A program made the position numbers and the translations under genes. A stretch of 41,441 bases of DNA, from positions 1 through 41,441 of IMG/VR virus record IMGVR_UViG_3300021952_000002; one strand, 5' to 3'. The DNA comes from a virus. Under the pieces are notes generated by a model. It was not told the origin of the DNA and did no database searches. It saw only the letters and a list, made by a program, of their open reading frames with translations. Within the stretch, counting starts at the first letter, position 1, and each line of letters opens with the position of its first letter. Positions 1 through 41,441 of the stretch are shown here, in pieces.

Positions 1-127
1 CGCCTGCAAAACTTGTCTTGTCGGCAAAACCACCGACACTAACCGAAAAAGGAAAGCAAATCATGCAAACCCTAAATAGCGCCAACTATGGCGCAACCCT
101 GGCGGAGGCCGCGGAGCACCTGCGCAA
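1..127. repeat. 127-bp terminal direct repeat, left copy
   Basis: These 127 bases are identical to 41315-41441. The repeat begins inside a leader element and ends inside the first small gene, cutting both at arbitrary points. That is what a circular or permuted genome assembled with k=127 would give. A physical terminal repeat of exactly this length is possible but less likely. The leader and gene seen here are completed by the sequence just before 41315. Confidence 0.95.
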
Positions 128-344
128 CCTTGAGCCATTCCACACCGGCACGCTTAGCGGGCTAGTCGAGCCACTGGACGGCATGCAGTTTTATGTTGTC
201 CGCTCTTACGGCACTCCTATTGCCATGACACTGATGAACTCTGGCGCTCTCGACCCAGAGCCCGAGGTGTTCCCCAGCGCCTACACCCACAGCGCCACCA
301 CCAGCAAGCACGCAAACCTGGTCAAGAGAGCATGGGGTCTCTAA
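63..344 (+). CDS. small early phage protein, unknown function (93 aa)
   Basis: The start at ATG 63 is chosen because AAAAAGGAAAG lies just upstream. A longer frame from TTG at 18 would begin just ahead of the leader hairpin and is rejected. The protein has a central stretch (FYVVRSYGTPIA) and a C-terminal STTSKH-like motif (SATTSKH) that I recognise from many small phage proteins without known role. No signal peptide, membrane segment or catalytic motif is visible. It is the first gene behind a repeated leader whose 5' part sits at 41284 across the contig joint. It is coupled to the next gene through a TAATG overlap, so both form a two-gene unit closed by the terminator at 638-668. Function unknown; that it is a gene is fairly sure. 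Confidence 0.8.
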   Translation: MQTLNSANYGATLAEAAEHLRNLEPFHTGTLSGLVEPLDGMQFYVVRSYGTPIAMTLMNSGALDPEPEVFPSAYTHSATTSKHANLVKRAWGL

Positions 345-622
345 TGCCTAGCGAGTTTTACGCCGCCTACACCGAGGCTTATTCAAAGTGGGCACTAGCA
401 AAAAGGGCAGACCAGGCTAGCGGTAGCACCGAGATTGGGCTAATCATCGATCGCTGGCATGCCGAGGGCTTTCTAGTGGGCATGGCGCACGCTTTCGAGT
501 TGCTCACCGGCTACGAGCCAGACCCAGACAACTACGAGGACACTTGCGACAACGCCTTTTGCGATGGTGAGTGCAACCAGAACTTTTGCGAGGCACGCAC
601 AGATGAAAGCGAGGTGGACTAA
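344..622 (+). CDS. small acidic Cys-containing protein, unknown (92 aa)
   Basis: The ATG at 344 shares one base with the TAA of the previous gene (TAATG), pointing to coupled translation. An in-frame ATG at 332 is an alternative start giving 96 residues. The protein is acidic and ends in a cysteine cluster (CDNAFCDGECNQNFC, about residues 72-86), which could bind a metal ion, although the spacing matches no finger I know. An aromatic, alpha-helical N-terminal half (EFYAAYTEAYSKWALAKRA) precedes it. I do not recognise the family. It shares leader and terminator with the gene at 63-344 and is probably expressed early with it. Confidence 0.75.
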   Translation: MPSEFYAAYTEAYSKWALAKRADQASGSTEIGLIIDRWHAEGFLVGMAHAFELLTGYEPDPDNYEDTCDNAFCDGECNQNFCEARTDESEVD

Positions 623-637
623 CTAAGGCAAACCCAA

Positions 638-668
638 CCCCATCGGCTCCCCCGGCCGGTGGGGTTTT
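638..668 (+). terminator. rho-independent terminator
   Basis: The 9-bp arms CCCCATCGG (638-646) and CCGGTGGGG (656-664) pair with a single U-G wobble and are followed by TTTT. The terminator lies 16 bases after the stop at 622 and closes the first two-gene unit. Confidence 0.85.
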
Positions 669-716
669 GCCATGCCCGGTTCAAAACGGCCTTCAGCGGC
701 CGCTAGCGCCCTTTTA

Positions 717-785
717 GGGGACGGATGGAAATGTGCGCAGCGTTTGTGTCTGCAAAACTTTTTCTGTCGGCAAAACCAACCGACA
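717..785 (+). promoter_or_regulatory. repeated early leader, copy 2 (box plus hairpin)
   Basis: GGGGACGGATGGAA starts at 717. CTGCAAAACTT starts 33 bases later at 750. A hairpin then follows, with arms TGTCGG (765-770) and CCGACA (780-785). The ribosome-binding site AAGGAG and the ATG at 799 come directly after it. Copies with the same order and 33- or 34-base spacing occur at 40637 and 41284. I see no standard -35/-10 pair between the box and the hairpin, so whether the box is part of a promoter, a protein site or RNA is open. Confidence 0.75.
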
Positions 786-798
786 CTAAGGAGCAAAA

Positions 799-1149
799 AT
801 GTGTACCACCTTCAAGCCCACCATTGGCGAGGCGTTCGAGTCTATCGGCTTCATCGCCGATACCGCTCAGTTTGTTTACGAGTACCGCACCTACGCCGTT
901 ATCACCTATGCAGGTTGGGACTTCAAGCCTGTCGAAATCTTCAGCACCGCACCTGTCGAATACAACGGTGAATGGGCAACCTACACCGCCACTCTTGTGC
1001 CTTGCAAGACTTGCCAGGGTGAATACCCACTCGAGTTTGCCCACCGTGAAGCAATGGGCATCATCGAGAGTTACAGCGATAGCGCCTTCCGTGGTCAGAT
1101 CTACAGCGCCGTTATCTCAGGTGACTTCGATCTGAGCGCAAGGGGCTAA
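799..1149 (+). CDS. small early protein, unknown function (116 aa)
   Basis: Start ATG 799 follows the strong ribosome-binding site AAGGAG with 6-base spacing, right behind a repeated leader. The sequence reads like a compact soluble alpha/beta protein rich in Tyr and Thr. It has one CxxC pair (CKTC, about residues 85-88) in the C-terminal half and an N-terminal Cys at position 2. I recognise no family. The gene stands alone: leader in front, strong terminator 30 bases behind, so it is an independent expression unit. A role in host takeover would fit the position but is only inference. Confidence 0.8.
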   Translation: MCTTFKPTIGEAFESIGFIADTAQFVYEYRTYAVITYAGWDFKPVEIFSTAPVEYNGEWATYTATLVPCKTCQGEYPLEFAHREAMGIIESYSDSAFRGQIYSAVISGDFDLSARG

Positions 1150-1179
1150 ATAAGCCCTCAGCGCCCGAATAAAGCCCTC

Positions 1180-1208
1180 AAGCCCCCTCTTGGGGGCTTT
1201 ATTCGTTT
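1180..1208 (+). terminator. strong rho-independent terminator
   Basis: Arms AAGCCCCC (1180-1187) and GGGGGCTT (1192-1199) enclose the loop TCTT. Outer bases AATAAAG and CTTTATT extend the pairing across an internal loop, and TTTT follows. It closes the unit with the 116-residue gene. Confidence 0.9.
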
Positions 1209-1250
1209 TGCAGGGTATCGCAGCTCTACGAGGCGCTGAAGGCTTATTTA

Positions 1251-1276
1251 GGGGACGGATGGAATGTGCGCAGCGT
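1251..1276 (+). promoter_or_regulatory. half copy of the repeated early leader
   Basis: GGGGACGGATGGAA at 1251-1264, followed by TGTGCGCAGCGTT, matches the upstream half of the leader at 717 almost exactly. The CTGCAAAACTT part and hairpin are missing and no gene starts nearby. It opens the non-coding stretch 1209-1655. It could be a decayed leader or a DNA site working without the RNA part. Confidence 0.55.
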
Positions 1277-1324
1277 TGGCGCGGTTTGTGGCGTAGCTCT
1301 GCCACCTGGCTACTTAGCAAGTTG

Positions 1325-1420
1325 TTGCGTGGCGATGCTCTTGCGTGGCGTAGCTCTTGCGTGGCTAAGTCTTAGCGTGGCTAAGTCTTAGCGTGGCGTA
1401 GCTCTTGCGTGGTGATGCTA
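1325..1420. repeat. six tandem 16-bp repeats (iteron-like)
   Basis: Six direct units of 16 bp, consensus TTGCGTGGCGTAGCTC, start at 1325, 1341, 1357, 1373, 1389 and 1405. Units 3 and 4 share the variant GGCTAAGTCT, and a degenerate unit lies near 1287. The array sits in the largest gene-free stretch of the early region (1209-1655), beside short GC-rich repeats and an AT-rich segment at 1530-1615. That layout fits an iteron-type replication origin or a multi-site regulator array. No assay-level evidence can be read from sequence. Confidence 0.6.
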
Positions 1421-1496
1421 GACAGGGCTAAGCGATGGGGATCTAAAAATTGCGTGAGTGTGGAGCGGGTTTGCTAGCCATACCGATAGTTGGCAG

Positions 1497-1528
1497 CACC
1501 ACCTAGCCACCTCGCCACCTCGCCACCT
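1497..1528. repeat. four tandem 8-bp repeats
   Basis: Units CACCACCT, AGCCACCT, CGCCACCT and CGCCACCT run head to tail and lead into an AT-rich segment with a doubled CCGTTACA. Together with the 16-bp array upstream they make this intergenic stretch repeat-dense. Function unknown. Confidence 0.6.
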
Positions 1529-1574
1529 GGATTTTTGCCGTTACATAACCGTTACAACAAATCGAAAAAAGACA

Positions 1575-1612
1575 TTGAGTAAGTTGAGTAAGTTGAGTAT
1601 TTATGGCATAAT
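1575..1612 (+). promoter_or_regulatory. sigma70-type promoter with overlapping TTGAGTAAG boxes
   Basis: The -35 TTGAGT (1584-1589) and -10 CATAAT (1607-1612) are separated by 17 bp. The -35 lies within three direct copies of TTGAGTA(AGT) at 1575, 1584 and 1593 spaced 9 bp apart, so a protein bound there would cover the promoter. The same 10-mer occurs in reverse at 3572-3581 in front of the HTH gene at 3631. It probably drives 1656-3343. Confidence 0.65.
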
Positions 1613-1655
1613 AGAAGTAACCAAAAAGCACCACCTAAACCAAAGGAGCAAAATC

Positions 1656-2054
1656 ATGTACCAGAACACTTACGGCTATTTCGCAGCAGAAGAAATCGAA
1701 CAGGCGCTAGAGGATCAGGGCATTGCCCTGGAATACGACATTGAGCAACTAGGCGCTTACATTGATGCATTCGGTTGGCTAGGCAATGTTGAGTTGCCGG
1801 ACGGCACTCGCCGTCGTCAGTTTGCAGAAGAGGCGCTTGCCGACAACCTAGCCAAATGGGTTTACAACGCCAATGAATACCTCTACGCCGAAAACATTGA
1901 ATCGGGCGCGGCTTTTGCAGAGTACTACCTAGACAACTACGAAACAGAATTCCGTGTGCCGTCTTACTTGGTTGTCGATTACGAGGCAACTTGGGACAAC
2001 AACCTTCGCCACGATTTCGCGCTAGTAAACGGTTACGTCTTTACCGATAACTAA
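1656..2054 (+). CDS. ardA: ArdA-like antirestriction protein, short form (132 aa)
   Basis: ArdA proteins mimic the shape and charge of B-form DNA and block type I restriction enzymes. The start is ATG 1656 behind AAAGGAG; an upstream in-frame extension to 1458 would run through the promoter and is rejected. The C-terminal half matches the ArdA pattern: a helix with AAFAEYYLD, then a VPSYL segment, a DYEA motif (family FIDYEA-like) and a final NGYVF (about residues 85-130). The protein is very acidic, as DNA mimics are. It is shorter than usual ArdA (about 165-180 residues), and its N-terminal third does not match the first ArdA domain that I remember. First gene behind the promoter at 1575-1612, which suits an early anti-restriction role. 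Moderately sure of the family. Confidence 0.5.
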   Translation: MYQNTYGYFAAEEIEQALEDQGIALEYDIEQLGAYIDAFGWLGNVELPDGTRRRQFAEEALADNLAKWVYNANEYLYAENIESGAAFAEYYLDNYETEFRVPSYLVVDYEATWDNNLRHDFALVNGYVFTDN

Positions 2055-2060
2055 CCACTT

Positions 2061-2082
2061 GCCCTGGCTATGGCGCAAAACT
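2061..2082 (+). repeat. 22-bp motif after stop codon, copy 1
   Basis: This 22-bp stretch matches 41203-41224 at 20 of 22 positions. Both copies lie just downstream of a stop codon (2054 and 41186) in otherwise unrelated intergenic DNA. The core shared parts are GCCCTGG and TATGGCG followed by AAAACT. It may be a 3'-UTR element or a recombination scar. Confidence 0.5.
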
Positions 2083-2115
2083 AGCCACCACAACCAAACC
2101 AAAGGAGCAAAACAA

Positions 2116-2715
2116 ATGACTTACACTCACGAACTAAACGAAACCACCCGGATCAAGCTCGAGTACTACAGCCACGGCGTAGACCTGGAATACATGATCG
2201 GCGATTTGTCGGGCATGTCTGCCGGTGTGCTAGTAACCAAAATGGGTTGGGATCACGGAATCGTAACCGAAATAGGTGGCCTTTACTTGGCTAACGCAAT
2301 GCACTCTGCCGAAATCGATTCTGACGTATCACTCACTGCCGATGACTTGGAGCGAGCCGTAACCGACATGCTAGAGAGTGATTACCCTGGCTTAGGCGTA
2401 GGGCAATGGGAAACCGTTCGCGGTTACTCTCAAGGCGATGCTTGGCGCGTCTTTGTCTTTGCTCCAACTCAGGCGATACTCGATGACATTCTGCACGAGG
2501 TATCAGTTTGGCTGCGTGGTGACGTTTACGATGCCACCGTAGAGGAGCTAGTCACTTGGGCTAACCCTGAACACGGCACTCGCCAAACTTGGGAGGCAGT
2601 ACCTGACTACTCTTGCGTAACCGTTTGGGCTAGCAAAACTGACATTTACGTCCCTAGCCTCCACACCTGCCTAGAGGCGCTCGACTACGCCTTTGAACCT
2701 GAACCATCCAACTGA
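2116..2715 (+). CDS. actinophage-type hypothetical protein (199 aa)
   Basis: Start ATG 2116 follows AAAGGAG with good spacing. An extension to 2059 would begin in the repeated 22-bp motif and lacks a ribosome-binding site. The N-terminal half is beta-rich (ELNETTRIKLEYYS), and the middle contains a GYSQGDAWRVFVF segment (about residues 122-134) typical of a hypothetical protein family in actinobacterial phages. No catalytic motif, membrane segment or signal peptide is visible. It is the second gene of the unit starting at 1656 and precedes a long inverted repeat. Function unknown. Confidence 0.8.
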   Translation: MTYTHELNETTRIKLEYYSHGVDLEYMIGDLSGMSAGVLVTKMGWDHGIVTEIGGLYLANAMHSAEIDSDVSLTADDLERAVTDMLESDYPGLGVGQWETVRGYSQGDAWRVFVFAPTQAILDDILHEVSVWLRGDVYDATVEELVTWANPEHGTRQTWEAVPDYSCVTVWASKTDIYVPSLHTCLEALDYAFEPEPSN

Positions 2716-2728
2716 CCACCACAACCAC

Positions 2729-2768
2729 GCCTAGTGGCATTCAAAGGCTTATTTGGATGCCACTAGGC
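2729..2768 (+). promoter_or_regulatory. 12-bp perfect inverted repeat in the leader of the clamp-like gene
   Basis: GCCTAGTGGCAT (2729-2740) and ATGCCACTAGGC (2757-2768) are perfect complements, and two inner pairs can extend the stem. No U-tract follows, and the next gene starts 18 bases later at 2786. It could be an RNA processing or attenuation hairpin, or a dyad operator, rather than a terminator. Confidence 0.6.
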
Positions 2769-2785
2769 AAGATAAGGAATAAACC

Positions 2786-3343
2786 GTGAACACGATCACC
2801 AACTCCAACATGCATAAGCTCGCCAACCTAATCCACGTCTGTGAACCTGCCAACAAAGACTTTGGTTTGAGCCACGTCTGGATCACGTTCGATGAACTAG
2901 GTATCCACTCTCTCGCAACTAATCGCTACCTAGTTATGTCCACTTCGGTTGAGCAAGTGTTTGGCGATGCCGGAACTTACTTGCTTAGCCACGAGGCCGC
3001 AAAGTTTGTTTTCTCACAAAAGCGTTCAGACTTCGAAATCGAGTTTGACGTGGAGGGCGCAACCTTGAGCTGCGGATCAACGTCAATCCGTCTTGCGTCT
3101 GCCTTCGATCAACACCTCAAGCGAGCTAAACAACTTCGCGAGTACTTCGCCGAATGGAAACCTAGCGAGGGCTCACCTTCCGTGATGCTCAACGTAAGAG
3201 AGCTCGCGATCCTCAACAAGGTTGAGAAAAATACTTACTGGCAGTTTGAATCGGCAGCTGAAAAGTACCCTGGCAAACCGGCACCGATCCGTGTTTCAAC
3301 CACCAATTACGTAGGGCTACTCCAGCCTGGTTTGCCTCGCTAA
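2786..3343 (+). CDS. beta sliding-clamp-like (DnaN-like) protein (185 aa)
   Basis: Start GTG 2786 is preceded by ATAAGGAAT. The fold pattern resembles a bacterial beta clamp domain: a strand (HVWITFDE), then LATNRYLVM like the ATDRYRLA strand of DnaN, a GTYLLSHEAAKFVF helix, a strand-turn-strand (FEIEFDVEGATLSCGSTSIRL), and a C-terminal IRVSTTNYVGLLQPGL resembling the end of DnaN (YLMPVRL). A clamp encircles DNA and holds the polymerase on it. At 185 residues it has about half the length of host DnaN (about 375), so it would hold roughly one and a half domains and must oligomerise differently or bind partners only. No phage polymerase was found, so it might recruit host polymerase III. The assignment rests on remembered motifs, so it is tentative. 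Confidence 0.45.
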   Translation: MNTITNSNMHKLANLIHVCEPANKDFGLSHVWITFDELGIHSLATNRYLVMSTSVEQVFGDAGTYLLSHEAAKFVFSQKRSDFEIEFDVEGATLSCGSTSIRLASAFDQHLKRAKQLREYFAEWKPSEGSPSVMLNVRELAILNKVEKNTYWQFESAAEKYPGKPAPIRVSTTNYVGLLQPGLPR

Positions 3344-3434
3344 CAAACACCTATTTGTTGCCTAAAACAACAAAAAAACGCGTTTTTCACCTCGATCAGC
3401 GATTTCGCCAAAAGGGACATTAGAGTTGAGTATC

Positions 3435-3464
3435 TTGGTAATTACAAAGGAACTCAATTACCAA
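3435..3464. promoter_or_regulatory. 9-bp perfect inverted repeat, possible operator
   Basis: TTGGTAATT (3435-3443) and AATTACCAA (3456-3464) are perfect complements around a 12-base spacer. They lie just after a TTGAGTAT box (3426) and before CTATATAA (3474-3481). It is one of several symmetric elements in the AT-rich gap 3344-3630. Best read as a protein-binding dyad. Confidence 0.5.
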
Positions 3465-3514
3465 CTACTCTCTCTATATAACCCAACTAAAAAACTGCAA
3501 TTTACCTATAAAAT

Positions 3515-3534
3515 AAGGGTTTTTTAATACCCTT
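3515..3534. promoter_or_regulatory. short inverted repeat with T-run
   Basis: AAGGGT (3515-3520) and ACCCTT (3529-3534) flank TTTTTAAT in the gap between the clamp-like gene and the HTH gene. The stem is short and the T-run is in the loop, so it is a weak terminator candidate at best; a small operator is the alternative. Confidence 0.35.
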
Positions 3535-3570
3535 CAACCACACCAAACCATCAAAACACCTATTTTCTGT

Positions 3571-3612
3571 CACTTACTCAACTTACTTATGAGTAAGTTA
3601 GAACATTAGAAT
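3571..3612 (+). promoter_or_regulatory. promoter region with mirrored GAGTAAGTT boxes
   Basis: ACTTACTCAA at 3572-3581 is the reverse complement of the TTGAGTAAGT boxes at 1575 and 1584. A forward GAGTAAGTT follows at 3591-3599, and a plausible -10 TAGAAT lies at 3607-3612. No good -35 is visible, so the boxes may cover or replace it. The next gene (3631) encodes a HTH protein, an obvious candidate for autoregulation. Confidence 0.5.
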
Positions 3613-3630
3613 AAAAGGAGATTTCTCAAC

Positions 3631-4314
3631 ATGACTAAAAAGCTGCTCGACCCTGAACTTGGCGAACTGATCGACATTGACGGACTTAGCCAACTCACCG
3701 GCATCCCTAAAAGCACTATCCGTTCGTGGCGTAGAGAACAGTTTTCTCACCTGGCTAAAATCATCGGCTACAAGGCGAATACGTCTAGCATCGTCTGGTA
3801 TCGCCTGGATGACGTGAAGGCTTATTTGCGAGCTGAGGGCATCGATCCAGATACGGCTAACACGGCTCTATCCGCTGCGTACGAAGCACCTAACGCAATC
3901 AAAGCTCCACTAGGTGAACGCATCGATCCAAAGTCTTACAACGCTCTTTTGACGCTTGAGAAGATTCAGAAAGATAACCACTGGGACAAGTACGCATCCA
4001 CCCACCTAACCAACATGGGTTATGCGTCTGGCTACAACTTCCTAGCCGAATGCGCTAAAGAGGTGAACGCTATCTACTTCGGATCACCTGACCGTGACAC
4101 CTGGAATCTTTATGACAACTGGGATAAAGCACCTAAAGGTTATGAAGCTGCAAACCTTATTCCACGTTCGTTTATTGCGCGTGACTTCCTTGAGCGAGCT
4201 GCGTTCGAATCTCAGTTTTGGTTTGTCTGGGTGAACACTGCCCGACTAGCTCACGCCAAATACAACCACTTGCCGGTTACTGCCGAGCAAGTTTGCAAAC
4301 TACCAATCAACTAA
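3631..4314 (+). CDS. helix-turn-helix phage regulator (227 aa)
   Basis: Start ATG 3631 follows AAAAGGAG. The N-terminus carries an excisionase/MerR-like HTH: LSQLTGIPKSTIRSWRRE (about residues 19-36), then a short wing and a YRLDDVKAYL helix (about residues 58-67). The remaining 150 residues are rich in Trp and Tyr, have no domain I know, and may bind a ligand or partner. It is first in the long rightward replication operon, directly behind mirrored GAGTAAGTT boxes that also cover the promoter at 1575-1612. It may therefore regulate both promoters. The regulation is inference; the HTH is visible. Confidence 0.7.
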   Translation: MTKKLLDPELGELIDIDGLSQLTGIPKSTIRSWRREQFSHLAKIIGYKANTSSIVWYRLDDVKAYLRAEGIDPDTANTALSAAYEAPNAIKAPLGERIDPKSYNALLTLEKIQKDNHWDKYASTHLTNMGYASGYNFLAECAKEVNAIYFGSPDRDTWNLYDNWDKAPKGYEAANLIPRSFIARDFLERAAFESQFWFVWVNTARLAHAKYNHLPVTAEQVCKLPIN

Positions 4315-4334
4315 CCAAAGAATAGAGAACACTA

Positions 4335-4826
4335 ATGTCTAACCTGGGTAACGAAGCAACCGTATCCGCAACAACTGTCTGGCTTACTCCACCGTCTTTG
4401 TTGGCGAAGCTGGGTGAGTTTGACCTTGATCCTTGCAGTCCACTCAACCGACCTTGGGACACCGCTAAGCACCACTACAACGTTCACGATGATGGACTTG
4501 CTCAACCCTGGCTTGGCAGGGTTTGGATGAATCCACCTTACGGCCGTGGGATGGATCAGTGGATGGGCAAGTTGAAACAGCACAAGGCTGAAGGTGGCTC
4601 AGGTATTGCGCTTATCTTTGCTCGCACTGAAACTAAGACCTTTTTTGATTACGTCTGGGATGGCGCTGACGCAATCCTATTTGTAAAGGGCCGTATTCGG
4701 TTCTGTACGCCTGATGGTGAGGAAGCTGGCACTGCTGGCTCACCGAGCGTTCTAATCGCTTATGGAGCCGCTGAGGTTGATGCTCTACGCAACTGTGGTA
4801 TCGAAGGTAAGTTGGTGATTCTCTAA
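4335..4826 (+). CDS. phage DNA N6-adenine methyltransferase (Dam type, 163 aa)
   Basis: It transfers a methyl group from S-adenosylmethionine to adenine in DNA and probably protects phage DNA from host restriction. The sequence matches the short phage Dam family (PF05869): TVWLTPPSLLAKL at the N-terminus, FDLDPCSP, then the catalytic NPPY motif in VWMNPPYGRG (about residues 63-72), and FARTETKTFFDYVW and FVKGRIRF further on. Its length is normal for this family, which has a compact fold without a separate target domain. It overlaps the next gene by one base (TAATG). The recognition sequence cannot be read from the protein. Confidence 0.85.
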   Translation: MSNLGNEATVSATTVWLTPPSLLAKLGEFDLDPCSPLNRPWDTAKHHYNVHDDGLAQPWLGRVWMNPPYGRGMDQWMGKLKQHKAEGGSGIALIFARTETKTFFDYVWDGADAILFVKGRIRFCTPDGEEAGTAGSPSVLIAYGAAEVDALRNCGIEGKLVIL

Positions 4827-5173
4827 TGGGCAACAACTCTTACATCGTCATTGAGTCTGATTCTTTTGACGTGCCACTAGCGATCTACGGACACTGGGTA
4901 GGTGACGATAACGTGCGAGCAGTTGAGGACACGTTGCTAGTTACTGACCGTATTGGCGATGCGTCTTACCTAGCTGCGCAAATCTTCCACACGCTAACCA
5001 CTCAACATCACTATGACGGCAAGTCCGGTTTCGGTTTGAGTGTTGGCGATCCGTTCAATGCCTGGATCGATGCGCCTACCGTCTATGTCGATGCCGATAA
5101 GGGAGAATACTCTGTCGGTGGCGATGTCTGGTACGACCGCTGGGCTATGCCCATTGAGCGTACTTGCCGATAA
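4826..5173 (+). CDS. hypothetical actinophage protein (115 aa)
   Basis: The ATG at 4826 overlaps the stop of the methyltransferase (TAATG). The pattern is: an N-terminal strand (SYIVIESDS), a central amphipathic helix with AAQIFHTLTTQHHYDG, GFGLS, and a C-terminal pair of strands (TVYVDADKGEYSVGG). I recognise it as a common small family in actinobacterial phages without known role. No metal or catalytic motif is evident. A 14-bp perfect hairpin follows it directly. Confidence 0.75.
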   Translation: MGNNSYIVIESDSFDVPLAIYGHWVGDDNVRAVEDTLLVTDRIGDASYLAAQIFHTLTTQHHYDGKSGFGLSVGDPFNAWIDAPTVYVDADKGEYSVGGDVWYDRWAMPIERTCR

Positions 5174-5179
5174 ACAACA

Positions 5180-5218
5180 AATCCCCCGAGCTGCGAGAAC
5201 AAAACAGCTCGGGGGATT
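5180..5218 (+). terminator. 14-bp perfect hairpin (attenuator or terminator)
   Basis: AATCCCCCGAGCTG (5180-5193) and CAGCTCGGGGGATT (5205-5218) pair perfectly. Only ATTC, not a T-run, follows, and the next gene begins 13 bases on. It could end part of the transcripts within the operon or stabilise the upstream mRNA 3' end. Confidence 0.65.
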
Positions 5219-5231
5219 CACCGAAGGAACA

Positions 5232-5462
5232 ATGACCATGAAGCCATTCATCGGGCAACCACGCCGACACAATAAAGCATTACCGTTACATCGCTATTTG
5301 TCAAATCGTAAGCACCGAGCTAAGCGCAGGTTCGACATTCAAACCTGGCTTGAGCGCTTTGCTATCAGGTTTGCAGCTGTGGTGATGACCATAGTTACAC
5401 TTGCCCTTATCCGTTTACTACTAGCAATCTTCGATTCCCTACTACCTACTGGAGCCTTCTAA
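5232..5462 (+). CDS. small membrane protein (76 aa)
   Basis: Start ATG 5232 follows GAAGGAAC; a second in-frame ATG lies at 5238. The first 45 residues are strongly basic (HRYLSNRKHRAKRRF). One hydrophobic segment follows (FAAVVMTIVTLALIRLLLAIF, about residues 47-68), so it is a single-pass membrane protein with a basic cytoplasmic N-terminus. No family is recognised. It sits between a strong hairpin and the next gene, with which it shares a TAATG overlap. A role at the host membrane during takeover is possible but unproven. Confidence 0.65.
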   Translation: MTMKPFIGQPRRHNKALPLHRYLSNRKHRAKRRFDIQTWLERFAIRFAAVVMTIVTLALIRLLLAIFDSLLPTGAF

Positions 5463-5668
5463 TGAGTTTCTACGCAACACTTACCTACGCCAAAATCCGC
5501 GAAGGTAAAATCATCCGCACCTACGATCTGCGCCACAACGGTGACGTGGTTGCCGAGTTTGACACCATCAACAAGTCCCTCACCGAGATCAACTGGCGCA
5601 AGTCTGCATCCGAGGAAGTCCGCAACCTGGCTAACGCCAAGATGCTTGAGGAGTTGGCTAATGCCTAA
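5462..5668 (+). CDS. small hypothetical protein (68 aa)
   Basis: The ATG at 5462 overlaps the previous stop (TAATG). The protein has a beta-hairpin-like N-terminus (FYATLTYAKIREGKIIRTYDLRH) and a helical C-terminus with KSASEEVRNLANAKMLEELANA. No motif is recognised. It overlaps the next gene by 8 bases, consistent with a tightly coupled operon. Confidence 0.65.
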   Translation: MSFYATLTYAKIREGKIIRTYDLRHNGDVVAEFDTINKSLTEINWRKSASEEVRNLANAKMLEELANA

Positions 5669-5906
5669 GCCTCTTATCAAGCGCATCCGTGACGTACTGG
5701 TTGAGTGCGAATGGAAACCAAAAAATGTCGGAGCCGTTCTATACACTTACGTCAAAGGCGATTTCGAGGTAGACGTTGTGCCGAGCCTAAACAACAAGTT
5801 TTTGTTTACCATAACTAAATACTCGAAAATCCCTGTATCTAACGCTATGCTGTTAGATAGCGAAGAAGTCGTTCAACATCTTCGCAACCCTCGCATCAAG
5901 TACTAA
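5661..5906 (+). CDS. small basic hypothetical protein (81 aa)
   Basis: Start ATG 5661 lies inside the end of the previous gene behind GAGGAG. A longer frame from 5541 would lie almost wholly within that gene and is rejected. The short protein is beta-rich with basic N-terminus (PLIKRIRDVL) and has YVKGDFEVDVV and FLFTITKY strands. No family is recognised. Confidence 0.65.
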   Translation: MPKPLIKRIRDVLVECEWKPKNVGAVLYTYVKGDFEVDVVPSLNNKFLFTITKYSKIPVSNAMLLDSEEVVQHLRNPRIKY

Positions 5907-5930
5907 CCACTAAACCAAAGGAATGAGATC

Positions 5931-6317
5931 ATGAGTGAAATCAACTCAGTTCTGGATCAGCTCATTGCTGATGCCAAAACTACCCTTATCACCGGCAAGC
6001 CAAAGGCTACTGCCGATGACCGCAAGTCGGTTGAAGCAGCCGACCCAATCCTGGCTAACGAGCTGCTGGCTCAGCGTTCAGACATTGACGAGCAGATCAA
6101 GGCTCTCACCGCTCAGAAGAAGGCCATTGACGACATCTTGAAGGATGCCATCGGCAAGGATGAAGTCCTGCTGGTGAACGGCGCTGAGGTGGCTTCCATC
6201 TCTCGCTGGCGTGAAACTCAGTTGAACACCGAGTTCATCAAGGAAAACTTCCCTGTGGCTGACTACCCTGAGATGTTTTCGCGCGTATCCAAGTCCCGAC
6301 TCAACATCAAGCGATAA
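5931..6317 (+). CDS. recombination-module accessory protein, putative (128 aa)
   Basis: ATG 5931 follows AAAGGAATGAG. The centre is a coiled-coil helix (LANELLAQRSDIDEQIKALT onward, about residues 41-75). A beta segment comes next, and the C-terminus (WRETQLNTEFIKENFP then SRLNIKR) resembles the tail of proteins found beside YqaJ/RecE-type phage nucleases. It lies upstream of an SNF2-type helicase and of an exonuclease 4 kb on, so a structural role in recombination or replication is plausible. No catalytic residues are visible; the role is inference. Confidence 0.6.
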   Translation: MSEINSVLDQLIADAKTTLITGKPKATADDRKSVEAADPILANELLAQRSDIDEQIKALTAQKKAIDDILKDAIGKDEVLLVNGAEVASISRWRETQLNTEFIKENFPVADYPEMFSRVSKSRLNIKR

Positions 6318-6319
6318 TC

Positions 6320-6580
6320 ATGGGCGCTTACGACTTTGAGATGGAAGTTGCCGAGTACGCCGAGGCCGAGCAGATTGAGGCTCAGCGTGTTGAGGACGGC
6401 TTGAGCGAGGTATCGCTTCAGTATGTCTTTGACACAATCGATAACCTGTTCAAGGACTTCACTGCTAAAGCTGACAGTTTCATCGCCAGTGCCAAGCCTG
6501 AACCTGTTGAAGGTGACGGCATCCTGATGCAGGAATCGTTCTGCCTCCCTTGTAACCGACTTTGTGATTGCAATGACTAA
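6320..6580 (+). CDS. small acidic protein with C-terminal Cys cluster (86 aa)
   Basis: ATG 6320 comes two bases after the previous stop. The protein is strongly acidic and helical (EMEVAEYAEAEQIEAQRVED) and ends in CLPCNRLCDCND, a tight Cys cluster that might bind a metal. It overlaps the helicase gene by 8 bases. Function unknown; possibly a partner of the helicase. Confidence 0.65.
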   Translation: MGAYDFEMEVAEYAEAEQIEAQRVEDGLSEVSLQYVFDTIDNLFKDFTAKADSFIASAKPEPVEGDGILMQESFCLPCNRLCDCND

Positions 6581-8111
6581 CCCAATTACTGAAACAATCC
6601 TGTTTCCGTATCAGGTTGTGGCTGCTGAGAGGATCGCACAGCAACGTGCGGTTCTCTTGGCAGACCAGCCTGGTCTGGGTAAGACTTTGGAAGTTATCGG
6701 CGGCCTTGAGTTGGCTGGGTTGTTTTCTGAATACAAGGTGACAACTAACATCTTGGTGCTAACTCCCATCGTGAACGCTCGCACCACCTGGATTGATGCC
6801 CTAGAACGCTTTGTAGCGCCTCACTACGCCATCAACATCATTGACCTGTCTGTTGGTACGTCTAAGGCTAAAACACAGCGCCTAGAGGCTGACTGGGTGG
6901 GTGATGGCATCAACATTGTTGTTGCTAACCACAATGCTCTCGACTACTCAAGGAAGGGCTGGCGTGTTGAGTTCCCATCGGTTAGTTGGGATGCGGTTAT
7001 CGTTGATGAATCTCACCTAGTGCTACCTATCGGAGCTAAGCAGACTAACTTCCGTACCGCACTAAACAAGCTGCGGATGTATCACGATGGAGCGATCCGT
7101 ATTGCCATCTCTGGTACGCCTGACCGTGGAAAGTTGGAGAATCGCTTCGGAACCTGGTCTTTCCTTTATCCGAGCATTGTTGGAATGAATCGCTATGCCT
7201 GGCTTGAGGACAACTTTTTTATGGTTGAGCAACGAGTATCGGCTAACCGCACTATCCGTGTTCCTTACACTCTCAAAGATGAACGGCGCTGGCAGATCTT
7301 CAGTAACAAGTGGATGATTCGCCGGACTAAATCTGAGGTGCTGGCTCAGTTGCCTCCGAAGCGTTACATTGACGTTGAGTTGGATTTGCTTCAGGATCAG
7401 CGTGTTGATTACCTGATGGCGCAAATGGAGTTTGAAGAGGCTCTGAGTGAGTCGGAGAGCAACTCAACTTCAGCTGCAATGCTATTTGCCCTGCGCTCAC
7501 GCCAGATTGCTGTATGCCAGTGGCGTGAACAGGATAACCAACTACTGCCTGTTGTCGGTGGTGCATCGATCAAACTGAACTGGTTGCTTGAGTGGCTTGA
7601 TGAACGAGGCTTCATTGTCGCTGATGCAAACGCTGACAACGAGGCAAAGGTTGTGATTGTTAGCCAGTTTTCTCGAGTGCTGCATTGGCTCAAGACCGAG
7701 TTGGCAAACCAGGGTATCGAAGCCCAAGTGCTTGATGGCAAGACTAGCGCCACTAAGCGAACCGAGATTCAAGATCGATTCCAGAACGGCAACCTGCGTA
7801 TCGTCTTGCTCTCTGGCTCGATGGGTGTTGGTATCAACCTTGATAAGGCTGATGACCTGATTATGCTCGATAGCCCTTACGACCCAGACCGGATTGAGCA
7901 GATTGAAGATCGTGTCCACCGAGCTTCAAGCATCCACAACGTAACCATCTGGAACCTGATGGCTAAAAGCACTATCGATGTTTCGATTGCCGAAACCGTG
8001 AGTAAGCGTTACCAAACAACCAGGAAACTGCTTGACGAAGATCGTGGCGTGTCTATTGGTCGTGATGTTCTCAAGCGCATCAAAGCTATAAAGGAAGAAA
8101 CCAATGAGTGA
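6573..8111 (+). CDS. SNF2-family DEAD/DEAH-type helicase (512 aa)
   Basis: ATP-driven DNA translocase of superfamily 2. ATG 6573 overlaps the previous gene; GTG 6564 is an alternative. Motifs in order: LFPYQVVAAERIA (Q-like region, residues 9-21), Walker A ADQPGLGKT (about 30-38), LTPIVNARTTW (motif Ia), Walker B VIVDESH (about 142-148), ISGTPDRG (motif III), then the second RecA domain with VVIVSQFSRVLHWLK, VLDGKTSATKRTEIQDRF, VLLSGSMGVGINLDKAD and QIEDRVHRASS (motif VI, arginine finger). Length and motif spacing fit phage SNF2-like helicases used in replication or recombination. It is followed by several tiny genes that overlap end to start. Confidence 0.9.
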   Translation: MTNPITETILFPYQVVAAERIAQQRAVLLADQPGLGKTLEVIGGLELAGLFSEYKVTTNILVLTPIVNARTTWIDALERFVAPHYAINIIDLSVGTSKAKTQRLEADWVGDGINIVVANHNALDYSRKGWRVEFPSVSWDAVIVDESHLVLPIGAKQTNFRTALNKLRMYHDGAIRIAISGTPDRGKLENRFGTWSFLYPSIVGMNRYAWLEDNFFMVEQRVSANRTIRVPYTLKDERRWQIFSNKWMIRRTKSEVLAQLPPKRYIDVELDLLQDQRVDYLMAQMEFEEALSESESNSTSAAMLFALRSRQIAVCQWREQDNQLLPVVGGASIKLNWLLEWLDERGFIVADANADNEAKVVIVSQFSRVLHWLKTELANQGIEAQVLDGKTSATKRTEIQDRFQNGNLRIVLLSGSMGVGINLDKADDLIMLDSPYDPDRIEQIEDRVHRASSIHNVTIWNLMAKSTIDVSIAETVSKRYQTTRKLLDEDRGVSIGRDVLKRIKAIKEETNE

Positions 8112-8268
8112 TCACGCAGAGAATGTTCGAGAGTACTATCGCCGTCAAGGTGATGCCCGAACCATAGAACGCATCATCAAACTTCTAGACCAACAATCAA
8201 AGTTTCTTGAGCGTGGGGACTTCCGTAAAGATTTACTTATCGCTCTTATCAAGGGAGAACAGAAGTGA
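8104..8268 (+). CDS. very small helical protein (54 aa)
   Basis: ATG 8104 lies within the end of the helicase gene (8-base overlap), and the stop at 8266-8268 overlaps the next GTG. The protein starts MSDHAENVREYYRRQGD and its C-terminal half reads IIKLLDQQ, then LIALIKGEQK. The neighbour at 8265 has IIKLLEALQ and PIALIKDTE at matching places, and the DNA TATCGCTCTTATCAAGG occurs in both. Probably a short paralogue. Function unknown. Confidence 0.65.
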   Translation: MSDHAENVREYYRRQGDARTIERIIKLLDQQSKFLERGDFRKDLLIALIKGEQK

Positions 8269-8585
8269 GCGACTACACACCAACAACAGCGACACCTACG
8301 ACAGAGCAAGTGCGTATCGCTTTTGCTACACACACAAACGGAGGATGGGCTGAAATCAGCCCCGGTCTTGGAGAACTTTTCGACCGTTGGCTTGCTCAGC
8401 ACGATGCCGAGGTTGCCGAAGCAAAAGAAAAAGCAATCATCAAACTGCTAGAGGCTCTACAGACACATAAAGAATGTTTTGGCGAACATCACGAAGATTG
8501 GGTTTGGAGCAGTCCAGCAGGAATTATCGAAGTCTTGACTAAATGGGATAGCGAACCTATCGCTCTTATCAAGGACACAGAATGA
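8265..8585 (+). CDS. small hypothetical protein, paralogue of the preceding gene (106 aa)
   Basis: The GTG at 8265 overlaps the previous stop (GTGA). After a Thr-rich N-terminus comes a helix (RWLAQHDAEVAEAKEKAIIK), then a His/Trp-rich part (KECFGEHHEDWVW), and a tail PIALIKDTE resembling the end of the 54-residue neighbour. The IIKLLE...IALIK layout is one I have seen in small actinophage proteins of unknown function. Part of the tightly overlapping operon. Confidence 0.7.
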   Translation: MSDYTPTTATPTTEQVRIAFATHTNGGWAEISPGLGELFDRWLAQHDAEVAEAKEKAIIKLLEALQTHKECFGEHHEDWVWSSPAGIIEVLTKWDSEPIALIKDTE

Positions 8586-8662
8586 AGCACTTATCTATGA
8601 CTGATTTCGGTCACTTGCTTTACAGCATCGTTTACTGGGTTCACGCCTACCGAGCTATTTAG
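8582..8662 (+). CDS. possible micro-ORF (26 aa)
   Basis: ATG 8582 overlaps the preceding stop in the ATGA style used throughout this operon, and TAG ends at 8662, 12 bases before the next ATG. The peptide MKHLSMTDFGHLLYSIVYWV is aromatic and mildly hydrophobic. It fills the only gap in an otherwise gapless run of genes, but at 26 residues it may not be a functional gene. Confidence 0.35.
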   Translation: MKHLSMTDFGHLLYSIVYWVHAYRAI

Positions 8663-8674
8663 AAGGAGAAACAA

Positions 8675-8833
8675 ATGCCAACCTGGAAGGATCAAGACAT
8701 GAATGAACTTCGAGACGACATGATTCGAATGATGCAGGTCTACGCTAACGAGATCGGAATCCCATTGCATCAGATCATGCAGCTCGAGCAGAAGATGTCT
8801 GCTGAGTTTGAGTGGGTAACAGCAAATGACTAA
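8675..8833 (+). CDS. small helical protein (52 aa)
   Basis: ATG 8675 follows a very good ribosome-binding site (AGAAGGAG, 8-base spacing). The peptide is Met-rich and helical (MNELRDDMIRMMQVYANEIG, then QIMQLEQKM), which suggests a small coiled-coil. It overlaps the next gene by 8 bases. Function unknown. Confidence 0.65.
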   Translation: MPTWKDQDMNELRDDMIRMMQVYANEIGIPLHQIMQLEQKMSAEFEWVTAND

Positions 8834-9509
8834 GACCTATGCCGTCAAGACAACTATTGAGGAAGTTCTCAAAGCTGCCGAGTTTCGTGGCGATGAACCT
8901 CAGCCTGAGTTCTGCAACATTGAACGTTGCGGACGTGAGGCAGTTGTTATGTCTCTTTGCAATGCGCACTACCACCGATACCAGCGTTACCTGCAAGCTA
9001 ACCCACGAGCGCCTCGCAGGGACATCGGATCTGAACGCATTGCTGAAGTGATGCACTACATGATTGAGCCTGTTGGCCCGCACGAAATCAAAGTAAAGGA
9101 TTTGAAGTGTCACGTCCCTGGTTGCTATGGGCGTAAATACGAGGCACGAGGCCTTTGCCGGATGCACTACTCTCGCTTCGCCAACGCAGCTCGCAGAGGT
9201 GATGTTGTTGATCCAGAAGGTCGTATCAAGAAGTCACCCAAAGAGAGAATCCCTACACGGTCTTACATGCGCAAGGATGCGGATAAACTCTCAGGTACGC
9301 AAGAAACCATTGTGAACTTCATCTTGGATTGCAACGCTGAGGGCTTTGGCCCATCGTATAAAGACATAATCGAACACATCGGACTCAGTTCAGTATCGAG
9401 CGCCCACTATCACCTAAAGCGCCTTGAACATCTTGGCTGGATCAGGATGGGCGATGGTCGAGCTAGGCGTGTTGAAGTTTTGAAAGGAATAGAAAATGAA
9501 GATAGGTAG
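8826..9509 (+). CDS. zinc-finger protein with LexA-type winged helix (227 aa)
   Basis: Two related Cys/His motifs lie in the first half: CNIERC with SLCNAHYHRYQRYL (about residues 31-57) and CHVPGCYG with GLCRMHYSRF (about 99-122). Each looks like a CxxxxC...CxxHY zinc site. The C-terminal 75 residues match the LexA DNA-binding domain: LSGTQETIVNFILDC, then PSYKDIIEHIGLSSVSSAHY, HLKRLEHLGWIRM and GRARRVEVL. The LexA autoprotease domain is absent, so it cannot self-cleave in an SOS response. It probably regulates phage or host SOS-type promoters. ATG 8826 overlaps the previous gene, and its end overlaps the methyltransferase. Confidence 0.75.
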   Translation: MTKTYAVKTTIEEVLKAAEFRGDEPQPEFCNIERCGREAVVMSLCNAHYHRYQRYLQANPRAPRRDIGSERIAEVMHYMIEPVGPHEIKVKDLKCHVPGCYGRKYEARGLCRMHYSRFANAARRGDVVDPEGRIKKSPKERIPTRSYMRKDADKLSGTQETIVNFILDCNAEGFGPSYKDIIEHIGLSSVSSAHYHLKRLEHLGWIRMGDGRARRVEVLKGIENEDR

Positions 9510-10086
9510 CCTGTTCTCTGGCTATGGTGGTCTAGACATAGCAGTATCCGCTATGACTGGCGCAACCGTTGCTTGGCATTGCGAGTTTGATGCAGCACCG
9601 AGCAAGATTCTGGAAGCCCGATTCCCTGGTGTTCCAAACTATCAGGATGTCACTAAGGTGGACTTTACTCAGGTTGAACCTGTGGACATCCTAACTGGCG
9701 GTTTCCCCTGTCAAGACTTATCGCTGGCTGGAAAACGAGCTGGCATCAAAGACGGTACACGAAGCGGACTTTGGAGTGAATACGTCCGCGCAATAAAAAC
9801 TCTTCAACCAAAACTTGTAGTAATCGAAAATGTTAGGGGACTCCTAAGTGCAAAAGCAGACAATGGTATGGAATACGCAGAAGAAGATCTGGCAGTATTT
9901 GGATCCAAGCCTCCCATCCGAGCAATGGGTGCCGTTCTTGGAGACTTGGCAGACCTCGGGTACGATGCACGATGGATTGGTCTCAAGCGCAACGAAGAGT
10001 TGAAGGCTTGCGGTAACGGTGTTGTACCTCAGCAGGCGATGCTTGCTCTGAGCATCCTTTTGGAGGGGATTGACCTTGGCAACTAG
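9496..10086 (+). CDS. compact C5-cytosine methyltransferase lacking the TRD (196 aa)
   Basis: C5 methyltransferases methylate cytosine using S-adenosylmethionine. Motif I GSLFSGYGGLD (residues 4-14), motif IV GGFPCQDLS with catalytic Cys (about 74), motif VI VVIENVRGLL (about 108-117), and the closing GNGVVPQQA (motif X region, about 173-181) are present. After LGYDARWIGL the sequence jumps directly to KRNEELKACGNG. The stretch with motif VIII (QRRRR-like) and the target-recognition domain, about 100-150 residues in normal enzymes, is therefore missing. The GAAAGGAATAG site precedes ATG 9496. Without a TRD it may be inactive, work with a partner, or methylate with relaxed specificity. Confidence 0.85.
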   Translation: MKIGSLFSGYGGLDIAVSAMTGATVAWHCEFDAAPSKILEARFPGVPNYQDVTKVDFTQVEPVDILTGGFPCQDLSLAGKRAGIKDGTRSGLWSEYVRAIKTLQPKLVVIENVRGLLSAKADNGMEYAEEDLAVFGSKPPIRAMGAVLGDLADLGYDARWIGLKRNEELKACGNGVVPQQAMLALSILLEGIDLGN

Positions 10087-10357
10087 GGTTACGTTCAAAT
10101 CTGGCTCAAACAAACTTGTAGGTAAGACTTTTGAGTTTTCGCCAGATGACATGCACCAGTGGTTTCCAATGTTGGAGAACTTGCTAGCATCGGCTGGCTA
10201 CCAGAAGCATCTACTCTCTTATCGTTGGAATCCAAATAACGATCGAGTAAACATTGCCTTTGTGAATAATGGCATTTCTTCTACTCCCATTGCTGAGTTT
10301 GTTATTGACCACACAGACAATGGTGCTAGACTAAACGAACCAACCAAGGAGAACTAA
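10076..10357 (+). CDS. small hypothetical protein (93 aa)
   Basis: TTG 10076 is preferred because GGAGG (10062-10066) lies at good distance; TTG 10070 is too close. The protein starts ATRVTFKSGSNKLVGKTFEF, then has a helix with MHQWFPMLENLLASAGYQKH, and strands with VNIAFVNNG. No family is recognised. It overlaps the methyltransferase end and the exonuclease start (TAATG). Confidence 0.65.
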   Translation: MATRVTFKSGSNKLVGKTFEFSPDDMHQWFPMLENLLASAGYQKHLLSYRWNPNNDRVNIAFVNNGISSTPIAEFVIDHTDNGARLNEPTKEN

Positions 10358-11103
10358 TGCCAATCGCAATCAACGGAATCCGGAAGTCCGAATGGACAGC
10401 CGATGATGTTGCTGCTGTAAAGACCGCTGAGCGATGGATGACTCGCATCCCTGAGTTTTTCATCACTGAGCGTTCCTACCAGAAGCAGATTGGCATCTCT
10501 GAGGTTGGCTCGGATTGCCGTAAATGCGTAGCTCGCAAACTCGCTTTGAAACCTAAGCAGGTTTCTGGTGGTTGGTTCCCTTACGTTGGTACGGCAGTCC
10601 ACGCCTCGCTTGAAGAAGGCTTCGGCAAGTACGAGTCGGATTACTACCTTGAGAATCGTCTCCAGGTTTGGGAATACAAAGACCTCGTGCTTGGTGGCAG
10701 TTGCGACATGGCTGCCGTTCACATTGATTCTGATCGTCTAGTTGTAAACGATTGGAAGATTGTCGGAGATTCTGGGATTGCTGATGCCGCTAGGGGCAAA
10801 GTAAAAAACCAGTACCGGATTCAAGCAATGCTTTATGGCTTGGGCTGGGTAAATAAGGGTTTGACCCCCACCCATGTTGCCTTGTCTTTCCTCCCGAGAA
10901 ATCAGGACTTGGACAAAGCCCAGGTTGTAATGTTCCGTTATGATGAGTCAATCGCACTTGAGGCTCTTGCTTCACTCAAGGTGATGATTGATGCAGCTGA
11001 GATTATCGGCTGGGATGAAGTCATTGCGAAACAACCTACGGGATCGTACTGCTTCGATTGCAGGCGATACTCGCAGGGCGATGATGTATCATCGCTAATC
11101 TAA
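10357..11103 (+). CDS. PD-(D/E)XK exonuclease, RecB/Cas4-like (248 aa)
   Basis: A phage recombination nuclease degrading DNA ends. The core is GGSCDMA (catalytic Asp, about residue 129), LVVNDWKIVG (the D..K half of the PD-DxK signature, about 139-148), and QYRIQAMLYGLGW (QxxxY motif, about 164-176). An N-terminal SDCRKCVARKL and a C-terminal CFDCRRY may form an iron-sulfur or zinc site as in Cas4/AddB-like nucleases. YVGTAVHASLEEGF is the usual helix with His before the core. Together with the SSB-like protein directly downstream it forms an exonuclease/annealing-type recombination or replication pair. ATG 10357 overlaps the preceding stop. Confidence 0.85.
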   Translation: MPIAINGIRKSEWTADDVAAVKTAERWMTRIPEFFITERSYQKQIGISEVGSDCRKCVARKLALKPKQVSGGWFPYVGTAVHASLEEGFGKYESDYYLENRLQVWEYKDLVLGGSCDMAAVHIDSDRLVVNDWKIVGDSGIADAARGKVKNQYRIQAMLYGLGWVNKGLTPTHVALSFLPRNQDLDKAQVVMFRYDESIALEALASLKVMIDAAEIIGWDEVIAKQPTGSYCFDCRRYSQGDDVSSLI

Positions 11104-11140
11104 CTGAATAACGAAACTGAATAACGCAACTGAATAGCAA
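11102..11140. repeat. three direct 13-bp repeats
   Basis: AACTGAATAACGA, AACTGAATAACGC and AACTGAATAGCAA run head to tail from 11102, starting inside the stop codon of the exonuclease. They fill most of the 71-base gap before the SSB-like gene. They could be an operator or an RNA element for that gene; no -10/-35 pair is evident. Confidence 0.6.
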
Positions 11141-11174
11141 ACGAAAAAATCGAAACAGTATCTAAGGATAAATC

Positions 11175-11786
11175 ATGGTAGAAATCAACAACCTCCCAGA
11201 CCCTAACGAGCTCCTCGCTAGTGTCTCCGTTCCATCGCTCTCGTTCAAGGACGTGAAGATCGGAACTGCATACACCGGAATCATCAACGACCTCCAGACC
11301 GTCCAGGTTCGTGACTTCGCAAGTGGCGAACCTAAGTTCTGGGATGACGGCAAGCCTCAGCTTCAGATCCAGGTAACTCTGGACACCGAACTGCGCGACC
11401 CAGAGATCGAAGATGACAACGGCGAGCGCCGAGTCTACCTCTTCGGACAGAAGCTCAACGCCGCAAAGCAGGCACTCAAGGACTCTGGTCTCGGTAAGTT
11501 TGAGATCGGCATGGAGTTCACCATCAAGTTCGCTGGTGAGAAGCCTGCAAAGACTAAGGGCTTCAACCCAGTCAAGCTCTACGAGATTTCCATCAAGAAG
11601 AGCAAGAGCAACCCAGCAGTGGATGCGATCCTAAGCGTAGGCGCTGCCGAGGTTACTGGTGGTAAACTGACTTCAGAGCAGCAGGCAAAGGCTGAAAAGT
11701 TGAGCAATGCTGGTTTTGATGCTTCGGAAATCGCAGCTACTCTCGGTGTATCCGAGTCGGTAGTGAACGAGGCTCTGACCTTCTAG
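11175..11786 (+). CDS. single-strand DNA-binding-like protein with OB-fold (203 aa)
   Basis: It probably coats single-stranded DNA during replication. Residues 20-130 are beta-rich in OB-fold style (FKDVKIGTAYTGIINDLQTV, FWDDGKPQLQIQVTLDTEL, RRVYLFGQ, FTIKFAGEKPAKTKGFNPVKLY). FW..GKPQ...Q..L is typical for the SSB-like proteins of actinophages. A C-terminal helix-turn-helix-like piece (LSNAGFDASEIAATLGVSES, about residues 176-195) is an unusual addition that may bind DNA or protein. ATG 11175 follows CTAAGGATAAATC. A terminator follows, so it ends a transcription unit and may be abundant. Confidence 0.7.
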   Translation: MVEINNLPDPNELLASVSVPSLSFKDVKIGTAYTGIINDLQTVQVRDFASGEPKFWDDGKPQLQIQVTLDTELRDPEIEDDNGERRVYLFGQKLNAAKQALKDSGLGKFEIGMEFTIKFAGEKPAKTKGFNPVKLYEISIKKSKSNPAVDAILSVGAAEVTGGKLTSEQQAKAEKLSNAGFDASEIAATLGVSESVVNEALTF

Positions 11787-11801
11787 GACAGAACAAGCCA
11801 A

Positions 11802-11840
11802 GAAGGCGCAATCGTTTCCCCCAACGGTTGCGCCTTCTTT
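11802..11840 (+). terminator. rho-independent terminator
   Basis: GAAGGCGCAATCGTT (11802-11816) pairs with AACGGTTGCGCCTTC (11823-11837) through 15 bp with one U-G wobble, loop TCCCCC, followed by TTT. It separates the SSB-like gene from the primase-helicase, whose ribosome-binding site GAAAGGAAC comes soon after. Confidence 0.85.
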
Positions 11841-11860
11841 ATCCCCTGAAAGGAACATAA

Positions 11861-14365
11861 ATGACAACCAAGCCATTTCAGGAACTCCTTGAGCGCCTCG
11901 GTCGTGAAGCATCCGACCCATTAGTAATCTGCTACCAGTCCGCTACTCAAGGTTTCCGAACCAAACAAACTACCGTTGCCCACTCTGACCTAGTTGTTGA
12001 AACCCTCAACGACCTGGGTGTGAACATCTGGTATGAAATCAACCCATCGAACGTAGGAACTCGTGCTAAAGCTGAAAACATTACACGTCTCTCGGCGCTC
12101 TGGATTGACATTGACTTCAAAGAATCGGGTGTTCAATCTCCAGATAACGCGCATCAACTGGTGGCACTGGTCGCTGAACTCATCGGCGTGGAGCCTACCG
12201 CTGTCATCTCCTCCGGACATGGCCTTCAGCCTTACTGGGCGATTGATCCTGAAGAAGAATTCACTCAAGAAATGGCGGCTGGCGTACTACAACGCTGGGG
12301 TGGTTTTGTTCGGTGGGTCGCGCAATCTCAGGGCGGTGAACTGGATTCCGTTTTCGACCTTCCTCGTATCTTCAGGAGTCCGGGATCTATCAATCTCAAA
12401 CAACCAGAAAATCCGGTACGAGTAACCGCTGAGTTCCCCGAGAACTGGCGACCTCTTAGCCTGACCGAGATTGATGAAGTTCTCATTGCTCACGGCTTTA
12501 CCTCGGTTGCCACGATGCCTGAGTCGTTCGAACTGGTTTCGGCTCATAAGGACTGGGAGTTTGCTCCATCGGACTGCGCTTGGGTTGGACATCTAACAGC
12601 CTCTATGCGTCCACAGCAGGCTCCTAAGAGCCGTCACGGCTGGATGCTTCAGCAACTTATCAAACTCAATGCAGCTCACCGCAACGGTTGCATTACAGAG
12701 CAGACTGCGCGTGAACTGGTATCCCTAATCAACCAGCAGTTTGAGTTGTTCCTGGCTTTGCCTCCTGCGCGTGAACCAAACACCAATGAACTTGTAGCCG
12801 CAAACAAGTGGGCAGTAGCCAGGGTTGAGACGTTCGATGAAGATAAGCTCTCGAGCGAACTTCGTGGTCATCTTCACTCACCGCTTTTTGAGTCTGGGCA
12901 ACTTGCTACCGATGCCGAGGTAAAGTCGGCAGATTACTCGGATGATGAGTTGTCCGACCTGTACCAGACAACCTTCGGGCCATTTGGTCGAACTGACGCA
13001 ATGAACTCGTTTAGGTTTATTGCGTTCGCTCGCAACCGTTACAAGCACATCACTGGGCTTGGATGGTATCGCTGGGATGATTCACGTTACATCCCAGACC
13101 TAAACCACAACATTTGGCAGGATGCCATTGATGCTGCGATGTTCCTTTCATCGCATGACATGGATGCCACCCAGTTGAAGTGGGCTGAGGTTTCCGCAAA
13201 CAAGGATCGCATTGTAGCGATGCTTGCAATCGCAGCTACCGACCCACAGGTTCAGTTAGCAACCATTGATATTGATGCGAACGCTAACGAACTTTGCACT
13301 CCGAATGGAATCGTAAACTTGCAAACTGGCGAACTGCGCCCAGCAATCAAGAACTACGACTTCAACACTCGCTCCACAACCGTTGCCCCAAAGACCATGG
13401 CTACACCAATGTGGAACAACTTCCTGAAGGAAATCATTGAAGATGAAGATCGAATCCAATACATCCAAGAACTCCTTGGGGCTTCGCTATTTGGAGATTC
13501 TCGATACCATGTACTCCCTGTACTGGTCGGTACAGGAGCTAACGGAAAATCCACAATACTTGAAGTGGTACGAGAAATCCTTGGTGACTATTCTGCGGTC
13601 ATGCCTGAAGATTTCCTTATTGACACTAAGGGATCTGCCCATCCCACTGACATCGCAAGACTTAGAGGCGTTCGTCTTGCGGTGGCGAGCGAAACAAGAC
13701 CTGATGGAAAGTTCAATGAGTCCCGAGTAAAGATGCTTACTGGTGGAGACGTTCTCTCTGCTCGCTTTATGGGCAAGGACTTCTTCGACTTCAAGCCAAC
13801 CCACACGCTCTTTATGGCGGTAAACCACTTGCCAGAGGTGAAGTCCGGTGGCGATGGTTTCTGGCGCAGACTTCGCAAGATTGATTTCCGCAAGACTATC
13901 CCTGCCGAACGCCGTAAAGAGGGCTTATCTAAGCTGCTCGTTGAGGCTGAAGGCCCAGGTATCTTGCAGTGGATTATTGATGGCGCAGTTCGCATCACCA
14001 ACCAGGGCATGAGTGAACCAGAGTCGATCAAGATTGCAACTCAGACTTACCGTCACGAAGAGGATCACATCGCCAAGTTCCTTGATGAGAAAACTATCCT
14101 CGCTGACCGAGCCTCGGTTGCTAAGACGATGCTGTTCCAGGCTTACCGTGAATGGTGTGAGGAAAACGGCGAGCGCCCAATCACACAGAACCAACTTGCT
14201 CGTGAGGTGAAGAACCGAACCACTGCTACGGAGTCCAAGACTGCTGGGTTCAACCTATTCATTGGCATCGACCTAATCAAGTTGGATGCCCATAACAACA
14301 GCGACTACATCGAGGAGATACTGGACTTCACTCAGAAGGAGAATGACAATGACTACTGGCGATGA
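11861..14365 (+). CDS. DNA primase-helicase (AEP primase plus SF3 helicase, 834 aa)
   Basis: It makes primers and unwinds DNA in phage replication. N-terminal archaeo-eukaryotic primase motifs: LWIDIDFK (metal-binding DxD, about residues 80-87), SSGHGLQPYW (about 119-128), and RIFRSPGSINLK (about 169-180). A linker/D5_N part follows, with ELCTPNGIVNLQTGEL. The helicase has Walker A GTGANGKST (about 560-568), VASETRPDGKFNESRVKMLTGGD around the SF3 B/C region, and LFMAVNHLPEV with FWRRLRKIDF. A C-terminal winged-helix region (AYREWCEENG) closes it. Length is normal for D5-like phage primase-helicases. No polymerase lies nearby, so host polymerase is presumably used. Confidence 0.92.
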   Translation: MTTKPFQELLERLGREASDPLVICYQSATQGFRTKQTTVAHSDLVVETLNDLGVNIWYEINPSNVGTRAKAENITRLSALWIDIDFKESGVQSPDNAHQLVALVAELIGVEPTAVISSGHGLQPYWAIDPEEEFTQEMAAGVLQRWGGFVRWVAQSQGGELDSVFDLPRIFRSPGSINLKQPENPVRVTAEFPENWRPLSLTEIDEVLIAHGFTSVATMPESFELVSAHKDWEFAPSDCAWVGHLTASMRPQQAPKSRHGWMLQQLIKLNAAHRNGCITEQTARELVSLINQQFELFLALPPAREPNTNELVAANKWAVARVETFDEDKLSSELRGHLHSPLFESGQLATDAEVKSADYSDDELSDLYQTTFGPFGRTDAMNSFRFIAFARNRYKHITGLGWYRWDDSRYIPDLNHNIWQDAIDAAMFLSSHDMDATQLKWAEVSANKDRIVAMLAIAATDPQVQLATIDIDANANELCTPNGIVNLQTGELRPAIKNYDFNTRSTTVAPKTMATPMWNNFLKEIIEDEDRIQYIQELLGASLFGDSRYHVLPVLVGTGANGKSTILEVVREILGDYSAVMPEDFLIDTKGSAHPTDIARLRGVRLAVASETRPDGKFNESRVKMLTGGDVLSARFMGKDFFDFKPTHTLFMAVNHLPEVKSGGDGFWRRLRKIDFRKTIPAERRKEGLSKLLVEAEGPGILQWIIDGAVRITNQGMSEPESIKIATQTYRHEEDHIAKFLDEKTILADRASVAKTMLFQAYREWCEENGERPITQNQLAREVKNRTTATESKTAGFNLFIGIDLIKLDAHNNSDYIEEILDFTQKENDNDYWR

Positions 14366-14969
14366 ATGCACACCAGTTGAACCTTGTGTTTTCTGTCGAG
14401 CAGCTTTCCACGGAGAGTGCCTGCTCTTCTGGGGAGACAACGTAGATTGTGGATGCGGTGGGGAGGTTCTCTTTACTGCATCCGGCGATGTAAAGCAGGT
14501 AAGCGCCGACATGGTGCAAGAACTAGGCGATACCGATACTGGCTACATTTCGGACGGCTACGAGGCGCAGAAAGACATTGAGAGCTATAAAGACCCAGTA
14601 TCCACTGGGCGTAAACGTGCAGCTCAGATGTATCCGATTACACCAGGCATGACCTGCGAATGGGCTGGGCTGAAGTTCGCTGGCGGTGGCGTAAAGCCAA
14701 TCATCGGTTGCATCGGTCGCCCAGCCTCAGATCGCCATCATGGCCCTGACAAGAACACGATGAACAATGCTCAAGGCAATCTGCATCGCATTTGCGACTT
14801 CTGCCACAACACTTGGCATGCCATCAACGACCCTTACTACGGCGAGCGCCCAGAACACACTAAGCCTTTTGTGCCAGTTTATCTAGAGTTCTATGCTCAC
14901 GATCCAAAGACTAAGGCTACGCAGGCTGAGTTGCTTCAGGCTGAAGCTGAGCGGATGTCTAAGCACTAA
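14349..14969 (+). CDS. HNH endonuclease-like protein (206 aa)
   Basis: ATG 14349 is chosen for its 8-base distance from AAGGAG; ATG 14343 is too close. The N-terminus has Cys pairs (CVFCRAAFHGEC, CGCGG). The HNH-type part has CEWAG, then ASDRHHGPDKNTMNNAQGN and LHRICDFCHNTWHAIND (about residues 120-155), with HH as the metal/catalytic pair and CxxCH..WH as the zinc site. This matches a common actinophage protein family, nicking or cutting DNA. It overlaps the primase end and is the last gene of the rightward operon. A homing function is not indicated; a packaging or replication role is possible. Confidence 0.8.
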   Translation: MTTGDECTPVEPCVFCRAAFHGECLLFWGDNVDCGCGGEVLFTASGDVKQVSADMVQELGDTDTGYISDGYEAQKDIESYKDPVSTGRKRAAQMYPITPGMTCEWAGLKFAGGGVKPIIGCIGRPASDRHHGPDKNTMNNAQGNLHRICDFCHNTWHAINDPYYGERPEHTKPFVPVYLEFYAHDPKTKATQAELLQAEAERMSKH

Positions 14970-14980
14970 TCGCTTGAACG

Positions 14981-15053
14981 CGCGAAAAAGTGTGCTAAAT
15001 GTAGCGTAGAACCTGTGAAAATAGTAGTTTTTCGCGTTTACGCGCTAAAACGC
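14981..15053. terminator. inverted repeats at convergent gene ends
   Basis: CGCGAAAAA (14981-14989) and TTTTTCGCG (15028-15036) are complementary over 9 bp around a 38-base spacer. A second hairpin GCGTTT/AAACGC (15034-15039, 15048-15053) overlaps the end of the leftward phosphoesterase gene. They could act as a bidirectional terminator, but the stems are weak. Confidence 0.4.
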
Positions 15054-16003
15054 TTTCCTCTAAACCAGGCTACTCCATCGTTGATCTGGACTAGCTCGGT
15101 GTAGAACTCATCACCCTCAACGGTGATTACAGCCACGCCTTGTTGCCAGTTCTCCCAATACTTTGCTGGAGTGCCGTCATTTTTCAAAGCACCCATTACC
15201 GATGGGACTGCGCCATCTACTCGGCAAAGACATCCTGGAGAAATCGCTCGCGATCTGATAGATCCGTCACGATCGAATACTGTCTTGGACTGGACTTCTT
15301 GACGGTGTATGTGTCCAAAGACCGTAGAGATGTGCGGAGAATCGTTTGTGTAAGCCGCAGCTGTCGAACCTCCCGAGCGAACTTTATTGCCATGTATAGC
15401 GCGAAGATTGCGACTAATCCAGTAAGCGCCAGCAGGGTAAGCATCAATGTATTCAACATTGAGTTCATCCAATCGGAGTAGATAGGGGATACTCATTACA
15501 GGAAGCATGTCTGTATTTGCTCGCTTCAAGCCGTAAGCCGAAGCAGCGTTGATGAGGATGAACTTCTCCATCCGCTTATCGTGATTGCCTTCAATGAGAA
15601 CAATCTTTGCCCACTCGCCAGCGACTGCTCGCTGTTGCTGAAGGAATAGGTGTCCGCGGTCAATCGCTTTTTGAGTAGTTCCGGCAAAGCCTGGTTCTTG
15701 CTCAAACTTTCCTTGACTCACCAAGTCGAGGAAGTCCCCAAGGTTGATTACGCCATCTACGCGGTCTTGGTGATACAGATAGTCAATAATCTGTAGCGCA
15801 ACCTGCATTGCAGCTTCATCGTGGAATGGGTCAAGGTATCCGTTGATGTTTCGAAAGCCGATCTGCGGATCGGGGAGGATAACAAATACCTTATGTTCCG
15901 AGTCGGCAACCTTGCGCTTCCTCGGTGATTGAATCGTCACCTTGTTAGCTTTACCTACTGGATCCCAGAGTTGCTTTGGGTTTAGTTCCTCCAGCAAAGG
16001 CAT
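15038..16003 (-). CDS. calcineurin-like metallophosphoesterase (321 aa)
   Basis: A two-metal phosphoesterase acting on nucleic acid or nucleotide substrates. Motifs in order: LPDPQIGF (first Asp and Gln, about residues 44-51), NLGDFLD (about 86-92), EGNHDKR (about 138-144), AIHGNK (about 204-209) and FGHIHRQE (about 230-237), all metal ligands in place. The length of 321 is typical for phage versions. ATG 16003 follows GGGAGC on the minus strand and overlaps the upstream gene by 22 bases. It is the last gene of the leftward tail-fibre operon, an odd neighbour for a nuclease-like enzyme; the true substrate cannot be told. Confidence 0.85.
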   Translation of the reverse strand: MPLLEELNPKQLWDPVGKANKVTIQSPRKRKVADSEHKVFVILPDPQIGFRNINGYLDPFHDEAAMQVALQIIDYLYHQDRVDGVINLGDFLDLVSQGKFEQEPGFAGTTQKAIDRGHLFLQQQRAVAGEWAKIVLIEGNHDKRMEKFILINAASAYGLKRANTDMLPVMSIPYLLRLDELNVEYIDAYPAGAYWISRNLRAIHGNKVRSGGSTAAAYTNDSPHISTVFGHIHRQEVQSKTVFDRDGSIRSRAISPGCLCRVDGAVPSVMGALKNDGTPAKYWENWQQGVAVITVEGDEFYTELVQINDGVAWFRGKRFSA

Positions 16004-16212
16004 TGACGCTCCCTATGAGACTTGATTGAGTCACGACCAATCTCCACGCCAAGTCGCCTAAGCGATTTTGAGAGTGCGTTAGCAGTCCAGGTCGGATCGT
16101 TTAGAGCATTAGACAGAATCTGAGAATCATCCTCGTCTAGTTCTTCTAGACGATTACCAACAATGCAGAGCTTAGAAACTCTGTTTTTTTCAAGACCCAG
16201 CAACTTGCCCAT
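15982..16212 (-). CDS. small HTH-like protein upstream of the phosphoesterase (76 aa)
   Basis: ATG 16212 is preceded by GAGGAG on the minus strand. The C-terminal half reads as a helix-turn-helix (WTANALSKSLRRLGVEIGRD, then SIKSHRERQCLCW), similar to small proteins preceding metallophosphoesterases in actinophages. The acidic centre (LEELDEDDSQ) may be a linker. It overlaps both neighbours, so the three leftward genes are coupled. DNA binding is inferred from the pattern only. Confidence 0.65.
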   Translation of the reverse strand: MGKLLGLEKNRVSKLCIVGNRLEELDEDDSQILSNALNDPTWTANALSKSLRRLGVEIGRDSIKSHRERQCLCWRN

Positions 16213-16339
16213 TGATCTCCTCGAGAGTCTGGTTGTAGCCGATTACTTCGCCTGTATCGGTATTGATAACTTCCCAAGTTTGAAGTCCATCAACAACACC
16301 AATGTAGTTTGTTTCGATAGTTACTGGTTGCTCAGCCAT
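16190..16339 (-). CDS. small tail-fibre-linked protein (49 aa)
   Basis: Its ATG (16339-16337) overlaps the stop of the tail-fibre gene (TAATG), and its end overlaps the next gene by 23 bases. The peptide is [16 protein letters not shown], then TWEVINTDTGEVIGYNQTLE. It is a beta-type little domain in exactly the place where fibre-assembly or fibre-cap proteins are often found. Too short for a family call; the overlaps on both sides argue that it is real. Confidence 0.6.
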   Translation of the reverse strand: MAEQPVTIETNYIGVVDGLQTWEVINTDTGEVIGYNQTLEEINGQVAGS

Positions 16340-18219
16340 TACTGGAGCCTTCCGATTACTTGAGCAGAAAGAGCGGTAACACCGGTGATAGACGTTGCTA
16401 GATCGGTCTGAGCCGTCTTTGATGCCGCCATGAGTGGAGCAGTAGCAAAGAATCCACTTGTCGCCGCTGCGCCAGTTAACAGAGTTCCGGCGGTAGCACC
16501 AACAGCAATGACGGCAACCGCATAGCGAGTTCCGGCTACTAAGTTATAGGTCGCTGGGTAGCCGCCAGTAGTATCGAACGACCGAGAATAGAGCGTGTTT
16601 GCCGCAGTGAATAGGGTAGTTGTTTCGCTAGCGGTTCGAGCAACCAGGGTTGCAGTTGTGCCATCCCATGTATAGAGTCCCATACGACTAAGCGTTGAAC
16701 CAGCAACAACTACGCCAACAGTAGACATAGCTATTGTGCTTACGGTCATGTTCACAAGCGGAGTAAAGAACGATAGATAAACTGTTCCACCAGCAACGTT
16801 CTGCTGGCTAGTAGCAATCCACTTAGGCAGAGTGAACACCGTTGTGCTACTCATACCCATCATTGAAAGGATGTCAGCAGTAGTAGGTTTAGCCGCCAGA
16901 TCCGCTACCAGGTTAGTCACCTGCGACTCAGCAATGTTTGGAATGTCACCTGCTACTAGCGATGCGCCAGCAGTTACACGACCCTTTGCATCCGTAGTGA
17001 CCTTGGTGTAGGTACCAGCCGTTCCTACAGCTCCCAAGGTGGGACTTGGATAAGTACCAGTCAGATCACCGCTAGCGGAACCAGTAGGAGTGCGAGAATC
17101 GCTAAGTCGTGAGTCGCTAGTAATAACCGCAGTTCCAGTTACCTGAGATGGCGCAATGGCTAGAGTGCTTTGCGCCTTATTCTTCCAGAGTCCAGTTGCA
17201 GACTCGTATTGGAGTAGATCGCCATTAGCAATCGAGGTGATAAGCACATTGTGCAGCTCATCAATCTCAAAGCCATTCTGCGGTCTTACATAGATCTCAC
17301 CAACAGTTGCTGAAACTCGAGTGACGATACCTAGCGAAACTAGGTGGGCTGGCGCTACTGGCTTGCTTGCAAGACCAAACAGTAGGTTGCCAGAGGTTCC
17401 TAGCCAAACAGGATCACCGATGGTTGCCGATGAGGTATTTAGTCCGCCAAGTAGACCCTGGTTGATTACAAAGTTGATGTCATTGGTAGCAAAGTTTACG
17501 CTCGCAAGACCAAGGGTCTTTGACGAGGTTGCTTCAGCCGAGTTATCAGCAAGCGAAGCGATCATGTTCGTGCCGTTAGCAGACGAGATGTAAACTGCTT
17601 GACCCTTATTGATTGCTACGCCAGCCTTGACTGTAACCTTCAGGTTTTCGGTGTAGTTATCAATCCACCCAGTGTCATAGTCTGTTGCGGTGTTCTTAGC
17701 AAGAATCTGCCCAGCGGATCCACCAGCTGCAACGCCAGCCCCTGTTGCACCTGTTGCCCCAGTTACTCCAGTTGGGCCAGCAGGGCCAGTTGCACCAGTT
17801 GCTCCAGCAGGGCCAGTAAGACCTTGGATGCCTTGAGGGCCTTGAGGGCCAGTTGCACCAGTTGCTCCAGTTGCACCAGTAAGACCCTGAGGGCCAGTTG
17901 CTCCAGCCGGGCCTGTTGCACCTGTTGCTCCAGTTGGGCCAGTTGCGCCTACAGCACCTGTTGCACCTGTTGCTCCAACGAGCGAAGCAAGCCAAGCTGC
18001 TTGAGTTCCAGAGAAGCCATTGGCAAGCGCAACCTGGTAAGCAGATAGTCCGGCAGTTCCTTGCGTGAAGTAAGGCAGGCTCGCCCAGTTAGCAGATCCG
18101 TCACCCATCTTTACTTTGAGGGTATCGGTTTCAACACCCATCTCACGCTGCATTAGAACAGGGTTGGCGGAAGTCCACTGAGCTGCGGTTCCACCTCGAA
18201 GTTGAATGTGAACTGCCAT
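16339..18219 (-). CDS. tail fibre with collagen-like repeats (626 aa)
   Basis: A probable receptor-binding fibre. Residues 1-50 ([20 protein letters not shown], then [13 protein letters not shown]) match the N-terminal domain of the phage tropism determinant (Mtd_N), the virion-attaching part. [21 protein letters not shown] follows, a linker common in phage fibres. A collagen-type Gly-X-Y run of about 80 residues (82-162), mostly GAT/GPT/GPQ triplets, would trimerise as a stiff rod. The central part (about 170-470) carries [20 protein letters not shown]-type fibre repeats, and the C-terminus (from about 480) is a beta-rich tip. Leftward operon; starts with TAATG from the 85-residue gene upstream. 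Confidence 0.88.
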
Positions 18220-18476
18220 TAGGAAACGCCTCCACCATCGATGGCAGTCATACCGCCGTAGACACTAGACGGCAAACCACCATCTAGATTTACCCATCCG
18301 TTCAGGATGTCGTTCATGTCAAGTTGTGCTGAATCTTTTCCATTATGAGTGTGGTTTCCAGCAGCCGCCTGATTAGCGCCTCGACCTAGAGTATGGTGCA
18401 GAGCAAACACACTCGAGTCCTTATCGGAGTTGAGGTGAAACGCATTCACCTCTTCAATAGACGCAACATCTGGCAT
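18219..18476 (-). CDS. small fibre-associated protein (85 aa)
   Basis: ATG 18476 is chosen; a longer frame reaching 18539 would run into the divergent gene and its ribosome-binding site. There is no Shine-Dalgarno site, but TACAAT lies exactly 6 bases upstream, so the mRNA probably starts at the ATG (leaderless). The sequence has [20 protein letters not shown] and GNHTHNG, a GNHTH motif typical of phage fibre or baseplate pieces, and it ends [12 protein letters not shown]. First gene of the leftward fibre operon, overlapping the fibre start. Probably the linker or collar piece of the fibre. Confidence 0.7.
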
Positions 18477-18482
18477 GTTATC

Positions 18483-18488
18483 ATTGTA
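18483..18488 (-). promoter_or_regulatory. -10 box of a leaderless promoter (leftward fibre operon)
   Basis: On the minus strand TACAAT is followed by GATAAC and then the ATG at 18476. A start of transcription 7 bases downstream of the hexamer would be the A of the ATG. The -35 region is weak (GTCGTCT-like). The site lies inside the 37-base divergent gap to the rightward resolvase gene. Confidence 0.5.
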
Positions 18489-18513
18489 TCGCCCAACAAG
18501 GAGAGAGACGACT

Positions 18514-18951
18514 TTGAGTAAAGCAAAAGAAATCGGCACTCGAGCCGAAACAGCAGTGCGTAACTACCTGCTGTCGCAAGACTATTCCCCTCTTGAAGCC
18601 CATCGCAATGTTCTCAAAGGCTCAGTCGATGAAGGCGATGTCTGGCTTCGTGAATACTTTGGCCTCGTAGTCTTTGAGGTCAAAGGTGGCAACGCTGCCA
18701 AAACCGCATCCCACAACCAGGTTTTGAAGTGGTTTGATGAAGCAACTTTAGAAAAGGAGAACGCTAATGCACGACTTGGATTCCTCGTCACCCAACGAGC
18801 CGGAGTTGGTTATCCCCGAGCTGGGCAATGGTGGGCCTATGCTGACTTGTCTGATCTCATTTGGCTTAGGACTCGGAGTGAGTCTCATCCTCGTGGGACT
18901 ATTGCTCGTATCACTCTCGCTGAGTTAGTAGCCCTTTTCAAGCATGGCTAA
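18514..18951 (+). CDS. PD-(D/E)XK nuclease, Holliday-junction-resolvase-like (145 aa)
   Basis: It probably cleaves branched DNA before packaging. TTG 18514 follows AAGGAGAGAG with fitting distance. The core is GTRAETAVRNYL (helix with Glu, residues 8-19), GSVDEGDVWL with catalytic Asp (about 35-44), and VVFEVKGG with the E-x-K pair (about 51-58). Later come GFLVTQRAGVG and RAGQWWAYADL. Resolvase-like proteins of this type lie directly in front of the large terminase in actinophages, as here, where the genes overlap by 8 bases. First gene of the rightward virion operon. Confidence 0.78.
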   Translation: MSKAKEIGTRAETAVRNYLLSQDYSPLEAHRNVLKGSVDEGDVWLREYFGLVVFEVKGGNAAKTASHNQVLKWFDEATLEKENANARLGFLVTQRAGVGYPRAGQWWAYADLSDLIWLRTRSESHPRGTIARITLAELVALFKHG

Positions 18952-20479
18952 AGAACTCGACCTGAGCGAGCTTCTTCTCCAACTAGGTGAAGGGCTTCAA
19001 GATTCTGCGTCCTCACCAAACCTCTACGCCTACAAGCCGAGCGAGAAGCAGGAACGCTTCCATCGCATGACTAATAAGGCGAGGCTTTACATCGGCGGAA
19101 ACCGTTCAGGTAAATCCCTTGGCTCAACCATTGAGGGCATTTGGTGGGTGACGAAAACTCACCCTTTCCGAGAGTTACCAGAAGGGCCAATCCGAGGTCG
19201 TGTCGTTGCAGTGGACTTCCTCAATGGTGTGGATAAGATTATTCTTCCGCTCTGGAAGCAGTGGCTTCCGAAGCGATACCTAATCAACGGTTCTTGGGAA
19301 GATTCCTATTCGAGAGAGCGTCACGTTCTCACCCTAAATAATGGCTCCTTCGTGGAGTTCATGTCTCAGGATCAAGACCTAGATAAGTTCGCTGGTTCAT
19401 CCAGGCATTTCATCCATTTCGATGAGGAATGCCCTAAGACGATCTGGCAAGAATGTCTCGCACGTCTAGTCGATACCGATGGTGACTGGTGGATGTCTCA
19501 GACACCAGTTGAAGGTATGGAATGGATTTACGAGGATGTTTACCTCCCAGCAAAAGAAGGCACGAAAGACATTGGCATCGTTGAAGCGAGTATGGAAGAT
19601 AACCCTTCCCTCTCTAAAGCTGCCATTGACCGATACATGGAGAGCCTTAGCGAAGAGGAAAGGCTTATCCGTAAGAACGGACAATACATCCATCTTGGCG
19701 GTTCAGTATTCCCTGAGTTCAGCCCCATTACACATTGCATTCCTAGAGGGCAGTTCCGACCCAGTAGCAAGCATCGAATTATTCGAACAATGGATTCGGG
19801 ATACACAAACCCAACAGCCTGGCTCTGGCTTGCCGTTGATGAGGACGGCTCTATTGTCGTATTCCGCGAACACGTCCAAACTAAATGGAACGTGGCTCAA
19901 CACTCTGAGGTCGTCAATCACGTCACGCGCCAGATCCTCAAAGAGTCTGGAGCCGAGCTATACCTCACTACCGGAGATCCGGCTATCAAGCAGACCAAAG
20001 AACATACTGGAACAAGTATCCAGCAGGAGTATCAGAAGCATGGCATCAACATCTATGTAGATTCCATCCCAACTGATCGCCGCATTGGTCTTGAACGTAT
20101 TCGTCAATACTTTGGAACTAACCCCAAAACAGGCAAGCCCTACTTGATGATTACGGATGATTGCCCAACTTTGATTGCGGAACTTCCAAAACTGAAGTGG
20201 AAGAAACACGCATCGCCAAAGATTGCCGAGCAGAAGAATAAACTCGAGGACATCCGCGATAAAGATAACCACTGCTATGATGCACTTAAGTACGCAATGA
20301 CATTCATGGCGGACTTGACCCCTGAAAGTTATTTGCTAAATGAGACGAACGATACATTCCATCGCTCTTTTATTGACGCTTTTGGTTCTCCTAGTCACTC
20401 ATCGAAAGACTATGACGACCAAGATGAATGGGGCGAAAACTGGCGAGGCATGTCCTCAGTAAGAGAGCTAGAAGGATGA
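18944..20479 (+). CDS. terL: terminase large subunit (511 aa)
   Basis: Packaging motor and nuclease. ATPase domain: IGGNRSGKS (Walker A, residues 50-58), AVDFLNGVDKI, FAGSSRHFIHFDEE (Walker B with catalytic Glu, about 148-161), and MSQTPVEG (coupling motif, about 186-193). Nuclease domain: RTMDSGYTNPTAWLWL (first Asp, about 280-295), YLTTGDPAIK (about 346-355), and DKDNHCYDALKYAM (last Asp cluster, about 443-456). Length is typical. It overlaps the next gene by ATGA. No small terminase is adjacent; the best candidate lies on the other strand at 39035. Confidence 0.95.
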   Translation: MAKELDLSELLLQLGEGLQDSASSPNLYAYKPSEKQERFHRMTNKARLYIGGNRSGKSLGSTIEGIWWVTKTHPFRELPEGPIRGRVVAVDFLNGVDKIILPLWKQWLPKRYLINGSWEDSYSRERHVLTLNNGSFVEFMSQDQDLDKFAGSSRHFIHFDEECPKTIWQECLARLVDTDGDWWMSQTPVEGMEWIYEDVYLPAKEGTKDIGIVEASMEDNPSLSKAAIDRYMESLSEEERLIRKNGQYIHLGGSVFPEFSPITHCIPRGQFRPSSKHRIIRTMDSGYTNPTAWLWLAVDEDGSIVVFREHVQTKWNVAQHSEVVNHVTRQILKESGAELYLTTGDPAIKQTKEHTGTSIQQEYQKHGINIYVDSIPTDRRIGLERIRQYFGTNPKTGKPYLMITDDCPTLIAELPKLKWKKHASPKIAEQKNKLEDIRDKDNHCYDALKYAMTFMADLTPESYLLNETNDTFHRSFIDAFGSPSHSSKDYDDQDEWGENWRGMSSVRELEG

Positions 20480-20982
20480 GACACTTCAACTACTTCCCCA
20501 ACGGCGGCCCTTTCCCAGGCATCTGTGCGCTTTGTGGCATTGATCGTGACCTGTGGCAAATGGGCTTCGAACACTTCCGAGGTGGAGACGCAATGGCTTG
20601 CAGCCGTTGTATTGGCGAACTAGCCGAGAACATCGGCTGGCTTCCAAAGGCTCCACTTGAGGAAGCAATCTCCCACCGCGATAAGCGCATCGCAGAACTT
20701 GAAGAGCAGCTTGCTCTAGTACCAACTTTTACCGAGGAGCTAATAAATGGAGTTCGTAGTAGCCTTACTGATTTTGTCTTTGCTATTTCTAACGGCGGTC
20801 ACGCTAATCGCAATGAACCTATTCAAAACGCTGACGGAAGTATCGAACCAGATGTCGAAGGTGACGAGCCAGCAGATGTCAGCCCTAAAGCACTCGGCAA
20901 ACCTTCTGGTATCGAAGGATCCGATGACATTTCAGCAGATTCAGTCCGTAACCGACCAGGTCGCCCCCGCAAAATCAACTAA
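20476..20982 (+). CDS. zinc-ribbon-like protein, overlapping reading frame (168 aa)
   Basis: ATG 20476 overlaps the terminase stop. The N-terminal half has CALCG and CSRC (about residues 17-41), a four-Cys zinc site, then a coiled-coil (EAISHRDKRIAELEEQLALV). The C-terminal half is acidic, disordered and ends in NRPGRPRKIN, an AT-hook-like basic tail. From 20747 to its end it shares DNA with the membrane-protein gene in another frame, yet both frames look protein-like. Small zinc proteins behind the terminase are known in actinophages. Function unknown, perhaps packaging-related. Confidence 0.7.
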   Translation: MRHFNYFPNGGPFPGICALCGIDRDLWQMGFEHFRGGDAMACSRCIGELAENIGWLPKAPLEEAISHRDKRIAELEEQLALVPTFTEELINGVRSSLTDFVFAISNGGHANRNEPIQNADGSIEPDVEGDEPADVSPKALGKPSGIEGSDDISADSVRNRPGRPRKIN

Positions 20983-21088
20983 CGAATACCAGGGTGTATA
21001 CCTCACTGGTGATGAGTTAGAATTGCTTGAAAAGCGAGAGCAAGAGATTGACGCTCTCTGGAAGCAAGCAACTGACGATTTGGACTAG
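20747..21088 (+). CDS. membrane-anchored phage protein, overlapping frame (113 aa)
   Basis: ATG 20747 has a strong ribosome-binding site (GAGGAG, about 8 bases upstream). The N-terminus is a clear membrane helix (FVVALLILSLLFLTAVTLIA, about residues 3-22), followed by a helical soluble part with KDPMTFQQIQSVTDQVAP. The first 236 bases overlap the zinc-ribbon gene in a different frame (+1). It lies between terminase and portal, a place where short membrane proteins of this style occur in actinophages. Function unknown. Confidence 0.7.
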   Translation: MEFVVALLILSLLFLTAVTLIAMNLFKTLTEVSNQMSKVTSQQMSALKHSANLLVSKDPMTFQQIQSVTDQVAPAKSTNEYQGVYLTGDELELLEKREQEIDALWKQATDDLD

Positions 21089-21091
21089 CAG

Positions 21092-23164
21092 ATGGTAGAT
21101 ACCGTTCCTCCAGCAATGGGCATTCCTATGCCACCTGTTTCTGACCTTGCACCTGATGCGCTAGTCAATCAGTTCAAAAAGATGCAGGAGTCCAAGAACC
21201 TAGTCGCTTGGATTCAGTCTGAATACGGCAAGTGCAAGACCGCTCGCAAGCTCGATGAGCAGGAATGGTATCTCCAACTCGCCTTCTACAACGGTCATCA
21301 GTATTCCTCGTGGGCTACCCGAGGCAATGCTCAGGTTCTCGCTGAAGAGCCAAACCGTGAAGGTATCCCTCGTGTGACGGTAAACCGCATTGAGCCAATC
21401 ATTCGTACCGAGATCGCTAAGACTACTTCCGGTCACACCAGTGCAACAGTTCTCCCTGCATCAAATGATGACGATGACCTAATGGCAGCTCAAGCTGCTG
21501 AGCAGATTTGGGAGTCTATCTATGATCGACTCAACTTCCAGACAGACATTCTTCAAAAGGGTGAGTTCTGGCGAGCCACTACTGGTAACGGTTTCATCAA
21601 GACATTCTGGAACCCATCCGTAAAGGTTCAATCCAGCAATCCTTTTATGCCTTCAACTGGTGACGTAGACCAGGAAGTTGTTACCCCATTCCACCTCTTC
21701 GTTCCTGACCTACAGGAAGAGGACATTGAAAAACAGCCTTACCTGTTCAACGTCTACACAAAGAGTCCTCAATGGGTGAAGTCCACCTTTGGCTCTGTTC
21801 TGCCAAAAGATTTCAACCCAACTAAGATTTCCGCATCTGAGATTATGAGCGCTGCTCTAATGGATGCCAAGGGTGGCAATGACGCTAGGCAGGATGCTGT
21901 TCTGGTTATCGAGATGTGGGCTAAGCCAAACGGTTGCCCAATGCTTCCTAACGGCGGTCTTGTCACCATTGTCGATAATGAGATTGTTCAGCTCGCTGAA
22001 AACGGTATTCCTTACCGCCACGGACAGTATCCTTTCGCACATCTTCAGGGCATTGCAACTGGAAAGTTCTACCGCCGTTCAGTAATCAAGAGCCTCATTC
22101 CAATCCAGCGTGAATACAACCGCCTGCGTTCGCAGATTATTCAGGCTAAAAACATGATGGCTAAGCCTCAGATGATGTACACCGAGGGTTCGGTTGATCC
22201 ACGCAAGATTACTGCTCGTGCAGGCATCTGGATCCCTGTTCGCCCTGGTTTCGACAAGCCTCAGCCAGTTCCAATCCAGCCATTACCTAACTACGTCATC
22301 AACGAAGTTCAGCAACTACAGGCTGACTTTGAGGACATTTCTGGTCAGCACCAAGTCTCGCGTGGTGAATCCGGTGGTGTAACCGCAGCTACTGCAATCA
22401 ACTACTTGCAAGAGCGTGACGATGCCTACTTGACCGCAGTGTTCTCTTCGATTGAAGCTGCGGTTGAGAAGTGCGCTCGCCAAGCTTTGACTCTATTTGT
22501 TCAGTATGTAGACCAGCCACGAATCATAAAGATTACTGGTGACGATGGTTCGTTTGACGCAATGGTTGTATCTGGTGCAGATGTTGCCTCTGGAACTGAC
22601 ATCCGAGTTGAGTCTGGTTCGGCTCTACCAACTAGCAAGTCGGCACGTCAGGCTCTGATTACTGACTGGATGAAGATGGGCTTCATCTCTCCACAAGACG
22701 GTCTTGGCATCCTGGACATGGGTATGCTCCGCAAGTACTACAACGTCATCAAGATGGATGAAAACCAGGCTTCTCGTGAGAACCTGATGATGAAGCGCCT
22801 CGATGACCAGAGCGTACAGCAACACCAGATGCAATGGGAGCAGGGTGCAGCTGCTGGGCAGGTTGATAAGACTATGCCTGGGCAGACTGATGCAAATGGT
22901 CAGCCTATCGGTCTCGCTATCCCACCAGTTGTTCCAGTTCACGACTACGACAACCACGCAGTTCACATCGAAGTTCACAATCGCTTCCGCAAGTCGCAGG
23001 CGTTCGATAACCTGTCTGATTCCGTCAAGGCAGAGTTCCAGAAGCACGTTTCGATGCACGAAACTGCACTTCAGGCTAAACTTGCTCAGCAGATGATGCT
23101 AAGCCAAGGCGCACCACAGGATGCGCAACAGGGTGGGCAACCAGTTCCGCCTCCAGCACAGTAA
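21092..23164 (+). CDS. portal protein, P22 type (690 aa)
   Basis: It forms the dodecameric DNA entry ring of the head. Typical parts: an N-terminal helix with YGKCKTARKLDEQEWYLQLAF, PRVTVNRIEPIIRTEIAK (about residues 91-108), TGNGFIKTFWNP (about 167-178), the VVTPFHLFVPD clip region, YPFAHLQGIATGKFYRRS, then IQREYNRLRSQIIQAKNMM (stem/wing), and a long Gln-rich C-terminal tail. Length and order match P22-like portals of podoviruses rather than siphovirus portals (about 450). It follows the membrane-protein gene with 3 bases between and precedes the scaffold. Confidence 0.88.
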   Translation: MVDTVPPAMGIPMPPVSDLAPDALVNQFKKMQESKNLVAWIQSEYGKCKTARKLDEQEWYLQLAFYNGHQYSSWATRGNAQVLAEEPNREGIPRVTVNRIEPIIRTEIAKTTSGHTSATVLPASNDDDDLMAAQAAEQIWESIYDRLNFQTDILQKGEFWRATTGNGFIKTFWNPSVKVQSSNPFMPSTGDVDQEVVTPFHLFVPDLQEEDIEKQPYLFNVYTKSPQWVKSTFGSVLPKDFNPTKISASEIMSAALMDAKGGNDARQDAVLVIEMWAKPNGCPMLPNGGLVTIVDNEIVQLAENGIPYRHGQYPFAHLQGIATGKFYRRSVIKSLIPIQREYNRLRSQIIQAKNMMAKPQMMYTEGSVDPRKITARAGIWIPVRPGFDKPQPVPIQPLPNYVINEVQQLQADFEDISGQHQVSRGESGGVTAATAINYLQERDDAYLTAVFSSIEAAVEKCARQALTLFVQYVDQPRIIKITGDDGSFDAMVVSGADVASGTDIRVESGSALPTSKSARQALITDWMKMGFISPQDGLGILDMGMLRKYYNVIKMDENQASRENLMMKRLDDQSVQQHQMQWEQGAAAGQVDKTMPGQTDANGQPIGLAIPPVVPVHDYDNHAVHIEVHNRFRKSQAFDNLSDSVKAEFQKHVSMHETALQAKLAQQMMLSQGAPQDAQQGGQPVPPPAQ

Positions 23165-23172
23165 GGAAATAA

Positions 23173-23979
23173 ATGTCTGATCCAGAGACGCAGGCACCGG
23201 ACGCTCAGTCCGCACCTCCAGTAACCCCACAGGCTGAAGAGCCAAAGGTTCACCCTGCCTATGAGAAGCTTCTTAGCGAACTTCCCGAGGCTTGGCACTC
23301 GAAGGTGACTCCTCACCTTCAGGAGCAGGATCGCTACTTCCAGCAACAGATTGAGAAGTACACTCCATTCAAGGAATACGTTGAGCAGGGTATCACCCCA
23401 GACCTGCTCAGCGGTGGACTAAACCTCGCTCGCGCAATCGAAGATAACCCTGTTGAGGTTTTCAACTCCCTAAAGGCATACCTAGTTGAAAACGGCATGC
23501 TGGAGAAGGAAGCCGAGAAGCAGGCCGCTGAAATCATCTCCGATGAAGCAGATGAGCCACAGAGCGAGATTGAGCGCAAACTTGCCGAACTTGAGAAGTT
23601 CAAGGAAGAGCAACTATCGCGCGCTCAGCAGGCAGAGCTGGACAAGGCTACTAAGGAAGCAACCGCTGAACTGGATCGTGAGATGTCTGCCCTCAAGTCG
23701 CAGTATGCACTTACCGAACAGCACGAGATTGCAATCTACAACCTGATGAACGCAGCTCTCGGCGCTGGAAAAGAAATGTCGCTATCTGATGCTGCAAAGC
23801 AACTTCAGGCAATGATTGGCAATTTCCCTGCTGTTGGTGCAACTCAGGCTCCACCAACTATCATCGGTGGTTCGGGTGGCGCAGGAGTCCCAGCGCCAGA
23901 CCTGAGCATTCCAAAGTCTGATGCTGGAAAGCGTGAGATGCTGGCAAAGATGTTCCAGGAGTACACTGGTCGGCAGTAA
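23173..23979 (+). CDS. scaffolding protein (268 aa)
   Basis: Assembles the capsid shell and leaves it before packaging. The protein is acidic and Pro-rich at the N-terminus, then helical with a long coiled-coil (EIERKLAELEKFKEEQLSRA, about residues 136-155, continuing to about 185). It ends in a basic amphipathic helix (SDAGKREMLAKMFQEYTGRQ) as scaffolds use to bind capsid protein. Between portal and capsid genes, the normal place. AAGGAAATAA precedes ATG 23173, and a terminator follows at 23994. Confidence 0.85.
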   Translation: MSDPETQAPDAQSAPPVTPQAEEPKVHPAYEKLLSELPEAWHSKVTPHLQEQDRYFQQQIEKYTPFKEYVEQGITPDLLSGGLNLARAIEDNPVEVFNSLKAYLVENGMLEKEAEKQAAEIISDEADEPQSEIERKLAELEKFKEEQLSRAQQAELDKATKEATAELDREMSALKSQYALTEQHEIAIYNLMNAALGAGKEMSLSDAAKQLQAMIGNFPAVGATQAPPTIIGGSGGAGVPAPDLSIPKSDAGKREMLAKMFQEYTGRQ

Positions 23980-23993
23980 AACTTGACTACAAT

Positions 23994-24023
23994 AAAACCC
24001 CTAGTTTTCACACTAGGGGTTTT
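23994..24023 (+). terminator. rho-independent terminator before the capsid gene
   Basis: AAAACCCCTAGT (23994-24005) and ACTAGGGGTTTT (24012-24023) form a perfect 12-bp hairpin with a terminal T-run. The capsid gene behind it has its own 98-base leader with TTAGGAGAG, so it is probably transcribed separately or by read-through. Confidence 0.88.
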
Positions 24024-24121
24024 GTTGTGCTACCATACAAATAGTCGGAAGTTACAGCCTCACGGTCAGGGACTAATGACGAGATAAAAACCCATCATCC
24101 ATCACTTTAGGAGAGTGAAAA

Positions 24122-25318
24122 ATGGCAGGTCAGGGCATTCTGACTTTCGCCTCGGATGCTCTGAAGCTCGTCTATGGCGACCTTCACGAGCAGCTCCGAG
24201 ACAAGACCCCAGCTCTAGATTACATCCAGGCAAGCGCAGCACACCTTACCCAGAACGGTAAGGAAGCTCGTTTCGACACCCACGTTGGTCGTAACGTAGG
24301 TATTGGTGCGCGTGACATTCGCGAAACCCTTCCTTCGGCTGGCGCACAGAAGTACAAGCAGGCAAGCCTCTACCTCAAGAACCTTTACGGTGCTATCGAG
24401 GTTGATGGTCAGCTCTTCGAGCAGGCTGCTGACAACTACAACAGCTTCATCAACGTTGTAGACAACGAAATCAAGGGCCTCAAGAAGGATCTTGCTCGTG
24501 ACTTCAACCGCCAGATTTACGGTGACGGCACTGGTACCATCGCTTCGGTTGCTACCACTGCAACTGGAACCCAGATCGTAATGGACAGCACTACCTGGGC
24601 TGACGTAGACATGACTGTATCGTTCATCCGTGCAGGTTCTGTTGTTGGCTCGCAGGTAACTATCGTTTCTATCAACGAAACTACCAAGACCATTACTTTC
24701 TCGGCTTCGGTTGCTGCCGTTGCTGGTGACAAGATGGTTCGTAGCTCGAACGGTTCGACCAACTACAACAAGGAAATCACTGGTCTGGGCGCAATCGTTG
24801 CATCCAGCGGTTCCCTCCACGGCATCGACCCAGCCACTACTCCAGTATGGGCTTCGACTGTTACTACCCTTGGAACCCCTCCAACTCCTGCAACTCTTAC
24901 TGAACTGAACCTGATCAACCTCGTTCAGAAGGTAGACAAGCAGGGTGGCGATGTAGACGTATTCCTGGCTTCGCCTGGTGTTTACAACGCTTACTGGAAC
25001 CTCCTTCAGGGCATGCGCCAGTTCACCAACCAGTCTGAACTGACTGGTGGACAGCGTTCGTTCTCGTTCGAGGCACTGGGTAAGCCAATCAAGTTCATCT
25101 CGGACTACGCTGCTCCAAGCAACACCCTGTACGCACTTACCTCTTCGGAACTCGTTCTGAACCGCAAGCGCGACTGGGCTTGGATGGATCGCGATGGTTC
25201 GATGTGGAACCGTGTTGGTGAGACCGATGCCTACCAGGCACGTCTGTTCCAGTACTGCGAACTCGGCACTTACCGCCGTAACGCACACGCTAAGCTCAGC
25301 AACATCGCTGAACTCTAA
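24122..25318 (+). CDS. major capsid protein (398 aa)
   Basis: Forms the icosahedral shell, presumably HK97 fold. N-terminal helix-rich arm (ASDALKLVYGDLHEQL), E-loop-like middle (RETLPSAGAQKYKQASLYLK), and a P-domain with the spine helix (EQAADNYNSFINVVDNEIKG). An extra domain rich in Thr/Ser follows (about residues 136-215), then DVFLASPGVYNAYWNLLQGM and an end with RLFQYCELGTYRRNAHAKLS. Highly biased to a small codon set and flanked by strong terminators on both sides, as expected for a very abundant protein. TTAGGAGAG precedes ATG 24122. An antisense frame of 357 codons is only a shadow of this bias. Confidence 0.88.
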   Translation: MAGQGILTFASDALKLVYGDLHEQLRDKTPALDYIQASAAHLTQNGKEARFDTHVGRNVGIGARDIRETLPSAGAQKYKQASLYLKNLYGAIEVDGQLFEQAADNYNSFINVVDNEIKGLKKDLARDFNRQIYGDGTGTIASVATTATGTQIVMDSTTWADVDMTVSFIRAGSVVGSQVTIVSINETTKTITFSASVAAVAGDKMVRSSNGSTNYNKEITGLGAIVASSGSLHGIDPATTPVWASTVTTLGTPPTPATLTELNLINLVQKVDKQGGDVDVFLASPGVYNAYWNLLQGMRQFTNQSELTGGQRSFSFEALGKPIKFISDYAAPSNTLYALTSSELVLNRKRDWAWMDRDGSMWNRVGETDAYQARLFQYCELGTYRRNAHAKLSNIAEL

Positions 25319-25333
25319 GCGTTCCTAAAAACT

Positions 25334-25374
25334 CCCTCGGAGCCTATCCGTCTCGTAGGCTCCGAGGGTTTTTT
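25334..25374 (+). terminator. strong rho-independent terminator after the capsid gene
   Basis: CCCTCGGAGCCTA (25334-25346) and TAGGCTCCGAGGG (25356-25368) form a perfect 13-bp hairpin followed by TTTTTT. Confidence 0.95.
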
Positions 25375-25376
25375 AT

Positions 25377-25382
25377 TAGACT
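25377..25382 (+). promoter_or_regulatory. -10 box of a leaderless promoter
   Basis: TAGACT is followed by AGATAC and the ATG at 25389, again 6 bases apart, with no Shine-Dalgarno site. It sits at the end of the terminator, so it would restart transcription for the tail genes. No clear -35 is seen. Confidence 0.5.
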
Positions 25383-25388
25383 AGATAC

Positions 25389-25820
25389 ATGACCGAATAC
25401 ATTGACTTCTCACGCATAGATGGACTCTACAGTTCTGAGCATCGGCGTATCGCACAGGTTATTCAGGATGTTTTTCCATCGGTTCACCTAATCAGGATGA
25501 ACGAAACCCTACCTGGTTGGAACCCTGAGCGACCTTACGGATTGTGGGATAGACCAGCAAGACTTGATGTGCCACCCTACTTGATCCGCACAGTCGCAGA
25601 ATCTGAGATTGACCACCGACTACTTGCCGAACTAATCAAAAACAACATGCACGATGCGAACTCAGAAGTAAGCAAGATACAATTGCTAGAGATGGCATAC
25701 CAGCTTACTGAGGCGAAGCGAGAAGAAGAAGTTCTCGCTGAAAAACGAGACATGATGAAGAGTATGTTCAAGTCACAGAAGCACACCTACAAGCACAACG
25801 GTCAGACGCTAAGGAAGTAA
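25389..25820 (+). CDS. structural-region hypothetical protein (143 aa)
   Basis: ATG 25389 has no ribosome-binding site and is probably leaderless. The N-terminal half has Trp/Pro-rich surface segments (GWNPERPYGLWDRPARLDVP), and the C-terminal half is a charged helix (KREEEVLAEKRDMMKSMFKS). I have seen such proteins near podovirus-type tail genes in actinophages, but the function is unknown. It overlaps nothing and precedes the gp11-like gene with a one-base gap. Confidence 0.72.
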   Translation: MTEYIDFSRIDGLYSSEHRRIAQVIQDVFPSVHLIRMNETLPGWNPERPYGLWDRPARLDVPPYLIRTVAESEIDHRLLAELIKNNMHDANSEVSKIQLLEMAYQLTEAKREEEVLAEKRDMMKSMFKSQKHTYKHNGQTLRK

Positions 25821-25821
25821 G

Positions 25822-26481
25822 ATGCCAGCAGAAGAGTTCACCCATACTGGAGCCGATGTTGCCGATCGAGTCAGGGCGCAGTTTGGCGATACTTCCGGTG
25901 CGCAGTTAGCCGATGTCGCAATCCTCCGCTGGATCAATGATGGTCAGCGAGAGATTGTAAACAGCAACCCAATCCTTCGAGCTACGAAGATTACTGATTT
26001 GGTTGCAGGGCAACAGGACTACACTTTCCCATCTGACAAGGTTCTGCTCATTGAGGCAATCTACATCAATGGGATGCCAATCACTAACCTTTCACCACAA
26101 GAGGCTCGTGAGTACATCAAGTCTCTTGACCCGCTAAACGTACAGAGTGCAGACACCCCTAATGTTTGGTGGGAACGTGCAGGCATGATCTCGTTCTACC
26201 CAATCCCAGCGACAACTTATTCCAATGGCTTCAAGTTGGAGTACATCAAGGTTCCAGCCTCGATTACCTCCTTCAGTGACACCATCTCAATCCCTGACCG
26301 CTACTTCAACGAGCTAGTGAACTATGCGATGGCTCAGGCGCTTGAGATGGATGAGAACTTCGATGCAGCTTCATTCAAGTCGGCTCAGTTCCGTGATGGA
26401 CTAAACCGTCTAAGCCAAAAAGATAACGTGTCGCTATCTGACCTGTACCCATCGGTAATGCCTGACCCATTGGACTTCTAA
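25822..26481 (+). CDS. head-to-tail adaptor, T7 gp11 / P22 gp4-like (219 aa)
   Basis: It connects the portal with the short tail. ATG 25822 follows AAGGAAGTAAG. Typical parts: DVAILRWINDGQREIVNSNP (helix), DYTFPSDKVLLIEAIYING, PNVWWERAGMISFYPIPATT (about residues 112-131), LEYIKVPASITS and IPDRYFNELVNYAMAQALEM (about 155-174). Length matches gp11 (about 196) and its relatives. TAATG overlap to the gp12-like gene, exactly the T7 order. Confidence 0.82.
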   Translation: MPAEEFTHTGADVADRVRAQFGDTSGAQLADVAILRWINDGQREIVNSNPILRATKITDLVAGQQDYTFPSDKVLLIEAIYINGMPITNLSPQEAREYIKSLDPLNVQSADTPNVWWERAGMISFYPIPATTYSNGFKLEYIKVPASITSFSDTISIPDRYFNELVNYAMAQALEMDENFDAASFKSAQFRDGLNRLSQKDNVSLSDLYPSVMPDPLDF

Positions 26482-28109
26482 TGTCGCAAATCATTCGTAA
26501 TCGCAGTGCCGAACTCCAGCGTTTCACTGGTGGTCTAAACAACTACTGGGATCAGTCAGCCATTGCCGATAACGAACTTGCTGACATTGTGAACTTTGAG
26601 TTTGCAACTAACGGTGCGCTTACTTCACGCCCACCAATCTACGCCGAGAAAAATGGCGCAACAACCATCGTCACTCCAGTTGCAGGTCAGCCATTCGACA
26701 TTATTGGCAACTATGTCACCGCTTCAGGAACTCGCTACCTGGTTATCACAACCACTAGCAAGACCTGGCTCTACGACATCTCGGCTAAGTCTTACACGCA
26801 GATTGCAACCTTCAAGGCTTCAGACTGCGCTCAGTACGATAATAAGATTCTGCTCTGCTCCACCGCTGTTTCGGGTGGCTACTGGGAAGCAGGAACATTC
26901 ACCTCTACCCCAACGATGCCACTACTCGGCGGTATCCAACTCTTCCAGAACCGTTTCTTCGGTTATGGCGTTCAAGGTACTTCAACTGCGAACACCGTCT
27001 ACTGGTCTGACATCACAACCTTTGGCGCTACCTCAACCTCTATCTGGTCTTGGAAAGATGCGCTAGGAAACTACTTCTACGTTGAAATCGGAACAGGCGA
27101 TGGTCAATGGATCACCTCGATGATCCTCGGCTACAACGACATTGTTATCTTCCGTAACCGTTCAACCTACCGCTACTCCTACGGCGATACACCCGACCTT
27201 GGAACTATGCAGGCGATGCAACAGGACATCGGTGCTGAAAACAAGTGGTCGGTAGTCAAGTTTGAGAACGCTCACTTCGTTCTATCTGGCGGAATCCTTT
27301 ACAAGTACCAGAACTGGTTGTTCTACCCATTGAACGCTCAGCGTGTGAAGATGGTTGCGTCCAATGACCCAAGCAACCACCGCATCCAGCATGCGGTAAG
27401 CATCATTGGTCGCAGATGCATTGTTTGGCATAACGGCATGCTTTACGCCTACAACCTAGACACTGATACCTGGTCTCGCTGGGAAACTAACCGAGACATC
27501 TGCTACTTTGTTGCAGCTCCACGAATGAGCGAAGATGTCAGCGAAATCGGATACTACGGCGTGTCAGGATCAATCACAGTTGCCGGTGGTACTAGCGACC
27601 ACGCAGTCTGGCGCATTGAGGATCAGCCAGTAAGTACCAATGGTTCTGAGGCTTTCAACTGCCACTTGCTTACCAAAATCTACGACATGGATACACCTGT
27701 CGAATGGAAACGCCTCTACTTCTGGAGCGCAGACATTCAGTCAGCAAATCCAATCACTTCGATTGCCACTCCTGTTGCGCTTCAGCAACCAGGCTCAACG
27801 GTTACTTACGATGCACTGACTGCGATGTCTTGGGATACCCTATCTAAAGATTCTGTATCTGATTTCATTTTCGGAACCTGGGATAACCCAGTAAACCCAA
27901 CACTAGGCGTAGTAACCGTGACCAATCTTCCAACTACGGCTTACCCTCAGCGAACTGAAATCAAGTTGAATCAAGGGCTTCGTTTCCGCAGAATCTACTT
28001 TGAGTTATACTTGGATTGCGATGGTACGGCATCCACTTCACCAGCCCAGGTGTTCAGCATCATTCCGATGATTGGAGCCAAGGCTAAGATTGCGAAGGGA
28101 GCCAACTAA
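26481..28109 (+). CDS. tail tube nozzle, T7 gp12 / P22 gp10-like (542 aa)
   Basis: The end of the short tail. N-terminal GGLNNYWDQSAIADNELADI and NFEFATNGALTSRPP (about residues 17-52) are typical of the tail tubular protein B family. Repeated beta-sheet blades follow (KTWLYDISAKSY, VYWSDITTFG, NRSTYRYSYGDTPDLG, NGMLYAYNLDTDTWSRWE), which suggest a beta-propeller/prism body. Length is shorter than T7 gp12 (794) and near P22 gp10. TAATG overlaps at both ends. Its presence argues for a podovirus-type virion. Confidence 0.82.
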   Translation: MSQIIRNRSAELQRFTGGLNNYWDQSAIADNELADIVNFEFATNGALTSRPPIYAEKNGATTIVTPVAGQPFDIIGNYVTASGTRYLVITTTSKTWLYDISAKSYTQIATFKASDCAQYDNKILLCSTAVSGGYWEAGTFTSTPTMPLLGGIQLFQNRFFGYGVQGTSTANTVYWSDITTFGATSTSIWSWKDALGNYFYVEIGTGDGQWITSMILGYNDIVIFRNRSTYRYSYGDTPDLGTMQAMQQDIGAENKWSVVKFENAHFVLSGGILYKYQNWLFYPLNAQRVKMVASNDPSNHRIQHAVSIIGRRCIVWHNGMLYAYNLDTDTWSRWETNRDICYFVAAPRMSEDVSEIGYYGVSGSITVAGGTSDHAVWRIEDQPVSTNGSEAFNCHLLTKIYDMDTPVEWKRLYFWSADIQSANPITSIATPVALQQPGSTVTYDALTAMSWDTLSKDSVSDFIFGTWDNPVNPTLGVVTVTNLPTTAYPQRTEIKLNQGLRFRRIYFELYLDCDGTASTSPAQVFSIIPMIGAKAKIAKGAN

Positions 28110-28330
28110 TGCAGAAGTCCATTCTGGGTACTGTTGCCTTCAACCCTTATGCCGCTGGTGCAAAAGTCTACTCTCAGGTTTCTGGCGCTCCAAACATCGG
28201 CCCATCCGATAAAGCCGGATACAAGCAACGTGACCTTGTTCTAAAAGCTCGCAAGAGTGCAGTTCAGGCTCGAATCAAGGCAATGAATGTCGGCGCTTAC
28301 GCTGATCCAAATGCTCTAAGGGGAAACTAA
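28109..28330 (+). CDS. small virion-region protein (73 aa)
   Basis: TAATG overlap at both ends. Basic protein with AGAKVYSQVSGAPN and KQRDLVLKARKSAVQARIKA helices. No family is recognised; its place between tail tube and internal proteins suggests a small internal virion protein. Confidence 0.65.
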   Translation: MQKSILGTVAFNPYAAGAKVYSQVSGAPNIGPSDKAGYKQRDLVLKARKSAVQARIKAMNVGAYADPNALRGN

Positions 28331-28818
28331 TGGCAGGCGTTTCCGACCCAACCAACACCGCAGCAAACTCTTCTACAGTCGGTCAGCAGTACAACGTACA
28401 GAACGACCCTTTGTATCAGCAGACTTTGCAGAGCGGTCAGAACGCATTCAACACGGCCCGAGCAGGCGCACTATTCAATCTGAATCAGCAAACTGCCGCT
28501 CTGCAAAACCAACAGACTGCTATGAAGCAGAATGCAACCGATGCCCAGCGCCAGCTTGCAGGAAACTTTGCAGCTCGAGGAATGCAACGTGGTGGCTATG
28601 GCGCTTACTACCGCGCTCAGGACAGGGCTAACGCTCAGCAGATTGTTGCTCAAACTGACATCAAAGACCAAATCTCGATGCTCAACCAGAACTTCCTAAC
28701 TAACTATGGTGCTATCGGAACCGACTGGCTAGGAACTGCTGCTGGGCAGAACTACCAGAACCAGGCTCTACAACTTGCACTCCAGAACCGACTAGCACAG
28801 GCAGGCGTAAATGGCTGA
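28330..28818 (+). CDS. Gln/Ala-rich internal virion protein (162 aa)
   Basis: ATG 28330 overlaps the preceding stop. About a third of the residues are Gln, Ala or Asn, with helical stretches (LNQQTAALQNQQTAMKQNAT) and a Gly/Tyr/Arg-rich part (ARGMQRGGYGAYYRAQDRAN). The style matches T7 gp14-like core or ejection proteins. Together with the next two genes it probably makes an ejected internal complex. Overlaps the following gene by 8 bases. Confidence 0.65.
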   Translation: MAGVSDPTNTAANSSTVGQQYNVQNDPLYQQTLQSGQNAFNTARAGALFNLNQQTAALQNQQTAMKQNATDAQRQLAGNFAARGMQRGGYGAYYRAQDRANAQQIVAQTDIKDQISMLNQNFLTNYGAIGTDWLGTAAGQNYQNQALQLALQNRLAQAGVNG

Positions 28819-29860
28819 CTCTAATGCACCTACTTTCCCTACTTCGCCAAACATGAGCGATGCCTATGCTCCACTTCAGCAGAACCTCAAAGATCAGATC
28901 AATGCGCTGACTAACCGTTACGGTCAGAACCAGGCTGATGTATCAAACATCTTTGGCGTACTTAGCACTGTTGCTCCAGCAGATCGCCAGCGAGTAAACC
29001 AGCAGTTTGCTGAGAGTGTTCAGCAACAGCAGGAGGCGCTCGCAGCTCGTACTGCCGAGGCTCGAGTAAACCAGAACCAACTTCAACACGGCGCTACTCA
29101 GGCAGCTGGCGAACTTGGTGGTGGAGCCGCACCTACTGACTCTTTGTCGGCTCAGGCAACAAACCAGGGTATTGCTCAGGCGAACCAGACCCAGACCAAC
29201 TGGGAAGGTTTGATGGGTGCTACTCAGGCTCAGCAGTTGGGCAACATTGATGCTCGACAGGCTGGCTATGGATACCAGCAGGCTAATGCTCTCCAGCAGT
29301 TGAGTCGTGACTACAACACCAACCTACTCGGACTTCAGGGTCAGCAACTCGGACTTCAGTCCCAGCAGATTCAGGGGCAGATTGGCGCAAATGCCAAGAT
29401 GGCTGAGATGGCTCAAGAGTCTGCGCTCGCTCAGGCTCAGAACCAGACCGCCCTCGGTGTTGCCCAGATTCGTGCTGGCGGTGTTCGTGACGCTGCAAGC
29501 ATCCGAAACGCCTACCTGCTTCAGAAGGCTAATAACTCTCCATCTGGAAAGGTTTCTATTTCAGATCCGATCCAATGGGAAAAGGCTATTCGCTCTAGCA
29601 ATGTAAGTCTTGTACCAGGTGAATCTGTTGGCGCTGGATTGACCCACGCAAAACGCTACATCACTTCGCTAGTTTCTGGACTACAGGCAGTTGCTGATAA
29701 GACTGCTACCGATGCTAACGGTGGCATCGCTAAGACTGGTAAAGCGCCGACTGCTGATGCAGTTTACAAGCTTTGGGTATCTAAGAACCCAGATGCTAAG
29801 GCTAACGTGAAGAGTTACATTTACAAGGCTATCAAGTCTGGCTACTACAAGACTTGGTAA
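28811..29860 (+). CDS. Gln-rich internal virion or ejection protein (349 aa)
   Basis: ATG 28811 overlaps the preceding stop. Residues 1-215 are Gln/Ala-rich with long helices (QQFAESVQQQQEALAARTAE) and near-repeats such as LGLQGQQLGLQSQQIQGQIG. The C-terminal 100 residues form a separate charged, helical domain (GLTHAKRYITSLVSGLQAVA, then SYIYKAIKSGYYKTW). In podoviruses the second gene of this type (T7 gp15-like) is ejected with the DNA. Role is inferred from position and composition. Confidence 0.65.
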   Translation: MADSNAPTFPTSPNMSDAYAPLQQNLKDQINALTNRYGQNQADVSNIFGVLSTVAPADRQRVNQQFAESVQQQQEALAARTAEARVNQNQLQHGATQAAGELGGGAAPTDSLSAQATNQGIAQANQTQTNWEGLMGATQAQQLGNIDARQAGYGYQQANALQQLSRDYNTNLLGLQGQQLGLQSQQIQGQIGANAKMAEMAQESALAQAQNQTALGVAQIRAGGVRDAASIRNAYLLQKANNSPSGKVSISDPIQWEKAIRSSNVSLVPGESVGAGLTHAKRYITSLVSGLQAVADKTATDANGGIAKTGKAPTADAVYKLWVSKNPDAKANVKSYIYKAIKSGYYKTW

Positions 29861-29889
29861 ACTGATTACATCTAACTGAGGATGTGAAC

Positions 29890-32800
29890 TTGGCTACTCC
29901 AACACCAAATCCACTTGACGGCATTGGCTCCATGTCTGAAATGGCTAAAAAGCCATCAGCAACAAAGCCTCAGCCAAACGCAAAATCTTCTTCACCAGCA
30001 CCTAGTGGTGGAGACCTTAGTGGCGTTGGCTCAATGTCGGATTTTGCAAATGGTGTCACTCCAGCGCAACCAACTCAGCCCACTTCGCCACAGGCAGGTA
30101 GCCCTCGCCGTGAAGCTAACCGTTCCGGTCAGAAAACCACTTTTGCTGACGTTCGCTACGGCACACTCTCTGCGCCTATTGCGCTTCTAAACGCTGCCGA
30201 AACTCCCCTCTACTACCTAGAGGATACGATTTATCAGGCAACTAAGGATCCGCAGAAAAACTCTGACTACCAGGCTTACCAAAAGAAGGTTGCAGACCTT
30301 CAGGCTAAGGGTGACGGCGTAGGAGCCGCAGCCGCTTACTACCCATTCCTTTTCAGCCAAATGGCTAAATCTTGGAACAACGCAACTGCTTGGACTAAAG
30401 GTCAAGACGTAAAGCACACTGGTGGTGCTATCGCTAAAAACCTTGGAATGATCAACACCTCCAAGGATGCCGAATCTGGTAAAGACTGGGTTGGCAAGAC
30501 TCAGAACGTTCTCGCTGGACTTGTCTTTGACATTGGCTTAGACCCAATGACTTATGTTCCAGGCCCTGACGTTATCAAGGGTCTTGAAATCCTAACTAAG
30601 GGCGGTATTGGACTTGTCAAAGGTGCGGTAAAGGGTGCCGCTGGCCAGGTTCCAGAATGGGCCGCAAAAAAACTTCTCTCCCCTGAAGAGCTTGCTAAAG
30701 CTGCTGAAACTGCTCAGAAGGTTACTGCACCTGGCAAGAACATCATCAAGCCTCGTAACCTGCGCCCAGCAGGTGAGGCTAGTGACGCTGCAACTAAGCA
30801 GGCTGACTACCTAGCGAAACTGAATGAGACTTCAGTGAACATGGTCAAGTTGCCTGATGCAGTTGATCGTACGATTGGCGAGAAGGCTTTCGACTCCGCC
30901 CTATCTGGCGTAGACCTAGGTCTGAGGGCGGCTAAAGCGACCCTGCTTAGCGCAAGGGCAAATCACTTCCTTGAGAAGTATGCCAAGGATGCCGCCTACT
31001 CTGCTAGGTATGCCAAGAAGGCAGCCGCAAAGTCTGCCAAGGACTACATCTACGATGTTGGGCAGTCTGCTGTTCGAGACGCTACTAACCAGGCTTCAAA
31101 TGACCTTCAGCAAGCTACTGACAACGTTGTAGAGCCACCAAAGCCTAGCGAAGCAAGCATCGCTCAGCCTAAGACCGCAAAGCGTTCGCGCGCTATTATG
31201 CCCGAGCAGGCTCCAACTAAGTACGAAGATGCGATGCAACGAGTTGGGCCGCAGGACATCAAGGTTGTAAAGGATGTTCTAAAGAAGCTCGACTCAGTTG
31301 CCAAAAAAGCAGTTGGCGTAAAGCCAAACTCTGCCAAGTTGAGCGAAACTGTTTCACGCTTTATCGAGGGTATTGACTCTCGAAGCCACGCCGTATTCAA
31401 GGCTATGGATGAGCAAACCCAGAGCGCCTTGAAGTCTGCCATCTCTCTGAAAGAGATGAACCCAACTATGCTTTGGAAAGACTCCCTAGCAGGCGCTAGG
31501 GCAGGTACTGAAAAGGCTCGAATCAAGAAGGCTTTCGTTGCCATCTATGGCAACAAGGTGGCTCAGTTCACTACTGGTCGAGACACTATCGGTCACTACC
31601 TGAACTCCAACATTGACACTCCATTCAACAAGTTGCCTAACGCCGACAAACTTCACCTCATCAAGGGTCTTATGGAGTTCACCAACCCTAGCGGTAAGGG
31701 CAACCTAGAAGAACTCTCCAAGCTGGTTCCAGACAAGGCTGTACTTGACGAACTTGTAAAGGCTGGCGCACTAGATGGTGGCGGTCGAAACGAAGCAGTT
31801 CGATCAATCCTTGGCAAGATGACCGGAACTGCTGGCGACAACCTTGAAGCCAAGTACAAGAACGCTGATGAACTTATTGCAGGTGTTCGTGCCGGAGATT
31901 CCATCCCAGCAGATGTTTTGATGAAGCTAGTCAAGGCCCTGAACCCTGACAATGCCGTAATCAAGAAGTTGGAAGCATCGGCTGAAAAGCCAACCACCGA
32001 GATGCTCTCGGCAATCATCCGCAACGAACCTGGTGTAGTAAATACTCTTGCTTCGATGCGTAAGCGCCTCGCCCTTGCCGACAGCAAGATGTTTATGAAG
32101 AGTACTGGACTCTCAAGTTCGGACACTATCGCAGCTTACCTAGATCGCCGTACGCTGGGTGCTGAAGAGATTACTCCGGTAATCCACGCAGGCACTCGAG
32201 AAGTTGCAGCCAAGTCTGTTTCTCGAATGAGAACTCAAGACGTGATGACCGCTACCGAAGTGATCCGTGAGACCTTTGGCAAGCGTTTCGACATGGCTGA
32301 AGGTGGTGTCGCTCGCATCTCTGACCTTGGTGACTACGCCAAGTTGCAGACTGGCGAAGCCTATAAGGGTGGCTGGGCGATTCTTGAGGATCAGGCTAAC
32401 CAATCGTTCCAGTCGATCATCTCCGCAAAGTTGCTTGGAATCACTCGCTTCAGGGCTAATAAGGCAGCTAGTGGGGCAATGGAGGCTGGTGATGTTGGTG
32501 CAGTTGAGACAGCCTCGACTCGAATCGCAAACTTCACCTTGCGAATGGCTGAAGTCCGTGATGTTCTTCTTGCAACTACTGGCACTCGTATGTTTGTGCA
32601 AAAAGAACGTGCGCAAGTTGGTAAGGACATTGCTGAGAACAAGTTCTCGGTATTCATTGACCTTGGCGACATTGTGCAGGTTTTCGCCTCCACCCCAGAG
32701 GGCGCTCAGGTTATTGAGCGAGCAATGTTCCAGGATGCTAAGCGAGACAGTCTTGACACCCTGAGTATCCTCAAGGGAACAATGCATGTTCTCGAGGCAA

Positions 32801-35800
32801 GGCAGAACGGTTCGGCTTACGACCAAGAAGCACTGCTAAAGGTGACTGCTTTCAAGGCTAAGGAAGAGCCACTATCTAAGGCTTTCAAGGCTCAAAAGGA
32901 AAGCATCGCCGCTGAGTTCCTACACCACCTGATTACTCAGGCCGCTCCAAAGCTTGAAGAAATCCATTTGAACCGATCAATGGCTGCGGTTGAGGACTAC
33001 ATTGGTCACTCGCTCGACATTAGCCACCAGGTTGTTTCAACTCTGCGTGATGCCTGGGTTGTTGCAGTTCGTGAGGGTCGTGCCACAACTGAAGAGCGCT
33101 TCCGCCAACTCAGGGACTTGTTCAACCGCTTCGCTTACATCACCGACATCGTTCGACAGCAAGATGGAGCAGTTGCTGAGGCTGTAATGCGAGCGGCTTC
33201 GATGCTTTTCGTCAAGGGAGGAAATCTCTCTAAGGCAGAGTTTACCAAGAGCATCGATAGCAGCTTCCTAGATGACCTCAGTGAACTTTACCGACTGATG
33301 CCACAGTTCGGCACTAAAGACCACGCTGACATGACTGAGATGCTCAATGAATACTCTCGAATGGATAACCCAGCAATGGGCGCACCAATCGGTCGTGAGC
33401 GCCTGCCTAAGCCTTCTGCCGATGCCGTAAACAAGGCTTCAGTTGCCTATTCCAAGGCTAAGGATGCCTTTATTGCTCACGCTAAGGCTGGTCTGAAACT
33501 AGACTCCCCAGAGGCTTACAAGGTGTGGCGTACCGAGGCTAAAGACATCGCTAAACAGCTCGACAAGGCTCGAAAAGGCGCTTACCACGCTTGGCTACCA
33601 ATCGAACACTACAGCAACCGTCTGCGCCGTTTTGTGCCTGTTGAAGCCTATGACCACGAAGCCGAACAGGCTTGGGCTAAGGCTCACCCACCACGCCTGA
33701 TTGGCGATGTTCTGGCTCAGGTTGAGAGGGATGCCGTTGATGCAAAGCCAGTAAAGATGGAGGGCGCTGGTAACGGTGGTCAAAAAGCTGCTGCAAGGGT
33801 AGCCGCTAATGCTGCTGTAAAGGATCACAACGCAAAGCTAAGTGAAGCCCTGATTGAGGACACCTCTGCTGATGTTTACGAAAACATCGGAGCCTACGAT
33901 GCGCTAGGTCTTGAACCACAAGACACCGCAATGCGTCTAGAAGAAGATGCCCAGTTTGAGCAGTACAACAAGCAGATCCCAAAGGCTGACCTGTACGTTT
34001 ACTCGCCAAAAAACATGAAGGCAGAAAACCTCTCTGTAGTTGAGAAACTTCGCCAGAAGATGTCCGCTACTGGAGGAGATCTTGCTGGACTAACCCAAAA
34101 TGCAGAGTCTATGATCCACTCGCTTCGTAGCGACCTGGCTCGAGTTCTAAACCACGCACACAGCGCAAGCAAAGATTTTGCAACTGGCGATGATTGGGGA
34201 ACCGCCCTTGCTCGAGCAATCAGCAAGGAGGGCGTAGACGAACTTGCTACCCCAGAAATCCAGGCTCTGCAAAAGACCGTTGCAAGCGTTATGGATTCAA
34301 TCCTGCACGAAGCCGAGATTGTCGGGGTTAGCCCAGAGGCGCTTGCATCAAAGCTGAAGCACTATGGTCTTTTTGAGAAGGATGGTTTCTCGGCAAGCGG
34401 AGACCTGAAAGAACTCATCAGCAACCTGCCATTTATGAATCGCCCTGCCGGAATCATTGACGGTAGCGCAGAAGCAATCAAGTGGGCTGAGCGAGCTGCC
34501 GAGTTTGAAAAGTCCACTCTGCGCCCTGTAGACGTAATCATCAAGATTGGTAGTGCCGTACACCACGTCAAGACCATTCAAGCCTTAGCAGGCAACCTGA
34601 CGGCTCAGGCAGGGCATCTAGCCTACGGTCTGACCGAAGAGAAGGCTATCTCCTACGGCTGGGTAAAGATGAAGTCATCTATCCCAAGTGAGATTATGGA
34701 CTCAATCCCAGAGGGAACCCTGTTCCACCCTGAGATTGCAAAGCAGGTTGCCGCGCTTGACCGCAACTGGACTGCCCTGCAAAAGGGTCAGGACTACGGC
34801 AAGATGACTAAGTTTGTTCACGCAATGATGCGCCAAATCAGTTGGTGGAAGTTTACCCAGACAACCCTCAACCCTCGACACCACATCACCAACCTTATTG
34901 GTGACACAATGTTTGAGTTGATGCGAGGCAATTTCAACCCGATGAGCTGGCATCTAGCCGGACTTGTCGCTAAGGAAGCCGCACACTCTCTAGTCAAAAC
35001 TGAATGGATGACTAAAGACATCTCCCCAATGATGGATCGTTTCCTGGCACACGAAACTGATCTCGCATCCCTCGGAAAGAAGTATTCTCGCTTCACTAAG
35101 GGTGGCAAGAAGGTTGTGCCAGTAACCGTCAATGGCAAAACCCAGCACATGACTATTGCTGAAGTTGTAGCCAAAATGCAACAGCGAAACATCCTGACAA
35201 ACAGTTACTACAACGATGAAGTATCTGCAATGTATGAGAACCTAGTTCTCGATGTCACTTCATCTGGTGCAAACCGTCAGTTGGTGAAGGCTCAGACCCT
35301 GCGTATGCGAATGGGTATCGAAAAGACCCTGAAGCCTTTCGGTGACTTTACAGCAATCTACTCGAACTACCCACGAGCTGCTGGCGCAATCGATGTAATG
35401 CTTTCAAAAGAATGGTCGAGTGAAGAAGCGATGTGGACTGCGGTTGCTCGTGAAGTTCACCTCTACCACCCAAGCATCCAGTCGCTAACTGCTGGTGAGC
35501 GCAAGTACGGCCGTCTATTTGTTGGCTACTACACCTGGCTTCGAGTAGCACACAATGCCCTGCTTGACCTAGCAATCAACCACAGCCTAAACGCTGTCAC
35601 GATTCCGCTAAAGGTAGCAAGCAACATTCGACAGTCGAGTGGTCTAAACCAGGGAAGCCTAATGGATCCTTGGGGTAGTGAGAACTCTAGCTTTGTTCCA
35701 CAAAACATGCGAGGAAGCCTCTACGGTGCGCTAGTGAACACTCCAGAGTTCGGCCCGCTCGGCATCAAGGGCTTCTCGCCAGCTGCGGACATTATGGAGA

Positions 35801-36237
35801 ACTGGCAGTTCTACTACGACCCAGCAGCTAATGGTGATCTGAACCAGATGCTAGGTGAGCAGGGTCAGCCTCTGCAAAACCTAGTAGGTGGCAACCTAAA
35901 CCCAATCGCCAAGCAGATTAGTCAAGAACTATTCGCACAGGACTTCCAGACTGGCAAGAAGTACACTGACCGCACCCCAGCAGCGGTTTGGGATCGCTTC
36001 CTGCAAACCCTCGGCCCGACTCAGGCACTTGAAGGTGCTGGACTCTACACGCCACTGGACAAGCAAGCACCAGGCAAGGGCTACACCAAGCAACAGCAGG
36101 ATTTGAAAACCCTCAAATACTTCACTGGTGGCAAGCAGTTTATGGCTGTAGACCCACAGCTAGCCAAGGTTGCTAGACTTGAAGATACCGCAAGGTTGAA
36201 GATGTTCCTCAAGACGTTACCAAAGGATCAGAAGTGA
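29890..36237 (+). CDS. giant internal virion protein (2,115 aa)
   Basis: By far the largest gene (15% of the genome). TTG 29890 is preferred because GAGGA lies 7 bases upstream; GTG 29884 is too close. The protein starts Pro/Ser-rich (PLDGIGSMSEMAKK repeated around residues 8 and 45). It continues with TFADVRYGTLSAPIALLNAA, a long Ala/Lys-rich helical body, and FTQTTLNPRHHITNLIGDTM (about 1650-1670). A conserved-looking C-terminal part has RKYGRLFVGYYTWLRVAHNA (about 1875) and PQNMRGSLYGALVNTPEFG. No RNA polymerase, transglycosylase or kinase motif was seen. By position and size it matches large ejected proteins of podoviruses, and the NP..HI.N motif resembles some polyvalent-protein domains. 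Function unknown. Confidence 0.85.
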   Translation: MATPTPNPLDGIGSMSEMAKKPSATKPQPNAKSSSPAPSGGDLSGVGSMSDFANGVTPAQPTQPTSPQAGSPRREANRSGQKTTFADVRYGTLSAPIALLNAAETPLYYLEDTIYQATKDPQKNSDYQAYQKKVADLQAKGDGVGAAAAYYPFLFSQMAKSWNNATAWTKGQDVKHTGGAIAKNLGMINTSKDAESGKDWVGKTQNVLAGLVFDIGLDPMTYVPGPDVIKGLEILTKGGIGLVKGAVKGAAGQVPEWAAKKLLSPEELAKAAETAQKVTAPGKNIIKPRNLRPAGEASDAATKQADYLAKLNETSVNMVKLPDAVDRTIGEKAFDSALSGVDLGLRAAKATLLSARANHFLEKYAKDAAYSARYAKKAAAKSAKDYIYDVGQSAVRDATNQASNDLQQATDNVVEPPKPSEASIAQPKTAKRSRAIMPEQAPTKYEDAMQRVGPQDIKVVKDVLKKLDSVAKKAVGVKPNSAKLSETVSRFIEGIDSRSHAVFKAMDEQTQSALKSAISLKEMNPTMLWKDSLAGARAGTEKARIKKAFVAIYGNKVAQFTTGRDTIGHYLNSNIDTPFNKLPNADKLHLIKGLMEFTNPSGKGNLEELSKLVPDKAVLDELVKAGALDGGGRNEAVRSILGKMTGTAGDNLEAKYKNADELIAGVRAGDSIPADVLMKLVKALNPDNAVIKKLEASAEKPTTEMLSAIIRNEPGVVNTLASMRKRLALADSKMFMKSTGLSSSDTIAAYLDRRTLGAEEITPVIHAGTREVAAKSVSRMRTQDVMTATEVIRETFGKRFDMAEGGVARISDLGDYAKLQTGEAYKGGWAILEDQANQSFQSIISAKLLGITRFRANKAASGAMEAGDVGAVETASTRIANFTLRMAEVRDVLLATTGTRMFVQKERAQVGKDIAENKFSVFIDLGDIVQVFASTPEGAQVIERAMFQDAKRDSLDTLSILKGTMHVLEARQNGSAYDQEALLKVTAFKAKEEPLSKAFKAQKESIAAEFLHHLITQAAPKLEEIHLNRSMAAVEDYIGHSLDISHQVVSTLRDAWVVAVREGRATTEERFRQLRDLFNRFAYITDIVRQQDGAVAEAVMRAASMLFVKGGNLSKAEFTKSIDSSFLDDLSELYRLMPQFGTKDHADMTEMLNEYSRMDNPAMGAPIGRERLPKPSADAVNKASVAYSKAKDAFIAHAKAGLKLDSPEAYKVWRTEAKDIAKQLDKARKGAYHAWLPIEHYSNRLRRFVPVEAYDHEAEQAWAKAHPPRLIGDVLAQVERDAVDAKPVKMEGAGNGGQKAAARVAANAAVKDHNAKLSEALIEDTSADVYENIGAYDALGLEPQDTAMRLEEDAQFEQYNKQIPKADLYVYSPKNMKAENLSVVEKLRQKMSATGGDLAGLTQNAESMIHSLRSDLARVLNHAHSASKDFATGDDWGTALARAISKEGVDELATPEIQALQKTVASVMDSILHEAEIVGVSPEALASKLKHYGLFEKDGFSASGDLKELISNLPFMNRPAGIIDGSAEAIKWAERAAEFEKSTLRPVDVIIKIGSAVHHVKTIQALAGNLTAQAGHLAYGLTEEKAISYGWVKMKSSIPSEIMDSIPEGTLFHPEIAKQVAALDRNWTALQKGQDYGKMTKFVHAMMRQISWWKFTQTTLNPRHHITNLIGDTMFELMRGNFNPMSWHLAGLVAKEAAHSLVKTEWMTKDISPMMDRFLAHETDLASLGKKYSRFTKGGKKVVPVTVNGKTQHMTIAEVVAKMQQRNILTNSYYNDEVSAMYENLVLDVTSSGANRQLVKAQTLRMRMGIEKTLKPFGDFTAIYSNYPRAAGAIDVMLSKEWSSEEAMWTAVAREVHLYHPSIQSLTAGERKYGRLFVGYYTWLRVAHNALLDLAINHSLNAVTIPLKVASNIRQSSGLNQGSLMDPWGSENSSFVPQNMRGSLYGALVNTPEFGPLGIKGFSPAADIMENWQFYYDPAANGDLNQMLGEQGQPLQNLVGGNLNPIAKQISQELFAQDFQTGKKYTDRTPAAVWDRFLQTLGPTQALEGAGLYTPLDKQAPGKGYTKQQQDLKTLKYFTGGKQFMAVDPQLAKVARLEDTARLKMFLKTLPKDQK

Positions 36238-36467
36238 ACGAAGAGACGTTATCCCTAAATGAAATGCAAGACCTAGTAGAGCGCCTAAAGTTCGGCTCAG
36301 CCGTTCTTTTCGCAATCCTACAGAAGGTCTACAACCTGCACGACATAGACGAAAATGAAGAATGCCAGCACTGCAAGGTAAGTTACCCTTGCGAAACTGC
36401 TGGCATTCTTCTGGAAGAGTTTGTTCCTAGTCTGCCTGACTCACCTACGGCTTCGTCAGACGACTAA
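36234..36467 (+). CDS. small Cys-containing protein (77 aa)
   Basis: GTG 36234 overlaps the giant gene stop (GTGA). A helix (LNEMQDLVERLKFGSAVLFA) precedes CQHCKVSYPCET (about residues 44-55), a CxxC-YPC motif seen in small phage proteins, and an acidic tail. Last gene of the rightward virion operon. Function unknown. Confidence 0.7.
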   Translation: MNEETLSLNEMQDLVERLKFGSAVLFAILQKVYNLHDIDENEECQHCKVSYPCETAGILLEEFVPSLPDSPTASSDD

Positions 36468-36483
36468 ATCGGAAGATTTAGTC
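36462..36483. terminator. hairpin across two convergent stop codons
   Basis: GACTAAATC (36462-36470) and GATTTAGTC (36475-36483) form a perfect 9-bp stem with loop GGAA (a GNRA-type tetraloop). The stem contains the TAA stop of the rightward gene and the stop of the leftward gene, so it may end or stabilise transcripts from both sides. No long T-run. Confidence 0.5.
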
Positions 36484-36741
36484 TGCCTCAGCCAGATCAT
36501 CAAGACCAGCAATAAGGTCATCAATGCGAGCCTGACGTTCTGCTCGACCATTCTCGGTATTGTCGTTGAGCAACTTCTTCAGTTCCGCCAGCAGAGTCTC
36601 ACGCGAAGCAGTAGTTGGAACCTCTTTAGTTCCACCGCAAGCGCAATCTCCGCCACAAGACGAAGCCGAAGCACCGCCACAGTCGCAGTTGCCATCGCAA
36701 CCAGCAGTTGCGCTCTTTGACATGTCCATTGCCATTGCCAT
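36478..36741 (-). CDS. Cys/Gly-rich small protein (87 aa)
   Basis: ATG 36741 follows GAGGAGAGAAATA on the minus strand. It has eight Cys within about 22 residues (AGCDGNCDCGG, then SSCGGDCACGG, about 14-36), and then a helix (RETLLAELKKLLNDNTENGR). It could be a metal-binding or disulfide-rich peptide. The stretch is last in the leftward lysis operon and starts with a TAATG overlap from the gene before. No family is recognised. Confidence 0.7.
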   Translation of the reverse strand: MAMAMDMSKSATAGCDGNCDCGGASASSCGGDCACGGTKEVPTTASRETLLAELKKLLNDNTENGRAERQARIDDLIAGLDDLAEAD

Positions 36742-36881
36742 TATTTCTCTCCTCGAGGTGGGATTTTGCCCTCTGCTCGCAACTTACTCAACTGGATGGC
36801 GATTGCCTGCTTTTTCGGCAGATAATCACGCTTGCCATCCTTGATGTGGTAAGCCTGCTTAGCAGTGAACTTGTAAGGCAC
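36741..36881 (-). CDS. tiny basic protein, DUF6496-like motif (46 aa)
   Basis: GTG 36881 follows the holin stop directly, and its own stop overlaps the next ATG (TAATG). The peptide has YKFTAKQAYHIKDGKRDYLP and ends KKQAIAIQLSKLRAEGKIPP, similar to the KQAIAIALSEARKAG motif of DUF6496-type small proteins. The unit is too short for many gene finders but sits without gap in the operon. Function unknown. Confidence 0.6.
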   Translation of the reverse strand: MPYKFTAKQAYHIKDGKRDYLPKKQAIAIQLSKLRAEGKIPPRGEK

Positions 36882-37058
36882 TTACTTTGCCTTCGGGGTG
36901 TTGCGGTGAGCCATTAGAGCAACCGCAATGGTGATGCCAGAGGCAACCAGACCCAGGATTGCCTGACCTAGCTTGTCGCTGACGTAGCCAGTGGCTACAA
37001 GGATTGGAACAACAGCAGCAGTGAGCTGGTAAACGATGGAACGCTTCTCAGGAGTCAT
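36882..37058 (-). CDS. holin (58 aa)
   Basis: Forms membrane lesions timing host lysis. The ATG (37058-37056) overlaps the endolysin stop (TAATG). The protein reads MTPEKRSIVYQ, then two hydrophobic segments (LTAAVVPILVATGYV and AILGLVASGITIAVALMAH, about residues 12-26 and 33-51) and a basic tail RNTPKAK. This is the pattern of r1t-like holins in actinophages. Its place beside the M23 endolysin supports the call. Confidence 0.75.
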   Translation of the reverse strand: MTPEKRSIVYQLTAAVVPILVATGYVSDKLGQAILGLVASGITIAVALMAHRNTPKAK

Positions 37059-37477
37059 TACTTGCCTTCTTTCTTGATGAGTTTAGTGAGAACCTTGATT
37101 GGATCGTAAACCTTACCGCTGAAAACACCCTTAGCAAGCTTGCTGAAGGTGAAATGCAGGTGAGGGCCAGTAGATGCCGAGCCAGTGCTACCAACCAAGC
37201 CGATAGGTTCTCCAGCCTTGACGATAGTGCCGACTTTCAAGCCTGGGTGAAGCAGGTGGCAGTAACCAAAGTAGGCTAGGCGACCAACCTTGACCACAAC
37301 AACATTTCCAAGAACATCAGACCACTGGCTGATAACAACCTTGCCAGCAGTGGCACTAGGAACCGCTGTCCCCTGCCTAACGGCGAAGTCAGTGCCTCGG
37401 TGAGGGTTTGGGTGGTTAGCGTCAGTCGAGCCGAACTCGCACGAAATAAACCTAGTAGGGAATGGGAACTGCGTCAT
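37058..37477 (-). CDS. M23 peptidase endolysin (139 aa)
   Basis: It cuts peptide cross-links of peptidoglycan. Zinc ligands are seen: H and D in PHRGTDFAV (about residues 26-34) and the HLHF motif in GSASTGPHLHFTF (about 98-110), with a further His in CHLLHPGLKVGTIVKAGEPI. It is just the catalytic domain without a cell-wall-binding domain, which is short for an endolysin. It could also be a virion-bound lysin, but it sits between an XhlA-like gene and the holin. It overlaps the next gene by 1 base. Confidence 0.87.
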   Translation of the reverse strand: MTQFPFPTRFISCEFGSTDANHPNPHRGTDFAVRQGTAVPSATAGKVVISQWSDVLGNVVVVKVGRLAYFGYCHLLHPGLKVGTIVKAGEPIGLVGSTGSASTGPHLHFTFSKLAKGVFSGKVYDPIKVLTKLIKKEGK

Positions 37478-37728
37478 TAGTTACCTCCAAAAAGTTGATA
37501 CAAAGCTGCAACACCAGAGGCAATCGCCGCTGACATAGTTGCCCAAACTACCTTTGGTAGCCAAGCATTCGTTGCAGCCTGTATCTCCAGTTTAGCCACG
37601 CGATCAGGTAAATCAGACATGTTTTTTAGTTCAGACGCTAACTGGATTAGAAGCTTGTTGGTTTCCTGCTGTTCCTTGTAAAGGTCGTTGATTGTTACCT
37701 TGACATGGACTTGAGTTTCAATCGTCAT
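37477..37728 (-). CDS. XhlA-like holin or lysis accessory (83 aa)
   Basis: An N-terminal coiled-coil (YKEQQETNKLLIQLASELKN, then RVAKLEIQA) is followed by one membrane helix at the C-terminus (VVWATMSAAIASGVAALYQL, about residues 59-78). Such a layout is known from hemolysin XhlA, which works with a holin and lysin. TAATG-type overlap to the fibre gene before and one-base overlap to the lysin behind. The exact role is inferred. Confidence 0.65.
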   Translation of the reverse strand: MTIETQVHVKVTINDLYKEQQETNKLLIQLASELKNMSDLPDRVAKLEIQAATNAWLPKVVWATMSAAIASGVAALYQLFGGN

Positions 37729-39026
37729 TACAGCTCCGCAGAGAATCCGAGGTAAGTTCCAGCGGCGTTGTTTGCGCCGAGGAAATAAGGTCGATACTGA
37801 GTGAGGCCTGAAGCAACCGTAACGTTGATCACCGAACCCTGGTTGCTCACACCAGCGAAAGTAGCGGTGCCATTCTGCTGACCAATACCAGTAGCTGCGG
37901 TTGAAGTGTTGCCGTCAGTGACTCGGAACGCTGAAGCAGAAGAGTTATCGATAGTTGGAACAGTTCGCATAGTCACAGGGAACGGAACTGTAAACAAAGC
38001 ATTGGTAGTCAAGTAAGCAAAACCAGGGCCAAACGAATCGTAAGCACCTTGCGAGATCACTCGGTAGTAGTAACGCTGGCAACGAGCCGTTTCGGTAGCG
38101 ATGCCAATCTCGCTACGCGCAAAGCTTGAAACCGTAGATCCAGACTCAACTTGAACGCCCCAGATGTTTACCGTCTGAGTTGCGTTTACTGGAAGCAAGA
38201 TTGCAATCGCTAGGTTGTCGTTGGCGGTACCAATCGTCTTGCCAGCGATGCTTGGAACGGTTAGCGAGAACGAAATGCGCTGCCAAGTGCCAGTAGTAGT
38301 AATGTTCTGCGAAGTGCCAGAAGTAGTTACGGCAGTCGAACCGCCAGTGCCAAAGTTCTGAGTTGCAGAAACATTCACTGCAGTAGCCTGAGCAACATTC
38401 ACCCAGAACGAAATAGTGATTGCCTGGTTCGCAAGAGTGCGAACACCCTCAATCTTCTGCTGGATCAGGTTAGAGGTTCCACCAGTGCCAGCGACAGTCT
38501 GGGCAAGCTGCAAGTAGTAAGAACCCTCGTAGCCAGCCACAGGAGCGGTGCCAGGAGTGAAGGTCTGCTGAGTGATGTTTCGAGTGGCACCCGAACCATC
38601 AAAAGAGAGCTGCCAGCGGTCAGCGAGATACGTAAGGGTTGCTGGGTTCGAGAAGGTGACTCCACGCTGCCAAACATCAAATGCGCTGTTGAGGATGAAG
38701 TTACGCCCTGAACGGCCCTCAAGAGTGGTCAGGCGAGTGTTCTGGGTAGTGTTTATACCCTCAACAGCAGTTAGGCGAGAGTCCTGAGTGGTGTTCAGCG
38801 TCTCAATCGCAGTAAGGCGCGTATCCTGAGTGGTGTTAGTTGCTTCAACGGCATTTAGACGACCAGAAGCATTGATGGCTTCAAGGACATCTAAGCGACC
38901 ATCGGCAGCAGTTGCTTCAGCGTCAAGGGCATCCCAGTTTGAGTTGAAAACAGTTGTTTCAAAAGGCTGAGCCGAACCAGGCACAGCCTTCTTCAAACCT
39001 AGTCGGGTAGTCGAGGTGTAAGACAT
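37728..39026 (-). CDS. second tail fibre with coiled-coil repeats (432 aa)
   Basis: The N-terminus (FNSNWDALDAEATAADGRLD) is the usual fibre-start motif. Four to five 14-residue units (RLTAIETLNTTQDS-like, about residues 43-104) follow, giving two heptads each and a trimeric coiled-coil stalk. Then RNFILNSAFDVWQRGVTFSN opens a carbohydrate-binding-type jelly-roll body, with WQRISFSLTVPSIAGKTIG, NIWGVQVESGS and RCQRYYYRV. This is typical of receptor-binding proteins or fibre tips. ATG 39026 follows AGAG at fitting distance. In a leftward operon with lysis genes, separate from the collagen fibre. Confidence 0.82.
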   Translation of the reverse strand: MSYTSTTRLGLKKAVPGSAQPFETTVFNSNWDALDAEATAADGRLDVLEAINASGRLNAVEATNTTQDTRLTAIETLNTTQDSRLTAVEGINTTQNTRLTTLEGRSGRNFILNSAFDVWQRGVTFSNPATLTYLADRWQLSFDGSGATRNITQQTFTPGTAPVAGYEGSYYLQLAQTVAGTGGTSNLIQQKIEGVRTLANQAITISFWVNVAQATAVNVSATQNFGTGGSTAVTTSGTSQNITTTGTWQRISFSLTVPSIAGKTIGTANDNLAIAILLPVNATQTVNIWGVQVESGSTVSSFARSEIGIATETARCQRYYYRVISQGAYDSFGPGFAYLTTNALFTVPFPVTMRTVPTIDNSSASAFRVTDGNTSTAATGIGQQNGTATFAGVSNQGSVINVTVASGLTQYRPYFLGANNAAGTYLGFSAEL

Positions 39027-39034
39027 TTAGATCT

Positions 39035-39769
39035 CTATTCGTCAATAGTGATAATGTTCGCCTCAACCTCTATTGTAGTCGGTTCAGGCAAAGCAGCGAA
39101 ATGGGATTGCCCAGTGGCAAGCGCAATAAGTTCACGCGCAATGTTTCGCTTAGTCGGGCCGTCAGTGACATGTCTTAGGATGATGTCCTGGACTTGGAGC
39201 AGGATTGCAGGCAAGTCAATCTGCTGTTTAGCATTTGGATCAAAGCGACCAGTGAGCTGATTCAAGAACTGAATCGCCTTCATGTCACCCTGCTGAACCA
39301 GGTCACCCAGCGCCTTATCAGCCATTGGGATGTAAGCCTTCAAGTTGTCGGCAGACTTAGCCGACATCGCCCCAGCAAACTCCTTCTGGCGCATCCAGCC
39401 ATCCAACTCATTAGTGGTGATTTTGAGTTGTTTAGCAATGGTCTGAATCGGTTTCAGGTTTACCGGACTCAGGTACGCCTGAAGAAGCATCTCCTGACGC
39501 AGAGTGAGATTAGGGTTCTTAGTGGTACGGATGCCGCGATCCTCAAGAGATCTCTGGAACTTAGTAGAGGCCCATACAAGTTCGATGTCAGCACGATCAA
39601 GAGTTTCATCTTGATCCAAAATAACCTGCGTCTCCAAAAAGAGTCCCTGACGATCCGCTGCAATAGCAGCTGCGAGGACACGTTCATAGAGCGCCTGTTC
39701 TCTGGTCTTGCGTTCGGAAGCGAGTCTGGACTCGAACTTGGAAACATCGTACTTAGCCGTTTCGCTCAA
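39035..39769 (-). CDS. terS: probable terminase small subunit (244 aa)
   Basis: It binds phage DNA and guides packaging. TTG 39769 is chosen because GGGAG lies about 10 bases upstream; TTG 39778 is too close to it. After a helical N-terminus there is a HTH region (LTLRQEMLLQAYLSPVNLKP, IQTIAKQLKITTNELDGWMR, about residues 88-128), followed by helices (MADKALGDLVQQGDMKAIQF, LNQLTGRFDP). This order (HTH, then AL..LV..GD..A...L...TG..) is typical of small terminases. It is more than 18 kb from the large subunit and on the other strand, which is unusual. The alternative is a regulator. Confidence 0.55.
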   Translation of the reverse strand: MSETAKYDVSKFESRLASERKTREQALYERVLAAAIAADRQGLFLETQVILDQDETLDRADIELVWASTKFQRSLEDRGIRTTKNPNLTLRQEMLLQAYLSPVNLKPIQTIAKQLKITTNELDGWMRQKEFAGAMSAKSADNLKAYIPMADKALGDLVQQGDMKAIQFLNQLTGRFDPNAKQQIDLPAILLQVQDIILRHVTDGPTKRNIARELIALATGQSHFAALPEPTTIEVEANIITIDE

Positions 39770-40061
39770 TGCGGTCAATCTCCCTATTGATGTACCAGAT
39801 AGCCTTCTTCAAGTCCTGGACATTGCTACTGCCATCCTTCAAACCAGCTCGCCATAAGTACTTGATGGCATTACCGATTGTGAAGTTGCGATGCTCAGTA
39901 ATCTGAATGCACTCCACGCCAGAAGGATCTGAGACATAGTGCTTTGGATGATTGATTACGTCATGGGGGTAGTGAGGCTCAGTCTTATCCTTTGTGGTGG
40001 GAACCAAGCCCTGCTCAGCCCAAGACTCACGTTGCTTCTGAATGTGGTTATGCAAGCTCAC
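39753..40061 (-). CDS. DUF3310 protein (102 aa)
   Basis: GTG 40061 overlaps the previous gene (GTGA). The DUF3310 pattern is clear: HPKHYVSDPSGVECIQITEH, then FTIGNAIKYLWRAGLKDG, and DLKKAIWYINREIDRIER (about residues 37-99). Such small phage proteins are often listed beside nucleotide kinases; biochemical role unproven. It overlaps the small terminase gene by about 17 bases. Confidence 0.88.
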   Translation of the reverse strand: MSLHNHIQKQRESWAEQGLVPTTKDKTEPHYPHDVINHPKHYVSDPSGVECIQITEHRNFTIGNAIKYLWRAGLKDGSSNVQDLKKAIWYINREIDRIERNG

Positions 40062-40561
40062 GAGCGAGGCAACCTCTCTAGTTCGGTGATGTATTCAGCA
40101 GTAAAACCGTAAGGCCCGAAAGCCTCCAACATTTTAGATGCTAGACCATCAGGTAATGAATGTAATTTTCCAGACTCATAGTTGCGGACAATCGCAGGGT
40201 TGATACGAAACATACTCGCAAACGCCGTCTGAGTAGGAGCAACCTCCGAGCGCCACTGCGAAAAAGTCTTGTAATACTGCCCCAACGTATACGGAGGAAT
40301 CAGCATAAGGTTCTGCGCAGAAGGGCGCAGTTGCGGACGCAAAGGCTTCGCAGACCACAACTCAATCTCCTTGCCAATCGAGCGGTCGCCAAGGATAGCG
40401 CCCAACTTATCGGCAAGGACTGGGGACAACGTACGAGTTCTACCATCCTCAATAGCGGTGATAGCAGAGCGTTGAACGCCAGCCTTAGAGGCGAGAGCCT
40501 GCTGGCTCAGATTGCTCCGAAGCCTAGCCAAACGAAGCGGATGATCGGGGATTCTGCTCAT
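40058..40561 (-). CDS. double helix-turn-helix (XRE-type) regulator (167 aa)
   Basis: First gene of the leftward operon. The N-terminal XRE domain is canonical: RLARLRSNLSQQALASKAGV, then QRSAITAIEDGRTRTLSP (about residues 10-47). A second HTH lies in the C-terminal half (FSQWRSEVAPTQTAFASMFR, then INPAIVRNYESGKLHSLPDG, about 100-140). Two XRE folds in one chain would allow a monomer to bind like a dimer. ATG 40561 has no Shine-Dalgarno site but a TATGCT 6 bases upstream, so the mRNA is probably leaderless. Without integrase it need not be a lysogeny repressor; it may time early versus late transcription. Confidence 0.8.
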   Translation of the reverse strand: MSRIPDHPLRLARLRSNLSQQALASKAGVQRSAITAIEDGRTRTLSPVLADKLGAILGDRSIGKEIELWSAKPLRPQLRPSAQNLMLIPPYTLGQYYKTFSQWRSEVAPTQTAFASMFRINPAIVRNYESGKLHSLPDGLASKMLEAFGPYGFTAEYITELERLPRS

Positions 40562-40567
40562 GATACA

Positions 40568-40573
40568 AGCATA
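40568..40573 (-). promoter_or_regulatory. -10 box of a leaderless promoter (leftward operon)
   Basis: On the minus strand TATGCT, then TGTATC, then ATG (40561). Transcription would begin at the start codon. An extended CAGT before the hexamer and CTGTCT 16 bases upstream are the only hints of a -35. It drives the regulator and the lysis genes leftward. Confidence 0.55.
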
Positions 40574-40636
40574 ACTGATTTAGATGTTAGACAGGTGTTG
40601 CAAATGTGATTTTTGGGGGAGGGTTGCTAGATAAAA

Positions 40637-40706
40637 GGGGACGGATGGAAATCTTTCACAACATCAGACCTGCAAAACTTGTCTTGTCAGCCAAACAAGG
40701 CTGGCA
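40637..40706 (+). promoter_or_regulatory. repeated early leader, copy 1
   Basis: GGGGACGGATGGAA at 40637-40650. CTGCAAAACTT starts 33 bases later at 40670. The hairpin has arms TGTCAGCC (40685-40692) and GGCTGGCA (40699-40706); the stem is 8 bp with one U-G pair. The inner stem bases differ from the other copies on both sides while pairing is kept. AAGGAG and the ATG at 40731 follow. Confidence 0.75.
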
Positions 40707-40730
40707 CCACAGCACAACCAAGGAGCAAGA

Positions 40731-41186
40731 ATGATTACTGCAACTGACACCTATAACGCGCTTCGGCCGTGGACAGCACCCGCCGAGGCATGGTATATCG
40801 AACCTACTGAAATGGGTATTGCAACCGTTTGGTATCACGGCTACATGTTCGCAATGCACATCGAGGTTCGTGGATACGTCATCGGCGTAGACGACAACCC
40901 CTACGGAGTAACTTCCAACACCTCATGGGAGTGGCAGGTTATCCGCCGTGAAGATGGGCGCGAGATGGGCAACTTTGAGCTGAAGCACGTTTCGGACGAC
41001 TTCGCCAACTACTTCACCGAGTCTCTTGATGGCCTCCCTATCCCTGAATGGGAACTTGACAAGCCCTACACCTCACTTCGCCACATGTTCCAGGCCTTTA
41101 TGGCCAGCGACCCAGCCCGGCGCGCCACTTTCCACCGCAGCGAAGCGTGGTGCGCCAAGATGGACAAAGCGGTATTCGGACTGTAA
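40731..41186 (+). CDS. early hypothetical protein (151 aa)
   Basis: ATG 40731 follows AAGGAGCAAGA right behind a leader. The protein is Trp/Tyr-rich: AWYIEPTEMGIATVWYHGYM, then VDDNPYGVTSNTSWEWQVIR, EMGNFELKHVSDDFANYFTE, and a C-terminal SLRHMFQAFMASDPARRATF helix. I do not recognise a family; no metal or membrane motif. A single-gene unit with own leader and terminator, divergent from the double-HTH regulator gene, so probably an early gene under its control. Confidence 0.8.
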   Translation: MITATDTYNALRPWTAPAEAWYIEPTEMGIATVWYHGYMFAMHIEVRGYVIGVDDNPYGVTSNTSWEWQVIRREDGREMGNFELKHVSDDFANYFTESLDGLPIPEWELDKPYTSLRHMFQAFMASDPARRATFHRSEAWCAKMDKAVFGL

Positions 41187-41202
41187 CACTTGCTCCACAA
41201 GC

Positions 41203-41224
41203 GCCCTGGGTATGGCGTAAAACT
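41203..41224 (+). repeat. 22-bp motif after stop codon, copy 2
   Basis: It matches 2061-2082 at 20 of 22 positions. It lies between the stop at 41186 and the terminator at 41230. Confidence 0.5.
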
Positions 41225-41229
41225 ACCCT

Positions 41230-41271
41230 CCCTCTGGCTAGCTTCCCCCGGCTAGTCAGAGGGATTTTTTT
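41230..41271 (+). terminator. rho-independent terminator
   Basis: CCCTCTGGCTAGC (41230-41242) pairs with GCTAGTCAGAGGG (41251-41263), 13 bp with one G-U pair, loop TTCCCCCG, followed by seven T after one A. It closes the 151-residue gene unit. Confidence 0.9.
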
Positions 41272-41283
41272 ACTGCCGATCTA

Positions 41284-41352
41284 GGGGACGAGTGGAATGT
41301 GCGTTGCGCCGTAACGCCTGCAAAACTTGTCTTGTCGGCAAAACCACCGACA
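41284..41352 (+). promoter_or_regulatory. repeated early leader, copy at the contig joint
   Basis: GGGGACGAGTGGAA starts at 41284 and CTGCAAAACTT 34 bases later at 41318. The hairpin arms are TGTCGG (41333-41338) and CCGACA (41347-41352). The same hairpin is at 19-38 in the left terminal copy. It drives or controls the two-gene unit 63-622 once the map is closed. Confidence 0.75.
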
Positions 41353-41441
41353 CTAACCGAAAAAGGAAAGCAAATCATGCAAACCCTAAATAGCGCCAAC
41401 TATGGCGCAACCCTGGCGGAGGCCGCGGAGCACCTGCGCAA
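41315..41441. repeat. 127-bp terminal direct repeat, right copy
   Basis: Exact copy of bases 1-127. It holds the second half of a leader (hairpin at 41333-41352) and the first codons of the gene that is complete at 63-344; the duplicate start codon is at 41377. It should be counted once when the map is closed. Confidence 0.95.

Follow-up and report, generated by a model that had tools for sequence, protein, structure and literature searches.

Genes that are inserted and lost singly, as units with their own promoter and terminator, are known as morons, and MarA, SoxS and RamA are activators of the AraC family. For the cluster A mycobacteriophages L5 and TipsytheTRex, the part of the source cited here describes a repressor in which one polypeptide holds two DNA-binding domains and recognises a 13-bp asymmetric consensus whose orientation matters (PMC9283540). 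The cluster K mycobacteriophages carry start-associated sequences (SAS), described in the cited part of PMC3203893 as ribosome-binding-site elements resembling GGGATAGGAGCCC and lying 3–7 bp before start codons, and extended ones (ESAS), described there as 17-bp imperfect inverted repeats. The portion of PMC6873191 used here describes the host takeover module of SPO1 as early genes clustered with promoters in a terminal region, most of the genes being small.

The window, that is the whole stretch of 41,441 nt of viral DNA that we analysed (IMG/VR record IMGVR_UViG_3300021952_000002), wraps through a 127-bp repeat shared by the contig ends. Across this joint runs a row of small genes behind elements with a common layout: box A, a −10-like hexamer, a hairpin, a ribosome-binding site, the gene and often a terminator (Table 1). 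The preliminary description had reported a shared two-part leader before three units, and the sequence confirms these leaders: exact copies of box A lie at 717 and 40637 and a variant at 41284, with box B behind each. The list was incomplete, as it missed a fourth box A at 1251, which has no box B. It also gave the third gene as 717–1149; the gene itself spans 799–1149, with its leader beginning at 717. Box A is a single asymmetric 14-mer, and box B is not its inverse. Six sites with at most 3 mismatches occur in the window against 2.4 expected, a number reached by 3 of 100 shuffles, and the part of the signal above chance is the three exact 14-mers. The distance from the box A start to the start codon has a median of 96 nt.

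Table 1. Features of the cassette array and the adjacent regulator gene (positions in the window).
Feature	Position	Strand	Basis or remark
Regulator, 167 aa, two HTH (XRE/HTH_3 type), candidate box A-binding protein	40058–40561	−	Pfam, profile, AF2
Regulator −10 hexamer TATGCT, 6 nt before ATG	40568–40573	−	Hexamer analysis
Box A, element 1 (first)	40637–40650	+	Exact GGGGACGGATGGAA
CACAACATC	40657–40665	+	ACAACAT count near box A
Box B, element 1	40670–40680	+	Exact; AAACTT at 40675–40680 read as −10 hexamer
Hairpin, element 1, at predicted mRNA 5′ end	40686–40705	+	Fold z −2.76
Cassette gene 1, 151 aa	40731–41186	+	Searches made gave no relative
Intrinsic terminator, cassette 1	41229–41264	+	Called by terminator scan
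Box A, element 2, variant GGGGACGAGTGGAA	41284–41297	+	2 mismatches
Box B, element 2	4–14 (= 41318–41328)	+	Exact; AAACTT at 9–14
Hairpin, element 2	19–38	+	Fold z −2.72
Cassette gene 2a, 93 aa	63–344	+	6 of 22 related records have relatives (30–59% identity)
Cassette gene 2b, 96 aa	332–622	+	Without relative among 22 related records
Terminator-like hairpin, cassette 2, only four T behind	636–666	+	−23.7 kcal/mol; not called by scan
Box A, element 3	717–730	+	Exact copy
Box B, element 3	750–760	+	Exact; AAACTT at 755–760
Hairpin, element 3	766–784	+	Fold z −2.19
Cassette gene 3, 116 aa	799–1149	+	Searches made gave no relative
Intrinsic terminator, cassette 3	1180–1199	+	Called by terminator scan
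Box A, element 4 (last); no cassette gene behind it, following gene begins ~405 nt on	1251–1264	+	Exact
Promoter-like TTGAGT-17-CATAAT before following operon, for contrast	1584–1612	+	Scan total not above shuffles

A search for head-protein relatives gave 137, of which 80 were kept, and 43 of these 80 records were given to the box A search. With one mismatch allowed 15 records matched, against one match in one record for a reversed control pattern; many records without a match are fragments, and variant spellings were later found in G040, G041, G042 and G043. Every one of the 51 records with at least 200 nt there (all have at least 209 nt upstream), the window among them, has a generalised box A next to the divergent regulator gene. 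These records contain near-copies and amount to an effective number of 27; four further records with 73 nt or less upstream were set aside. The regulator occurs in 20 of 22 related records, and in the two others (G028 and G037), both fragments, neither regulator nor box A was found. An array usually holds 2–5 copies of box A, oriented alike. Applied to 12 long records, a matrix derived from these box A sites (22.5 bits) gave 40 sites above threshold in the arrays (one probably being the same site at both contig ends) and only one outside, while known first elements of G041 and G043 score below the cut. Sites more than 3.2 kb from the regulator were left uncounted, which loses at least one (L331 3225). 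Of 51 first elements, 50 carry ACAACAT no more than 50 nt from box A, whereas none of 93 other elements does. As a probe the two-part string proved unusable: the pattern given in the preliminary description matched 108 stretches in IMG/VR, and of the 113 occurrences inspected 5 lay in copies of the window and none of the 108 outside was a relative.

Box B does not stand out on its own, with 24 matches at up to 2 mismatches against 17.6 expected and as many in 11 of 100 shuffles. Its exact copies, at 4 (= 41318), 750 and 40670, each lie 33–34 nt past a box A start. Both parts had been thought necessary in view of this distance; the preferred spacing recurs in the relatives, but box B is most likely a degenerate −10 hexamer rather than a second specific box, and strong sequence conservation is confined to box A. 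The hexamer reads AAACTT in the window and TAGATT, TAAATT or TATAAT, among others, in related phages. We picked the −10 score, the pattern for box A and the cut for nonredundancy (80% identity) after the sequences had been seen. With these, 21 of 46 first elements (shuffled 3.8) and 30 of 82 other elements (shuffled 7.4) have their best −10-like hexamer 35–39 nt past the start of box A, so that fewer than half of the elements have one at the preferred place. The element list behind these counts, and behind those for terminators and gene distances, includes one likely coding stray (L319 1314), which was removed only from the matrix and last-element analyses. An ungapped logo has no clear −10 because its position shifts by a few bases; it becomes visible when the best hexamer per element is counted. 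For the −35 the match was no better than in shuffled sequences (2.38 against 2.45 and 2.26 against 2.32 of 6). With box B as the −10, box A would be centred near −44, an activator position; the centres relative to the predicted start are −44.3 and −45.3. What can be read from the sequences is a family of box A sites linked to the regulator gene, a preferred spacing, an enrichment of −10 hexamers and the lack of a −35. These features of activator-dependent (class II-like) promoters, a site beside the missing −35 and a preferred −10 distance, are present as enrichment and not in every element, and a clade with a GATGAT spacer is an exception, its best −10 lying about 54–98 nt from box A. AAACTT, the hexamer in the window itself, matches TAnnnT poorly and makes a poor −10. 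Two other candidates were dropped. Box A as the −35 of an ECF sigma factor was rejected, as its conservation extends over 14 bp, with TGGAA among the most invariant parts. Immediately upstream of the first box A, GCTAgATATA looks like a promoter to the eye, and TAnnnT counts give it no support.

The regulator carries Pfam HTH_3 at residues 9–58, and its family profile matches MBF1-like HTH at profile positions 95–137. In the AF2 model (pLDDT 92.4) the second domain is predicted as a full HTH with helices 100–107, 111–117 and 122–130, the last of which we take as the second recognition helix. Two HTH domains would suit an asymmetric site. AraC-type domains were not found in the regulator, for which the Pfam matches are of the HTH_3 type only. 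Fold searches returned mainly single-HTH proteins aligned over residues 4–72; the absence of the cluster A repressor from these results excludes nothing. Another factor, either a host protein or a sigma factor with box A as a far −35, could bind box A, the linkage to the regulator being synteny only. The different spacing in the GATGAT clade and the confounding by descent of the co-change described below would fit this idea, and the scan for DNA-binding domains covered only part of the window proteins (Pfam 20, PHROGs 20). Among those scanned, however, the regulator is the sole HTH-type protein in 20 of 22 related records; a weak MerR-like protein at 3631 is found in 8 of the 22 and a LexA-type protein at 8826 in none. 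Furthermore, the spelling of box A is largely uniform inside a genome and differs between genome groups, which points to a phage-encoded partner. We regard another factor as improbable.

Changes in the putative second recognition helix go along with changes in box A. With R or K at residue 126, box A position 4 is G in 89 of 89 sites, and with S it is A in 45 of 56, one S126 subclade mostly retaining G. K126 is accompanied by T at position 3 in 11 of 11 sites (T occurs there 4 times elsewhere), A122 by T at position 6 in 29 of 29 and P122 by C in 115 of 116. The tree shows two changes at residue 126 and one at residue 122. At least as good a match to the split is seen for columns 82 and 114 (position 4) and 19 (position 6). 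The co-change is confounded by descent, and with these columns and only three changes it is not statistically conclusive.

Our main reading, with a probability of roughly 0.55, is that the two-HTH regulator, whose gene lies divergently next to the array, has box A as its asymmetric site and would activate each cassette separately. We infer that it binds at about −51 to −38 as a monomer, with one HTH for each half-site. From there it would recruit the RNA polymerase of the host to promoters with a −10 (box B) and no −35. The cassettes would be switched on one by one, often with a terminator ahead of the next and with the 5′ end of the mRNA forming a hairpin. The regulator's own −10, just 6 nt ahead of the ATG, suggests a leaderless mRNA, and with this hexamer near its start codon the regulator may be made first. 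Alternatively, the protein could be a repressor and box A its operator, shutting cassettes off in the manner of cluster A immunity repressors at operators and stoperators. Repressors are common among HTH_3 proteins encoded divergently from early genes. The last box A is mostly without a close gene, yet TAnnnT occurs in 12 of 35 last elements (background 0.083). The closest known mode of DNA binding is likewise that of a repressor, the TipsytheTRex protein, reported in the cited part of PMC9283540 as a monomer with two DNA-binding domains on an asymmetric site. However, the box A sites overlap neither the predicted −10 nor the start. They keep a preferred distance, farther upstream than the −35 position, and are limited to the array instead of being spread genome-wide. 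Tyrosine integrase (PF00589), serine recombinase (PF00239) and AAA_31/ParA-type proteins (PF13614), in contrast to the temperate integrase and partition functions of cluster A stoperator phages, were found in 0 of 12 long records each, the completeness of which is not stated. On balance a repressor seems less likely than an activator, though well ahead of any unrelated factor.

The preliminary description proposed a phage-specific control element before independent one- or two-gene units, and this proposal holds, with a terminator often ahead of the next unit. Two of the three strong terminators it listed, at 41229–41264 and 1180–1199, were called by the scan, although it finds no more terminators in total (1 and 4) than shuffled sequences give (1.4 and 5.2); the stem at 636–666, with four T only, was not. 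Across the records, 60 of 82 non-first box A sites have a terminator-like stem on their upstream side (shuffled 31.6). The window hairpins just past box B fold better than shuffles, and the fold after the −10 has a mean z of −2.80 (29 elements) and −1.66 (48). The 87 cassette genes form 39 families, and unrelated genes stand behind the same type of element. They are hypervariable and mostly acidic; among 40 representatives a Pfam scan identified 2 families and a PHROG scan 6, with one member each. Protein searches in IMG/VR with two cassette genes gave no relatives. One unit running from box A to box A is absent in G002 and present in G003 (702 bp) and G005. Such a joint would also be expected if box A were a mere boundary sequence spread by cassette exchange, without regulatory role; the preferred distance to −10-like hexamers, the lack of a −35 and the group-specific spelling make this highly improbable. 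Under the activator reading, the common box A would additionally supply homology for the gain and loss of cassettes. The enrichment of terminators and hairpins and the presence or absence of one cassette at box A can again be read from the sequences. More tentatively, the array might be an open cassette platform of virulent actinophages in which genes, probably with anti-host or anti-defence roles, are swapped at box A under one two-HTH activator. Any gene landing at box A would instantly be controlled by the activator, and turnover would need no new regulation.

The phages probably infect actinobacteria, an assignment for which distant phages of Arthrobacter, Microbacterium and Cellulosimicrobium are the sole basis. 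A head-protein scan of GTDB genomes with two short peptide patterns found no prophage or host. In the window an Rfam gathering search gave 0 matches and a tRNA search none, and megablast of positions 1–20000 against a phage collection had no match. A primase scan gave 5 distant loci, which were left unused. Three spellings of box A had no match in a literature search without most subscription journals, and related topic searches returned nothing relevant. If our reading is true, box A would be a sequence handle for host-takeover or anti-defence genes that evolve fast in uncultured actinophages; few of these genes carry any recognisable family. It would also provide a phage activator together with its promoter as a compact pair, and illustrate how a phage swaps accessory genes yet retains their control.

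Compared with known systems, the array resembles the SAS and ESAS of cluster K in having short oriented repeats ahead of many small non-structural genes. The preliminary description had drawn this analogy, which fails in the details: box A is an asymmetric 14-mer far from the start codon, neither a ribosome-binding-site element nor an inverted repeat. With the cluster A stoperators it shares an asymmetric site of 13–14 bp in one orientation; stoperators, however, are numerous, genome-wide and serve immunity, whereas box A is confined to one array upstream of −10-like hexamers. The Stoperator domain of the cluster A repressor lacks helix 2 of the HTH. The second domain of our regulator is predicted as a full HTH; structural comparison covered mainly residues 4–72. 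MarA/SoxS/RamA-type activators are monomers with two HTHs, as proposed for the regulator, but belong to bacterial chromosomes; here an XRE/HTH_3-type phage protein lies beside a cassette array and would activate it. Like morons, the cassettes have a promoter and terminator of their own (both predicted) and vary in presence; they differ in standing in a row with one regulator-linked promoter type in common. The SPO1 module is comparable as a group of small genes with promoters; a shared dedicated activator site is not mentioned in the cited part of PMC6873191. Arthrobacter phage Jasmine and its relatives encode a regulator homologue (26% identical), and inside the terminal repeat a GGTGGATATATACCGNNTGGAA-like element occurs twice on the divergent side of this gene. 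This element shares the TGGAA end with box A, and CGGCTGGAA in one copy, and differs in its left half, as the protein does in its first recognition helix; only two elements occur there, and the element is a possible rather than a certain counterpart of box A. The array belongs to neither the SAS/ESAS nor the stoperator sets as defined.

The shared leader that the preliminary description had reported before three units of the array is confirmed. Behind the first three copies of box A, a conserved asymmetric 14-mer, box B (a downstream motif read as a degenerate -10 hexamer) follows at 33-34 nt, and then come a hairpin (z = -2.76, -2.72 and -2.19) and a ribosome-binding site ahead of one or two small genes, with a terminator or a stem resembling one behind them. 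The fourth copy has neither box B nor a nearby gene. Each unit ends in a terminator-type structure, as had been claimed; the totals of the terminator scan in the window were not above those of shuffled sequences. The phage contig also carries a 127 bp end repeat.

Coordinates of the features in the window and, where named, in other loci
Feature	Position	Remark
Regulator, 167 aa	40058-40561 (minus)	divergent from the array
Box A, four copies	40637, 41284, 717, 1251	same orientation
ACAACAT-type site	40657-40665	after box A, first element
GTGGCGTAGCTCTTGC-type repeats	1280-1440	degenerate, behind last box A; by eye
TTGAGTAAG-type direct repeats	1574-1612	at promoter-like TTGAGT-17-CATAAT; by eye
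132-aa protein	1656-2054	weak match to PHROG annotated anti-restriction, E 1e-4
CACTTACTCAACTTACTTATGAGTAAGTTA	3571-3600	before gene at 3631; by eye
HNH-like N-terminal part and LexA-type DNA-binding domain	8826-9509	PHROG E 1e-9, Pfam E 1e-11
GGTGGATATATACCGNNTGGAA element, repeated	L335 (Jasmine) 260-282, 1083-1105	in terminal repeat
Cassette gene	L289:3338-3928	probably of a family with weak sliding-clamp matches; assigned by eye

The TTGAGTAAG-type repeats and CACTTACTCAACTTACTTATGAGTAAGTTA look like another, putative operator. The protein with the LexA-type domain had no relative in 22 related records.

A search of IMG/VR with the two-part pattern, which had been proposed for finding the element in related phages, retrieved no relative. 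Relatives were gathered via the major head protein (137 found, 80 kept). Box A occurred at no more than one mismatch in 15 of the 43 such records searched, clustered and in a single orientation, and the reversed control pattern gave one match in one of these 43. The spelling differs from one genome group to another (GGGGACG, GGTGACG, GGGAACG, GGGAATG, AGCAACG) and is mostly uniform within a genome, with GGGGACG and GGGAACG mixed in a few; three spellings did not occur in the literature searched.

The regulator was present in 20 of the 22 related records read, the remaining two being fragments. It has an N-terminal HTH_3 domain and a second HTH matching an MBF1-like domain (E 2.4e-4), and its AF2 model (mean pLDDT 92.4) places a helix at 122-130. 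Using its alignment as scan query gave 54 loci, to which the window was added. Box A lies 62-239 nt from the regulator start in 51/51 loci with at least 209 nt upstream (window included; four loci with at most 73 nt left out), a set which contains near-copies and has an effective number of about 27. Among the 38 records of at least 2.5 kb, 35 have 2-5 copies and three a single one. A box A matrix of 22.5 bits, derived from these same sites, found 40 above-threshold sites inside arrays (one, in G038, probably counted twice at both contig ends) and one outside in 12 long records (41-46 kb, of unstated completeness); in G041 and G043 the first element scores under the cut. The elements, each a box A copy with its leader, fall into two classes split by ACAACAT, which is found no more than 50 nt from box A in 50/51 first elements, those nearest the regulator gene, versus 0/93 others.

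Measured from the box A start, the best -10-like hexamer lies at 35-39 nt in 21 of the 46 nonredundant first elements, where shuffling gives a mean of 3.8, and in 30 of the 82 non-first elements (shuffled 7.4); another 14 of the 82 have it at 40-44 nt (shuffled 7.3). This is a clear enrichment and no rule, with AAACTT of the window as a weak example. A TAnnnT hexamer occurred at 34-42 nt in 17/50 first, 22/50 middle and 12/35 last elements (background 0.083). The -35 match was not better than shuffled, reaching at least 4 of 6 in 0/47 non-first and 4/29 first elements. The stretch 3' of the -10 is more strongly folded than shuffled sequences, with mean z values of -2.80 and -1.66. Upstream of the non-first box A copies, a terminator-like stem stands in 60/82 cases (31.6 in shuffles). 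In the GATGAT-spacer clade the best -10 is 54-98 nt from box A, a poor fit to a fixed class II geometry. GATGAT/GATGCT repeats of variable length, seen in some elements of that clade, separate box A from the promoter in the regulator loci L303, L309, L311, L312, L331 and L333. The regulator's own best -10 (TATAAT, TATACT, TATGCT or similar) is 6-7 nt before the annotated ATG in 20/51 records including the window, a count made without shuffled comparison, and this spacing suggests a leaderless mRNA.

We consider it likely, with a probability of about 0.8, that the regulator binds box A. Residue 126 belongs to the second recognition helix; where it is R or K, box position 4 is G in 89/89 sites, and where it is S, that position is A in 45/56. 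K126 is paired with T at position 3 in 11/11 sites (T occurs there four times elsewhere) and A122 with T at position 6 in 29/29. On a quick tree built without columns 122 and 126, there are two changes at residue 126 and one at residue 122; box positions 3, 4 and 6 change three times, twice and once. By our reading of this tree the changes appear to fall on matching branches, and one subclade reverts to G at position 4. Other regulator columns correlate equally well or better with the box A changes, and the co-change cannot reach significance as there are only three events. The regulator could activate or repress; the position of box A, centred at about -44 to -45 relative to the predicted start, makes activation the more probable of the two.

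A gene with a ribosome-binding site follows 81/95 non-last elements, starting at a median of 96 nt (IQR 88-101) past box A, and only 6/51 last elements, some of which come from truncated records and are not truly last (one coding stray included). The cassette genes, 87 in all, sort into 39 families, of which 24 have a single member; the net charge of their products has a median of -7 per 100 residues, and 40 representatives gave few matches, two in Pfam and six in PHROGs. One box A-to-box A unit is present in the related records G003 (702 bp) and G005 and absent from G002, where the two flanks of the junction share 28 nt, made up of box A, the 2 nt ahead of it and the 12 nt behind it; this presence/absence difference may be a gain or a loss. 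The interior of the first cassette also differs between G002 and G003.

Arthrobacter phage Jasmine is among the distant isolated relatives; it is a podovirus whose terminal repeat measures 1330 bp, and it comes from a set described as primarily lytic (PMC5513430). Jasmine, Brad (both 26% identity, tblastn) and Casserole (found by profile) carry a regulator homologue divergent from two GGTGGATATATACCGNNTGGAA-like elements inside the terminal repeat, one of which precedes an Lsr2-like gene. Pfam tyrosine integrase, serine recombinase and AAA_31 had no match in any of the 12 long records.

Among known systems, the array cassettes are closest to morons in kind. Box A elements differ in place and form from SAS/ESAS, surveyed in 2025 (PMC12699233), so that the analogy drawn in the preliminary description does not hold. 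The two-domain, monomeric cluster A repressor is closest to the regulator in DNA recognition (PMC9283540), activation of the MarA/RamA type is closest to the array promoters in geometry (PMC8811837), and the array module resembles the host takeover module of SPO1 (PMC6873191).

Follow-up and report, generated by a model that had tools for sequence, protein, structure and literature searches.

Does a stretch of 236 nt between the terminase and portal genes of this virus encode two proteins at once and, if so, what might such a pair do there? We analyzed the whole 41,441-nt stretch of DNA (hereafter, the window), in which the gene order is terminase, A, B, portal, and ORFs A and B overlap in different frames exactly at the positions that the initial annotation had given. 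In a survey of 968 prokaryotic overlaps exceeding 60 bp, none of the same-strand and divergent pairs proved to be real (PMC2478687). The features of the locus are as follows.

18944..20479, + strand: terminase large subunit (terL); Pfam Terminase_6N E=5.6e-8, PHROG terminase matches, 43% identity to the Arthrobacter phage Jasmine terminase
20476..20982, + strand: ORF A, zinc-finger-like protein of 168 aa; ATG at 20476 to TAA at 20982
20734..20739, + strand: Shine-Dalgarno-like GAGGAG for B, read from the sequence within A codons; relatives likewise keep a site ahead of B
20747..21088, + strand: ORF B, single-TM protein of 113 aa; ATG at 20747 to TAG at 21088
20747..20982, + strand: dual-coding overlap of A and B, 236 nt including the A stop; B is read in the +1 frame relative to A
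20750..20797, + strand: segment with purifying selection on both proteins; end of the long helix of A, TM helix of B
20753..20809, + strand: B transmembrane segment, residues 3–21, by hydropathy
20912..20938, + strand: conserved B motif SKDPMTFQQ, residues 56–64, from alignments
21092..23164, + strand: portal protein; Pfam P22_portal E=2.6e-27, phrog_156 E=1.3e-62; starts 3 nt past the B stop

In this arrangement the second codon position of A is the first of B, and the third positions of A are the second positions of B. The terL stop and the A start codon share the tetranucleotide ATGA, and translation of A is likely coupled to that of the terminase; an alternative A start is present at 20428, and near relatives conserve the start at 20476 instead. 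The strong ribosome-binding site and clear membrane helix that had been claimed for B were borne out, with GAGGAG placed 7 nt before the ATG and a Kyte-Doolittle score of 2.91 for the helix.

Homologous loci were collected from both sides of the overlap. A single-sequence search with B returned 23 loci and profile searches added more; a motif screen combined with frame reading gave 61 distinct B homologues besides the window, all of them starting inside an open A-family ORF and in an identical +1 relation to it. Three further loci, outside the motif pattern and found by eye, possess the same overlap. In a search seeded with A, every distinct locus carried an overlapping B-type frame; nine of these loci were new, four with an altered B motif (L120–L123). 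The total of 73 homologous loci (61, 3 and 9) includes no exception to the overlap or to the relative frame; at one contig-end match (L042), the overlap is not assessable. Overlap length ranges from 110 to 329 nt with a median of 203 nt among the 53 loci at which the B start is well placed, and is 95 nt in Microbacterium phage Shocker, which was read separately. Wherever the flank was read, B sits directly before the portal gene. A sequencing indel does not explain an overlap that recurs in 73 loci with B proteins that form at least 24 clusters at the 50% identity level, and both frames, rather than one of them, are conserved across relatives. The location between terminase and portal had been taken as one of usually low variability; the location stands, but the genes there show no unusual degree of conservation, with 15–30% identity of A and B to their distant relatives. 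The starts of B have a better ribosome-site match than other ATGs do, a difference inflated by the fact that B starts in distant loci were partly picked by ribosome-site strength.

Direct tblastn searches of a phage collection with window A, window B and the B protein of locus L024 gave no match. The B profile, run against bacterial and archaeal genomes, detected no relative and hence gave no prophage context. The metagenomic record ctEqG8, in which A is unannotated, has an overlapping frame without membrane helix and without motif; it is thus a partial case and is kept outside the 73. The group as a whole comprises widespread short-tailed viruses (podoviruses) whose known members infect actinobacteria; we infer the hosts of the metagenomic members from these isolates. 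Two side observations concern the relatives. Record IMGVR_UViG_3300021952_000008 carries an A/B pair at both contig ends (L013 and L015), their overlaps ~96% identical, and is possibly a composite or redundant assembly. Some distant relatives possess an extra small gene between terminase and A (L022 2113-2652, L023 2012-2368, L024 2204-2689, and gp12 of Jasmine), in some cases with a GGPYLDD-like motif; this gene is missing from the window.

Among isolated phages, the window terminase shares 43% identity with the Jasmine terminase, 41% with that of Cellulosimicrobium phage DS1 and 37% with that of Shocker, and reading the three records established that the B frame is present in the sequence of each. 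Nothing is annotated at B in Jasmine, between gp13 and the portal (B start at record position 7005), nor in the Casserole and Nellie records, and in all eight Jasmine-group records B is absent among the features listed under the match. B is not annotated in the DS1 record either. In Shocker, the annotated start of gp19 lies just past the end of A, so that the annotated protein is left without its membrane helix. With B missing or trimmed, these public records illustrate what is lost when such overlaps are not trusted. A literature search, with subscription journals mostly outside its coverage, found no report of this gene pair.

Conservation of the frames was next resolved along the overlap by a frame-aware substitution count, a simple counting method in which sites are classed by their effect in both frames, applied to 15 independent (non-overlapping) sequence pairs. 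B is under purifying selection throughout, with an omega of 0.23 over the whole overlap (bootstrap 0.15–0.34) and of 0.20 in the first 48 nt past its start codon. For A, omega is 0.16 (0.03–0.40) in these 48 nt and 0.82 (0.50–1.31), near neutral, in the rest of the overlap; Fisher tests for A constraint gave p = 1e-6 in the first zone and 0.23 in the second. The B synonymous rate is ~4-fold lower in the first 48 nt than further on. For the A result in the first zone, constraint at the RNA level alone would be insufficient, since changes that alter both proteins are rarer than changes that alter B only. The suggestion that the overlap limits both genes thus holds for the first ~48 nt, with both proteins constrained; beyond, A is merely kept open.

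That the A frame is kept open at all was apparent from synonymous codon shuffling of one frame and counting of stops in the other. In totals that count related loci separately, and so overstate independence while leaving the direction unaffected, shuffling of B codons led to an expectation of 117–160 stops in the A frame across 55 loci and shuffling of A codons to 119 in the B frame; none was observed in either. Two controls behaved otherwise: past the A stop, the A frame held 262 stops where 244 were expected, and in the third frame, which is unused, there were 549 where 368 were expected. The absence of stops in the A frame shows that the A tail is kept open despite sequence drift.

Taken together, both frames are open and homologous in divergent relatives and both are under purifying selection, A by virtue of the first 48 nt and of stop avoidance. 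The double coding is real and old, and we put a probability of about 0.85 on A and B being genuine, conserved same-strand overlapping genes, with translation of both inferred from these sequence patterns. The alternative in which B is the only real gene of the overlap, A effectively ending near the B start and its open tail being a by-product, draws on the near neutrality of A past the first 48 nt (omega 0.82) and on tail motifs such as GSDD(I/V)PA that are derivable as a shadow of the B KDPMTFQ codons; the complete lack of stops where 117–160 are expected, together with the strong constraint on the first 16 A codons of the overlap, makes it very improbable. Fusion of A and B into one product by programmed frameshifting, as in tail assembly chaperones, would suit the consistent +1 relation of the frames, but the ribosome site and the start codon that B possesses are conserved among relatives, and this reading is the least credible that we considered.

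With two genes as the preferred reading, we turned to the proteins. A carries a zinc-finger-like CxxC...CxxC motif (Cys 17, 20, 42 and 45), and its AlphaFold2 model (mean pLDDT 74) comprises a small zinc-finger-like domain, a helix spanning residues 58–105, and a low-confidence tail from ~111, mostly below pLDDT 50, that is predicted from the model to be disordered. The change in constraint near A residue 107 falls between the end of the helix (105) and the start of the disorder (~111). Maximal hydropathy of A is 0.71, with no TM segment and no N-terminal signal. Family and fold searches gave no informative match for A: against BFVD structures there was a single match at E<=0.001, to an unnamed protein, and against the PDB the N-terminal domain returned weak rows, topped by the ClpX zinc-binding domain (2ds5, Z 3.7, rmsd 2.8, 38 residues). 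The CxxC spacing of that ClpX N-terminal domain is similar to that of A, whereas A does not possess the AAA+ domain of ClpX; profile comparison of the two gave 46% probability, and 4% with a second profile, with an approximate ClpX sequence as query.

Several features of A vary across the family. The basic RPGRPRKIN tail that the initial annotation had pointed to is present in the window but is not a family feature; a (R/K)PGRPRKI C-terminus occurs only in the window and its nearest relatives (L001 and L031). Eight A proteins (L026, L044, L055, L058, L076, L083, L084 and L091) do not have the zinc cysteines and keep the surrounding pattern and the B overlap. In distant loci (e.g. L021, L066, L081 and L092), the C-terminal part of A contains the GSDD(I/V)PA motif that B codons can account for; short hydrophobic ends such as FDFGL also recur in distant A proteins.

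B possesses one strong TM segment, residues 3–21. Positive charges follow this segment in 56 of 58 B homologues, which by the positive-inside rule orients B N-out/C-in; in the two that depart from this pattern (L049 and L051), the start was probably chosen wrongly. The predicted structure has helices at residues 2–55, including the TM segment, at 59–71 over the conserved family motif [ST]KDP[ML]xFQ, and at 88–112, from a model with a pTM of 0.38 in which the helices alone were used. B is predicted to be a single-helix membrane anchor, N-out/C-in, with a coiled coil and an acidic C-terminus. Family searches and a BFVD structure search yielded no functional match for B.

As to which frame came first, in 41 of 43 loci codon usage in the overlap lies closer to that of the genome when read in frame A than when read in frame B; by simulation, the codon-usage value of A is about that of an unadapted frame, and B is clearly unadapted. 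These data weakly favor B as the younger frame. Because A and B have the same distribution, presence or absence of either frame does not bear on relative age.

A model for the pair can be outlined. A would be a small cytosolic protein consisting of a zinc-finger-like domain and a long helix; translation of B would start inside A, in the +1 frame, at its own ribosome-binding site. The N-terminal helix of B would anchor in the membrane, leaving the coiled coil, the [ST]KDP[ML]xFQ helix and the acidic end in the cytoplasm. The coding conflict would be eased as only the end of the A helix faces the B membrane helix; the remainder of the A overlap is a disordered tail that could accommodate any requirement of B provided that its frame remains open.

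What the two proteins might do is suggested by gene order and B topology, the two observations on which the proposal is built. With A and B placed between terminase and portal, a part in head assembly or packaging is indicated, and A and B may, tentatively, act together there, with B holding the portal or a packaging intermediate at the membrane. The closest functional parallel is gp40 of phage T4, which is required for the membrane-bound portal initiator and helps it to form (PMC9958956). Building a portal initiator at the membrane is the role proposed here as well; the analogy is one of role only, and neither sequence nor fold gives evidence of kinship with gp40. A broader and more doubtful extension is that actinobacterial podoviruses have in common a system devoted to head assembly or packaging on the membrane side, composed of zinc-finger-like adaptor A and membrane anchor B, in which B was overprinted on the A tail and locked in the overlap lineage-wide.

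Podoviruses need proteins to cross the envelope, and B could instead be a virion or injected protein that enters the host membrane during DNA entry. Its TM helix and its place in the structural module agree with such a role, which we consider unlikely; family and fold searches detected no similarity of B to known ejection proteins.

A lysis protein, whether a holin or one of the single-gene lysis type, is a somewhat poorer candidate still. B is small, has a single TM segment and is encoded in an overlap, and E of phiX174, a membrane protein overprinted on another gene, is the textbook precedent (PMC8227390). In phiX174, a T in the third codon position of D is the second position of an E codon, which results in the leucine-rich membrane helix of E (PMC8227390). 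A and B are alike in that each third position of A in the overlap serves as a second position of B, and in that the overlapping part of B holds the membrane helix; they differ in that B begins in A but extends past its end, and B shows no sign of a lysis role. An endolysin-like peptidase gene is present in the window (37058-37477, − strand) and, directly downstream of it, a 58-aa ORF with hydrophobic stretches (36882-37058, − strand) that is likely the holin; with this pair elsewhere in the window, a lysis role of B becomes less likely. B itself (20747-21088) is not part of an endolysin-linked lysis cassette; it adjoins the portal gene, and its conserved part would be cytoplasmic in the predicted N-out/C-in topology.

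Lambda Rz/Rz1 is another long same-strand overlap that involves a membrane protein, as does that of A and B. Unlike Rz/Rz1, the A/B pair is flanked by terminase and portal, outside any lysis cassette, and A is not predicted to be membrane-bound, so that the pair has neither the location nor the two membrane-associated partners of spanins, an inner-membrane protein and a lipoprotein. Spanin families were absent from the scan hits.

Overlapping genes are already known as a kind, and this pair is another case, in which a long overlap on one strand is retained by all the members examined of a broad phage family. Since cultured phages carry it, it is a natural setting in which to test how proteins that share their DNA evolve, and B suggests that a membrane protein has been missed in the head module of actinobacterial podoviruses.

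Three other features of the window were recorded in passing. A protein of 2117 aa (29884-36237, + strand) had no Pfam match at E<=0.01. A weak terminase small subunit match (phrog_24579, E=2.2e-4) lies at 39035-39778 on the − strand, opposite to and far from the large subunit. A 357-aa open frame (24215-25288, − strand) runs antisense to a 398-aa ORF (24122-25318) and is probably an effect of codon bias.
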